From Thuidium tamariscinum (taxonomy: Eukaryota > Streptophyta > Bryopsida > Hypnales > Thuidiaceae), in contig OX344757.2 of NCBI GenBank assembly GCA_947034885.2, positions 20,082,001-20,146,000 of the forward strand: 64,000 nt of DNA. Direction: 5' to 3'. The position numbers and the translations under genes were made by a program. The stretch's first letter is position 1, and each line of letters starts with the position of its first letter. The notes beneath the pieces are model-generated. The model was not told the DNA's origin, made no database searches, and saw only the letters and a program-made list of their open reading frames with translations. Shown here one piece after another: positions 1 through 64,000 of this stretch.

Positions 1-287
1 GAATCGTCCCCAATCAAAAAGACCAGGAAGCACGAGAGACTAGTACAACTCTGCTCCTAAAATTCATACAAAGCCACATCTAAGAAACTACCGTAGTCAA
101 ACCGTCATTATCTACCATGTAAGATACGATGAAGGATGCAATTTCTCCCTTTCCACGAAGCAAGCAAGAACCCAAAGCGCTTCTAAATTCGGCAACCATT
201 TTTGTTAATAAGGAACCCTGATATCTTGCATTCAGTCAATAAATTTCGACCACAGTTCATTCAGTGAATACCGAAAATAATACTCAC

Positions 288-3200
288 CACAAGGATGGAC
301 TGTTTGAGTAACATAGCGCTGTAACGCCCTATCCAATCCGGCTACCAACTGCTGAAGTAACTCAGGAAACTGCTCCGCAGGCATTGCAAAGTATGCATCG
401 AGTGATTCCTCCATGAAGCGCAGCACTTCAACTCCTGACGGTGCACAATTTTCTGAGTTGGAAGCTGGGCTCCATTTCTGACCAACCACCACTTTCACTA
501 ATCAGAGATTCAATGCCACAAAAGTCTTGCAAACAACAGTGGTTCTACGTATGTTCCTATTCTTCATCGCTCAAGAAAACCTACCTTCTTCACAGAGCAA
601 AATTCTTGTGCTTGTAAGAAAACCTAGGAAACACATTTTCATGAGCGTTTTTCTATTCAAAATACTCAGGAATTTGTATGTCCTCACAGTCCATGGGTTA
701 CTAAAAGAAAAACTATGAGCACACCTCCTTATAAACGGACAAAAACAAGCATATTGTATCACGTGAACAAGAACCACACATGCTACTCATGAGACTAACA
801 TCAAGATCAGACTTTTAAATGAACACTACGGAGTTCGTATAAGTGCAGACCACACTGTGATCTCTCCATCTAAAGTCTTTACCCTGACCGATTCGGGCAA
901 AACAAATAACACAATGAACTGAGTATTTGTAAGCAGCTGAACTTCATAACGCCTCGTCCAGTTCACTAAAAGCCTGGAGGGCAATAATCAGCACAGCAAA
1001 TACTACCTCTAGTTGAATGTTGCGATCGACCCACTCGGTCATTTTGTCCACATTATCCTCCACCCACTTTCTTGTTAACTCTCCCATGACCTGATCAGCT
1101 TCAAAAGGTGGCATTTCTCGAATGAGGCTCTTTCCTCCGTCGTCACACTCGGCTCCATCTTCAACAGCAATCCCAACAAGCCGCTTCTCAAGATCGTCTG
1201 AGGCTTTTAATATTGCAACTGTGTCAAGAGTCATTGTAGACAAATTTGACAAATATTGCTTAAACTCTCGACTGTAACACACATGAAGAGTGGCTGCGGC
1301 GACTCCACCCGCAAAAGGATGCCATCTCTTCAGCACAGGGCTATAGTTATCTACTTCACTCATGGCAAAAGCCATTGCGTCCTGCGCTAAAACCGCTAGC
1401 GCTGGTGGAGGCGCAGTAGCAGCCTTAAATGATTTCCGTCTGGAATCCACGGTCTCCATCAGCTGCAAAACGCAAGAATTTCACAACAAGTTTAGAAAAA
1501 TCTGGTTCGATATAAAAGGAGAAGACTCTGAGTGATAAAGAGTTAGACCTATATTATCATGTTCAGATCAGCGTTTGCAGATACTGGCTCCCATTCATAA
1601 TCATGACTACAGAAGCTTTGAATGAGAAATAATCACTTCCAAATTAAAAACTTCTCATATTATCGCCCAATATGGTAATACAGGTAGAACCTCTCTCACT
1701 GCATATCCTCTTTGTGCATAATTTCCAGTAATGGAGCTTGTAAGTGGGGCAAATTTGAAGAACATTCTCTGAAAAGTAGTATTGGAAGTTGACATCTGTA
1801 AATGGCCATTCATTGCACCTCTCTTAGAGCATAGTCCCAACACCATGCACTAAGAGAGGTTCTATCTGTAGTTGAAAAGATGCACTTCTGAAAGTATTAT
1901 ATCATTTCCGGCCTTGAGCTACTCAAGGGTACCTTCTTTCCAAACCCTACCCCACCTCAATTATAGATTCAAAAATCGCAATATCCAGCTCACTATTTCA
2001 CTAACTAAACTATTTAGAGCAATTCAGGGAGTCATCCGCACCTGAGCAAAGGCTGCTCTCACGGAAGACCGAACATAGACATCAACGCGACTAAGTGGAA
2101 TATTTAGTTCTTCTTTTCCGCGTCCCCGATTCTCACGTGATATGTGTTCTCCCAAGATTTGTGCAGACCGAACTGCTACTCCCAATAGGCCTGCCATAAT
2201 GTCACTGGCTCCTCCAGGAAACGAATCATGATATGCTAGGAGCCTCCTCTCTACCCAAAACTGCATGGTACTGAGTGTCGACTTTAATAGCGGCAACTGA
2301 TCGGCTTTGATATTCCCTTTCAAATCATTAGAAACCTCGTCCAGTTGACTTTCAGAAAGCTGGAGAAGCTTGGCTGAAGTCTGACCCGTGTTTACAAACT
2401 GCCGGAAGAAAACCCATGCTAAGAGCAAGTCATGCATTGTCTGGTCAATTCCCAGCACACCCCACGTCTTTTGTATCAACTCAAGTGCTTCGTCCATCTC
2501 TGCTATCACTTCGGCCTTCGGTGGCGTATGAAAAATTGCACTAAGTAGAGCAACGTAGATATGCGCATTCAAAGGAAAACCATCAGCCCAATGCAGGAAA
2601 TCTCCATATTCGCTATTGTGGGCTCGAGTTGCCCTACCCATGGCTGCGCTACGAAGAATTTGCATGATCTCACTGTTTTTCCCTTTGTCTACTGTTTTGT
2701 GTCTATCAGCGATGTCCCGTAAAGATTGCTTCAATCGATGAGCATCCATTCCTCCATCTCCTGGTACTAAAGGATGAGCAAGAAGACCAGCTTCTAGCAC
2801 TCTCAACTGGCGCTTTAGCCAAGATTGATAATCTCCCTCATCTCCGAAGGTTGATGGACCAATATTTTGTAGGAGCTCCAGAGGGACTATCATCGATCCA
2901 TTTCGTTTACTAGCCTGCAAGAAGAAACGGATGGTAAAATTTTCAAGGGTGCAGAAAACAATACACATTATGAAACCTGCCAGAAAATATGCCTAATTAA
3001 CCCTTAAGCGTCTCAATCCTTTTTTGAATTTTTGCACATTTTTGTTTCTAGCTTTGTACAGATATATCATTTACCAGAATTTAATGAATTTGGTCATTAA
3101 AGAAGGTTGTCTTTTCTAGATTCAAGTATTACATTTGATAAATGAGAAGTTAATTGAATGAAACAGGGCCTTGAAGCCCTCTGTTCATCGTCCAGAATAT

Positions 3201-4292
3201 GGACGTCGGAGCGCTTCAGGGTTAAGACCATTTGGATTTTTCTTCTGTAGCAGCAATGCGAAATCTAATCAAATTATGACTACACAGCAGCCCAAACTGA
3301 CAAGGGAGAATAACCAAAATGCAGTATTTTGTCACTTTCATCTCTACAGGGCTTAGTGAGGGATCATTCACATTCAAATAAAGAATCAGTTCAGGCATTA
3401 AGAAGCTCAAGGAGTAATTGAACTGTGTATAATATCTTATAAAGATGAATGCACCTGTCCTGCAGTTGCACGGGACAGAGCTCGCCGAGTCCTCGTTTCA
3501 CTGTTCTCAGATACACGCATCTGTATCCTCAAGACATCTGAAATGGTGATGTTCTTCTTTGATTTGAAGGAAGACGACCGTTGAATTTCAGTGGAGCCAC
3601 CAGAAGATTGCAGGCCAAAAGCCCTCTTCATTTGGCTGGCAGCGGAAGATGTGAGCGACTTATTGGGTTGTGGTTGAGTATCCTGTTTCATACTCATACT
3701 CCTGAAGCTGGGGGCGTTATTTCCACACACTGCCACCAGGATCTCATAAGCTGTTTCTCGGATATCATCTTCTGCATGATCATAAATTCAACATTAGAAG
3801 ATTGTAAGAACTAGACGCACTGTTCGTGACAAAATACTTCGGCTATTCCTCTTCTTCAAAGAAGTTTGGGCAACTAAGTACAACAACATCATGAACAACG
3901 CGACTGCTGATCACAGACCAACATAAGCAGACATCGCACCCTACAACTATCAGAAACTTCAGACTAAGTTACGAAAATTGAGTACCATATCAAGCCAGAA
4001 TGGAGGTAGCAAGATTCAGTCCATGGAAATGCAAGTTAGGCAAAGGCAATCATCAAGAAGACTTTCAATCAGCTACAAAACACCATGAAGACAGCGGCCT
4101 GGCTTAACGCCATGTACTACATAATAATAAGCTCAAACACCAGACCAAATTGAGACATTCTACAATGGAAGAAGCATCTTCATTCTCACCTGACAACTCA
4201 GCTCGAAGAGGTGGAATTGGCGATCCCAGGCGATCACTCTCAGAGCCTGCCTCTCCTTGTTTTCCATTCTGGGCTAACACAGAAGGAGCCAT
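288..4292 (-). CDS. PATROL1-like: PATROL1-like protein with MUN/DUF810 domain, 3' end outside window
   Basis: Plant Munc13-like protein; the Arabidopsis family member PATROL1 controls delivery of the plasma-membrane H+-ATPase. Exons, in order of transcription: 4190-4292, 3455-3771, 2042-2914, 1007-1462, 288-477. All borders are GT-AG and the phases fit, giving 646 codons in the window. The start ATG at 4292 is supported by an in-frame TGA two codons upstream. Exon 2 carries the family's DxRETAYEILVA segment and a Ser/Lys-rich stretch. Exon 3 (residues about 141-431) starts the conserved block with PLELLQ and LEAGLLAHPLVP. Exon 4 has LAQDAMAFA, KRWHPFAGGVA and GKSLIREMPPFEADQV. Exon 5 has SGVEVLRFMEESLDAYFAMP and ends at a consensus gtgagt donor in phase 1. 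Arabidopsis PATROL1 is about 1,000 residues, so roughly 390 residues should lie left of base 1; the first 287 bases read as intron. The N-terminus before the DxRETAYE block is short. Confidence 0.93.
2997..3225. mobile_element. 229 bp TTAA-type MITE in PATROL1-like intron 2
   Basis: The sequence starts TTAACCCTTAAGCG and ends CGCTTCAGGGTTAA, so the ends are imperfect inverted repeats bounded by TTAA. It lies wholly inside the intron between exons 2915 and 3454. Its length, 229 bp, is exactly that of the two TTAA elements at 62721 and 63103. It has no coding potential and is most simply a non-autonomous, piggyBac-like miniature element. Confidence 0.7.
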
Positions 4293-4669
4293 CTCTCACT
4301 CACACCGCAGTGAAAGTCAATCTTTAGAACTGAAAAATCTTCCAAATTTCTCTGAAACAAACGTCAATCTCCTCGCCAGGAAACGCGATAATAAATTCGT
4401 CAGGGTCTTTTCACTAAAAATGTGCTACACAGTTGCCAGAAAATCCACAAAAATCAATATCTGCGACGCTCTCCTCCGCGTTTTCAAAATGCTCCTTCAA
4501 AAATGGTTCTTCAACGAGTCCAAAATACAAGTCCTCGCCGTCATTGCCTATTACCAAATCATCACAACAACTAAAACCACGAAAAATGGCTACAAAATTA
4601 TTTTCACTGCCAACCTCCACCCCTGAAATCAACCACTTCCAACCCTAAAGCTCACGACCGGGAATCCAC

Positions 4670-5135
4670 CAATAACCTCTCAACTCCGCTCCTTCAATTC
4701 CCGTTCTTCATAACACCACGTTCCCATCCTCCATCAACGCCGTGCCTGCAATTTGCTCCACTGACGCGTCCAAAAGAAAAAACACCCTAAAATCTAGAAA
4801 CCAAAAATTTCTCCAGAACGTCTTCAATCGAAGGTTGTGAAACCAGAGGCATGACACCGCCTTCCAATCCTCCCAATCCTCTGTCAACGCCGCACCTGAA
4901 GTTTGGTCCACACTTCCCAAGAAAGCACTGACACTCTAGAAACTCAAACCAAATTTTCTCACAAACCTCTAAGATCAAAGGTTTTCAAAAGCAGAAGCAT
5001 GATACCACCTTCCAATCCTCAATCAACGTTTGTGTCTGAAATTTCCTCCACTTGCATGCACCTCCAAAGAAACTACCCTCACATCTAGATTGTCTAATCA
5101 AAATTTCTCAAAAGTGTCTTAAATCGGAGGTTGCA
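4670..5135. repeat. degenerate tandem repeat, period about 140-150 bp, ~3 copies
   Basis: Related blocks recur upstream of the PATROL1-like start. AATTTCTC-type starts occur near 4806, 4951 and 5101. The core TCTTCAATCGAAGG recurs in diverged form near 4821, 4968 and 5117. The core TCAACGCC recurs near 4734, 4884 and 5023. Spacing is about 139-150 bp. The copies are diverged and non-coding. They lie in the shared 5' region of the PATROL1-like and ZPR1 genes. Confidence 0.65.
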
Positions 5136-6774
5136 AACAGGAGCAGCAAGAATAGGAGCAGGTGGAGGTCGGCGAGCTAGCGCCATGGGACGGAGCTGTG
5201 AGCTATGGCGATGGAGCTGCAACAGCTCGGCAAGTAAACTCGCCAGGACCAGGACAAAGTCTGGCAGCGAGTCCTTGTTTAGGGGGTGACCCTGCTGACT
5301 GCGCAGATGGATGACTCTCATTCGCGGAGGAACGAATGATTTCCGTTTTATGGATGAATGTTGTTCGAGTTTGAATTTCGGACCTCTTCAGCGTTCTCAA
5401 CATATTCCAGCGTTGAGGGCTCTAATCTCCCCGAACTTTTCTGATATTTCAGTTTCAGTCACAGTAAGGCCGACTAGGGTTTCCAAGGTGGATAGGCTGT
5501 CTTTGTTATTTCTCTAAGTTGACTGTACGTTCTTCGAATTTCGTCAGTCCCGCGTCGTTCTTCCAAGCTTTCCTCGAAGGGGGGTTATGTTCATTCGAGC
5601 TCGCCAGCCTGGCTGCAAGTTTTTCCGGTGCTGATCACAGTGAGCTTTCGTTTCAATTCTGTAGAAGCCCCTGTTGTTTTTCTTCTTCTTTCTCTGACGT
5701 ATCATGTAGAGTTAGTGGGATGATTTTGTGATTTAGGCTTTTGAATTTCAGTGTGAAGAAGAAAGAGACTTGTGATTTTTCAAGTATCTCTTCCGCTGAC
5801 TAGTGTCCTGGTTGTGAGTAATTCAAGAGTGAACTCTGCTGTCGTTTGTTAATATTTTACGTTTCGCTTCAAGCCTTCTATCTTTGCTGTTTTCGGGAGC
5901 TGGTTTTTCTCTAAGGAAGAGGAGTCATACGAAGAGTATTCTTGGGGTATTTTGAAATGTTTTGACGGAGTTGTCTTTGTTGAAGTTGATAACCATGAGT
6001 TGCTTTGTGCTGAATCCTCATTTTGGCGAACAATACGGGAATAGAAATCTGCGCGGGTATCCGTACTTATATTTGTATTCATACTCAGACAATTATTGTC
6101 TGCATACTTATATACATATTTAGTTGTGCTTTTGTTTCTTCAGTAAGCGTGAGTCTTGTCTTTATTGAGCAGGACTGGTGTTTTTGAGAGTATAGTTGAC
6201 AGTCTAGACCTTGAAACTTTTAGAGTATTGCCACTGTGCCACTCCCTAGCTGGCATGCCATATATGGTTGGTTGTGCTTAGGATTGCGAATTTATATGGC
6301 AGTAATTCCCTCGCTCATGGTGACAGAAAAAGCTGACTCGTGGAGTTTGAAATATCCATGAATATTATTGAGGATCCCTTGATCAATAGCTCTCCCTCTG
6401 TTCAATTTTTGTGGCAGGAAGCAAAATCGACAAGAAGTCTCTGATTTCGGGGACGGTAAAGAAGTAATTTGGCCCGGGAGCCTAGTGCAGAAATTGGTAA
6501 CATTGCTGCGCCCAACCACTCATTTGCGGTTGACCTGACGAAGGTGCGTTTATTTTGAACTAAACCCCATCCTACCCCTTCCTGCCGGGTCAGGTCTTCA
6601 TTTCGGGCAGGTTTGCAATTTCCTTCAGGGTTTAAGACATACTTGAATTTGCAGGATACGAGTTGTGAAGGGTTTACAGGTAACGACCGGGACTTTGAAC
6701 ATTGAACGAACGAAGGACACGGCTCTCCGTCCGTACACTGCCGTGTCCCCTCTACACTGAACCGGAGAGACCTT

Positions 6775-6783
6775 AAACCCTAA
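6775..6783 (+). promoter_or_regulatory. telo-box AAACCCTAA upstream of ZPR1
   Basis: The motif AAACCCTAA lies 88 bases before the ZPR1 ATG, in the promoter or 5' UTR. Telo-boxes are a known plant promoter element enriched in genes for ribosomal proteins and other translation factors. That suits ZPR1, which binds eEF1A. Function here is inferred from motif and position only. Confidence 0.45.
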
Positions 6784-6870
6784 ATCCCAAAACCCCTCCT
6801 CTCAGCTTTATCTCGTTGTAGCACCTTCAGCATCAACAAACTGCGACTAACACCTTACACGCCAGAGGAG

Positions 6871-9800
6871 ATGAGCAAGACGGAGCAAGAAGACTTAATT
6901 GCAGACGTGGGTGCTGCAGCAGAGGCTTTCACCGCAGATGACGGTGCACCCTTGCACGAGATTGAGAGCTTGTGTATGCGCTGTGGTGAAAATGTATGTT
7001 CATTCCTTGCTTTCCTTCCTCGTTCCATTTATCCCATTTTGCTGTTGTCATTTGATTAGGAGAGGAGAGGGTATGGCTGGACTGTTTTTTACTTTTGAAT
7101 TGCGATGTTATTGAGTGGAATAAAGTTGGAAAATCATCGGAGGAGAATTGAAAGCTTATTGGTCTGGATTGAATTTGGGTTAGCTGTTGGCTGTAGACTT
7201 GATAGATCGGTATTTGCAGACATTTGAGTTTTTTTGGTATTTGCTCTTTTGAGATTCTCTTGTGGAGATTTTGCTTATGCTTTCAGTTAGGATGCTGAGA
7301 TTTCTGTCACGGGTTTTACCTGAAGAAACTAGATTCTCTGGTTTTAAAATGGTGAATTTGAGTGGTCATAGAGTGAATAATTTATGACTCAGATGTGTCC
7401 AAGTTTTAGATCACCTAAAATCAACGTAGAACATTGCATTTATTGCTTAAAGATTAAACAAAATTGACATTGAACTAGAGAAGGTTCTCATATGATCCAT
7501 TCAAAAGTGCCAAAATCATTAGGTTTTATTTTGGGCCTCGTGGTCGTTCAGGGTTTACTACGTTTTACTGAGGAGGTAGTATGCTGCATCTTAGAATGGT
7601 TAGATTAAATTTGTGACATGTGAAGCTCGCAAGAACCGCCAAGTTGTCTGCTTGAATGTTCTCTCTTCTTTTATTGAACCTCAATGTAAGTAACTTTTAT
7701 TTTTGGACTTTAAATTTTACTTGTTTTTTCAGGGTATTACACGGTTGCTCCTTATCCGCATCCCACATTTCCGTGAGGTGGTTCTGATGGCCTTCGATTG
7801 CCCACATTGTAACGAAAGGTTTGTCACGTTTCTGAATCCTAGCTTGAAAGTAGAAATTCCATTTTGGAAGCTAATAGTGGATTGCATTGAAACGTAATTT
7901 CTCATTTTGTAAAGAATGTGTTTCTTCTTCCTATGGGCACATTTTGTTGCACTACTCGAAGCTTCCTTAAGTGATTTAGTCCACTTCTAAAGACATGGAA
8001 GTGGCATATTTAGACCATTTAGGCACGTCGGAGTTAAGCTATCACTTGTCCATAGGAGGTATAGTTGTGGGAAAGTATAGTTATTTCTGGGAGTAAATTT
8101 CGCTTTCCTTGCTTATGATATAGGAACAACGAAGTTCAGTTCGCTGGTCAACTGCAGCCTCAGGGGTGTGCTTATACACTAAAGGTTCCAGCAGGAGAAA
8201 CGAAGGTTGCAATCCACATTGTTGCTTTTGACTCTTTTAAACTCTTGAGTAAAGAGAAATACGAGCATGGTTGTGTTTCCCACTTGTTAGGAGAGTGAGT
8301 ATGCAGATCGCCATGCATTAACATCATGCATTCGTGAGTGTGCAGATGGTCATATATTCAAACTTAACAACCAAATTAAGCATTCTAATTTGTTTCCTAG
8401 ATTTCTCTCCATGCGCATCTGCTGATTTTATTTTTGATTTTATTTGAAACTAAAATTGAACTTTTTCCTATTAACTGTTGGTCCAGGTTCTGAATAGGCA
8501 AGTTGTGAAGTCCGACTCTGCCACAATAAAGGTACCCTTCCTGCCTTGAGAATCAAATGAATTATTTAGGCCTTGGGTTGTTCTTGGCATGTATCAATAA
8601 ATTTTTATTAAAACTTGCTTTAGATATGAAATTGAATTAGACACCATGCATGTGTGGCTCAATGCTAGACTCATTCTTTCAATTTTCACTCCTTGTGTGC
8701 ATTATTTTATGTCTCAAAGAAGTCCTATTTTGAATGAATAATTTGTTTCTCTTGTGTGTAGGTGCCTGAGCTTGAGTTTGAGATTCCTCCCGAGTCTCAA
8801 GCTGGGACACTCTCTACGGTTAGTTGCATTGTCCTTGTCAAGTTTTCCTCTTGGGTTTCTTATCCTTAAACGTTCCATCTTATTATTGAGGATGAAGTAC
8901 AAAAAATCACTGATGTCGCCAGATCTAGAGGGATTCCTAAAATATAATATGGAAAAGCCATGGATCTCATCGCTAGCTCCTACTAGTGTTTATCAACCCG
9001 TTTTACATTCTGCTAAATTTGACTTTGAGTTCTTAGGATATCAGTCCTCTCAGATTTTGATTTTCTACTCAATACTTCACGAGCATGAGGTGCTCTCTAA
9101 CTCTCTTGTCGATTGTGTCTTTCATTGGACATGGTATGTGGTATACTTTGTACACAAGGTTGTCTTATACCATGAATTTGAGTATGGCAGGTTGAAGGAG
9201 TCTTAACAAGGGCAGCAAATGAGCTGCAAGGTTTGCAAGAAGAGCGCAGGGTACTGTGATCCCGCTTTCAGATTTTGAGATATGTTGAAAAATTGCTAGC
9301 ATTTACCTCCCATCTGCGTTTTTATACATTCTTCAGCTCAATGGATCTCCTCTTTAGTTTCTAACAGCTTCGTATTTTGACGCAGAAAGCAGACGCTCAA
9401 ACGGCAGAGGCAATTGATGCTTTTTTGACGAAGCTGAGTGCATGTGCGAAAGGAGAGCAGGACTTTACTTTTATGATCGACGATCCTTCAGGCAATAGTT
9501 ACATTGAGAATCCGTAATGCACTTTCCAAATTTTGTAACTAGTTTACTTTGGACTGCTGGCTAAGTTGTTAGTTTTATGCACCCACTAATATGTAACCCG
9601 TAAGTGCCCAGATGGCTGCTTCCGTATCTACAAGAGTTGGATATTTAGGAAGATTCAAGGAGGTGACAGGATGTACCATTAGAAAGAAAAATAATTTGTC
9701 TATATATTTTAACAATAGGAATATGTTTGAAACTGTAGCTATATAATCAACTAATAGCTCCCAAAGTGGTCTCTCTTTCCTAGTTTTAGTTTGGGCACTT

Positions 9801-12527
9801 GGGGCTATTGCATTATGAAATTGGTGCTCCGTTTATTGTAGGTATGCCCCAAGTTCGGACCCTTTATTGTCAACTGTTTACTACGACCGCACTGATGAAC
9901 AGCAGGAAGCAACGGGTTTTCTTGATCAGCCAACTTCTTCGGCAGTGAGTATTAATGAAGAAGCGGGTCCTGTTTCTACTCCATATGGTCATGTGAAATA
10001 TGCTCCAGCAGGCACAACAATGCTTCCACATGGCTCTGTGGGTGCTCTAGGAGCACACCAGGCAATTGCGCATGGAAATTCTTCTCAAATGTCGGATGCA
10101 ATATTCAAGTACTCAGCACCTGAGGAGGTCAGTGTCGCTTTCCTTTGTTGTATTCTCAATCCTTTCTGCTAGCATGGAATCCTTTGATTCTCGGTCTCAA
10201 TAGTTTTATTTCTTCGGGCAGGTATTACATGGTCTGATTTAATTCAGATTCCACGCAAATCATTTTGCAACAATTGTGGTTTCTTTATGAGACTAGTTTG
10301 GACGAATAGAGGACCTGAAGGAGAAAGCCCAAAATTCTGTAAGGTTTCATCCTCCAGGCCCGTTGTTTTGAACCTCTCGATCTTGACTTCAGGGGTCTCT
10401 TCTAATACCCTCATACACCACAAACCTTGTGTAGCGGAGTAAGCCTAGTGAGGGTTATTCCTAAGGCCAATAAATTTTTACCCTGAGTTGATCTCAACTG
10501 ACTTTTGTTTTTTAATAAATACACTAGGTTCTTTGTACTTTAGGCAGGACTTCTTTGCCGTTGATATCCTGTAGATTAATGGAATTCGTGGGGTGCAGGT
10601 AATGACATTTCCATCAACTTGTGGAGCATGCGGGGTCAAAGCAGATACACGCATGTTTGTTACCAATATCCCTTATTTTAAGGAGGTGATTGTCATGGCC
10701 TCTGCTTGTGATGCATGTGGCTATAAGAATTCTGAGGTAAGTCGAGCTCCTTTTAAGTCTTTTTTTCTTGGGGTGTGGCACAAGCTCAATCTTTTAGTGA
10801 AATCTTTGAAGCAGTTGGGGTTATCATGGTTGCATACTTCATATCTTTTGAAATGGACATTAAACATCTGTGATTAGCGTCAACTTGTGTGCACCCTTCT
10901 TTATGTGTGTTCTGTTTTGGGAGGAGAAGCATATGCATTAAACCATACATTTTAGATCGGTTTATAGAAATTGGGTGCTTTAAAGACACTTCTTCATTCT
11001 AACTTGTTTAACTTCATTCTAACTTGGGTGCGAACTTTTCAGTTGAAACCTGGCGGCAAGATACCTGCGAAAGGAAAGAAAATCAGTCTCGTAGTTAAGT
11101 CAGTGAGAGACCTTAACCGGGATGTTATTAAGGTGAGCAACTCTCCATCCATGTGGATATTGTCAGAATGTGTGGTATTCTTATCCTTGATCATTTTTTC
11201 CGTGGTATATTAGAATAGGAATGTATCCATGTATTATCCTACGATATTGGAATGGATGCCGTATGGCGTGCTATCTTAGGATACTGGAACTAAATATTGT
11301 TTGCACACTGGGTCTTGCAACAGACTTGTGTACTTTAGAAGTCTTTAGTTTTGCCATGGCTATTGATGACTTGACGCGTTGTTCGTTTACTCCTAAGTGC
11401 CGAAGCTACTAGTAGATTGTGTGGAAGCTACCAGATTTTTTTCATCTCCTGTGAAAATGGAAGCGGAAACTTGTGGCCATTTGACAATTGCAGTGACATC
11501 GTTTGGTAGGGAGGAAATACCTGTATTCGTGCTCTAATAAGGTCCTTTCGAAACATTGACTTTGATTCTTGTTTATATTTATATTTCAGTCGGATACAGC
11601 TACCGTTGAGATTCCAGAATTGGAGTTGGAACTGTCGCCAGGGACTCTCGGAGGCCTAGTTACTACTGTAGAAGGACTCCTAACAAATATCAGTCAAAGT
11701 AAGCTGTTGCAATACTGCAAGATTGGGAGCAGAGAAAGTATTTAATTTGAGATTCTTCGTTGAAGTCCTGTAAGTGGCTGCAATATACTAGAACTGATCC
11801 TATATGTCTATTACTTGTAGGTTTGAAGCGGGTGCATGGGTTCAGTATTGGCGACAGTGCTGAAGCATGGAAGAGGAGCAAATGGCAAGAGTTTGATAGT
11901 CATTTGCAGAAGGTATTTGTTCTCTTCCACTTCATAGTCAATCACTTGAGTCTTCATGTTCCAGTGGTATTAGTATATACTCCATAATTGTTTCAATGTA
12001 GTCATGTTTGTGACATGTACTCCAGATTTCCTATTTTGTGTAACATTTGTAGGGGCTTTAATTTGTTCCTTGGAGGAATCCAAAACTCTTAATGTCTTGA
12101 TCTGACCTCTTTTCTCAGTTATTGAAAGTGGAAGAAGAGTGGACGTTGGTATTGGATGATGCACTTGCGAACTCTTTCATAGCACCAGCAACAGATGACT
12201 TCGAAAGTGACATGCAATTAAAATGTATTGGGCCGTCTTTTCTTCTTTGTTGGCATGTGATTTGGCATTTTTGTGTGGTATTGAATTTTTTGTTTGAGAT
12301 GATTTGAAATTTTACGATGTAAACCACTGCTCTTGCTGACTTGGTGTTAGTTTCTGTTGCCCCCTTAGCTAGGGTTTTCTTTATTTTCAGCATTTTCCAG
12401 AGTTGATGTGTCTGGAATGGATCTGTTTGCAGCTGAAGAATACGAGCGGACATTTGAACAAAACGAAGACCTTGGCTTAAATGACATGGATACCTCCGCC
12501 GCAGATGGAGCTTACAGCGCAGCTTAA
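6871..12527 (+). CDS. ZPR1: ZPR1 zinc-finger protein, complete, 14 exons
   Basis: ZPR1 is a conserved eukaryotic protein that binds eEF1A and acts as its folding factor. Exons: 6871-6993, 7733-7818, 8124-8205, 8487-8531, 8762-8818, 9191-9250, 9386-9513, 9842-10127, 10599-10736, 11043-11132, 11590-11698, 11821-11912, 12119-12224, 12433-12527. All introns are GT-AG and phases match, giving 498 residues. The two family ZPR1 modules are complete. Zinc finger 1 is C35-x2-C38 with C64-x2-C67. Zinc finger 2 is C297-x2-C300 with C326-x2-C329. Both are followed by the family beta-rich segments ([40 protein letters not shown]) and paired IPELE-type motifs. The C-terminus [17 protein letters not shown] matches the conserved tail. 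The last acceptor is uncertain: using the AG at 12389-12390 (exon from 12391) keeps frame and adds 14 residues. The ATG lies at the expected N-terminus, upstream of the first finger. Confidence 0.96.
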
Positions 12528-13429
12528 AAATCTTGTGTTTGACAGTAGTTTGCTTTTCAATCTTTGAGAGCAGTAATCAATTTTTGACCGTCGCTTGTTA
12601 CGTCCGATTGATTGATGGGTACTGAACTTCTACTGATTCAGTAGGGTCTGGCAAATTTACTGCCAAGCTTTGGAGGGGTTGTAAAATGCCCCTCTTAATC
12701 TTTACCCATATTTTACATTTTTTGACATGAGTATAGTATTCCGGAGGCTCTGTGTTCATTTGAACAAAGCTTTGCTAGGATTGTCACGAGCTCAAAGTTG
12801 TCTGCTAAAAGAGTATACCGGTAAGTTACATTCTGTCATGTAAACTTTCAAGGATGGTGAGGTAGCTCCAATGTTGTGAGAGTTGGGATCCATTTGGGTA
12901 CACTTAAATTCAACACTTGAGTAATTCATAATTTTTTCATTTGTGTCTAAAATACGTTCTAAAGTGTCATTTTCAATTGCCACAATGGCTTTGCAAAAAC
13001 TGAGCCAGTTTACATATAGAAACCCTGTTCATATGCTTATTTAGAAACTTCTAGATGCTTGAAAGCAACAGCCTTTCTTAATTTTATTTGGTTTCTTTTT
13101 GGTAGGTTTGGGTGGATATGGGCATGTCTTATGTATAACGTGAACCACTGTATCCATATTGTGGGGACCATCTATGTGGTTGAGTTCCATTTTTTTACCC
13201 ACTAGTGTGACGATATCCAATTGGTTGCACATGACTAGTTGCTCCTTGGATTGAAGAGTACAATATTGTTGTGAATAATGGAGAAGGATCTAAGTTGAAA
13301 GATGGACTACGAATGTTTTTTAAATGTTAATTAGGGAGTAAAAAATATGAAGTACATTAAGTATGTGAAAATGTGATCTTTTATTTTTCTTTAGCAATAT
13401 GACTAGTGTGGCTAGTTGTTGTTTTGAGA
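12528..13429. other. ZPR1 3' flank, no gene seen
   Basis: This stretch should hold the ZPR1 3' UTR and flanking AT-rich sequence. No conserved ORF, RNA gene or terminal-repeat element was recognised. Confidence 0.5.
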
Positions 13430-13660
13430 CTTTGGTAAGGTAGCTTGTTTGAAAAGCAACCATATAAGGGCTAGTTGTGTTTTTTGTAGGCTTATGTGGG
13501 CCAAAAAAAAATTATTTTTGAAAGAGAGAAATAGATGTTGCATGTAGGAAAGTGGATTCATAATTTTTAGAGCAATATTGAATTGGTTATGATTCTTTTA
13601 AGATGTCAGTCCTAGGTACCTATTCCTAGTTGTAGGTTTGTCAAAATGTAAACACATGTG
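13430..13660. repeat. dispersed non-coding repeat J, copy 1
   Basis: This segment contains AACCATATAAGGGCTAG followed about 100 bases later by ATAATTTTTAGAGCAATATT. It is similar in order and spacing to segments near 18690, 32400 and 57830. The four copies are diverged and non-coding. The element type is unknown because no ends could be defined. Confidence 0.45.
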
Positions 13661-13807
13661 GAATTTAAAGACAGATGGGGAAATCTAAAAGAAGCTTGTT
13701 AATTTGCAATGAAGAACAAAGAAGGGTCTTTGAAGTGACCACTAGTAGTTTTTACAGTTTAGATTCTACTACCTTTTAAAGAGGTTATAGGCTACCCAAA
13801 TCTATTT

Positions 13808-14758
13808 ATAACCCCTAAAGGTTTTTGACTATGTTTTCACCAAAATCGCTTCAAAACTGTCATTTTTTAGACATCTACCAAATTTTTAGAAAAAAACATT
13901 TTTGGACAAAATTAACCATAGGGTCTTTTAGAGCACAGTTTCAAGAAGATGTGGAAAAAATTTCAGCAATTTCTGTCGTGTGGATTGCAAGATATTAGTG
14001 TTTGAAGTGACAAAAATCATTTTTTCACCATTGCGGAAATCCGGGCAGCTGCACTTCAGAAGACCATATTTGTGTGGAAAAATGTCCAAAATGATTGTAA
14101 CTCTTTGGATTCATTTTTCAAGTGAAGTTGCTACATGCTTGAAAATTTTTAGATCATTTGGAATTGTACAACATACAGGAAAAAAATAATAAGTAGAAAG
14201 AAGTAGAAAATGAGCCAAAATTCTAAATTATTAACAATTTATTTATAGAGTTAAAAGAAGACAATTCCAATGGGTGTAATGTTGTATTACACAATATACA
14301 CCCAATGTTTTTATTCGTTTTCAAAAATATTAAAAATTGAATTGAATAAAGAATTTCAAACTTTTTTTGTAGTGTAGAGATTCTATAACTAGCCAAAACT
14401 ACCTCAAACTAAAAATCCTCATAACTTTTGACTCATTAATCAAAATGGAATGATTCAAAGCTTTCCATTTAGATAAAAATCAAAGAAACCAATTTCAAAT
14501 TTTAATTTTTTTAAAAGTAATTTTTAAAGAAGTTTTTTTTTTTGTCCGGGTTGCCCTCCGAGTAAAGAAAACAACATATCATGTCATAACTTTTTAACCA
14601 TGTAGTCAAAAGTTATGAAAATTATTGGGCCTTGAAGCTACTCCTTGGGCACATGTTGTGTAAAAATTTAAAAGAAAAAAAACAAAAACTCCATCCGTAA
14701 TGAGCTGCCCGAAATCACTATGTTGTCAAAAAATGCAGTTTGGTCCTTTAGGGGTTAA
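13808..14758 (-). mobile_element. TTAA-type element F1, ~951 bp, reverse orientation
   Basis: The left end reads ATAACCCCTAAAGG (the TTAA is mutated) and the right end reads GTCCTTTAGGGGTTAA. Internally it is the reverse complement of the element at 34044-34992 over its whole length. Shared landmarks are the phrase around GCAGTTTGGTCC at one end and ACCAAAATCGCTTCAAAACTG at the other. No ORF of note. It is a non-autonomous copy of the same family. Confidence 0.8.
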
Positions 14759-15559
14759 ATGTATTTATGTTATAACTTTTTAAAATGGGCCATTTAGTAT
14801 GTTAAGCTAATCCACACTACAACCCCAAAACATTACTGTTACACTTGAATACACCCTCAATTCTTCTCCAACCCATTTATTGTCAATCATAGTTCCGCTT
14901 TAGAACTATATCATATCCTTTTCATTCTAAATTGTTGGGTACATACAAAGACAGTGTTCACTTTTAGAGCAAACTACTATAGAAGGTTTTCAAGCAATTC
15001 TTCTAGATAAAAAGTAAAGAAAATAATGCTAAAATGGAGATCTTATTTCACATTCTTCTTAAGCGATAGTTTGTTTTCTAAGAAGCTCCTAATCTACATT
15101 CCTTTCTTCCAACTAGAGACGTGATTAGAGATTTATAGGGGTTGAGCTAATGTACATAGTTGGATTGACAATCACAACTAATTGAAGGATTGTCTATTTT
15201 CACTTGTAGACAAATGAAATTGTAAATATTTACAACAAAAATTTTATAAATAGAAAATTTATTGTTTTTTTATAAACTTTTATAGTCATAGTTAATAAAT
15301 TCTAAAGCATCCTATAGGTGCATCTTTGAAGTACCTTTTAATTAGAGAGATTCAAACCATTCACTAAACGCACTTGTATGATACTTGAAAGCATTTTGCA
15401 ATATGATCAAAGTTGGAATCATTTTGCAAAGTGATTCTAATCTAATGTCTATAAATCTAGAATTTAAATAAAATTCTACCAAAGTATTATTTTCCATAGT
15501 TTTTTAATGAATTATTTCTAAAATTTATTTTTAGTATCAAAAATCTTTAAATTTAAAAT
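14759..15559. other. AT-rich sequence, nothing recognised
   Basis: Very AT-rich sequence without conserved ORFs. It may contain old repeat remnants, but no ends or homologous copies within this window could be defined. Confidence 0.4.
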
Positions 15560-16012
15560 TAATGATTAAATTTTTAATATAAAATTTTACGCTAGGGTGT
15601 CCATTGCAAATTCTAGGATTGAGGGCTCTTGGAATAAGTCTCAAATATACTAAGTCTTGGAGAAAAAATCATATTAGAAATTCATTTAAAAGATTTGAAG
15701 AATGAGTTTCGAGAAGTTGTAAATTGATTCAAGTTATATATGTTACATCCTTTAACCTCATTGTTTTTGGCAACCAACTTTTTTGATTTGACATTTGAAA
15801 AAAGGATAAATGACTTGGCAAATTATTTTCATAGTTTTAAAACCCTCATGATTAAACATTGCAATATTTCAATCCATAAATTATGTTTTTATATTTTCTT
15901 TTTCAATGTGATTTCTAATATATTTACTTTGATTTTGTTTAGTTACAATTTTTTTTTAAATTGATAAAACTTATCAAAATGTTCAATTTAAAACAAATTT
16001 TCAAAAGCTCAT
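15560..16012 (+). repeat. diverged copy of the interior of element F6
   Basis: The stretch is alignable by eye to 40575-40915 and continues into 42660-42740. Shared landmarks are GAGGGCTCTTGGAATAAG (near 15630), TTGACATTTGAAAA and AAAACTTATCAAAATGTT. It lacks the 1.7 kb insertion found in F6, so it serves as an empty site for that insertion. Confidence 0.65.
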
Positions 16013-16050
16013 AATACTCCCTCCACTCCAAAATAGTAGTCCCTTTTGTT
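16013..16050 (+). mobile_element. single Stowaway-like terminus
   Basis: The sequence TACTCCCTCCACTCCAAAAT resembles the TA-CTCCCTCC terminus of plant Stowaway (Tc1/mariner) MITEs. It marks the point where homology to element F6 stops. No matching GGAGGGAG end was found downstream, so the copy is truncated or decayed. Confidence 0.45.
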
Positions 16051-18689
16051 TTTATCATTTGTCCCTAAATCCTAAGCCTTGGCAAGTGTGGATTCTTTTG
16101 AAAAAAGAACATTGGCTTCTAATAATCTCCAATGAAATTTTTTTTTTTCAAAATTCAACCACATAGATGTTTTAAGAGCTTGCATATTAGTTTGCAAACC
16201 AATTTTGAGTGCAAAATTGCAAAGGAATTGTGAGATTATAACAAGAAAAATGTTTGTTTTCTATTTCTAGTATGCGGGCCTCTCTCCACAATGTTTTAGA
16301 AATTTTATATTAAAGTATTTTGGAATTAATGGTGACATGAACAAATACAAATAGTGTTAGCACACTAAATGTACTTTCAAAAAACTTAATTTCACTTGAA
16401 AATCTATCAAATTCATTACACAATCCACCTTGCAATTGTGTAATACAAATTTTCTCTATAACTAAAAATTGCAAAAATCTTCAAATCAACACTTGCATGT
16501 TGAAATTTTCAATGGTGAAAATCATGAAAATACTTTGCTCTTTCTACTGGGATCATTTTCAAAGCATTTAGATAAGTACAATTTCTTGGATCTCAAATTA
16601 AGTGAAATTGGCAAGTTGTGCACTAAAGCAAAAAATGAAGTAAAATTGGCAAGCTTTACTCTCCACTAATGTTACATACATGCCTTTGAAGACCCCTCAA
16701 TAATCAAATATTTACTTTTTTTCTTTGAAAAATGAAAGTTTTCAATAGTTATCACTAAAAATTGCTCGAAAAAAATTTCCATACAATCAATGGAATTTAG
16801 CTATCCATTCAGATTTGAGCCTAAATTTTTTGCGTGATCATATATAGTTGCTTAGGCAATTAGGGGTTAACTACTTGTCTTAGGAGTCCTAACATATGAC
16901 TATAGAATCTATGAGCCATGAGCCAAAGAGTCTATATCATAGACAATTTCTATGGGCATGATTATAGGTACCTATAGTATAGATTCTTTTGATGTTATAG
17001 TGTACCTATGTCATATGTACATATTTAATAAACACCTTCTAATGGTTGTAAGAACATACCTACAATTAGGTTAATTTAAGGCTTGTAGGCTCATGTTTGA
17101 GTGTTCACGTGCTATTTATTCAACAAAGAAACCTATTGAGCATAGTGATAATTTAGAGGTAACTATCAAAAAGGTCGTAAATCTTATACCGAGCAATCGA
17201 CTTTGCAAAATAAGAATCAAGACTTGAGTGTGTATCATTGAACCCTACCTTTGAACTTGTAGTTGTTGTGATTGTAGTTTAGAACCATCTCCACAACATT
17301 GCTCAACATTCTACAATTAATCTCACATTGTTAATGTTTTAATGTCATTTAGTTGAAGGATTTTTGTGCCTTCTAAGAAACCACAAGTGACATACATAGA
17401 ACTCATGAGTGAAGACAAGTTTAGATTCATGAGTAGAAGAAGTGGGGGTGAAAAAAACTCATAAGTTGCAAGCCTTGCCTAGGTTGTCACCCAATAGACT
17501 TCAAGTGTCACTTTGAAGACCTTAAACTATGCAACAAGGTGCACATTAGGTGTCATCCTACTCACATGCATCCACTAGGCAAAACATTGAACAACAATGA
17601 TGGAATATTAAGGAAGTTAGATATGAAAGGATTAGTGCCTTGGATTAGTTGTCAATTCCTCTTTTCTTTCCAGGAAAATTTACTAAAAAAAATTATTGTA
17701 GGACATTTTACCTCCCTAAAATTTAGTTCTAGCCTTTAGATGGTCCTTTTATAAACATCTTACTTTAGTAGTGTTGATGGTAGAGTGGATTAAGTACAGG
17801 CAAGTTACAACTTTGTCCAAGATTTATAGTAGTTGGCTGTAATTGCTGCTTGTTTCTTCAAACCATCTCTGTAGGAGGCTTTGTAATAGATTGGAAATGT
17901 TTGTAAAATCCATAGGTGGTGGCCACTAAATCAATTGTGGATATTACTAAAGTGGTTTAAAATTTGTTAGATATTCATTTCCACTTTGCCAAGGGACAAA
18001 ATAAGAGGTAAGTTGGGTTTATTTTGAATCCAATGTACATGTGCCAAGTTTATTGTTAAAAATGAAAAAGTGTAGCAAGTAACTCACTTGTCAGACTATT
18101 ATAGAACTATGATACATGCTTCTTTCATTTGTAGTCAAGGGTCCGTTTTAGTTTCCTCCTAGTTGCATTTTGAATCCTTGCATATTACTTGAAGCATCTA
18201 GTAGCACTAATTTTGGAACCACCCTTATCTTTTCCTAGTTTGTCCAAATACAAATTCAATGATGCCTACAATCTAAAATAGGTACCTACAACTAAATAAA
18301 TGTCTTTGGAAACTCGTTACTAATTTAGGAAAGCTCATAAAATTATGGCACTTCTGTTTTGTTCCACAACTCTCTGTCTTTCTGTAGAAATTTCTGTGAA
18401 AATTCTTGTGTGCATCTTTAGGCTATCAAAAACAACAAGCATACCGTAAAGGGACGCTTTATGAGTACCCTATCTTAGCTAGAGAGTCAATGGATTTTAT
18501 TAGAGCGTTGGCAACCTCTACAAAGTTTTTTGTTTTTTTTCTTAATCAAATAGACCAAATTCCATTGATCGTTACAAATGTGGTTTTGATACAGAGCAAG
18601 GCATGGCATCTGTCTCACTAAGGTAGAAGCACCTGAAATGGACACTTATCCTGGATCAGTAGGTGCATAGGGAGATAGATATGGTAAGA
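16051..18689. other. AT-rich repeat debris, no gene
   Basis: No conserved protein or RNA gene is visible. An AGGGGTTAA end occurs at 16862-16870 without a definable partner. The text around 17690-17770 resembles 46190-46260 inside element F7, so remnants of TTAA elements are likely here. Confidence 0.4.
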
Positions 18690-18960
18690 GGCTCAAAAAG
18701 CGACCATCTAAGGGCTGGTTCCCCCTTTTCATATATTTCCTTGGACTGGAATATTTTTCACTCATTTTTCAGTCAAGGAGAAAAAGATGAGGATTCTAAC
18801 ACAAGTTGTTTCATAATTTTTGAAGCATTATTGAATTAGTTATGAATTTTCAAACATAGTCTGCCATAGGTCCCATAGTGGTGATCAGTAGGCCTTGCAA
18901 ACCCATACATGCGCAGTTTCAAAAAAAATCTGGCTTGGTTCAAAAACTAGCAGTGCAACA
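18690..18960. repeat. dispersed non-coding repeat J, copy 2
   Basis: This segment resembles 13430-13660. It has CCATCTAAGGGCTGG, followed downstream by CATAATTTTTGAAGCATTAT and TTGAATTAGTTATGAATTTT. No coding potential. Confidence 0.5.
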
Positions 18961-19503
18961 TGTCAAAAGTGATCTAATTTGTTTCTAAATGCGTCCCTTT
19001 CAAAAACTGAAATGGATGGTTGAATAAATCATTCTTTCAGATTTTTTTATCACTTGACAGAAGGTAGTTCAACAACCAATCCTTATTTTTAATATAATCA
19101 AGAGACACCCATCCACATAGTTGAGAATGAACCCAATGGGACTCTGAAACCAACCATTCAATTAGTGAAAACAAAGTCTTAACATGCTTCAATGTAATCC
19201 ACAATTTATTTTTTCACAGTAAATGATCCATTTCAGAGCCTCCTAGTGAACAGGTGCAAAAGCCTGATCGGTTTATGAGCCCCCTCCTATAGTGTGCATT
19301 TGTTTGGAAATGGTTTAGGAAACCAAATAAATTAGGTTCATGTTTTTCTGAGCTTGTATGAATATAATATGAATTTTTGAAAACAATTATATAGATACAC
19401 TTATTAAAGGCACTTGACTAATATCAAAGTGGGCATGGAAACACCCAAAAGTGACACTCTAATTTTGAATCCCATGCGGGTAATTGGCCATTTCTTGGAA
19501 GAA

Positions 19504-20211
19504 CATAAGAGGATTTCTAGCTGGTTTACAAGACTACGAGTTCCCAAATGTTGGGAACGCATTGGAAACTCTGGGAACGTGATGTTGATGTGGTCGAGCG
19601 ACTACTAAGTCAAAAAATACTAATTATTTATTAATTTTGATTAAATATTAATTCATTCATTTTTAAATTTGAATTTATTTTTAAATCTGAATTTATTTTT
19701 ACATCATTTTTTTCTTTTTAATACATTCTGAAGTTTTTTGGAAATTTTTTAAAAAAATAAAAATTTAATTCGAAAATTCAGACCAACAGGGGGTTGGTCT
19801 GCAACAGTCATAACATTCAGTAGCCAACTGGTTGCCTACCTTTTGCTCTCCTGGAAGTTCATTGAAGAATTCCGTCCTTGACAAGTTTGGTTTGAAATTT
19901 CAGTTTCACTAAAGCCTTGACAGCAGGCTGAATATTAGTTCATTGAACTAAATTAACTCACCTCAGAGACAATTAACATCCAATTAGGCATGCCCAACTG
20001 AATTTCAAAACCTACATACCCTAACAAGCCTGCCCGGGCAAATGAGAATGCAAATCAATAGTTACTGATTGTAACGGAATGATATGGAATATTCCACATC
20101 ATTCTGTCGAGAATGAGGCAGTCTACTCTCCTGCTACTGAATGTTATGGTGGGAACAGTTTCAGGGAACACCCCTAAAACGGTCTTCTAGGGGCCCAGAA
20201 ATCCTCTTATG
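19504..20211 (-). mobile_element. TIR element A1 with nested insertion
   Basis: The termini are CATAAGAGGATTTCT and AGAAATCCTCTTATG, a perfect 15 bp inverted pair. The body matches element A2 (25575-25915) in reverse orientation. It includes the diagnostic block GACTACGAGTTCCC, then GATGTGGTCGAGCGACT, an AT-rich core, and CAGACCAACAGGGGGTTGG. It is longer than A2 because a second element (19809-20148) is inserted near one end. Confidence 0.8.
19809..20148. mobile_element. 340 bp TIR element K nested in A1
   Basis: The termini are CATAACATTCAGTAGC and GCTACTGAATGTTATG, a perfect 16 bp inverted pair. Comparison with A2, where the same junction reads GCAGCAGTGGGAAC without interruption, shows this is an insertion. 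The target-site duplication is short and unclear (possibly GT). No ORF. Confidence 0.75.
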
Positions 20212-20754
20212 TGACAACTTCTTGGAACAACACTTATTCACTTTAGGACCCCAAATGTCTTCTTTGGGTCCACTTGCACTTGGATTTAGGGTTTTTTTTA
20301 GATGTTTGTGAACAACTAGTGCTAAATGTGGTTGCTTCTATTTTAACCTTGTAAGGACGGGTTGGTTACTGTAGGAGGGAAGAATCACTAATTCTATTAT
20401 TGTGTTGCAAGATTAGAAGAGCTGAAAAAGTTTTTTGTTTGGGTGATTTGATCTTATCACTCACATAGCAGGTGGAGAGGGAAACTGGGAGTAGTCAAGT
20501 GCCTATGATACATGCAGAAAGGCTAATTTAAATAATGTCCCATAGATTCGTTTCTGCCATTTTTTTGGAATCTTGTTTTGTGAAAAAAAATCAAGTGCCT
20601 TCAATGCTTTGGAAAATGTCCATGCCTTATTCTCAATTACCCCAACTACTCCTAGAAAACAAAAATGGATGAAAACTTGTAATTTTGTTGTCTCCAGAGC
20701 GCTCTAGAATCATTCATCAAACACTTAGTGTCCTTGGCGTCACTACTCATAGAA

Positions 20755-22400
20755 CAAAATAGATTTCGGCAGGTTCCTATAACCTCAATTTTTGTAGAAA
20801 TGTTTTGAAAATTTCTCATAAGATAGAAAATTGATTAACTTTGTAGGAATATAGTTTTTATTTCAATTGGTGCTCAAGAGCAAGAGTCATATGATAAAAA
20901 GCCCAAAACCAAACCCAGCAAGTAACAAATTTTTTTGGCAAAAAGACAAAATCAACTTTTTAAATTTTTTCTCTTAAATAATATATTTTTGTCTACATGC
21001 ACTAGAAGAAAATCGCAGAAATCCCTGTTAATTTCAACGCAGCACGTCAGGTAGATTGTGTTGAGACTGCGTTGCTGAAAACGCAGGAAAACACTGAAAA
21101 CGCAGAAAAAACGTAGAAAAAATGCAGAAAAACACAGAAAATGCGTTTTTTTGTGTTTTTTCCGCGTTTTCAGCAACGCCGTCTCAACACAATCTACTTG
21201 ACGTGCTGCGTTGAAATTAACTAGGATTTCTTCTAGTGATGTGAAGCTTTGATTTATTCTATTGGAACTAGTAATGAAAAAGTTATGGACACTCTTGTTT
21301 TCTAGGCAATTTCAACATCTTCTTAAAAAAATAACTTGTAGGATTTATTCTTGAATGCAATTTTTACATTTTTCAAAAAAATTGTAGGAAAAGGTTTCAT
21401 TTACTTGCTAGAACAATCTCACTAATGAGATTATTGTCTTTCAATTCTATATTAGAGATATTAACCACTTAGTTTTTCTTTCAATCTTGAACCCACTTCT
21501 ACTTAATAATTTTTTAATAAGGAAATCATGTGAATTTTTTGTGAAATTTTTTCCTAGATTCTCAACTCAATTTTTTAACACAATTTTTTTAATAATTCAA
21601 GTTCCACAATGCAAATTTTTTCTAAAAATGGTAGTCAAAGTAATTTGAAATGGCAAACTGCAACTCAAAAAAATTATTTTTTCCAACTTTGATTGCTCAT
21701 ATCTTCCAATCAATATAATGAAATTTCATTAAATTCTTACCACATTATCTCATGCAAGTTAAGTACAAGATTCTACAATTACATTCCTAAATTTTTATTT
21801 TGTTTTGTTTTCTTAGACAAATGCAACAAAAATGGCAATTTGGAGTGTTTTTTGATAGAAAAATGGTCTTAGTCATGTAGGGATTAAAGGACTATTTGTC
21901 CCTTCAAGAAACAACTTGGATTTTGGGCAAGTACCTATGGTCTCAATTTTTGTCATGGATTTTTGAAATGTTTTTGAAGAAAGTAAAATTGATTTTCTAT
22001 GAAAAAATATTATTTTCTTCAATTGATGCATAGGAACAAAAGTCTTGTTCCAAAACAAAAATCATGCTCAAAATTGGAGAGTCTGGGTAACAAAAAATAA
22101 TTTCAAATTTTTAATTTTAATTCTATAGATTAAATTTTTGTCCACATGGAAAGCTTTTATTCATTTTATTTGAATAAGTTTTATAAAAGTTATGCTCAGT
22201 CTCATATTTCAAACAATCCAAGCATTTTCTTTGAAAAACAACTTGTAGAATTCATTTTTAATTGCAATTTCAACATTTTTTTGCTATTGTAGGAAAAAAA
22301 AGTTCTACATGGTTTAGTTTGTTAATAGAATAATCTCACCATTGAAATTAGTGTATTTTAATTCCATCTACATTTTCAACCCAAATCTCTACTATAAAGA
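20755..22400 (+). repeat. diverged direct repeat, ~0.5 kb, two copies
   Basis: Copy 1 spans about 20755-21480 and copy 2 about 21895-22400. Both run in the same order: a CCTCAATTTTTGT-type phrase, a TTTCAATTGGTGC-type phrase, TTTTGTCYACATG, AACTTGTAG, then TTGTAGGAAAA and AATCTCAC. Copy 1 is interrupted by the CACTA-type palindrome at 21000-21238; copy 2 is not. Confidence 0.65.
21000..21238. mobile_element. 239 bp palindromic CACTA-type MITE with ATG target duplication
   Basis: It starts CACTAGAAGAAA and ends TTTCTTCTAGTG, flanked on both sides by ATG. CACTA ends with a 3 bp duplication define the CACTA (CMC/En-Spm) superfamily. Nearly the whole element folds on itself: the arm with TTGAAATTAAC..ACGTGCTGCG is mirrored. 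The centre is rich in AAAACGCAG/GAAAACGC repeats. The ORF on the minus strand here is a product of this low-complexity centre, not a gene. Confidence 0.85.
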
Positions 22401-22436
22401 TTTGAATCTCAAAATTGTGTAAGGCAAAATATTAAG

Positions 22437-22860
22437 TTAACCCCTAAAGCCCTAAACTGCGTTTTTTGAGAATATAAATTTTTTGGACAACTCACTATGG
22501 ATGGAGTTTTTATTATTTTTCTTTGAAATTTTGATACAACATGTGCCCAAGGAGTAGCTTTGAGGCTCAACAATTTTCATAACTTTTGATTACACGGTTT
22601 AAAAGTTATGGTAAGATATGTTGTTTTCTTTACTCGGCTGGCAGCCTGGGCAGATAAAAAAACTTCTTCAAAAATTACTTTAAAAAAAAAAATTGAAATT
22701 GGTTCTTTAGGTTTATACAAACATGTGAAGCTTTGAATCAATCCATTCCGATCAATGAGTCAAAAGTTATGAAGATTTTGAGTTTGGGGTAGTTTGCGGC
22801 CAGTTATAGAATCTCTATAGTAAACAAAAAGTTTGAAATTCTTCATTTAATTCCTGACGA
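22437..22860 (+). mobile_element. truncated TTAA-type element F3
   Basis: It starts TTAACCCCTAAAGCCC and follows the left part of element F2 (34044 on), including GCGTTTTTTGAGAA, the GATGGAGTTTTTA phrase and TTGAAATTCTTCATTTAATT. It then stops at a short tandem array instead of continuing to a GGGGTTAA end. Confidence 0.7.
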
Positions 22861-22995
22861 TGCACAGGTTGACGATGCACAGGTTGACGATGCACAAAAA
22901 GTTTGAAATTCTTCATTTAATTCCTGACGATTCCTGAAATTCTATATAACTGTTACAATCCTTGACATCGAATTCCTGACGATGCACAGGTTGGG
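22825..22995 (+). repeat. short tandem and direct repeats
   Basis: The 15-mer TGACGATGCACAGGT recurs at 22855 and 22870 and again, altered, at 22885; TGACGATGCACAGGTTG returns at 22977. A block of about 36 bases starting CAAAAAGTTTGAAATTC is repeated exactly at 22825 and 22895. This looks like slippage or patch duplication at the broken edge of F3. Confidence 0.75.
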
Positions 22996-23194
22996 AATTA
23001 ATTCAATCCATATATAAGTTCGTTCGAGAGTTCAATTGAATTTGTCACTTAGCTAGCAACGACAGCATTTTGCGATCGGCCCTCATCGTCGAGGCGTGCT
23101 TGAGCAAGAGCTGACGCTGGAGCATTGGAATCGCATTCGCCGATAGGCCTATGTGGAGCTGCAGCTGGGGCTACGAGACCAGTAATCGATCACC

Positions 23195-23603
23195 GTAAGT
23201 CTTCTGTTTTTGCCATTTTATTTTGTGCTTTGCATTAGATTTGGATGCTCAGTGTTGTACAGATAGTCACAAGTGCTGAATTTGAGAGAGAATGTCAATT
23301 CCATTTGCCATTTTCTGTTTACATGGCAAAGTCTTGAACAATTTTGTACTGATTGAACGTAAATCTACATCTTAAATTAAAGATTGTATATAACAAAGAA
23401 AATGAACAAATGCACTTTTGCATGCATCCCATTTTAAGCTATCAGAAAACTTGCATATGGAATTGAAATTGCGGTGAGAGGGTTGCTGAGGGTTGCTGAA
23501 CATTCTGCTGAGACAATTACGATTAATTGAGAATGTTTAGATCTGCACTTTTGGTTAGTATAAAGGACGAGACTGAAGATCGGGATTATAGGCAAGAATC
23601 CTC
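23195..23603 (+). repeat. direct repeat, upstream copy (intron of F-box gene)
   Basis: This starts at the GTAAGT donor and runs through TTTGTGCTTTGCATTAGAT, GGCAAAGTCTTG and AACAAAGAAAATGAAC to about 23603. It aligns almost without gaps to 25099-25505 (offset about 1,904). The first copy is the 5' UTR intron of the F-box gene. Confidence 0.8.
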
Positions 23604-23694
23604 TTACTTGTCGTTAGGGTAACGACATGTATTTTGGAGCAAGGAATAGGGGGGAAATTACAAATTGACTTGTTGAAATTGTGTTTCCCTACAG

Positions 23695-25143
23695 ATGTTA
23701 CGAGAGTTGCCACCCTTCCTTCACTTCTTCTTTTCCATATTCGGAAAGAGCGAAGAAAGCCCGTTATCTCTCTCCACAACCAAGGACAAAGTGGACTTAG
23801 ACAATTTTCCTCCAGAAGTGAAGGGACATGTTCTTCATCACCTCAGTTATGAGCAAGCCGTGCAACTGAAGTCACTCTGCAAAGGCTGGAATTCTTTGAT
23901 CCAAAGTGATGGGTTCCTTCAAGCTCCGTCACTGCGAGAGAATCCATGGTTGCCAGCGTGCTATTTCTTCATCGAAAATGGAGTCTGGCAATGGGCAGGC
24001 TTTGATCCAAATTGTAATAATTCCAAGTTGGGTCAAAGCCTGTCCAACAATGGTAAGTGGCGAGAGCTACCTCCCCTGACATTCCCTCCTCCCAATTGTG
24101 ACCCCGACAGAGATTTGTTCAAGCAATTTCTCTTTTGTGCCACCGAGGGGCTCGTGTGCATGACTTTCTCCAAGGCGCCACACGAGGAGCGGTTAATTAT
24201 GTTCAATCCTCTCACCCAAGAGTGGAAGGAGCTTTCTCCGTTGCTCCATCAGCGTAACCCTGTTCTGATGCACATGTATGTGAATCAGTCCTCAAAAGCT
24301 TACCACATCCTTGCAGCAGGCAGTTCTGCATCAGGTGAAGAGAGTTTGTCCAGAATCACGGATTTATATGATTCTCAAACTGGGCAATTGGAGAGAGTGG
24401 GAGATCTTCGTGGGCCAGCTTTCGCATTGAATGAATATCAATCTGGGGTATTTCGAAACGGCAACATTTTCTGCATCGGATTTCTGGAGCTTGGTGATCA
24501 AACAGTGAAGGGCATCCTGGGATACATCGTGGAAGGACTTAGGTCGACCAAATGTACAGACCGAGGTTTGCCGAATTCGACCATTCTTCAGCTGGTGGAA
24601 AACGATGGCGAACTGATTTTGTTCTCCGAGCAAGACAGTGGCCCACTTACCGAGCACTGGGTTGATAGAATTGAGTGGATTTCAAGTGAAGGAGACGATG
24701 AGGAGAAGACTGATACTTTCACGCTGGTGAATGTTTTGAAGAAGGCCAAGAGTGGTGGTCGGAGTTTGGAAGTGTATCTGGGATTTGCATTGGTTCCATT
24801 CAGTGAATGGCAGCTGTGCATCTACAACACCGTGGATCACATTGGGGAGGTTTTTGATATCGGAGATGAAGAGCAGTGTGAAGCTCTTCCGGCCTTACCT
24901 GAAGGATTTCAAGTCCTCATAGGAATTCTCTCGGTCATTCCCGAGGATTCCAGTCCCCAAAGGAATTCTCCCGATCACTCTCCCGATCACTCTCGATCGA
25001 ACTTCCTGGGATTTACGGTCTTGCGTGACACCACACGAGCGCGCATGAGTTCAGGTATAAATGTTGTCACCCTTCTAGGAGTCCAATTTAAGTCTACTGT
25101 GCGTCTTCTATTTTTGTCACTTGTAATTTGTGCTTTGCATTAG
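23695..25143 (+). CDS. F-box protein, 482 residues
   Basis: Probable substrate adaptor of an SCF ubiquitin ligase. The F-box lies at residues about 36-72 (FPPEVKGHVLHHL, then LKSLCKGWNSLI). The following region has the spaced blocks seen in plant F-box/kelch-type proteins: WRELPPL, GLVCMTF, MFNPLTQEWKELSP, then LYDSQTGQLERVG. The ATG sits directly after an acceptor (CCCTACAG). A consensus GTAAGT donor at 23195 suggests an intron of 500 bp behind a 5' UTR exon ending at 23194. The last ~15 residues and the TAG stop (25141) fall inside a copy of that intron, so the true C-terminus may differ; a possible donor (TTCAG/gtataa) lies near 25055. The substrate is unknown. Confidence 0.8.
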   Translation: MLRELPPFLHFFFSIFGKSEESPLSLSTTKDKVDLDNFPPEVKGHVLHHLSYEQAVQLKSLCKGWNSLIQSDGFLQAPSLRENPWLPACYFFIENGVWQWAGFDPNCNNSKLGQSLSNNGKWRELPPLTFPPPNCDPDRDLFKQFLFCATEGLVCMTFSKAPHEERLIMFNPLTQEWKELSPLLHQRNPVLMHMYVNQSSKAYHILAAGSSASGEESLSRITDLYDSQTGQLERVGDLRGPAFALNEYQSGVFRNGNIFCIGFLELGDQTVKGILGYIVEGLRSTKCTDRGLPNSTILQLVENDGELILFSEQDSGPLTEHWVDRIEWISSEGDDEEKTDTFTLVNVLKKAKSGGRSLEVYLGFALVPFSEWQLCIYNTVDHIGEVFDIGDEEQCEALPALPEGFQVLIGILSVIPEDSSPQRNSPDHSPDHSRSNFLGFTVLRDTTRARMSSGINVVTLLGVQFKSTVRLLFLSLVICALH

Positions 25144-25505
25144 ATATGGATGTTCAGTGTTGTACTATTCAGATACCACAAGTGTTTAATTTGAAAGGGA
25201 ATGCCAATCCATACGCCATTTTCTGTTAACATGGCAAAGCCTTGCACAATTTTGTACTGATTGAATATAAATCTACATTTAAAAGTTAGGGATTTAACAT
25301 AACAAAGAAAATGAACAAATGCACTTTTGCATAAATCCCATTTTAGGGAATCAGAAAACTCGCGTATGTCATTGAAATTGCCGTGAGAGAGTTGTTGAAC
25401 ATTCTGCTGAGACGATTAATTGAAAATGATTACATTTGTACTTTTGGTTAATTTAAAGGCTAAGACTGAAGATCAGGATTATAGGTTATGATCCTCTTAC
25501 TTGTC
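25099..25505 (+). repeat. direct repeat, downstream copy
   Basis: This is the second copy of the F-box 5' intron. It begins exactly where the intron donor would be, but the donor is changed from GTAAGT to GTGCGT. It is the likely remnant of a tandemly duplicated F-box gene whose exon is missing. It stops about 70 bp before MITE A2. Confidence 0.8.
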
Positions 25506-25574
25506 TTTGAGATTTAGAATGATAAGCAAAGTTTAGTATTAAGTTCAAAAATATACGATGAATGTAGTGATGAA

Positions 25575-25915
25575 CATAAGAGGATTTTTGGGCCCCCAGG
25601 AGACCGTTTCAGGGGTGTTCCCCGAAATTGTTCCCACTGCTGCAGACCAGCCCCCTGCTGGTCTGAATTTTTGAATTTTGAAAAAAAAAAATTAAAAAAA
25701 ACTTCAGAATGTACTAAAGAGAAAAAAAATGATTTAAAAAAATAATTTTTTTTTCAAAAAAATATTTTAAAAATATTTAATAATTAATTAAAATTAATAA
25801 AAAATTAATATTTTCTGACGTGGCAATCGCTCGACCACATCAGCATCGCGTTCCCAGTGCATTCCCAGCGTCTGGGAACTCGTAGTCTTGTACAGCATCT
25901 GAAAATCCTCTTATG
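25575..25915 (+). mobile_element. 341 bp TIR element A2, intact
   Basis: The ends are CATAAGAGGATTTTTGG and GAAAATCCTCTTATG. Subterminal blocks CAGACCAGCCCCCTGCTGG and GGCAATCGCTCGACCACATC flank an AT-rich core. The ends are symmetric around TA, which suits a TA target (Tc1/mariner-like). The superfamily is not proven. Confidence 0.8.
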
Positions 25916-27250
25916 AAGGATCAAGTTAGGGGTACAATGTGTCATGATACATTATCATATGATAATATTATAACAATCTATACTTTTTTCATTATACTAC
26001 TTTTTCAATTTTAAGCACTTATAACCTTGGTTCAATGTTTTAGCCTTGATTCACTGGTGATATGGTCATGAGTTTGAACTAGATGTTTCCAAGGTGCTTG
26101 TACTATAATCCACCCAACTATGGTCGAAGGTGCAAAAATGACATTGTTATCATATTGGCCCAAAGAACGTTTTTTTTTTTATCATGGGGTCTACCTCCTA
26201 ACAATTAAATCAAGGATGCAATTTGTCATCTCAGTCCACGAGGCTTAGATAGTTGAGCAATGCCCACTTGTTTTCAAAAATGTTCACTTTGGGTACATAA
26301 GGGCAGAATTAATATAAGGGTGGGAACTCTTGCTACCAATTGTAATACTCAATTTGCACTCTTGAAGGTGTAGTTGCATTGTTTTGTGGGATACATAGGT
26401 GTTTTCAAAGTAAAACCCAAAATCCAATAAAACCCAAAATCCAAAATCCAATAAAAAAACATGTACCTTTATAAACATCATGATGTCAAAATGGATGGAA
26501 ATAGGGGAATAAAATTGTCCTTTCTTTGACAGGTACGCATTTAAATCCAATTGAGGACCCCAATTGAGGCTAGTTGAGAGGTCTCTTTGAGGGTTCAAAA
26601 TTTCTCTAATGAATTTTATACTAATGAACAAGGACAATTGCAGTTGAATGTTGATTGCAACACAAATTTCTGATGGTGAAAAGACATCAGTATAGAGGCA
26701 TGTGTGTTAAAAAGGGAAAAACACGTTTGTTAAGCATTTGTTTTTCAAAGAATTCGTGACGTTGGTTGATGTTCATGTTGCTGAAGTTGTTGCATCTGGC
26801 TTCATATTAAATTATGTGTTGTTTGTTGTGTAGCTCCAGGCTTTGGTCGATCTCTCGGGTGTTTTCTCCTTTGTGCTGTTGGATTGTTGCGTTGCCTTCG
26901 TGTTGTTGGAGCAAGTCCAGCATCTGCGCCAGGGTATACCCACTACCCTCTTGTTCCAATATCATAGCTATATGACTTAGAATCAATGGTCTTCTGCGTT
27001 GTTCACAGATAGATATTTCCCCAGCTGCTTCCTCGTTGCCTCAGATCAAAGGAATGCTGACTTCAGCTGAATTCTTTATGTGCTTTCACACTTTTCAACG
27101 TGCTATATAATTATATTGCTTCGTAACTTGAGAGTGGAATGCACGAGCTTTGTATTGCGATTTCCGGTTCTCAAATCAGATGGCTGAGTTTAGCTTCTCG
27201 AGTGCACCAATTTGAAAGGTGCACATGTCCACAATGTAGTGTGAAATTCT
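25916..27250. other. AT-rich flank, possible 5' part of small gene
   Basis: 25916-26750 shows no recognisable gene. From about 26760 base composition becomes more even and splice-like sites appear. Exons upstream of the ORF at 27251 are possible but could not be fixed. Confidence 0.35.
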
Positions 27251-27664
27251 GTGTCCATATCTTCTGGGTACTGTTCTTTCACATTGATCATACTATTGCG
27301 GATTGAATTGTTTTTCAGATTAACTGCTTCCTGTTTCTTTTCATTTTTTTGGCACATTAACTGCTTCCTGTTTTGTGTGATCGGCAGGCCGTCGTCTTCT
27401 TCTCCTCAAATATCGTCTACTTATTATCCAATACTTTGGTATGTGGGCGTCGGTGCAACGATTGTTGGAACAGCAATCGGTGTGATAGCGCTTGGCGTTA
27501 AACTCTACAACCACATGCGCGAAAGACGAGACAGTGTGCGAGGTGTTCTAGATGTTCTCACGCGTACTTTTCTAAAGTGCCCAAGGGGAATGTGTATGCG
27601 TGTCGGTAGATTGAGTGCGGGAGAGGCGTCCGTGGAGGACCTCCGACTCGAATTTCCAGTTTGA
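27251..27664 (+). CDS. hypothetical single-pass membrane protein, uncertain
   Basis: The open frame ends at TGA 27662-27664. The part most like a protein begins after a possible acceptor (ATCGGCAG, about 27388). It has a Ser-rich stretch, a hydrophobic segment of about 22 residues (YVGVGATIVGTAIGVIALGV), then a basic KLYNHMRERRDSVRG region and a C-terminal LEFPV. The upstream part of the frame is hydrophobic low-complexity sequence that could be intron. No family is recognised. A small gene with earlier exons is possible; a chance ORF is the alternative. Confidence 0.3.
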   Translation: MSISSGYCSFTLIILLRIELFFRLTASCFFSFFWHINCFLFCVIGRPSSSSPQISSTYYPILWYVGVGATIVGTAIGVIALGVKLYNHMRERRDSVRGVLDVLTRTFLKCPRGMCMRVGRLSAGEASVEDLRLEFPV

Positions 27665-27868
27665 GGGATTTGGGTTGGTCGCAAACTCGTTATGAAGGAG
27701 AAGTGCTGCCTTGTAGGTCGATGTACAGTCCATTCTGCTTTGTCCAATTTGCACATACACGCTTGAGTTAATCAATGCACGATAGTCAAGTAGATTTGCC
27801 AGTTGATGAGCACGTCATTTTGGCACCTAATCAATGCTTGGACTCGTGGAGCTATGTTCTTCAGTTCA

Positions 27869-28108
27869 TTAGATGTTTTCTCTGCAATTTAGAAGACTGT
27901 GAGTTCCCAACTATGGGAACGCAGGGGAACTCTGCCACATATGCAATCTGATGTGGTTGAGAGAGTGACATGTCAGATAGTAATATTTAAAAATTTTAAA
28001 AATTAAATTTCTTTTTAAATTTCTTTTTATTATATTTTATTCTGACTGTTCACAATTATATTGGAAATGGGCCTGAAACAGTCTTCCAATCTCTCCCAAA
28101 ACATCTAA
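27869..28108. mobile_element. TIR element B5, 240 bp
   Basis: The ends are TTAGATGTTTTCTCT and CCCAAAACATCTAA. Internal blocks GACTGTGAGTTCCCAAC and GATGTGGTTGAGAGAGTGAC relate it to the A family. It is compatible with a TA target. Confidence 0.65.
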
Positions 28109-28405
28109 TGCTTGGAACATTGTAAGTGGTTTACGTACTTGGTTCATACAGTGGAAACATCCAAAACTGTCCAAATAAGGAGTTCAACATAGATGGAGGC
28201 AACTTTTTCTAAAAATAATATTTTTTAGTACTAGCAAGCAAAAATCATGAATCTTATAAAAAATAGATTTTTTGGATGTCGTATGTAATTTTTATGATTT
28301 TCCAAAGTGTTCGCTCCCTAGACCACTGAAACCGTCACGTAGGTACACCCAAATACAAACATTGCTAAAATTAGCAATGAGCCAATCGGATTTCGGTATG
28401 TGTCT

Positions 28406-30293
28406 TTAACCTTTAAAGGACCAAACTGTGCTTTTTTGGCAACATAGCAATTTGGGGTAGCTCATTATGAATAGAGTTTTGATTTTTTTCTTTGGATTTT
28501 TTACACAACATGTGTCCAAAAAGTGCCTTTAACCCCAAAGTGACATTCAATTTCTGGGGTTCAAAAACATCATTACTTTTGAAGCTTTATGGATCTAAAT
28601 GTCTTCAAGTTATACAAATCTCAACCATATAATCTTGTAGTGTACATGTTGTACATGACATGTACAAAATTTCAAGTCATTTGGCCACATAGATTGCAAG
28701 ATCATAGTGCTTTAGTGTTGAAAATGGATGCTGAAATTTTCCCAAAAACACATTTGGAGGTGAAATTTGATTTCTAAACCTACTCAACTGAAAAAACTTT
28801 GCACTACAAAATGATTCAAAACTAGTATACCGACACATTGGTGAAATAAAATTTCATTCAATTGACTCATTCTGTCTACCATACAGCTTTGAAATGTCAA
28901 AAACGAGTAAGAAAAATCGCAAAAAACACATCTAAAGCTAAACCACCTTCTACTAGAATGCTTCTCAATCACTCATTAATTCTTGGATTAATATGAAGTT
29001 TTAGCCACACAAACTAGACTAGAGTGCACAACTTTTTTTTTAAAGTTATTAAAAATGGACTCTGTACAAAGAAGAAACAAGGCACCAAAATTCATTATAC
29101 TCCAATAATGGCAAGATTTTGAACTTTGAATTGCTCCCAAACATTCAATACAACTTGGATTGACATGAAAACTTTACCACAATAACTATACTTCAAGGGA
29201 AACAAAATCCAACAAATTTTATTGAAAATGAGCAATGGATGAAAGAGATACAAGGCCCCAAAGTTGCAGCCCTAAAATGCACTTTGGTGAACTCAAATTG
29301 AAGTTGTTAACTTCGATTGGCTTCCAAAAAATCAATACATCTTTGGATTGATCTGAAAATTTTACCACAAACTAGAAGGGAGAATGCAACTTTCCCAACA
29401 AGTTTTTATTGAATTTGGACCTTGGATGCAAAAGTTACAGTACTTTGAACTAGACTTGAAATTGTGTGAAGACACTTTCTATCCTCTTTGTCGCTTTGGG
29501 GTTAAAGCCCAAAATTTTTTATAACTTTTGACTACATGGTTAAAAAGTTATTGCATGATATGTGATTTTCTTTGATCTTTGGAGAGACTAGGTAGCTTAA
29601 TAAAATTTCTTTAAAAAACATTTTTTTAAGAAATAAAAATTTGAAATTGCTTTCTTCGATTTTGATCAATGAATCAAAAGTTATGAGAGTTTTAGTTTGT
29701 GGGTAGTTTGCAGGTAATTATAGAATTTCTTTTCTACAAATAAAAGTTTGAAATCCTTCATTTAATTCAATTTTTAATATTTTTGAATAAAAAATTGAAA
29801 CATTGGGTGAAGATAGTTTATTATAATATTACAACCATTGGGATTAGCAGTATTCATTTCCATAAATAAATTTTTCACAATTTCTTCTTTTGAAGCATTT
29901 TTTACTTCTTTCTACTTACTATTTTTTCCTATATGTTGTACAATTCTAAATGATTTGAAATTTTTTTAGCATATAAACAACTTCCATTGAAGAATGAATT
30001 CAAAGAATAACCACTATGATTTTGAACATTTTTTCATACAAATGTGACTTTGTGAAGTGTAGCTGCCCGGATTTTTGTAAGGATAAAAAAAGGATTTTTG
30101 TCAATTCAAATGTTAATATCTTATAGTCTACATGGTTGAAATTTTTTCCACATCTTTTCAAACAACATTATTACAAGATCCTATGGTTATGTGTGTTAAA
30201 AAATGATTTTTTTCTAAAATTTTGCACTTGTATTAGAAATTGCAATTTTGGAATGTTTTTGGTGAAAACATAGTCAAAAACCTTAGGGGTTAA
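28406..30293 (+). mobile_element. TTAA-type element F4 with nested TTAA element
   Basis: The left end is TTAACCTTTAAAGGACC and the right end is AACCTTAGGGGTTAA. The outer parts match F2 (34044-34992) throughout. The middle (28529-29505) is a separate element inserted at a TTAA in this copy. No transposase ORF is present. Confidence 0.85.
28529..29505. mobile_element. 977 bp TTAA-type element G nested in F4
   Basis: The ends are TTAACCCCAAAGTGACA and TGTCGCTTTGGGGTTAA-like, forming an inverted pair of about 17 bp with one mismatch. F2 has the unoccupied sequence GCTTTAAGGCCC at the same place, while F4 reads CCTTTAA, the insert, then TTAAAGCCC. The duplicated target is therefore TTAA. No long ORF. 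Confidence 0.85.
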
Positions 30294-30517
30294 TATACAT
30301 CAACAAATTAGAGTCAAATACTTGGCACGCACATTCACTGAAGTCTACAAATACAATTGGATGAATCTAGGGTCCACCACAAGGTGTAGGTGCGGTATTG
30401 GGTGTTTCCCCTTTATATTCATCAAGGATTTGAAGGTTCATCATTCAATAGCACTTCCATGTAACGGATGGAGCCTATGACTTCTACATTGAATAGGGGT
30501 TTTAAAGGAACTACATA

Positions 30518-30738
30518 CACTACAAGAGAAAGGGGTGTTTTAATTGAATTTTTAGATATATTCCTAAACATAAGATTTTAAATAATGACCTTTAAGGTGA
30601 TTTTCAACTAAAATTTACTAAAAATACATGTATTTCTAATAAAAATTTGTTGAAATCACCTTAAAGGTCATTACTTAAAATCTTATGTCTAGGACTTTAT
30701 TTAAAAACTCAATTAAAACACCCCTTTCTCTTGTAGTG
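30518..30738. mobile_element. 221 bp palindromic CACTA-type MITE with ATA target duplication
   Basis: It starts CACTACAAGAGAAAGGGG and ends CCCCTTTCTCTTGTAGTG, flanked by ATA on both sides. Arms of about 100 bp pair with each other; one strand reads ATGACCTTTAAGGTGATTT and its complement follows. CACTACAAGA ends and a 3 bp duplication are the CACTA superfamily signature. Confidence 0.88.
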
Positions 30739-30966
30739 ATAATTCAAGGGACTTAATCTAAAAAAATTGTAGATGTTTTGAAGCAAGATGTACAGCCCCT
30801 ATACACTTCAATAGCTATTGATGTATAGCAAAGATAGATATTTATTTAGTATAAAATGCTGATTAAATAGTATGGATCTCCTTAAAAACCCTATTCAATT
30901 GTAGTCCGGCCTTCTCTCATTTGTATCTACTATTAAATTCAATATGCCATATGCCTATATATATCA

Positions 30967-31280
30967 TTAGAGGAGATTTGAGGGCAAAGGGAGGGCCATT
31001 TCAAGGTTGTTCCCATACGTGTTTAATTGTAAATCAGCCCATAATGGCTGAATTTTTAAATATTAATTTTTTTTTCAAAAATTTCAAAAAGTGTTTAGAA
31101 ACTTTAAATTATTATTTTTAATTTAAAAAATATATATATTTACAATTTTTTACTTTAAAATTACTATTTTTTAACATAGCAGTTTCTCAACCATGCTAAA
31201 TTGTTGATGTAGTGCCAATTGATACAATCTAGGAACTCAAGATAACTCGTAGTCTTCTAATGCCCTAAAATCTCTCCTAA
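30967..31280. mobile_element. TIR element B3, 314 bp
   Basis: The ends are TTAGAGGAGATTTGAGGG and CCTAAAATCTCTCCTAA. It has CAACCATGCTAAATTG and AACTCGTAGTCTTCTAATG near the right end, matching the A/B family plan. Confidence 0.7.
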
Positions 31281-32399
31281 TACTTAACATTAACCTAGGT
31301 ATGCATCTAGATATATCTAAAAAAAAAAATTATACTCCTTAGCTTTTCCACTTCTTTTTCAAAAATAAAAACCATGGATATATAAGGGGGGGAATTGAGG
31401 TGATGGTGGAATTGGACGGGTCACCTCAATCCCCTCAATTCCTATTGAACTTCAATATTTTTTTTTAAATTATTAAATTTGAATTAAAAAATGAATATAA
31501 TACATTATTTATCCAAAAATTTGTTAAGATTATGTGAAAAATAAGAAGCTTCATACCTTTGGTCATTCCTTATTCAAATGGAGTAAATCAAAATATAATC
31601 ATTAATATTTTTTTAATAATAATATTTTTTAAGGATATTATTTTGAGGTTCTTTTTTGTTGCTTGACTTTTTTACTTTAGGCTTATTGTGGCATAATTTT
31701 TGTTCCTAGGCATCAACTAAAATAAACATTGTATTTCCCAAAAGGTAATTATTTTTTGTACATTGAATTTTTTTTTAAATTTTTTACCAAAAACTAAGAT
31801 GATAGATACCTATCCAAACCTTCAAGAGTCCCTTGAAGAAAGTAGCTTAGGACTTTAGGAGTTAGATGCAATCTTGATATTTATTGCAAAAGTGGGATTT
31901 GTTCAAAAAAACTCACTTTGTTAATATTGCAAAAACTTATCTTTTACCACATATTGTCAAAGTTGAAAATTTTGACTTCATATTTGGAATCAATCAATCC
32001 CCAATAAGTGAAAAGTATTCTAGAATTACAAAACCAACAATTCTAATTTAACGTCTAAAGAACCAATTGAAGTGTCCATTCAATGTACACAAAAATCTCA
32101 AATAAGTTCTTACAAAGTCAGTTTTGGTCAGATGTTCTTGAAATTTAAACACAAATTTTCAAATCTTCTCTCATAAACTCAAAAAATGTATATCTTCTCT
32201 TACTAGAAATGCATTGACTTCATCTTTGAAAAATAAATATAAATTATTTTATTCATATCAAGTTGCAAAATCACACATATACGAATGATGAAAACAATGG
32301 TCATAGGCCGTTTAGCTATGCTTTAGGCTCCATTTGTGGTGGAGATATCAATGTCATTTGGTCATTGAAGTAAAGGTCCAAAAAAAGGTAGTCAAGATC
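31281..32399. other. AT-rich, small hairpin only
   Basis: No gene is recognised. A short inverted repeat, GGGAATTGAGGTGA with TCACCTCAATCCC, lies at about 31388-31435. Confidence 0.4.
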
Positions 32400-32720
32400 A
32401 ACTAAGCTTAAGATAGAAGCACTAAGGTAGGAGCATTTAAGGGTTGGAACTCAATGTGGGGGAAGTGAAATATCTTGAAATATTTTTTTAGTAAATTTTT
32501 TTACAAAAGACAAGTAGAATTGATATCTAATCTAAGTTGTTTCATATTTTTTGAAGCTTTGTGAAATTAGTTATAAAAATTTTAAGTTGAAATGGCATAG
32601 GGCTTTAAAATGGAGCACCTCTTAAAATGTACAAAGTTTGTGTATTGTTAAAGGCTATGAAAATAAAACATGTACAAATAGTGTATATTTAAGAATGTGC
32701 TCCATTTCAGAGTTTGCTCA
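32400..32720. repeat. dispersed non-coding repeat J, copy 3
   Basis: This contains AGCATTTAAGGGTTGG, then TTGTTTCATATTTTTTGAAGC and GAAATTAGTTATAAAA, in the same order as the copies at 13430, 18690 and 57830. Confidence 0.5.
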
Positions 32721-34043
32721 CTTTTAGAACCTCCCTACTTTAGTAAGTGATCAATTAACCCTAGAAACCCCTAACAACCCTTTGCAACCATATTATGAAT
32801 ATGGTGGTATTTGATAAAAAAAACATTGACCAAATATTTTTAATACAAAACAAATTAATGATCATCAGAGTATGCAAATAAAAATGTCTCACAATTTGTA
32901 TAGTTTGATTACAATTGTAGAGTTATGAGGCAAAATACTAATTGTATAGAAAAACCACAATGGTCGTTATAAGATTAATCAATTTTAGAGCATATAAATG
33001 AGGTATAAGAGCTGGTGAAATTTTTTTCTTTGTAAGAAAATAAAAGATATAGGGCTTGCAAATTTTTCAAAATTTCTTTTTCAAAATTGAAATTACTATG
33101 AATTTTGGGAACCAAATAGTACTTTGCACCAATAATCAATGTTTGGAATCTTCCAATTCAAATCATTTTAGAACTAATTTTTTACGTACTAGTTTGGGAC
33201 ATGCATGTGTCTTAGCTTTATTAGTCCCAACCTCAAAAAGAACAAAAAAAAATTCCAATGGCTTAAGTTTGCCTCAAAAGTTGCAAATAGATTAGCCTAC
33301 ACGTTGGGGACTAGGCATAGTTGATAATTGATACTCCTACCTTCTACTCTCAAGAATTGAGTACATTGGATGTAAAACCCAATCTACAAAGTAGATCCAA
33401 CAAAGTAGAAATTTTTTATTTTCCACACTTGATAAAATTTGCAAATTTTGAATTTATATTTGTAATTAGAGATCCCAATTTAGCAAGAGGGTCTAGAACA
33501 CACCCTAGACACAGCTTAGAATAGGGGTCTTTTTTCACTTTAATCCCCCCAAAATCCAAAAATTACCTTGCTCAACCCACTTACTGAGCTAGATATTATG
33601 TCTTGCATTGAATACAACACCACTTTCAAAGACAAGATTCTTCAACTATGTTGTAAATTCCACTTGTTGAGGACATAACATTGTTAGCCATCTATTATAC
33701 CTCCCCCAAGGTGGAGGCATGATCCTCCTCTATATACTTGGAGGTAATTCAATTTAAAAGTCGATATCTTCATTGGCTAGTGCGTGTTGTGTATCCTTGT
33801 GTTGCTAAAAAATGTTATGGAGGAATCCATTCAAAGGTGACAATGTAACTTATATTCTATATGAAGACAATTTTGAGCTCATGGCAATCCTAGCAAAGCA
33901 TTGTTTTCAAATAATTTGCTTAGAATTTTCATGACTTCATGAACTATAATTCTTCACAAAACAATACATGGCCTCTATAATGTTAGGCTCATGTTAATAA
34001 AAATATAGAAAAAGAAAAACCTTTAAGAATTCAACATCATTTA
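32721..34043. other. AT-rich, one isolated TTAACCCTAG end
   Basis: A TTAACCCTAGAAACCCCT terminus occurs at 32753 with no partner. The short ORFs at 33056-33524 have no recognisable similarity and follow local AT-rich composition. Confidence 0.35.
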
Positions 34044-34992
34044 TTAACCCCTAAAGGACCAAACTGCGTTTTTTCGCAACATAGCGATTTCGGGCAGTTC
34101 ATTATAGATGGAGTTTTTGGTTTTTTTCTTTGAAATTTTTACACAAAATGTGCCTAAGGAGTAGCTTTAAGGCCCAACAATTTTCATAACTTTTGATTAC
34201 ATAGTGAGAAAGTTATTGAGTGATATGTAATTTTTCTACTCGGTGGGTAGACCGGGCAGCAAAAAAAACTTCTTCAAAAATTAATTTTTTAAGAAATTAA
34301 AATTTGAAATTGGTTTCTTTGATTTTTATCTAAGTGGGAACCTTTGAATCATTTCATTTTGATTAATGAGTCAAAAGTTATGAGGATTTTTAGTTTGAGG
34401 TAGTTTTGGCTAGTTATAAAATCTCTACACTACAAAAAAAGTTTGAAATTCTTTATTTAATTCAATTTTTAATATTTTTGAAAAAAAATAAAAACATTGG
34501 GTTTGTATTGTTTAACACAACATTACAACCATTGGGATTGTCTTCTTTTAACTCTATAAATAAATTGTTGATAATTTAGTATTTTGGCTCATTTTCTACT
34601 TCTTTCTACTTACTATTTTTTTCCTATATGCTATACAATTTCAAATGATCTGAAAATTTTCAAGAATGTATCCAACTTCACTTGAAAAATGAATCCAAAG
34701 AGTTACAATCATTTTGGACACTTTCCACACAAATATGGTCTTCTGAAGTGCAGCTGCCTGGATTTCCGCAATGGTAAAAAAATGACTTTAGTCACTTCAA
34801 ACACTAATATCTTGCAATCTACATGGCGAAAATTGCTGAAATTTTTTCCACATATTCTTAAATTTGTGCTCTAAAAGATCCTATGGTTACTTTTGTCAAA
34901 AAATGTTTTTTTCTAAGAATTTGGTAGTTGTCTAAAAAACAATAGTTTTGAAGTGGTTTTGGTGAAAACATAGTCGAAAACCTAGGGGTTAA
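34044..34992 (+). mobile_element. TTAA-type element F2, 949 bp, most complete copy
   Basis: The left end is TTAACCCCTAAAGGACC and the right end is AACCTAGGGGTTAA. It is the best-preserved member of the family; F1, F3, F4 and F5 align to it. It has no ORF above 61 codons, so it is non-autonomous. CCC/GGG ends at TTAA sites fit piggyBac-type transposition. Confidence 0.85.
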
Positions 34993-35993
34993 TTAAACAT
35001 TTAGAACTCCTTAGAACTAGGTAGAATGTATCCATTTCCATGCACCTACCATAGAAAATTGGGTATCCTACTATTTCTTCAAAATGAATACCTCGGCCTT
35101 TATTCTAAAATTATGGAAAATTTGGAGACTATAATTACATTGAAATGAAGTAGAGCCCATTTCACAAATTGCAAACATTGGAATTAAAACTTGTTATAGA
35201 ATTTTTCTAGTTTGAATTTGGAAAAGTAGAATTGATTCTTGTAATATCCTCCAAAATCAAGTAGGAATTAGTTTAAACTATCTCAAACTTGTTAATATTG
35301 TGAAAAGGTTGTTGCTTATAAAAGTGACATTTGTTATTGAACACTTGAATCTTGTTTTCAAAATTTTGCACTTTTTTGGCTTTAATTTTTGTGAAATATT
35401 AATAACTCAATACTTGACCATTAGTTTGTCATAAATGAAGATAATAGATTAAAAAATCACCTCAAATCATTCATTTGAGTGCATTGTATATTTGAATCAC
35501 ATATATGAAGATAGTCACTCCTATGTTCCAATGGCTCTACTAGAGCAAAAGATTTTGGAAAAATATTCAAAAAAAGGCCACAAGTCAAGTTTGGGTTAGT
35601 GGTCAAAATTTTCTAAAATTGATCTCATTTCTTGAAATTTCAATATGTGAATTTTTGGAATCTTCATTTTGTCAAATAATTAGGGATTAAAAACCTACAC
35701 TTCTATCTATATTTATATTTGTAATCATCTTTATACTTATATACATCATACTTGTATTTATATTTATATACAAATTTAGATAAGCTTTTGGTTTTTTAGT
35801 ATAGGTGAGTGGTGTTTTTATTGAGTAAGACTAGTTAGTGTTTTTGAAAGAGTAGTTGAGAATTTGGACTTTAAAGCATTTAGAGCATTGCCCCAATGCT
35901 ACTCTTTAGCTTGCATGCCATACAACATTGATTGGACTCAAGATGGTGAATTTATGTAGTAGTGATTCCTTTCCCTAAAGTAATTTGTAAACC

Positions 35994-36307
35994 ATTAGAT
36001 GTTTTTTGACACCTCTTGAAGATTGTTTAGGGGCCATTTTCCTTATTGTAAACTAGTGACTACTAGTCAGAATATTTAAATTTAAATTAAAAATAGAAAA
36101 TTTGAAATATTATTTAAAAAATTAAATAAATTACTAAAGATTTTTTTCAAAAAATATTTTCAAATATTAAATAATTAATTAATATTATCTAATATGGATA
36201 TCCTTAAACCATGTTAGATTGCTTATATGGTAGAGTTTCCAAAGTTCTTGTAGAATTCCTTTAGTCTAGAAACTCATAGTGTTCTAAAGGCCTCAAAAAA
36301 CATCTAA
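35994..36307. mobile_element. TIR element B4 inside ZPR1 pseudogene
   Basis: The ends are TTAGATGTTTTTTGACACCT and AGGCCTCAAAAAACATCTAA. The matching position in the functional ZPR1 promoter (near 6320) has no such insertion. It belongs to the same family as B1-B5. Confidence 0.75.
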
Positions 36308-36890
36308 TGTGACTTGGAAAGTTTGGAAAATCTCCAAATATTATTTTCATAATCACTAACATAGTTCTCCCTTTCATAAGGCTTTTTCTAACAACAAGGA
36401 ATTTCAATAAGATTTCTTTGCTTTAAAGGACTAAAAAGAGATGATTGGGCCTAGAAAAGTAGTACAAAAATTGAATTTTTTTGCTATGCCTTGCAATCCA
36501 TTTGTGGTTGACATGACTATGGTAGGCTTCTTTTGAGGATTGCCCTACAACCTTTTGGGTCAAGTCACCATTCGATACAAGGTGGGAGAAATATTCCTAG
36601 GGATGAAGAAAGTACTTTAAATTGCATGACATGAAGTTTAAAGGATTAATAGGAAAAGATTCATGTATGAGAGTAATGGACAATTGAGACAATGAACCAA
36701 AAAAACCATAGTTCTCCACCTGTCTACTATCATGTCTTAAATATAAAAAACCTTAAATCCTAAACCATTAAAAACACTTTTTCTCTCAATTTAGTTCCAT
36801 TGTAGCACCTTCAACATCAATAAACTTTGAATAACAACTTACACGCTAGAAGAAATAGCCAAGAGTGAAGAAAGAAGAGTTAGTTATAGA

Positions 36891-37051
36891 CACTATAAAA
36901 GAATGGGGTCTTTTAAATAGTGTCCAAACATCATGTCTTTTAAGTATTCAATCTTTTCAATAAAATTTTACTTAAAAGACGCATTAAAAGACAGTATTTA
37001 ACAGACATGATGTCTAGGATACTACTTAAAAGACCTCATTCTCTTGTAATG
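36891..37051. mobile_element. 161 bp palindromic CACTA-type MITE with AGA target duplication
   Basis: It starts CACTATAAAAGAATGGGGTC and ends with the complement of CATTACAAGAGAATGAGGTC. AGA flanks both sides. The intact ZPR1 exon 1 has a single AGA at the matching place (TTGCAGACGTG), so the exon serves as the empty site. Confidence 0.88.
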
Positions 37052-37550
37052 AGACATAGATGCTAAATGGAGGCGATCACTATAGATATTGGTACTCCCT
37101 TGCACAAGATCAAGAGGTTGTATATGTGGTGTGGTTGAAATTCTTTATGATTTCTTATAATTCTTCTTATTGCACTAGTATAAGAAAGTAAATTTTTCTA
37201 ATTTTCTAAACTACTATTCTAGCTATACTGATTTATCCAAAAGAAAGGGCATAATATTACAATCACTTAAAAAATTAATGTCAGTACTAATCAAAATTAT
37301 ACTAATTCAATAATCAAACAAATAGTGTGACTTTGCTAAAATTAGTGTCACATGCACTAATAGGACAAATGAGTAGTGAGCTAGCACTTTCTACTATCTA
37401 ATATAAAAATTATATTATTTTTATAACAAAATATCCCTAATTTTCGGCATTTCTTTTTGGATGTATTTTACTTTGAATGTGCTACAAGGAGTAGTCTATG
37501 GCAAACAATCACAATTTGCAAAATTTCGATATTTAAATTTTTATTATTCA

Positions 37551-37665
37551 TCAACCCCCTAAAGGTTGAAGCTGCATTTCTTGGCAACACAAAAATTTTG
37601 CAATTCACTAAGAATGAAGTTTTTGTTTTTTTTTCTTTGAAATTTTCAAAGAAAGAAGTATTTAA
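37551..37665 (+). mobile_element. TTAA-type element F5, left-end fragment
   Basis: TCAACCCCCTAAAGG followed by GCTGCATTTCTTGGCAAC and AATGAAGTTTTTG matches the first ~110 bases of F2. The rest is missing. Confidence 0.6.
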
Positions 37666-37692
37666 GTTTCCAACTTGATTATGAAATGATGC

Positions 37693-37915
37693 TAAGGTAG
37701 GTAAATCCAATACCAACCATTGACCTACTACTACTCAAATATAGGACCCTTGTTTATTTTAGAATGAGAATCTATGATAGTAATAAATGCCTTAACTTCA
37801 CAATATATGAAGTTAAAGCATTTGCTACTATGATAGATGCTCATTTAAAAATCAACAAGGGTCCTACATTTGAGTGGTATTAGGTCAATGGTTGATATTG
37901 GGTTCTCCCACCTTA
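37693..37915. mobile_element. 223 bp palindromic foldback MITE H
   Basis: Two arms of about 105 bp are inverted copies. AACCATTGACCTA, AGGACCCTTGTT and GCATCTATCATAGTA in one arm each have a complement in the other. The loop lies around 37805. It ends in TAAGGT/ACCTTA. The family is not assigned. Confidence 0.75.
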
Positions 37916-37930
37916 AATCTAAGCTTTCAA

Positions 37931-38341
37931 TAGGGGTTGTCACGGCACCTCCAGGTTTCAGATTTTCCCAGGGAATGGAAGGAAAAAGTGAGCCAATCGG
38001 GTTGCTGGATGCCAAAGGTGCCGTGACACCCCCTCCCAAGGGCAAAAGATGAACCCTGAGGTTCGTTTACCTCTCACAGATGTGGTTGAAAACGTCGGCA
38101 CGCTTGACTGCGACGGAGGGATAAGAAAAGTGCTGCAGCAGGGTGAAACTACAAGCGGAAGATGAAATTTTCCCAGGGAATGAATCCCAGGGAACGATTA
38201 AGCACCTGCGGAGGTGAAGAGAGCTACAGTGATTTTCCCAGGGAATGAATCCCAGGCCTGGCACGAAAGACAAATGGAAACCTGCCGTGTGGACGTTCCT
38301 AGGGAATTCCACAGCAAGTGAAGGTGCCGTGACAACCCCTA
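37931..38341. mobile_element. GC-rich TIR element, 411 bp, with internal third TIR copy
   Basis: The termini are TAGGGGTTGTCACGGCACCT and AGGTGCCGTGACAACCCCTA, a perfect 20 bp inverted pair. A third copy, GGTGCCGTGACACCCCCT, lies at about 38018-38036, so a 104 bp unit may sit inside or beside a longer one. CCAGGGAATGAATCCCAGG occurs twice (about 38171 and 38235). It is far richer in G+C than its surroundings. The ORFs across it are artefacts. Confidence 0.75.
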
Positions 38342-40383
38342 ATAGCAGTGGTTGCAATGAATTTTTAGTCACGCTTCTCTACTTCAAGTTCTACATGATT
38401 GACAAGAATGATTTTATACCTTGGAAACTCATGACTTGTATCTAGTTTGGTCATGGGGTCATGGACACCGGGATGAGCCACAACCATGTTTGTAGAAAAT
38501 TGTTGGTTAGTTCATTATTAGCCATTGGGGAATAGTATTAGTTGCAATCTAAAGACAACAATGATAAAAAAATTGGTGAAAAAATTCTTTAAGTTTCTAT
38601 TTGGAATTAAAAATAGAGAAAGAAATCAAATTAGGTGCTTAGAATAGGGTTTAATATGGGGATTTGAGGAAAATAGCTCTAAAATTCAAAAAAATTACTA
38701 ACATTGAGTCTTAGTTCCTCATCACTCACTTCGATTAGTATTCTTTCAAAAAAATTCTATAGTGACAACAATGAAGTTTATCATATAGCCATTTCTGGTT
38801 TGAATTTTTTTTTCATGTACTGTTTACAAATTTGTTTATTGATGATTCATCTAATTTTTTAATGATTGTCATCTATCAGTTTTGTAATAGTCTTAACCAA
38901 GTTAGAGCTTTTCATTTAACCTAAAAAAAAGTGCATTAGCCCTGGTACATCTTCAAAGCCAAGAATTGACATTAATAGTTTCAATTGAGCAATATGAGAT
39001 ATAAGGATAGCAATTTTTTCAATTTTTTTAAGATCTCCCTTGAATGTGATTGGAGTGGATGATAACAAATATTAATTCTTCATCAAAGTATTGCTTACAC
39101 TTCTTTAAAAAAATGCGTAAACTTTAAAGTTCAAATTGATGAAGATTTTTTTTTCTAGCGTATTTTGGCAATGTGAAGCTACTTGTCTTTAATTTGAATC
39201 ATATCCACAAAAAGGTTGTTTTTGAATTTGAGCCCAAATAAGAAAATGACATTTACTAAGCTTAGTATCAATTCTAATTTAAAAATTTCTTAAATTACAT
39301 TAGATGACATTTGAGGGCATTGGAGGGCCATTTCAAGTGTGTTCCTAAAACAATTCCCCATGTCGGGTTGGCATTTTCTCCTCAATTCTTTTGCAATTTC
39401 AAATTGCTAAAAATGAATTTGAAGAGAAATTATGACTTATTAAAGAATTGAAATTTGGTCTTTAAGAAATAAATAAAAATTATAAAATACTTCACTTACA
39501 TATATTAGGAAATTGGAGCATACAAAAGAAAGATTTTGAATTTCATTATGTGGTCATAGGATCCATTCTATAAGGGTTATTCTTGAAATAATAAGAGCCA
39601 TCTAATAAAGGACTTTGAATTTCAATACTTTGTCATAGGATCTATAGTCCACAACATTTTTAAAAAAAAAGACCTATTACAAAGCTAGTCAAATGTAGAA
39701 TTTATCTAATTATTAATTAATGGATGCATTCATCAAACCTTGAAAGTCATTCATTGGACATTTCATTTGTCTTTTACAGTAGGCTTACTTAAATTTTGAA
39801 TGCTTTGATGTAAAATTCATTTTTTTTCTATAATTGAAACATTTTAAATCAAGCAAAAAAAACAAGAAATTGATTAGTCAATGCTTTTCAAAATGGAAAT
39901 GGAAACAAATCTTAGAAGGGAAATTTAGGTGCACTATTTAGAATTACCTAGTTTGGCATAAAAATGGTGTTGGGAATAAATTTGAAAGGAACAATTTAAG
40001 TGCACTATTAGGGGTTGTTGATTGGGAACTTTATAGAATAATTCAAGAACAATCCATAAAGGTTAAAAACACAATGAAACGGTTTAGATGCACTATTAGC
40101 TTTGGGAATCTTATCAAACAATATAGGTGCACTACTAGTGCTTGGGAATGTTACAAAAGTCCTTCTATCCTACAAAAATGGAGGATTGGTACGTCTCCTC
40201 ATAAAAATTCGAACAGGTGATGTAAGCCTAAGTTTATTCCAAAGGACAAGAGTCTCTTTCGTCCAAAAGATGTAGATCCATGCATTTGCTTTTGCCAAAT
40301 TGAATTCTACCAATAGAATCCAAGCATACTAAGTTAGTGCTATCAATGTGTCACAACTCATATCCACAAAACTATCCCCTAGA
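38342..40383. other. AT-rich sequence, nothing firm
   Basis: A B-type left end (TTAGATGACATTTGAGGGC) occurs near 39300 without a partner. No gene or RNA gene is recognised. Confidence 0.4.
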
Positions 40384-42759
40384 TTAACCCCTAAATACTC
40401 AAGGCACCAAAATGTAGTGTTTGCAAAACTTTCAAGTTAAATAAAACCAGACTAAGTTTCTATTTTTAATAGTTATATATTTGGAAACTTCTTTAAGAAG
40501 TCTAATCTAAGCATCAAAAATTTGATCTTAAAAATTATTGATTATGGTTTTTCTATTCAAGATTTTGTGCAAGGGTATCTATTACAATCTAGACTTTTTT
40601 TTAGTGTTGAGGGCTCTTAGAAATGAGCCTCAAATACACTAGATCTTGGAGGAAAAAACAAATTAAAAATTCATTTTAAGAAATTGTAGAATAGATTTTG
40701 AGAAGCCATAAATTGATTGGAGTTATGTGCGTTATGCCCTTTAAACTCATTATTTTGGTGACCAACTTTACATTTGACATATGAAAAGAGGATTGAAAGA
40801 CTTCAAGTCACTTTAACACCCTCATAATCAAACATTATAATCTTTCAATCTATAAGTAACATTGTTGTATTTTCTTTTCCTAAGTGATCTCTAACATGTC
40901 TTGTTTGAATTTGTATGGTCTGTAGATAACCTAATAGGATTTTTACTTTAGTTTTTTTGTGCGGATTTTTGGGGTTAATTTTGTGTTTTTGAAGGATTTT
41001 TAGGGTGTTTATGCACTAATTGGATGATTTTGTATGTTTTTTACCAATTGGGAGTGCAGTTTTTGAACCAATTTTGTTGTATGAATTCAATTTGGATGTG
41101 ATGGAGTCTGCCGAGTGGGTTAATTTGAGGTTATTGGTGGGTCAGGTCAAAACCTAGTTGGTGAATTTCTTTTGTGTCCAAGTTGGATTTTCATTTATCA
41201 ATTCGGAGTAGTTGGAGGCAGGGCCACTTGTTAGTTCCAACTGGGTATTTGGCTGGCAGTTAGGTTTGTGTTTCCAATTCGGTTAGTGTTGTGTGGTTAG
41301 GCTCCAAGTCGGGGCAGTTTTTGGTAACCGTTTTTGGGAATTCCTATTAGTTTGTGTTTTGCAATTTTGTTGGTCACCCAGTGTTGAATGTGTCCGCTAC
41401 GAGTCCCAGCCGATCGTGCTGCATATTTGAGTTTTTGTTTGTGTTTCCAAGTGGGAAAATTCTTTGTTTTTGTGTGTTAATGTGTGTGTGCTGAGTGTTT
41501 GGATTTATGTGTGAGTCTGTGTCCAAGTCGGGGAACTGGAGCAGGTGGTGGAAGTGATTCCTATTTTGGAATAATCAGAAGAATTATTACCAATTAGGAA
41601 GTGTAGGATTGGGGGACAGGAGTGCATTGTAGAAATTTGAGTCCACAATTCGGTTTATTAACTATGATGGAAGCAATTAGGGAATCAGTGATAATTGAGG
41701 AAGTTAAATTTGTAACATGATTCCAAGTAGGAGGAAGTAGCTGAGAGGATAAGAGCAATTTGTAAATTGCAGATAGGGTTCTATTCAGAGATTTTAGAAG
41801 AAGCTGATGGAAAACAATTATAATGTTAATGGTGATTTGTCACCAAATCGGAATTAATATCAAGCTGAGCAAGCTGATTTGAAGCTAATGGGAAGTGATT
41901 TGAGTTCATGTGTGTGAATGTTATTGGATTAATTTTCCAATTGGGTTACAAAGTTGAATGCTCTGAATGGGAATCAATTTGTGTGTATGCATGTTGAGGT
42001 GTTGCATGATGTATGCCAAATTGGAAGATGATCTGATGTGAAGTGAAGAGAAAAATTAATTTGGAGTTAATCTAAAGGCTGGTTTCCTAATCGGGTTTAA
42101 GCTGTTGACAATTACCGATTAGGACTCAGTTCAAGTTGGTCTGTGAGGAAGGAAAGAAAAGTTAAATAAAAAAATATTTAAAAAAAAAATGGATTAAGTC
42201 CAAATGAGAGAAGAGTTATGGGTGAAAGTTTCGTGCTGTGGTTCCTTTGGAGGAGTAAAATTCGATTTGGTTGGTGAGGCGGCCAAGTAGGAGTGAGCAA
42301 AAGATCCAATTCAATTTGGAGATGCTGTGAAGGCTGGCAGTGATGGAAAAGACCAATTCGGTTTGGTTTGCTGAGAAGAGCAATTTGGTTGGCTGAAGAC
42401 AAAGTGAAGAATACAAACTGGGAGAGTTTATATCCTTTGTGTTTCTTTTGAGAATGGAAGTTAATTTATTAATTAGTTATTTAGTGGAATAAAAATACTT
42501 ATTGTGTTTTTAAAAGGGCAAATTGACTTCTTAGTGTTTGTTGCAATGACAATTAGGTGTGTTAGAAGTAAGTCCTATTTAAAGTCCTCCTTGAACGAAC
42601 TTTACACTTAGGATTTAGAATTACCAATTAGGATCTAAATCACTCTACATGGTCACACTTCAAAAATTACTGATAAAGCTTATCAAAATGTTGATCTTTG
42701 GTTCAATTTAGAGCAAATTCCTAGAAGTTCAAAAAAGGCCTTGGGCTTTCAGGGGTTAA
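40384..42759 (+). mobile_element. TTAA-type element F6, 2.4 kb, containing a solo LTR
   Basis: The left end is TTAACCCCTAAATACTCAAGG and the right end is the complement of TTAACCCCTGAAAGCCCAAGG. The interior resembles 15560-16012. An insert at 40921-42649 interrupts it; without the insert the element would be about 640 bp. Confidence 0.7.
40921..42649 (+). mobile_element. probable solo LTR, 1,729 bp, target duplication TGGTC
   Basis: The segment starts TGTAGATAACC and ends ATCACTCTACA, so the TGTAGA/TCTACA ends are inverted and begin TG and end CA, as LTRs do. TGGTC is repeated directly on both sides (40916-40920 and 42650-42654). The related segment at 15560-16012 lacks the insert. A TATTTAAA box lies near 42587. 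The strand is strikingly G+T-rich and poor in C, with many CCAATTCGG-like words. No gag/pol frame and no second LTR were seen. Confidence 0.7.
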
Positions 42760-43734
42760 ATAAAAAACAATACTGGCCAGTGGTAGTTTCCTTCTCTGAA
42801 AATATGAGAATCAAATTTTGGAGAATTTGTGGAATATCCTAATAAGTTGTCATGTTCGAACCAACAAAAACTTTACCGGCTATCCTTTGAACAACAAGAT
42901 CCACTGTCATTGGTCAAAGATCATGTCTAAGGTGAATTTAGCATATTAGATTGCCTTCAAATATTGATATTATATTTTTATTACTTCAAAATATGAACTA
43001 TATAATATTAGGAGAAATTTTAGTTGATTTTGTAAAAATTGTAATTGTAATTATTTTGTTGCAAAAACTAGAAATAAATAAGTAAAAATAGTATAAATGA
43101 TCCACATTATTTGAAATTTTTTCAAGAGGTACAAGTAGCAACGGATATTAGTGTATAAAAAAATTTTGAATTGATTATTCTATTTTTAAAATCCCAAACA
43201 ACCACAACAAAGACCTTGAAGTAATCTTTGCCTATTAAACCAAATTTAATACTTAATTTAATAGAAGTATAAATTTTTTATATTTTTTATTAATACAAAA
43301 TTGAAATTCCTATTTACTCAAAAAATTTCAAATTTTTTGATGAAAACTACAAATTATTGTTATTTTTTAAAGTTAAGGATAAAAAATAATTTATCAATTA
43401 GAATATATTACAATAATCTAAAATTTTTACCATTAATGAAGATAAGAATGGAAAAAATAATTTTGTAATTTAAGTTGAAAATACATTTTAAAAGAAAAAA
43501 ATATGAATGAAAAACACACAAAAATTGTGTTTTTTTGGATTTTAACACGTCGAGCTTGCAATTGCAATAACTTTTTCAATTTTTGGATTTTTTTGAAATT
43601 TTAAGTTGAAATTTTAAGAAAACTTGTCAAGCTTCATTTTCTTAGTCAAAGTCAAATTCCAAAAATGGTTATATTTAAAGTTAGAATCAAGGTTGACCAA
43701 AGTGCATCTACTTTTGGGATGCGTATGCAGTTAA
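42760..43734. other. AT-rich sequence, nothing recognised
   Basis: Very AT-rich, no conserved ORF and no defined element ends before the MITE that begins at 43735. Confidence 0.4.
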
Positions 43735-44206
43735 GAGCATCCCCACGGCTCACCCACCAAGAAGGGACGCCAAACCTAGTTTGGCGTGTACTACCAGAGC
43801 GGTCCATTTCTAAAATGCGTCCCCTACCCCACGCCTATCATGCCATTTGGACTTGGCAATGCATGGAAGTTTGAATAAAATATAAATAATAGCTCAAAAA
43901 TAGCTCTTCATTGATTACAAATTGAATATAAAAAGTTTTATAATGCTAAACAAGCACATGTCAACAAGATTGTCTACATGGGGATTTGGATTTCTTAGCC
44001 AATGCGATTTCATTCTTACCTTTTTGCATTTATTGATGTTTTGCCGAGCCCGCTCTTGGACACTTGATTTGGCTGGGCGCTTGCCAAATTTGTCCGGGGC
44101 CGCTCACTTTTTTTGCTTCTACATATCTGTGGTGGGGAGCAGATCATTGAGCGGGCTCGGTCAAGCAGTGGGTCAGCTGCTTTGGCGAGTCGCCGTGCGG
44201 ATGCTC
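43735..44206. mobile_element. 472 bp PIF/Harbinger-like MITE with TAA duplication
   Basis: The ends are GAGCATCCCCACGGC and GCCGTGCGGATGCTC, flanked by TAA on both sides. A TAA/TTA 3 bp duplication is typical of PIF/Harbinger. Both ends are G+C-rich with an AT-rich middle. The ORFs here have no recognisable similarity. Confidence 0.72.
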
Positions 44207-44460
44207 TAAGGGTACTTGAGAACTACAATGAAGGAGAGAATCAGTAGGAATCATCACAATAAACAAGAAGCGCTGAATTTCAACAAACTCGGTGATTTAT
44301 TATTACAATAGTGTCCCTACAAATATGTTTTTCTTAAAATCAATATAAAACAAAAACATTTCGGCTTCCTCTAATTAAAAATTAGTGTGGCTTTGCGACT
44401 CTGAAAAATCAACATAACCTGCACTAAGTACAAGGCTAGATAAAACAATGTAGTTGAATT

Positions 44461-46443
44461 TTAACCCTTTAAGGACCGGTTGACCACTTTTTGGTTGATT
44501 TTTGCACTCTCAGTCTAATATTGTTCAAAATACATTTGATCACAAAAATCTCAAAGAGTAACACAATTAGAGTGTCTTCATGGGTGAATGCAAGAAACAC
44601 TTATTATAAAGCCTTTAGTCACATTCTAGTTTTTTATTTATTTTTTGGCCATAAATTTTGTATTTTAGCTTCAAATGACTTAAAATTTATAGGGAAGCTA
44701 CTCATAGCTATTATATATTTACAATGAATTTTGAAGATTTTCCAAAAATAAATTATTATTTTTAAATTGCCCCAAAAATTTCTCACAATACTCAATTTAG
44801 GGGGTTTTGCACCATTTATCTCCAAAAACACAAATTTTGACCTAAAATTTTGATAGGATGGTCTCTTAGTAGACTTATACCTATTGTCCAAAGGAATTCT
44901 AAAAATACTTATTTTTAAGTGTTGTAGAAGTCCACAAAGAGAGCTTCATCCTCCATTTTTTTTTCCAAAGGTATAAAATATTATTTTGGTGAGTTTTTTG
45001 GTCAAATCTCATCACCAATTTTTTTTTCAAGTTTTGGATTTTTATGTACTTTCTAAAAAAAGAATACTATTTTCTACAAATTAAAATGTCACAAGTTGTA
45101 TTTTCTTCACCAAAACTTTGAACAAAATTCTCATAGAATCCGGTGAAGAAAATTCAACTTGTGACATTTTAATTTGTAGAAAATAGTATTCATTTTTTAG
45201 AAAGTACATAAAAATACAAAACTTAAAAAAACTTTTTGGTGATGAAATTTGACCCAAAAACTCATCAAAATAATATTTTATACCTTTGGAAAAAAAATGG
45301 AGAATGAAGCTCTCTTTGTAGACCTCTACAACACTTAAAAATAAGTATTTTTAGAATTCCTTTGGACAATAGGTATAAGTCTACTAAGAGACCATCTTGT
45401 CCAAATTTTAGGTCAAAATTCGTGTTTTTGGAGATAAATGGTACAAAACCCCTCGAAATTGAGTATTGTGAGAAATTTTGGGGGCTATTTAAAAATAATA
45501 AATTATTTTGAAAAATCTTCAAAATTCATAATAAATACATAATAGCTATGAGTAGCTTCCCTATAAATTTTGAGTCATTTGGAGCTAAAATACAAAATTT
45601 ATGGCTAAAAAATAAATAAAAAAACTAGGGTGTGACAAAATGCAACAAATAGTACAAGTGTTTCTTGCATTCACCCTCATGCGCTTCAAACAAAACCAAT
45701 TTCAAGAGAATTGAAGCATTAATGCATTAGCTATGAGGTTGCAAACTCAAATGGCCTGGACCTTTAAATGGAAAGTGTTTAACAAAAATACGAAAAAATA
45801 TCAATCAATTTGTGAGGTTTTTTGTATCTTAATGTCTTGACAAGGCATAAGTGTTGCTTGTAATCTCATGAATGCCCAAAGTAAACTTATGTATTGAAAT
45901 TTATGTAGTGCAAATTCTAAAGGGTCATTCAAGTCATTGATTTTTGAAGATTAAGGGAAACATCTCAAATTCCAAAAAGGCTCTAAAAGAAAATATGATT
46001 TAGAGGTACATTTTTCTTTCTTCAATGTACCAAATCTGCACATTTTAGAAGGGGATTGCTTTTGATGACCACATATGACCATTTCTTGTGAACTTGAAAA
46101 TTTGTAACTAATTTCAAAAAGCTTCAAAAAATATGAAACGACTTGGGTTAAATGCCTATTCTACTTGTCTCTCGAAAGAAATTAACTGAAAAATATTTAA
46201 AGATGTTTCACCTCTCCAAAATTCAATTCTAGCCCTTAAAAGGTTGATTTATGAACCTTCTATCTTATTTATAGCAATTTGTACCATTGGATGAGTTTGA
46301 TTTTTTGTTAGGTTGAAGAATCTCCCTTATGCCAATACTTTACATGATTTGATCTAAGATTACATCCTTAGAGTGGCCACAAAATTCACTTTCTTGAAGA
46401 ACTATGCCTACCCCCAAATCAACCACAGTCCTTAAAGGGTTAA
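44461..46443. mobile_element. TTAA-type element F7, 1,983 bp, carrying a giant hairpin
   Basis: The left end is TTAACCCTTTAAGGACC and the right end is the complement of TTAACCCTTTAAGGACTG: 16 bp match perfectly. Both are bounded by TTAA. Inside is an inverted repeat with arms of about 535 bp (44579-45681). No ORF encodes a recognisable protein. Confidence 0.78.
44579..45681. repeat. long inverted repeat, arms ~535 bp, loop ~30 bp
   Basis: The left arm 44579-45111 and right arm 45142-45681 are nearly perfect reverse complements. The loop is 45112-45141. For example, GTGAATGCAAGAAACACTT at the outer left pairs with the TTCTTGCATTCACCC region at the outer right. TTCTTCACC and GGTGAAGAA close the loop. 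Differences are scattered single bases and small gaps. A transcript would form a very long dsRNA hairpin. Confidence 0.92.
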
Positions 46444-47648
46444 GCTTCATCATTCTCTATTCTTTTAGATTCATTCCGAACTTTTGGGAAAGCTCATAGC
46501 ATTGTCATCCTCCAACTGATTTTCATCACCTCAAATCTTCAATTCATCTGGAGTTCAATGACTTGTACGATTTGGAGGAGGTCATCGATGTCCACTAATT
46601 TCACCGAGAATTTTCACCCAACTGGCCAACAATTCTTGCAACCTACAGTGATTCACCCCATGCTGATACATCTACAGTGGGTGACCAATAAATTCCTCAT
46701 CAGGCCTACCCAGCTACAACTTACAACATCAATCACTGCTGGAGTGGTGTATTGCAAAGAATCATACGAAGACCGTGGGAGAGGGAGGGTGCTCACAGGA
46801 AAGCAGTTGGGGATAGCAACGGCTGCACCTGTTTCTCATTGCGGCTTGGGCCCAAAGGATGCTGGAACGAGACATTCAAGCGATAGCAAAATCTAGAGCC
46901 TAAATCTTTTGCAGAAGCATACTCCACCCCAGACTTGACTCTGTGCAGCACCTTCTCCGACCAATACCTCCAGATTACCTTCACATTGATCCTCATCTGC
47001 TTGGGCCAATTCCTTTGAAGTGACGTTTTTTCAAACAGTCCCAGATAAGGATATATTTTCATCCGTCGATCATGAGAATGCGTTCGAATTCGTTATTGTT
47101 GTGGTGTTTTACACAGGATTCATGCGTGTGAGAGATAGAATAATTTGGGCTGGAATTGAAGGAGACTGAATAATTTACCTGATGGCTTGGTGTTGATGAG
47201 GGAGAGTGGTGGAGACCGATTTGTATTTGGTTCCCTTGAGAGTTGCTGTACGTGATCACCTTGCCCGGTTGTTATTCAACACGTGGTGCCATGGACGATC
47301 TAGCTCCTGCGTAATTGCTCAGCCAGGCGGCTCTTGACGAAGTTCAAATTTTGATTCATTCATCAAGCCTCGCTGTAGTTGAATCGCCACCCGTTTCTTC
47401 TCCAGCTGGGAAAGGCAAATTTGGGTGTTCATGCACGCATTCCTCGGCGCCTTCATTTTGTGAAAGCTGAGATCGTTCATGAGCTTGGAATTACTTTGCT
47501 ATTGCTCGTTGAACCCACGTACTCGTGATTGATCATAAATGGTTGGAGTCGACGAGTCGCCAAAGCGGAAAAGATTTCATGCGGAATCCCTTGATGAAGT
47601 AAAAGCAGCAAACCCTCGTGTGAAACCGTGTGAGGCCGGGTCGCGTCG
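46444..47648. other. less AT-rich stretch, no gene assigned
   Basis: Base composition is closer to that of the genes than the repeats. Overlapping ORFs run on both strands (46558-46896 plus, 46793-47062 minus), but no family motif or consistent splice chain was found. Confidence 0.35.
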
Positions 47649-48672
47649 ATGTTCGTCTGTGGCCGAGAACAGAATACAAATTTGTTACAAGGCTTAGTTG
47701 GGGAGGAGAGAGAGAGACATGGCGGATGCGGGACGATGGCTAGCCTCTTCGGCCCTTCCAAGAACCGGGCTGAGATTAGTTTTAAACAATTACGATCGCC
47801 AGCCTCCACGTTACCTGCAGATCTTTCTCGTATCATAGCTTCAGTTGAGTCTCCAGCTGTAGAGGAGACACGGTCGCACTTTCCGCTGGTGCAGTCTAAA
47901 GGGTTGAAAACTACTGACGCAAAGGATTTTAGCGGCACCCTAACTTCTCAGAGATCAACAAATAGTCTTGGCGATGTCTCAGTTGCCTTGCATGTCCGAG
48001 CAGACGATTTCGGGCGTTGTGGCTAGCTCTGATATATAGCGAGTGGGAAGGCTGTGGTACCAGATTCGATTAACCCAAGTGGAGAAGAAGCTAAGGCAAA
48101 TCTCTGGGTTTGAATGACTGTGTTGGTGAGCTTGCTAGTGACGGATTTGTAGGCTCAATTGCGTCCCTGGAGTCTGCAAGGGGAGAGAGAAAGCTCAAGT
48201 GATGACCCAAACGAGGACGCGAATCGAGTGCAGCAGATCAGATGGCGGAAACAGAGCAGGACGTTCTTCGTCTATAGGAAGACAGTGCGGAAGTTCTCAA
48301 CAGCGATGGAAGCTTTTCAAGCGCAATTGGGGCAACTGGCAAGATGCCTGAGGACCAGGTGAGCTTGAAGAGAATACATGCTTCTGTCGTTGCAATGTAC
48401 CTGGGCTTGATGGATTTGAGCACGAAAACAATCCCAAAAAAATTCCATGAGGAAAAATCATGCTTGTCTACGGGTTTTAGCCCTAATTTAGAGCATAGCA
48501 TTTCTGCATTTGCTTTCGCTTAGCTTCTCCTATCCTCTCCAATCAACAAATTTTTGCGTTTTCATGATCGAAGACTGATACCGAGGCTTGAAATAGGTCC
48601 AAAGTAAAGGAATCGAGGGCCGGGAAGAAAAGAGCAGTCGATGAGCGCGTCGCTGGCTTCCAGAATCCTGAG
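47649..48672 (+). CDS. unresolved gene-like region, possible multi-exon 5' part
   Basis: An ORF at 47649-48026 has an internal start MASLFGPSKNRAEI that reads like a protein N-terminus. Downstream, two frames join in phase 2 across a GTGAGC donor (after 48359) and an ATAG acceptor (48596-48597). They read ARCLRTR then SKVKESRAGKKRAV and end at a GTATTG donor near 48673. The downstream exon may open after an acceptor at about 48151 (TTTGTAG). No family is recognised, the link between first and later parts is not settled, and MITEs follow at once. It could be a truncated gene, a 5' fragment or chance. Confidence 0.3.
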
Positions 48673-48759
48673 GTATTGATTTCACGTCCAAAAATTTGCT
48701 TGTTTTGGCTTAAAATTTCGATGTAGAGTACTTTATTTTCGATACCAAAGATAGGTTAA

Positions 48760-49164
48760 GAGCATCCCCATTGCAACGCAACATATGACACAAATTGGAT
48801 AATTGGCTAGACTTGGCCATTTTAATTGTCTCACGATGCATGGCAAAGCCAAAAAAGTGGTCAAGCTTGGTCAAATTTGATGAAGGCTCAGCCAAATGGA
48901 GAGTTATCACCAAATTGAGACTCACCTTGGTATGATTTCTTTTTGTCATTATTCTTAAGTTTTGAAGTACATTTGAAAAGAAAAAGTTTTTGTTTCATCA
49001 ACATTCACCATGTAGCACCTTGGAATTTGAAAAAATTTGTTTTCGTGTACTCATTACCTAAGTTGGGGTGGAACAAAATTAAGTGGCTAGGCTCAGGCTT
49101 ATTGAATCCCATGCTAAATGATCTCTAGTTAGGCCTTTTGGTCATGCCAAATGTGAGTATGCTC
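48760..49164. mobile_element. PIF/Harbinger-like MITE with TAA flanks
   Basis: It starts GAGCATCCCCATTG and ends GAGTATGCTC, each flanked by TAA. It belongs to the GAGCATCC end type seen at 43735. A further GTGGAGATGCTTTAAG end follows at about 49221. Confidence 0.55.
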
Positions 49165-49395
49165 TAAGTTCTTTGTCATTACTAAAAGAATCCTTGATTG
49201 GTCCTTTTCGTCATACTAAGCGTGGAGATGCTTTAAGTTTTTTTATCATTGCTAAAAGCATCTCCACACCTAACCAAAAAGATGGCATGGGATCTAGTAC
49301 ACCTAGCCCAGCCACTTAATTTTGCCCCACTTCAACTTGGGCAACACATGGAAGCAAACTTTTTCAGATTTCAAAATTCTATGTAGTGAGTGCCA
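49030..49395. repeat. inverted repeat of MITE ends
   Basis: CAAAATTAAGTGGCT near 49075 has its complement AGCCACTTAATTTTG near 49310. AGTTGGGGTGG pairs with CCCCACTTCAACTTG. The right arm begins at AAAAGCATCTCCACACC. This looks like two related MITEs inserted head to head. Confidence 0.6.
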
Positions 49396-49485
49396 ATAAA
49401 ACAATAACTTTTTTTACATACAAATGTCTTGAAACTTGAAAATAATAACAAAAAAAAATCATATCAATTGAATCTTAGTTTGATG

Positions 49486-49870
49486 ATGACTTTCCTTTTG
49501 ACCAAGCACATGAAGATGAACAAGTACTGCATCTGTGCAACGGGCTACAAGGTCAAGAGCCTCACAATGTGAAAACCATTTACAACAACTACATTCTTGT
49601 GATCATCACCGATAACTTTGTCCTCCGATTCAGTGAGGTGTTCAATTGGGAGACTTTCTCCGTGCCCATTCCGGAGCAAGACATTTCTAGTCTAAAGAAT
49701 CTCCTCACTGCAATTCCGGAGAAATACTGCAATGCCAGGCAGAGGCAGCTCCATAAGGTGCAGCTGCATTTCGTGTAGCATGACACCCCCGGAGAAGTAT
49801 GATGCATTTCATATGATTTGCATTCGATGTGGAAACAACCAGCTAGAACAAATTTGAGAATCGACGTCCA
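49486..49870 (+). pseudogene. exostosin-family (GT47) pseudogene fragment
   Basis: Three frames, read in order, give the conserved C-terminal part of plant exostosin-like glycosyltransferases. First HMKMNKYCICATGYKVKS, then VIITDNFVLRFSEVFNWE, FSVPIPEQDISSLKNLL and KVQLHFV, then PEKYDAFHMI. Defects: a frameshift near 49565, a TAG at 49777 where the family normally has an aromatic residue, and a frameshift at a C run near 49790. No intron interrupts it. The N-terminal part is absent. The intact family acts in the Golgi on cell-wall glycans; this copy cannot make a protein. Confidence 0.82.
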
Positions 49871-50878
49871 GGGAATTGTTCTAGAGCTGGCTACTGCTTT
49901 GCATACAATAAGACAAAGACTTGCATTTTGTAACAAGAGGCAATTTTCTACCAAGACTTCAAAACTTTGCGTGGCAGCTAGCATTCCAACATGAATTTGG
50001 ATCTCAAAGTCACATAATGCTCAAAATGAAATGAAGAAAGTTTTATGCTTTTCTTCTTTCTCCAAAGTCAGATACTAGCCCCACTCCACAGTTTTGGAGC
50101 GCAATTCTGGAACACCTTTTTATGTGGACCAGCTCCGACCACCTATTTGTTAAATTTGAGATATAGAATTTAGGAATTATAGCATTTAAGAAGTAGATTA
50201 CATTGGCACTCCGAATGAGACTGACTCTTCTGGTAAACAAATGCAAATACACTCAAAGAATGGGTTGAATGTACTATAAAGTCGGAGACCTCGATGTGCA
50301 CGGTCTCTTGTTCCAGTAAGAAGAATTCTTTTCAAAATCAATAATTCCATTTTCAAGTATTTACCCTAAACCACTTTACGTTCACTTGTGAGGAACTGAA
50401 AAGATGTCGTACTCGAAAGACATAAAATTTGGTAACATTGTACCTTTTGAGGTACCGTTAAGGGGAAGTGCAAGCGAATGCACCTCTAGAACGAGTTCAC
50501 TTACGGATTCAAGTATCTGCTGGTAGTATCTGTCAGTAAACACACTAAATCCAGCATACCATTAGTGGAAATCAACAACTCAAACTCACGATTTGTTGTG
50601 CAACAGACGGTACTGGATTCTGTTTCATGAATTATCGTTACTCTTGCAGATTCATGACATGAACTATCCATATGCCAAAAAAGAGACAAGTAATGATTGA
50701 CCAATGCACTGCTGCCAAGCACTAGAATTCAGTAATATATGACCGGAATGTAACCATGACTCAAATTGCTGAGCCAGAATGTCACCAAATTGAGTGCAGA
50801 GAACTACCTATACATTTCTGGCCGTCCAACTCTTAGATTCAGATTGGATGACGTGAAAGGCGTGAAAGGTTTAGGCAT
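49871..50878. other. 3' flank of DUF220 gene
   Basis: This probably holds the 3' UTR of the minus-strand gene that stops at 50879. The ORFs at 50043-50252 and 50501-50722 have no recognisable similarity. Confidence 0.4.
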
Positions 50879-53856
50879 TCATGGAGGTGATTCCTCTTTC
50901 AGCCTCCACCTGCCTTTCCTTGTCTTGCGCCGGCTACCCATAGGCTTCTTCAAGTATTCTGAACTTTCATCGAGAGCGTCTTCATGCTGACTAACATGGG
51001 AAATTTCAGGCTGCTCTCCAGACTTTTCTAATGAGGATTCCCGCAATCTTTTACCCTCTGCCTGTAGGTCTTCAAGTAACGTTTCTGTTGTCCGTGTTGT
51101 GATTCCTCGCACATAACCCTTGAAAGGAGGAGGCGGCAGTACTGCAGGTTGCACCACCTGCCATAAAGCACAAAATGTAACAATAATTAAACAATTCGAT
51201 GAGCTTCAATGCATTGCCTCCATATTATAATCTGTAACACCTGCAGAAGTAAATAAACAAATTTACCTGCTGCAAATGGACTACGGATGCCACTCTGTCT
51301 GCTACGTGTTCTGGAACTGGAATACCCTCAGCATCAATGTAAAGGGGCTCCACTTTCCAATAGCCATCAAACTGTTTCATAAAACCTTGCCTTGCGAGCC
51401 TGTAATTCATCTGCACATCCACCAGTATATTTGACCACACTGATATTGAACAATATCTGCCATCCTAACCGCTGCTCACATCTTATAGACACACCATCTG
51501 TCTACAGTCTGCATGTCCATTCAACAAACATACAACCTACTCCCAAAAGTTCACCGTCACCGACCTCAAAACCCTCCTGAAATAACGAAATTCAAAAAGA
51601 ATAAGATATATCCACAAACGTACCAAGCGCTTCCGTCGGTCTTGGTCAACTAGAACACAAACACTTAGTGTTCCGGAAAAACACAAAAACCTCCAGATCG
51701 CTGCCTGGTCTACCTCCACCAATTGCCTTTGCCCATCATCTTCAAGCACTTTGCGAGAAAGAACTTCCTGCGATCATCAAGCTGATTTGTCAAAAATCGT
51801 CAATGAAGGAAAATGATTCCTCAAATCACGAAGTACACATGTGGACATTTCCCAGCAGGATGTAGATAGCTTCATAATATCTATGTGATGCGGACTTAGT
51901 GAAGGATAAAGTAACATCAAAAAGTTTACCTTAATGTTTTTAAATACCCGTTTATTTCCAGGATCTATCAAAATGTTCCACACTGCGTCAGGAGGAAGCC
52001 CTATCTTGAATTGAGAATTGACTTCACAGAAGGCTTCCTTCGGCACTGTCACCTGCAAGGCAAGCAGTATCCGCCTTTAATGTCAATCCAATGTAGAGCT
52101 ACCATGGTTCATTGATGAGCCGAGTGACAGTCATAAATACCCTGATTGAATCCAGGCCGAACATCGACAGACTTACATAACATTTTATACCCCATCTGCA
52201 AACACTCTTTGGAAGTTGGGGCAATTTCGATCCTATTCTGATTTACTCCAGTACCCTCTCATCACAACATATCCCCCCAAAAGTCTAGGTTGACCCCAAG
52301 TCAAGGTTTGGTGCCCTTAGCTAAAGAATATGATGTGAGCTGAAAAATGATATGTTCATCTTCAGCGATGGAACAAGACAATTCCGGCCTCTTGCAGCCC
52401 TTCCCTTTAAAAAAGTGAGTAATAACGATTGACATCTCTCTTGCTAATGGTCTAAGCATTTCCAGGCATTTCTCAATAATTAGTTCAACAAGGATTCTAA
52501 ACGCCTCTCAGATGACCTTTATGGAGCATTCATTCTGGTGGAAACTGAAGAACACGAATTTTCAAATAAGGAACTCCAGGAGTCGAATCTATCAACACTT
52601 GGCGGCATGTTGTATCACATGGCGAAAGTCGAGATGCAGGTGCTCTTCTGAGCCTCAGAATGCAAGGAGACGTACCATAAGAGAGGGTCTCTCATCTATC
52701 CACGTGCTGTTTCTTCTCCATGCATCCATTTCTTGGTCCAAAGACCGCCCAGCTGTAAAACTTATCTGGTCCACTGCTTCCTCAGGCCTAGGTGCACTCC
52801 TGCTACTTCCGAATTTAAGGTCCATAGGCTGCACACCCTGTGTCCACTTTGATATTGATCGTTGTGCAACCTGGCATGACATTGTTGTGCAATGAAAATA
52901 AATCAATTACAGAGAGCTAGTGCATCATAATTCTCACAAACTGAAAACTCTACGATTGATGTGGATTTAATTTATTCGAAGTCCCGCCCGACACGCCCAA
53001 TCACAATTCAAATTCCCTATTTCAGTCCTTTGTTTTCAAACCTCAAACCTACCGTAAAGATCTACATCAGTCCCCAAAAGCCAGCAGCGGAATAGAGAGG
53101 TTATAGACGGGAGAAGTAGGCTGAATATGAAACTGCACTCAAGCTACACGTCGTTTACAGATTGGCACTCTCCTCAATATTCTCCGCACGAAACAACACT
53201 GTGGACACCACACATCTCGCTACCCTAAAAACGCAAATTCTCACAAAAACAATAACTGACCAATTGAGAAACCAAACTGCCCGCTTCGAAACCTATTTCA
53301 AAATCCGAGCTCTCGAAATTCGTGGAAATCAATATGCAGTCAATCTAACCACAAGATAACCAAAGCAGCTGTCAAGGGATGACGCAGGACAAGAAAGAAA
53401 CAGAGCGTTCAGATGATTTAAAATCAAACGTGACATTGACGGACTAATTCCATCTACCACACACGAAACAGAGCAGCTCAGCAACTAAATTGCCTGCACG
53501 AAACCCCGTTTAACAGTCCAAGCTCTCAAAATTCGTAAAAACCAACGTCTAACCACTCCAAAGACAACCAATAGAAGTCCTGAGAATCGACTAGCAAACA
53601 CTGATCCAGAAAGAGAGAGATAGAAATAGGTAATAAAATCAAACTAATGTAGACGGCCTAATTCCATCTACAAAATACTAAGCCGAGCAGCATCTACTAC
53701 CAAGAAATGATCCACAAAGAGAGAAAAAAAACTGAAATTTACATTGACGGCTTCATTCCATCTCCCTCCGATCCACTCCACAGCGTCCTTCGGACTCCGC
53801 GGCAGATTTTCCATCGTCATCTGCACCTCCAAACTCCGTTTCCCTCCGTCAGTCAC
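50879..53856 (-). CDS. DUF220 family protein (SRPBCC/START-like fold), complete
   Basis: Plant-specific DUF220 protein related to the polyketide cyclase/START-like lipid-binding superfamily; ligand unknown. Exons in order: 53743-53856, 52676-52870, 51930-52052, 51624-51767, 51267-51410, 50879-51157. All introns are GT-AG in phase 0, giving 332 residues. The conserved core begins at about residue 104: [37 protein letters not shown], then [59 protein letters not shown] and [20 protein letters not shown]. The C-terminal tail of about 55 residues is charged, with [12 protein letters not shown] near the end. The first exon (38 residues, MTDGGKRS start) is less certain because it is not conserved, but frame and donor fit. 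Confidence 0.88.
53260..53785. repeat. degenerate tandem repeat, period ~213 bp, over exon 1/intron 1 of DUF220 gene
   Basis: ATTCCATCTA-type cores follow a GACGG word at about 53448, 53661 and 53755. AGCTCTC..AAATTCGT words recur at 53308 and 53521. The two full offsets are both 213 bases; the last unit is shortened to 94. The last unit includes the end of exon 1 and its splice donor, so the array seems to derive from the exon/intron junction. Confidence 0.7.
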
Positions 53857-54323
53857 ACTGCGGAGTACTCCGTATTAATTATGACACCGCTTGAATGACA
53901 TGCGCAGCAACTGTAAACGTCCACACCTGCTCGTGCTTCCGTCGGAGCCAGAATTCAGTTTCAGTTAACTTACTCCACAATTTTGAGGCCGGGATGGCGT
54001 GGAAAGAGGTCCCACTCGAATGGAAAGCGTCCACGCCACTACCACTGGTGTAACCCTAAAACAGAGCAGCGTAGGCCATGGCCGTGGCCATCGCCATAGC
54101 CGTAGCCAGGGGTCCACAAAGGACAAGTTCAGCGCACAACATCTGGCTTGTGGCCTTCGACCCTCGTGGCTCACGGAAATTGACTTTGCGTTTGTAAGTC
54201 TTACGTATGTATTGTAAATCTTACGTATGTAGTATACTTTGTGGACTTTAGGAACCTTCCGACTAGGCATTAGCTTACCATCATTCTTAACCCTAGAAGG
54301 TCTTCATCCTTTTTGCAAAACAT
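53857..54323. other. DUF220 5' flank
   Basis: Promoter or 5' UTR side of the DUF220 gene; even base composition up to about 54240. A run of GGCC(A/G)TGGC-like words lies near 54075. An isolated TTAACCCTAGAAGG end lies at 54289. No separate gene is recognised. Confidence 0.4.
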
Positions 54324-54606
54324 TAGATGAGATTTGAGGCCTCTGGAAGACTGCAAGTTATCAAACTATGAGAATGCAGTAACTGCCACAGAAACGAAAA
54401 AACACGGGAAGTTGACATGGCCGAGACCATGCCATGTCATTAATTTTTTTTTCATAAAAAATTTTGGAATTTATTTGGCATTCAAGGACCAAATTTGGAC
54501 TTTTTTATTTTTTATAAAATTGCTAGTTGACAACAACCAACAATTTCAAAAACGATTTTGGGTATCGACCTAATAACTATCCTCCCAAGGCCTGAAATCT
54601 CATCTA
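54324..54606. mobile_element. TIR element B1, 283 bp
   Basis: The ends are TTAGATGAGATTTGAGGCCT and AGGCCTGAAATCTCATCTA. Subterminal GACTGCAAGTTATCAAAC corresponds to the A/B family block. The core is AT-rich. Confidence 0.75.
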
Positions 54607-55506
54607 TCATCAACTATTTAAAAAATCAAAAGTATTCATTGAAGACCAAACTATTGTTCATGACCTCTATTTTTTTCACAAAATTTCAAAGATAACCAAT
54701 TGCACTCCTATTTCACATGCAAGAACTCTTTGTCATCCATTAGACACTAATTGTCTACAACATCCTTCTAGGATTAAAGGAATTGTGACTGCCAAGGCGT
54801 TCTCACTTATATTGTTTGGTATTCACCGATCCGAGTTGGCACGTGATCGATGAGTCATTTACATTAGTTCAATAGGATAGAATTCCTTCTTTTGTTCTTC
54901 ACTTTGTATTAATTATGTTCAAATTGAAGTCATGATTTTAATGTAGGGGGGATGCTATAATGAAAATAGGCATCCTCTAATGTAAATTATTGATGGAAGT
55001 TTGCAATGTAGATTGATGAACTTTTGAAAATATTTGATTTATGAAGGAAAAAAATAGAATCACTCTTGAGATTTTCACTATATTGTCGAAACCTTGCTTG
55101 AATTGTATGGGAAATTGTTGGTGATGCCTTACATAATTTGTAGTGTATAGTTGGGCATATTACATTGAGTTGTCTTAATAGTGAATGGATAGGGGGCAGG
55201 CGGAGAGAAATGTCATCTAGAAAATTAGTATTACCACAAAATTTTATTTTGTAGAAATTGGTACGTTGCAATAATATTTCAGTTTATACTAATTCAAGAC
55301 AAAGTACTGGAGTGGAATGTATTAGTTTGTTGCAAAAATGTCAGTGTACCAAGAATAAAATGGAAGGTGTGTTGAAATCTTTTTTCAATTGCTAGTAGGA
55401 TCCACAAAAAATTGAAGTATTTGTACAATAAGAACCATGCTCAAATGTTTATTTAGAGTCAACACAAGAGTCATTGCAAGAAACACCGGTCCTATTTCCC
55501 ATCACA
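54607..55506. other. AT-rich sequence, nothing recognised
   Basis: No conserved ORF or element ends are visible between elements B1 and A3. Confidence 0.4.
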
Positions 55507-55842
55507 CATACGAGGATTTCTGGCCCCCAAGAAGACTGTTTCAGAATTGTTCCTAGAAACTGTTCCCACTATTGCAGACCAGCCCCCTATTCGTCTAAAT
55601 TTTTTAATTTTGAAAAAAAAATTGAGAATGTTTAAAAAATAAAGAAAATGATTTAAAAAAATATTCTTTTTTCAAGAAAATATTTTTAAAATATTAAATA
55701 ATTAATTAAAATAATTTATTAATTAGTTTTTTTTGACATGGTAGTTGCTCGACCACATCAGCACAGCGTTCCCGGCGTTCCCAATGCGTTCCCAGCATTT
55801 GGAAACTCGCAGTCTTGTAAATTAGTTGAAAATCCTCTTATA
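55507..55842 (+). mobile_element. TIR element A3, ~336 bp
   Basis: The ends are CATACGAGGATTTCTGG and GAAAATCCTCTTAT. It aligns to A2 end to end: TGCAGACCAGCCCCCTAT, then GTAGTTGCTCGACCACATC and AACTCGCAGTCTTGTA. Confidence 0.78.
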
Positions 55843-55929
55843 ATGGAAGTGACTTTTTTCTCTTGTAGTATAACTTTTGAATCAAAAAAGCTTTGACCTT
55901 CAAATTTTTATTGGAGATAACTAACATCA

Positions 55930-56208
55930 TTAGAAGAAATTTGAGGGGTGCAAGAGACTACAAGTTCCCGTAGTCTAGGAACGCAGTAAATTGCAAAATT
56001 ATAGGAATCCGATGTAGTAGGGGCAATGCCATATTATTTATTTATTTTCTTGAAATTTTTTTTTGACTTTTTTTTGCATTTCAGGACCCAAATTAATTTT
56101 CTTTCCCCCCCCCCTAAAAATGCCGGCCTAAACAGATCCCAAATGTTTGGAGAACTATTTTGGGAACAATCTCAAAATGGCCCTTTAGAGGCCTTAGATT
56201 TCTTCTAA
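55930..56208. mobile_element. TIR element B2, 279 bp
   Basis: The ends are TTAGAAGAAATTTGAGG and CCTTAGATTTCTTCTAA. It contains GACTACAAGTTCCCGTAG and GGGAACAATCTCAAAATGGCC, as in other family members. Confidence 0.75.
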
Positions 56209-57829
56209 TGTGTCATACTAAAGGGTTCTATATTTTTTTCAATTTTGGAAAAAAAAATTTGTTACTAAGAATGATTTTGTCCTCTTATCATAGATTAGAC
56301 GAATAAGGGTTTCACTATGTTCATGAATAGTAATAAAAAAGAATGCTTTTGAGTTGATATTTTGGTGGTGTATTCCTCTACTTAGTAGACTTATGAATAT
56401 GGTTTGGAATTCAATTTTTAATTATTTTTGGATGGTGTACATGTATGCTACATAATACGACTTAGTGGCACATGCATATACAAATTCTAAAAATACTTTA
56501 GCTCTAATTTTTTGGGATGAAAGTGACTACAAGAAGCTTTGGAAAAATGGCCATAATCATAAATAAATAAAAAGGTCACTTTTGTTTTTTTATAAATTAA
56601 AATTAGATCCTTGTATTTTCTAAAGAAAATTGTAGTCCTCTACTTCTAAGTACCACTTCTAAATATTGTTGTATAGATGTATTAGTATATAGTACTCCCA
56701 CATCCAGCTTTTATACCACATTTGTCCATTTGTCAAACTCTTTAAGCAATGTAGCATATAAAATAATGTCACTCATTGGCCACATTAACTCCTGACTCCA
56801 ATACACATGTGAAAAGCATAGTACATTGGCCATTTGCCGTTAGTATCTATAGTACTTGTAGTATTGCTTCTCAGAAATGCACTACCCACAAAAATGCTAT
56901 GAAAAGTGAACAATGTTTCTTGCAACCACCTATAGTTGATATAATGTTTATGTGTTTGCTATGCAAAATTTTGCATTATAAACAAACAAATGTCATGTAG
57001 ATTATGTTGACTTCAAGGCAAGTTTTTCTTCTAGTACATAGAAGCCAAACAAATTTTGGTTCAACAAAAATTTAAGCAAAATCTTCATTTGTGAGTTTTA
57101 CTTAAGTTCATTTAGAACCTTGCACAAAATTTATGAAAACATAAATGGCCATGCTAATCTCATTGCTAAAGAATGCACAAAACTTACTTAGATGTTTCAA
57201 TACGTAGTTTCTATAAAAACAGTATATCTTATAGATGTTTATTATCCATCCATTGGATTCTTGTTTTCTTATGGTTTTAAAAAAAGACAGAGTTAGAATA
57301 TCATTTGGTGTTGAAAGTTGAAAATTCAACATTGAAATAAATGGCAAAAGTTTGGGATCAAATAAGGTAAAAGCATCTATAATCTACACATATAGCAATT
57401 GGACATACCTATTCTTATTAAACACAAATTTTTTTTATTGAGACCTCTTAGCAAGTAATAGAAGATTCCAACACACTATATCTAACTTGCATCATTTGGA
57501 TGTCATATGAATAAATTATGCATTTTCACACAATTGTTTCTTAATGTACCAAAAATCAACACTAGACTCTTCCTAGGCTTTCATTTTCTAACTATGTACA
57601 TCTTGTGTCATTAATAACTAAGTCTCAATATTGTTGTTTAATTCAAATGTAGGTGTAGAATTTTCGATAGTGATGATTATAGGTACACATGCCTTGATTG
57701 TAAAAACACCACCCACGTGTTATAAAATATAAATTCTAAAACTATTTTTAAAATTACAGAAAAGAAAACTTAAGACTCTAAGAATCAAGATTTAAAACTA
57801 TTCAAATTATAAACCTGTAAGGTAATCTA
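56209..57829. other. AT-rich sequence, nothing recognised
   Basis: No gene, RNA gene or defined element. Short ORFs at 56776 and 57108 look like chance frames. Confidence 0.4.
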
Positions 57830-58130
57830 CTTTTAACCAACCATTTAAGAGCTGATTGCCTTTCCAAATGAGCTAAACTCCTTGAAACAATTTTCATGTA
57901 AATATTCATAGGAAGAAAAATGAAATTGGCATCTACTTTAACTTGTTATATTCTTTGGACCTTCATGGAATTAGTAACAAATTTTTGAAGTTGAAATGCA
58001 TAGGTCACTAAAAATGACCACCTCCTAAAACACATTGTACATTATCAGTACATAGAAGAAAGAAAAGTGTACCTATGTGTCATGATCCATTTAAGAACAT
58101 GGATATTTTTAGAGCTACCTACCTCAATGT
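57830..58130. repeat. dispersed non-coding repeat J, copy 4
   Basis: This contains CCATTTAAGAGCTGATTGCC, later ACTTGTTATATTC and GGAATTAGTAACAAATTTT, then CATAGGTCAC, in the same order as the copies at 13430, 18690 and 32400. Confidence 0.45.
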
Positions 58131-58922
58131 ACAAATGATCAAGGCTTTTATTAAACATTTTTTACAAAGTGCTAAAGTGGTGATATGAAATGTTATAGTG
58201 GTGCTCCAAATTTCAACATTCATCTACATATTGGATAGAAATATCACATTCATATGTATCACACGTCTATAATTATGTTTTCATCCGCAATGTGGCAATT
58301 TCACCCAAGATGTTTTTAGAATTTGAACTTTTTTGGCTACAAATCTGACAGTTTTCTGCCATTTTTCTTAGCCAAATTATTCTTTTTCTGGTGCAATCTG
58401 GCACCAGAAAGCCAAAATAAAACACCCGCAGACGACCAACTTGCAAAGATGCGCGCTGAATCCCAGGACTTCAGAAGCCAAGCCCAATGTTCCAGTCACA
58501 ATGATGAAATCAATCATTTTGCCATGAACATGACGCCGAAAACAACACCATAAAGTTAGTATTGACAAAGACTTAATCATTCAGTCTCGCTATTGTACCC
58601 CTGGTACGAAGATTCTTTCAAGAAGGGTGACAATACAGAAACTTGATTGCAAGTATAAGACCAAACACAAACAATCAGGCTGATGGATTTCTAGCTTTGT
58701 ACACTACCGTAGTATAAGGTAGACTATTGAGACGATGGTTTTCCCTATGATTGATCCACATACTAATACAGCAACCAGAATGAACTAGGTTCAAAATAGA
58801 CTCCCTTGAAAATGCCCACCACGCTTTTTAATTTGTGAAGTGCATTCTGCTCAACAAGTGTTGACAGATCCCCTTGCCGTCCGTAAGGTGAATTGAATCT
58901 TACTTGACAAACAGCCTCGTGC
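58131..58922. other. 3' flank of fructosamine kinase gene
   Basis: Composition becomes more even from about 58320, suggesting 3' UTR of the minus-strand gene. No independent gene is recognised. Confidence 0.4.
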
Positions 58923-61886
58923 TTAGCGAGCAACTGCGAGATAGCTATCTATTATGGAGGTGCAGGAGCCGCGATATCCTGATCCGAAAAGGTTGTAATG
59001 ATTGAGGTAGTGGTACAATTTGTACAGCTCTGTTCGCTGCTCAAATCCAGGTTGTTTCGGCATAACCTGCAATTCAGGCAAGTACATGACAACAGTATAA
59101 AATTTGCATACTTTCAATATTAGAAATCGACAAGAATCTGGAGGCCTCTGTAATTTTCATAATGAACAAGAGATGACGTGACTGCAAGAATGGATTACAA
59201 CGTTTCTATCTAGCCCATATACACTTCGAGAAAGCAGCTTGGTTTGCACCTTGAAGTATGCGTCATAGAAAGCACGTCCAAATCCTGCGCACCATGACAT
59301 GCCAAACTCCGCTTCATTGTGTCCATCTGCTCATACAGAGAGGAAGATAAGCTTCTCAATTTACACGCCATAAAAGAAGAGTCATTTGACTGCGTCTCCT
59401 GCAGAACCTAAATTGGTAGCAAACTTAGTACGAGCATCATCTCAGTAAGAAGTCCAAGAGAGTTTACACTCACAGTAACATGCAGGATCGAGTATAACAG
59501 GCGCTCCGATTGAATCCGAAGCATAATTACCGCTCCAGAGGTCACCATGTAACAAACATGGCTTCACAGTTTCCAGGTCCTTCAGCAAGATGGGAAGCCT
59601 TTCCAGAAGCCGTTGCCCTGTCGATGCCCAAAGATATCACTCTAAGCGATGCTTATTAGTGGAGAACCAAATTACACAGAGAGTATCCACGTTAATGTCA
59701 AAACGTTTCTTGTTCACTAGACAGAGTATTACATAAGCTGGGTATAGTAAACCATCTCACCTTTTGCATAGAGATCATGGTCGCTATATTGCTCTTTAAT
59801 AAGCTGCAGCTGAAATCCAAGCCGGTGGTCACGGAAGAAGGTAATCCAGTCTCTGGTCCAAGGATTCTTTTGCGGTGTGCTGGCCATCAATGAACTCCAT
59901 CAGCTCACTCCAGTACCCCACTCAAACCCTAGAAAGGATTGAAACAGTAGACGACTGTGGAGCTTTATCCCACAAAGGATACCAAATTGTGTTCCATGAC
60001 TTTCTTTACCAGGATTGGGTAGGTCAGAGTGGGAATTTCTCAAATTTTGTTAATTTTCTCAGCAATGCATGCAATGTCTTCGTTAATTCTGGCGATAAAA
60101 AGTTAGTCCCATCGGAATTAAACTTCTCACAATATGATCCAAAAAATTATCCACCATGAATGCTTGAGGTAAAAATTACCGGTTAAGTGAAAATGCATGA
60201 TCGTAAAATATTTTTCCATGATACGTCTATAAAGAATGTGAGATTTGTATACACACAGACCTGCCAATCGTGTTATCTACTACAAACCCAAAGCCCTTTT
60301 CTGATGAACTCGTCTTGTGCATCTCTGCTAGCAGCCTACCAAGCTCTGCCTGCGCCCGATTCATACCATCAGCAACTTGGATCATCATCACAGATTACAA
60401 ACCAACGTGACTGTCAGACATATGATATAAACAGAATGCTCACACACACCAGAGCGGTCCAAGCGTACCTGATTTCCTCTAGATGAACCCATTTCAACAT
60501 ATTCCATGATGATGAACGACCCTTTTGAATGAGATGACAATCGACCAACCTTCACAACCGACATGGAGATACAGAAACCATTAGGGACAAGATTCCGGCT
60601 CTGTCACTGACCCCTGTTTCCAACAGAAACTCATGTCATCCAATACACTCAGTTGGCATTGAATTAACAAGTTTGGTGAAATAACTTGGCTACATATCAA
60701 TGGCCATGGATCTTTGAATATAATAGAGGTTGTCTACTGCCCCTTCAATAGTATTCTAGAACCTTCCAATTTGTAGGATTGCACAAGAAAGTCATGGTGA
60801 TAAATTTAGTCTAAAGGGTTTAGCGGTTGTACCAAATTGATCTCTCCAGTGAGCTCAATTGAGTGACCTCCCAATGAAAGCACACCCCAGCACATTGGAT
60901 AAATTGCTTAAAAGTGACACACAAATAGTGTCCTCTACCTAACTGTCAATAATCAACACAGTTTTAAGCTAATCCATTCACACGTGCAATGGAATGCTTA
61001 CTTTTAGTGGCTTCGGAACGCGAATTGTGCCTGTGGCATGCATGGCATCCAATCCGGCCGCTTCAGCTTCAAACATAGCAGGGCCTCTATCCCTGCGCAA
61101 TCAGCCTTCTCCAATGACAATCATCATTAACGACATGGACTCACCAATTTTATACTCCGAGAGAACCCACTGCTGCAGGGTCACCGAGAAAGAATATTCT
61201 CGTCTTCAAAAATTTCCGATTGCGTTCTATTCGATTTTGTTTTAAAAGACTATGTTCATAAGCTATAAGTATACACACAAAGATTGAAGGACAACAAATA
61301 AACGTTCGAACTATTACTGAAGAGGAAACCAGAGAACGGGAATATTCTAATTTCCGGCAACACTGCCGCTGCTGTAAAAATCTGTCCATGCTCCATCCAA
61401 CTCGGGACACTCTGTAAGTTAACTCAGACAACAACATGAATGACCAACAGCTTAACGTCTGGCTTTACCTGCTCGTTTTGACGAAGAAGGAACCGGCGTC
61501 GGTGTCGTAGCGATTGGCAGAGCTGATGCAACCCCCACCCACTGGCGACGAGCGAATGATCTTCGTAGCGCGTCCCTCACTCAAGATCCAATCGAGTACC
61601 GGATCACTCTCCGCCACTACCAAGGCTCCCGGCTTAGGTTATGGCATTCACGCCGAGATGACCAAAACGGACCTCCTTACGATTCCAATTTATAAATTCA
61701 CAGAGATTTTACAGATACTTTCAGTCCAAAGAAAGGAGACGTACTAATTTTGAGGCGCGAGGCAGGTGTGCGAGACGCAAAGGTGCGGGACGTATGGTTC
61801 ACCACCACCGGTTTGCAGGCCACGAAAGGAGAGCGAGAGAAAGCGATTGTGTGGGGAGCAGAAAGCGGGCCAACGACAGCCGCCAT
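58923..61886 (-). CDS. fructosamine/ketosamine-3-kinase, likely plastid-targeted, complete
   Basis: FN3K-family kinase that phosphorylates sugar adducts on protein amines so that they fall off (deglycation). Exons in order: 61745-61886, 61469-61616, 61002-61092, 60469-60549, 60261-60349, 59761-59879, 59474-59617, 59250-59326, 58923-59066. All borders are GT-AG and phases fit, giving 344 residues. Residues 1-47 are rich in Ser, Arg, Ala and Thr with no acidic residue, like a chloroplast transit peptide. Then [16 protein letters not shown], the Gly loop VGGGC (73-77), FFVK with the ATP-binding Lys at 94, [16 protein letters not shown], the catalytic loop HGDLWSGN (247-254), the metal-binding DPACYYG (267-273), and the C-terminal [16 protein letters not shown]. 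All key residues are present. Length and plan match plant homologues. Confidence 0.95.
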
Positions 61887-62542
61887 AGCTCACGCTCCCA
61901 GACTGATTCCTCCAATGCAAAAATCACCTGCAAAACTCAAGAAATCGGGTGTGGCCAGCAATGGTAGAATTCAATCATAGCATTGTTAACCAGCTTGCAT
62001 CATTACCCCATGGAAAAGGGATAATGTCTCCCGGGACTGATTCAATCCAACCCTGAAACCTTTACGAAAGCTCCATCAAGCAAGGAATTCAATCTGCGAT
62101 TTGCAAAAGAAAGAGACCGACAGAATCCTTCGTGCCCGATGGAATTTGCGAGGAAACGGAATTGGAAAACAGAGCATGAATTGATCAACCTACTGAACTG
62201 TAAACAACGCTAGAATTCAGAAGCAAAAGAGCTTCCGGAATCCGAAATGCAGACATGCCAAAACATCCAGGGACTCATGAAATGTCAGAAGAAAAAAAGG
62301 TATCGATTGCGCTTACATACCCAGGAATTCTCGCCATAGCCGCAAGCAAAGCGAAGCTCCGAAACTTGAAGAGTGCCAAATCACAGAATGGGAAGCTATC
62401 ACCACCCCGACTGAGCTCATTCTCAGAAACTCACCGCAGTAAATCCTTGTTTGAATCGAGGTCGGTCATGTGCTGATGTGGCGCTACCTGCGGATTGCTG
62501 GGGCTCCTCGGCGCCATCAGCTTCGGAGCCGTCACCTGCGGA
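61887..62542. other. 5' flank of fructosamine kinase and upstream of tRNA
   Basis: Even base composition and splice-like sites, probably the 5' UTR and promoter side of the kinase gene. The ORFs at 62255-62476 and 62451-62633 have no family similarity; the second runs through the tRNA. Confidence 0.4.
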
Positions 62543-62614
62543 GGGCACTTGGTCTAGTGGTATGATTCTCGCTTTGGGTGCGAGAGGTCGCGAGTTCGAT
62601 TCTCGCAGTGCCCC
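62543..62614 (+). tRNA. tRNA-Pro (anticodon UGG)
   Basis: A full cloverleaf is visible in 72 bases. The acceptor stem is GGGCACT with AGTGCCC and discriminator C. The anticodon stem is CTCGC with GCGAG and the loop is TTTGGGT, which places TGG at positions 34-36. The T arm is GCGAG-TTCGATT-CTCGC. The A box (GGTCTAGTGG) and B box (GGTCGCGAGTTCGATTC) are intact. There is no intron and CCA is not encoded, as usual for a nuclear gene. Confidence 0.97.
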
Positions 62615-62620
62615 CTTCTC

Positions 62621-62626
62621 TTTTTT
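62621..62626 (+). terminator. Pol III T-run after tRNA-Pro
   Basis: Six T residues start seven bases after the tRNA end, a normal RNA polymerase III terminator. Confidence 0.8.
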
Positions 62627-62720
62627 ATTCTAGAAACTCTACCTAGTCCTCTTATCTTTGAAGGTATTGAGGTGGAACTTTAACTCTAAGCTTACAATGT
62701 CATACTTCATGTAATGTTGC

Positions 62721-62949
62721 TTGATCCTTGAAGGACGGACCGGTGGCCATGGAAATCGTGCATTTTGATACCGTCTGACATCGCCTACTTTGAAAGAGAC
62801 AAATATATTCATTGGAAGTCAAAGTAATGTAGAAGATCATCCCTTTCCACCTTCAATACCAAGGATGAAAAGTTGCATTTTTGTCCTAAAAGAAAGATTC
62901 TTTGTCATTCGAAGGACGCCAAACGTTTGCGGCGGTGTTCAAGGATTAA
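62721..62949. mobile_element. TTAA-type MITE, 229 bp, decayed ends
   Basis: It is the copy of the element at 63103 in the first tandem unit. Its left end is now TTGATCCTTGAAGG and its right end TTCAAGGATTAA, so each end carries point changes. Confidence 0.7.
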
Positions 62950-63102
62950 GGTAGAACCACCTATAAGCAATTGACCCCCCATTAGAATGGTTTTTTTTTT
63001 CCTACCTTTCAAAGTTGGGACTACTTTATCCTCTTATCTTTGAAGGTATTGAGGTGGAACTTTAACTCTAAGCTTACAATGTCATGCTTCATGTAATGTT
63101 GC

Positions 63103-63331
63103 TTAACCCTTGAAGAATGGACCGTTGGCCGTGGAAATCGTGCATTTTGATACCGTGTGACATCACCTACTTTGAAAGAGCCAAATATATTCATTGGAAG
63201 TCAAAGTACTCTAGAAGATCATCCCTTTCCACCTCCAATATTGAGGATGAAAAGTTGCATTTTTGTCCTAAAGGAAAGATTCTTTGTCATTCAAACGATG
63301 CCAGACGTATGCGGCGACATTCAAGGGTTAA
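63103..63331. mobile_element. TTAA-type MITE, 229 bp
   Basis: It starts TTAACCCTTGAAGAATGG and ends CGACATTCAAGGGTTAA: inverted ends bounded by TTAA. It is equal in length to the element in the PATROL1-like intron (2997-3225), and its right part (CCAGACGTATGCGGCGACATTC) resembles that copy's right end. Confidence 0.75.
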
Positions 63332-63401
63332 GGTAGAACCACCTATAAGCAATTGGCCCCCCATTAGAATGGGGTTTTTTTGCCTTTCAAAGTTGGGACT
63401 A

Positions 63402-64000
63402 AAAAGTTCATGGCACATGTGCCAAAGTAGTTTGCAAGAAAGTAGGAAAGAATGAGTAAAGAAGTAGTTTTTTGTGTGATCAGAATTAGAAGAGTTCACA
63501 AATTGGCAATGGGTTCAATACACCTTTTTTGCCTTTTAAAATTCACAGTAATTTCAATTCGTGTAATAAAATTACTAAAGTTTTTGCAATCCCCATCATT
63601 TCTATTATTGCACCTCTAAAAATATTTACCTTGCCTTGTACTACACTAGATCATCTTTAGCATACCTTAAATGATTTGTTTTTCGGTAGTTCTACCTTAC
63701 CAATGTTGAAGGGCTTCCTTTTCCTCTTCAGGCCTAGCATTGCAACTTGCTACTTATATAACAATAGTTAGTACTTACATTTTGACAAACTTGCTACATA
63801 TTACCACAAGACAAGCCACAAATTATAACTCAATTACAGCTTAGGTATCTAGGGGTACATCATACTTCCTATTGGAGAAGAGAATGAAGTTGGCTAACAA
63901 TTTTATGCAATGATCAAGGTGGTCACCCAAATTCTCCTATTAATGAACTACTAATATGTGTATTATCTTTTTTCAACAATTAATGATGAAGTCATCAATT
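63402..64000. other. AT-rich window end, nothing recognised
   Basis: No gene or element ends are visible in the last 600 bases. Confidence 0.4.

Follow-up and report, generated by a model that had tools for sequence, protein, structure and literature searches.

In our reading, to which we give a probability of about 0.94, the TTAA-bounded elements of the window (the whole stretch of 64,000 nucleotides analysed here, part of contig C9 of a host assembly of 363,211,507 bases in 19 contigs) are non-autonomous members of piggyBac (MITEs, together with relatives whose interior has changed) hosted by a moss-like land plant, and their transposase would be supplied in trans by longer elements, about 5 kb in size, at other places in the genome. 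The earlier note had proposed a piggyBac-like family for these TTAA/CCC elements or, failing that, an undescribed superfamily, and the same genome does contain TTAA-CCC elements that carry a DDE_Tnp_1_7 domain. piggyBac itself is a known superfamily; what is unusual here is the host, that at least one family is young, that MITEs are abundant and that the elements are large. The elements of the window are listed below.

34044..34992, + strand: F2 MITE of 949 bp, TTAA-CCCCTAAAGGACC at the left end and GGGG-TTAA at the right end.
13808..14758, - strand: F2 MITE with 90.5% identity to the copy at 34044; its left TSD is now ATAA.
28406..30293, + strand: F2 MITE interrupted by a nested element; it starts with TTAACCT, not TTAACCC.
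28529..29505, + strand: TTAA element of 977 bp inside the F2 copy 28406-30293.
22437..22853, + strand: F2 copy truncated to its left part, aligning to F2 1-420 at 80%.
37551..37654, + strand: F2 left-end fragment, aligning to F2 5-104 at 75%; its TTAA is now TCAA.
40384..42759, + strand: 642-bp TTAA element plus a 1729-bp solo LTR insert.
40921..42649, no strand: solo LTR of 1729 bp, TGTAGA..TCTACA (TG..CA), with the 5-bp TSD TGGTC.
44461..46443, + strand: TTAA element of 1983 bp with the TIR CCCTTTAAGGACC.
63103..63331, + strand: 229-bp TTAA element, duplicated in tandem with its flanks.
62721..62949, + strand: second, tandem copy of the 63103 element, its ends decayed.
2997..3225, + strand: 229-bp TTAA element, one end of which has a 6/6 subterminal palindrome centred on bp 25.

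All complete TTAA-bounded elements (8 of 8) were confirmed in the letters of the window where the earlier note had placed them, including 13808 as a full-length copy whose left TTAA has mutated. The proposed bounds TTAACCC..GGGTTAA hold for the complete elements except at 28406, where the start is TTAACCT. Among the five broken ends that had been assigned to the family, those at 22437 and 37551 align to F2, and a search for a partner end or a family found none for those at 32755, 54287 and 16864. The idea of one family ranging from 229 bp to 2.4 kb did not stand: the window holds several families (F2, 28529, 40384, 44461, 63103 and 2997), and the 2.4 kb size is due to the solo LTR, shorter copies of the 40384 element without it being present in loci L019 and L021. 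A tandem duplication (62639-62938 and 63021-63320, 91%) lies just after a tRNA-Pro gene (62543-62615); it spans the flanks of 63103-63331, and the copies at 63103 and 62721 are thus one insertion. The 44461 element contains an internal palindrome of about 1.1 kb (44582-45676, 90% alike), the arms of which are similar to other repeats of the genome.

The absence of a transposase ORF from the window was borne out in its long ORFs and its two longest elements. Ten long ORFs of the window were examined for domains, and an F-box was the sole match. Transposase remnants were sought in 40384-42759 in six frames and in 44461-46443 in the three + frames, with stops written as X, and no Pfam match was obtained.

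TTAA is duplicated on insertion and is not a part of the element. In the interrupted F2 copy, the 28529 element reads CTTTAA-CCCC..GGGG-TTAAAG. Nine F2 stretches align unbroken across this insertion spot (copies with an insert there would break the alignment and are hence uncounted), and three of the nine (34044, L022 and L013) read TTTAAGG with a single TTAA, the others carrying changed letters. A second, independent nesting uses the same internal TTAA: the F2 copy C9:17453025-17453977 lies inside another F2, its left flank aligning to F2 9-127 and ending GTAGCTTTAA, and its right flank beginning TTAAGGCTC and aligning to F2 124-249. Empty F2 sites with one TTAA, together with these two nested insertions, indicate that TTAA is a true target duplication, as had been proposed, and the reading in which TTAA belongs to the element fails. 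In another neighbouring pair of F2 copies, the two are three bases apart.

A search of the genome with F2, which the earlier note had suggested, recovered the family and its exact ends. There were 43 matches, 40 of full length (F2 itself, at 100%, and 39 copies with 91-94% identity) and 3 covering part of the element, and this count comes from only 40 scored out of 9285 first-look candidates. TTAA stands on both sides in all ten other F2 copies that were read (10 of 10), with ends TTAA-CCCCTAAAGG on both sides. Judged from these matches, F2 is an abundant MITE family.

Genes for a piggyBac transposase, which on one of the note's two suggestions would lie outside the window, were found with the DDE_Tnp_1_7 profile in the same genome. 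At least 116 domains were scored, all above the cut-off (best E 5.7e-80); these 116 matches come from 657 candidates and are located on contigs C1-C10. The same profile gave 0 matches in 14 control genomes, which is a weak control as these are described merely as well-known genomes. Twenty transposase loci of about 10 kb were read, ten chosen for their tied score and ten others. Each of the ten tied-score loci contains a 5096-bp element bordered left and right by TTAA (10 of 10), and the flanks are different in all ten; 8 copies (including the reference) are identical and 2 have one base difference. Since these copies are nearly identical, the 5096-bp element probably transposed very recently and may still be active today; the near-identity covers the ten tied-score copies and is uninformative on the age of the remaining elements. 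One of these copies (locus L010, 1761-6856) lies precisely at the left TTAA of an F2 element.

The other ten loci hold further TTAA-CCC elements, nine of them 4.9-5.6 kb long, and their longest frames diverge, to about 30% identity. The limits of the element at L020 (7.9 kb) are less certain, and the frame of L019 is interrupted. In 39 further transposase loci, a GGGTTAA end was found in 26 (14 of 20 and 12 of 19) and was absent in 13 within the 701 bases read.

The 1009-residue ORF of the 5096-bp element contains DDE_Tnp_1_7 at residues 519-918 (E 5.7e-79). In a sequence search of the PDB (E 0.001), this ORF matched piggyBat and the transposase of 6x67 and nothing else, the best match being 9c0f (E 3.2e-27), by its PDB title piggyBat, an element of bat origin. 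The predicted fold of a relative, P0021 (65% identity over the domain), has piggyBat and piggyBac as its matches 1-3, in a model with a mean pLDDT of 58 that is good in the catalytic part alone. piggyBat is thus the top match by sequence and by fold, with just 22-23% identity over the fold alignment. Four aspartates (D223, D328, D444 and D447), which from the piggyBat alignment are presumably the catalytic residues, show no variation across the aligned set (13 of 13 sequences, of which this genome contributes 5). A Cys-rich C-terminus was recognised by eye in the aligned transposases, L027 and P0020 not reaching that far. The profile, the sequences of solved structures, the fold of the relative and the conserved aspartates support the assignment of the transposases to piggyBac, and the reading in which they belong to another superfamily fails.

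In L015 (2776-4330), about 500 residues of the transposase ORF precede the DDE domain, and a Pfam search finds nothing in them. An alignment of L009 with L025 spans 856 residues at 55% identity, indicating that the N-terminal extension is at least partly kept. A Tudor-like domain suspected there by eye is not supported, residues 1-69, 71-105 and 107-343 of P0021 being below pLDDT 50.

The window copies would be tied to this enzyme by the likeness of their tips, which is weaker for some families. In a comparison with 49 ends of transposase elements (p values from shuffled letters, uncorrected, 12 tests), the left tip of F2 shares 14 of 16 bases with L024_L, CCC included (p 0.001), and the left and right tips of 40384 share 14 of 16 bases each with L038_R, again with CCC (p 0.001 or less). 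Seven other window tips match at 12-13 bases (p 0.009-0.028), and the 28529 tip, like those of F2 left and 40384, stands above shuffled letters at p 0.022 or less. The right tip of F2 (p 0.063) and one end of 2997 (p 0.134) did not stand out against the 49 ends, and among these ends no transposase element with the full TIR of F2, that is, an autonomous parent, was found. From the sequences, the window elements were most likely moved by the transposases of this genome.

A short TIR starting with CCC is found in the elements generally, the window end at 28406 starting with CCT. The fourth base of the tip is T in 44461, 63103, 2997, L020, L023 and L027 and in the right ends of L009, L019 and L021; it is C in F2, 28529, 40384 and the left end of L009, and A in the left end of L022. 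For comparison, a CC[C/T]T tip motif is given for piggyBac in PMC2872659, and published piggyBac tips vary, including CCCA, CACG and CACT (PMC12732532, PMC10140906).

TTAA target sites are shared by more than one superfamily of DNA transposon. Sola3 has a TTAA target. Kolobok likewise duplicates TTAA (PMC9587614), so the window elements might be Kolobok and the piggyBac genes of the genome unrelated to them, a reading that gains from the missing exact transposase parent of F2 among the 49 ends. We consider it very improbable: Kolobok termini are 5'-RR..YY-3' according to the same source, whereas the complete window elements have CC..GG, and on these termini Kolobok was rejected; moreover, the tips of F2 left, 40384 and 28529 resemble those of piggyBac elements (uncorrected p 0.022 or less).

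A further feature of the ends is a palindrome. In the piggyBac of Trichoplusia ni (T. ni), a dimer of the Cys-rich domain binds a left-end palindrome at bp 17-33, with the minor groove centre at about bp 25 (PMC7351741). In this genome, the left ends of the transposase elements compared (11 of 11) each score 4 or more complementary pairs out of 6 when centred on bp 25.0, where the mean is 4.82 pairs, compared with 2.91 at the next-best centre and 1.5 over all centres. Of the 11 left ends, 10 carry 4-base arms separated by 7 bases vs 0.74 in shuffles, and 0 of 1000 shuffles reach this number; seven spacers were tried, of which spacer 5, a wider reading of this palindrome, is seen in 9, and the 11 ends are partly close kin and not independent, five having closely similar ends. 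The right ends of the transposase elements show no shared palindrome peak for centres 15-64.5 (best 2.45), in a scan that used the L022 end at 7607; this end has since been placed at 6868, where it resembles that of L039.

For the window itself, the palindrome at bp 25 is only suggestive. With spacer 7, all 16 window ends gave 3 vs 1.19 expected, a number reached by 100 of 1000 shuffles and not significant, and bp 25 ranks fourth among the palindrome centres of these 16 ends. If only the better-scoring end is counted for each of the six families in the window, the sum at bp 25 is the highest (22; next 21; mean 13.8). The pairs at bp 25 number 6 of 6 in 2997 and 4 of 6 each in 40384, 44461 and 28529, and F2 has 4 of 6 pairs at centre 24.5.

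This overall weakness of the bp-25 palindrome across the window ends, together with the right tip of F2, which beyond CCCCTAAAGG lacks a close counterpart in the 49 transposase-element ends, is what speaks for a new superfamily that converged on TTAA and CCC ends. Such convergence is highly unlikely in our view, as the piggyBac elements of this very genome share the TSD and the CCC tip and the left tip of F2 agrees with L024_L at 14 of 16 bases (p 0.001).

On the piggyBac reading, the full-length elements of this genome, about 5 kb long, encode a DDD transposase with a C-terminal Cys-rich domain. By analogy with T. ni piggyBac, this enzyme would bind the CCC tips and the subterminal palindrome at bp 17-33 and would excise the element at TTAA, probably seamlessly; the element would then be joined to a new TTAA and the target duplicated. 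Which enzyme moves which MITE family may be suggested by the likeness of their tips.

To place the transposases among their relatives, domain and profile searches and a tree were used. The domain search gave 26 relatives, of which the one named is from a tick (34%). The profile search gave at least 84 relatives, and all 10 named records among those listed are animal, at 27-36% identity; the nearest relatives among the matches listed are unnamed JGI and other environmental proteins (54-75%). In a tree of 72 rows, a branch supported at 99/91 separates ten moss and 21 unnamed rows, the 21 unnamed rows being interleaved with the moss transposase lineages, from seven named animal rows and 34 other unnamed rows. 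As placed by this tree, the transposases are one clade separate from the named animal rows. If the 21 interleaved rows came from other mosses, this pattern would be as expected.

The animal origin of every named relative could also suggest that the piggyBac genes are contamination of a plant assembly, for example from an arthropod. This is extremely unlikely: the transposase matches are spread over the 24-54 Mb contigs C1 to C10, the TTAA of an F2 element at L010 is precisely where a 5096-bp copy has inserted, identity to the named animal relatives is just 27-36%, and the transposases share their side of the 99/91 branch with the 21 unnamed rows. As for the host, the RuBisCO small subunit was found on C1 over two stretches (4 matches, best 1.2e-21), and the same search in the 14 control genomes matched in Synechococcus alone. 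For the F-box ORF of the window (23698-25140), named relatives are 4 among 19 matches, all from Ceratodon purpureus at 45-50% identity. These two results make a moss-like plant the host that fits.

The ends were also compared with shuffled sequences. TTAACCCYTWAAGG with at most 2 mismatches occurs 18 times in the window vs 2.27 expected, a count attained by 0 of 100 shuffles. For TTAACC pairs (ends within 3 kb, ungapped, shuffles keeping the dinucleotide content), 5 have at least 6 of the 8 next bases inverted, vs a shuffled mean of 0.11; four are listed elements and the fifth is 15752-17074. At least 10 of the 16 next bases are inverted in 3 pairs, all listed elements, vs a shuffled mean of 0.05. 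The F2 copies of the window fail these ungapped cut-offs. That TTAA and the TIRs are chance, or a simple-sequence artefact of an AT-rich window (64% A+T), is practically negligible given 0.05-0.11 pairs in dinucleotide shuffles vs 3-5 observed and the recurrence of F2 across the genome with exact ends.

The moss elements are like T. ni piggyBac (6x67) in the TTAA target, the CCC tips, the DDD core, the C-terminal Cys-rich domain and the left-end palindrome at bp 17-33 (PMC7351741). They differ from it in their length (about 5 kb vs 2472 bp in T. ni; PMC10140906), in the roughly 500 residues before the DDE domain and in right ends without a clear shared palindrome (centres 15-64.5). Coral CMITEs and AmiPB (PMC2872659) are a similar case of TTAA MITEs alongside a full piggyBac, and the coral tips CCCTTTAAGCCCTA and CCCTTTAACGCCC closely resemble CCCTTTAAGGACC of the window; unlike these, CMITEs have an animal host and are about 100 bp long, whereas the window elements without inserts measure 229-977 bp, and 44461 measures 1983 bp.

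For plants, a 2025 beetle piggyBac paper speaks of occasional occurrence and names red algae (PMC12732532), a fern paper counts 1230 PiggyBac-class elements amounting to 122 kb (PMC6890710), a review includes PiggyBac among plant superfamilies (PMC10794571), and a bee paper mentions piggyBac in plants in general (PMC10140906). Among the literature matches listed, no title or opening of an abstract reports piggyBac in a moss; the matching text of a moss genome paper (PMC10619864) uses "piggybacking" in a different sense and is no piggyBac report.

Taken jointly, these observations may mean that land plants, at least mosses, have a long-resident piggyBac clade of their own, with several lineages diverged to about 30% identity, jumping today, with thousands of MITEs and with larger elements that carry a long N-terminal extension, a view to which we give even odds. 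If it is true, the nearest unnamed environmental relatives (54-75%) would be other mosses. A near-identical piggyBac with an open frame, together with abundant TTAA MITEs, suggests that plant repeat surveys misfile the whole class. A native plant piggyBac would have potential for gene tagging and for studying how mosses tame piggyBac.

Other repeats were also observed in the window. Direct repeats (23300-23615 and 25208-25508, 84-88%) lie on both sides of the F-box ORF (23677-25143), and further repeats occur at 25574-25920 and 55506-55847 and, inverted, at 19504-20213. Three short inverted repeats (30518-30738, 37693-37915 and 21017-21231) resemble other small hairpin elements.
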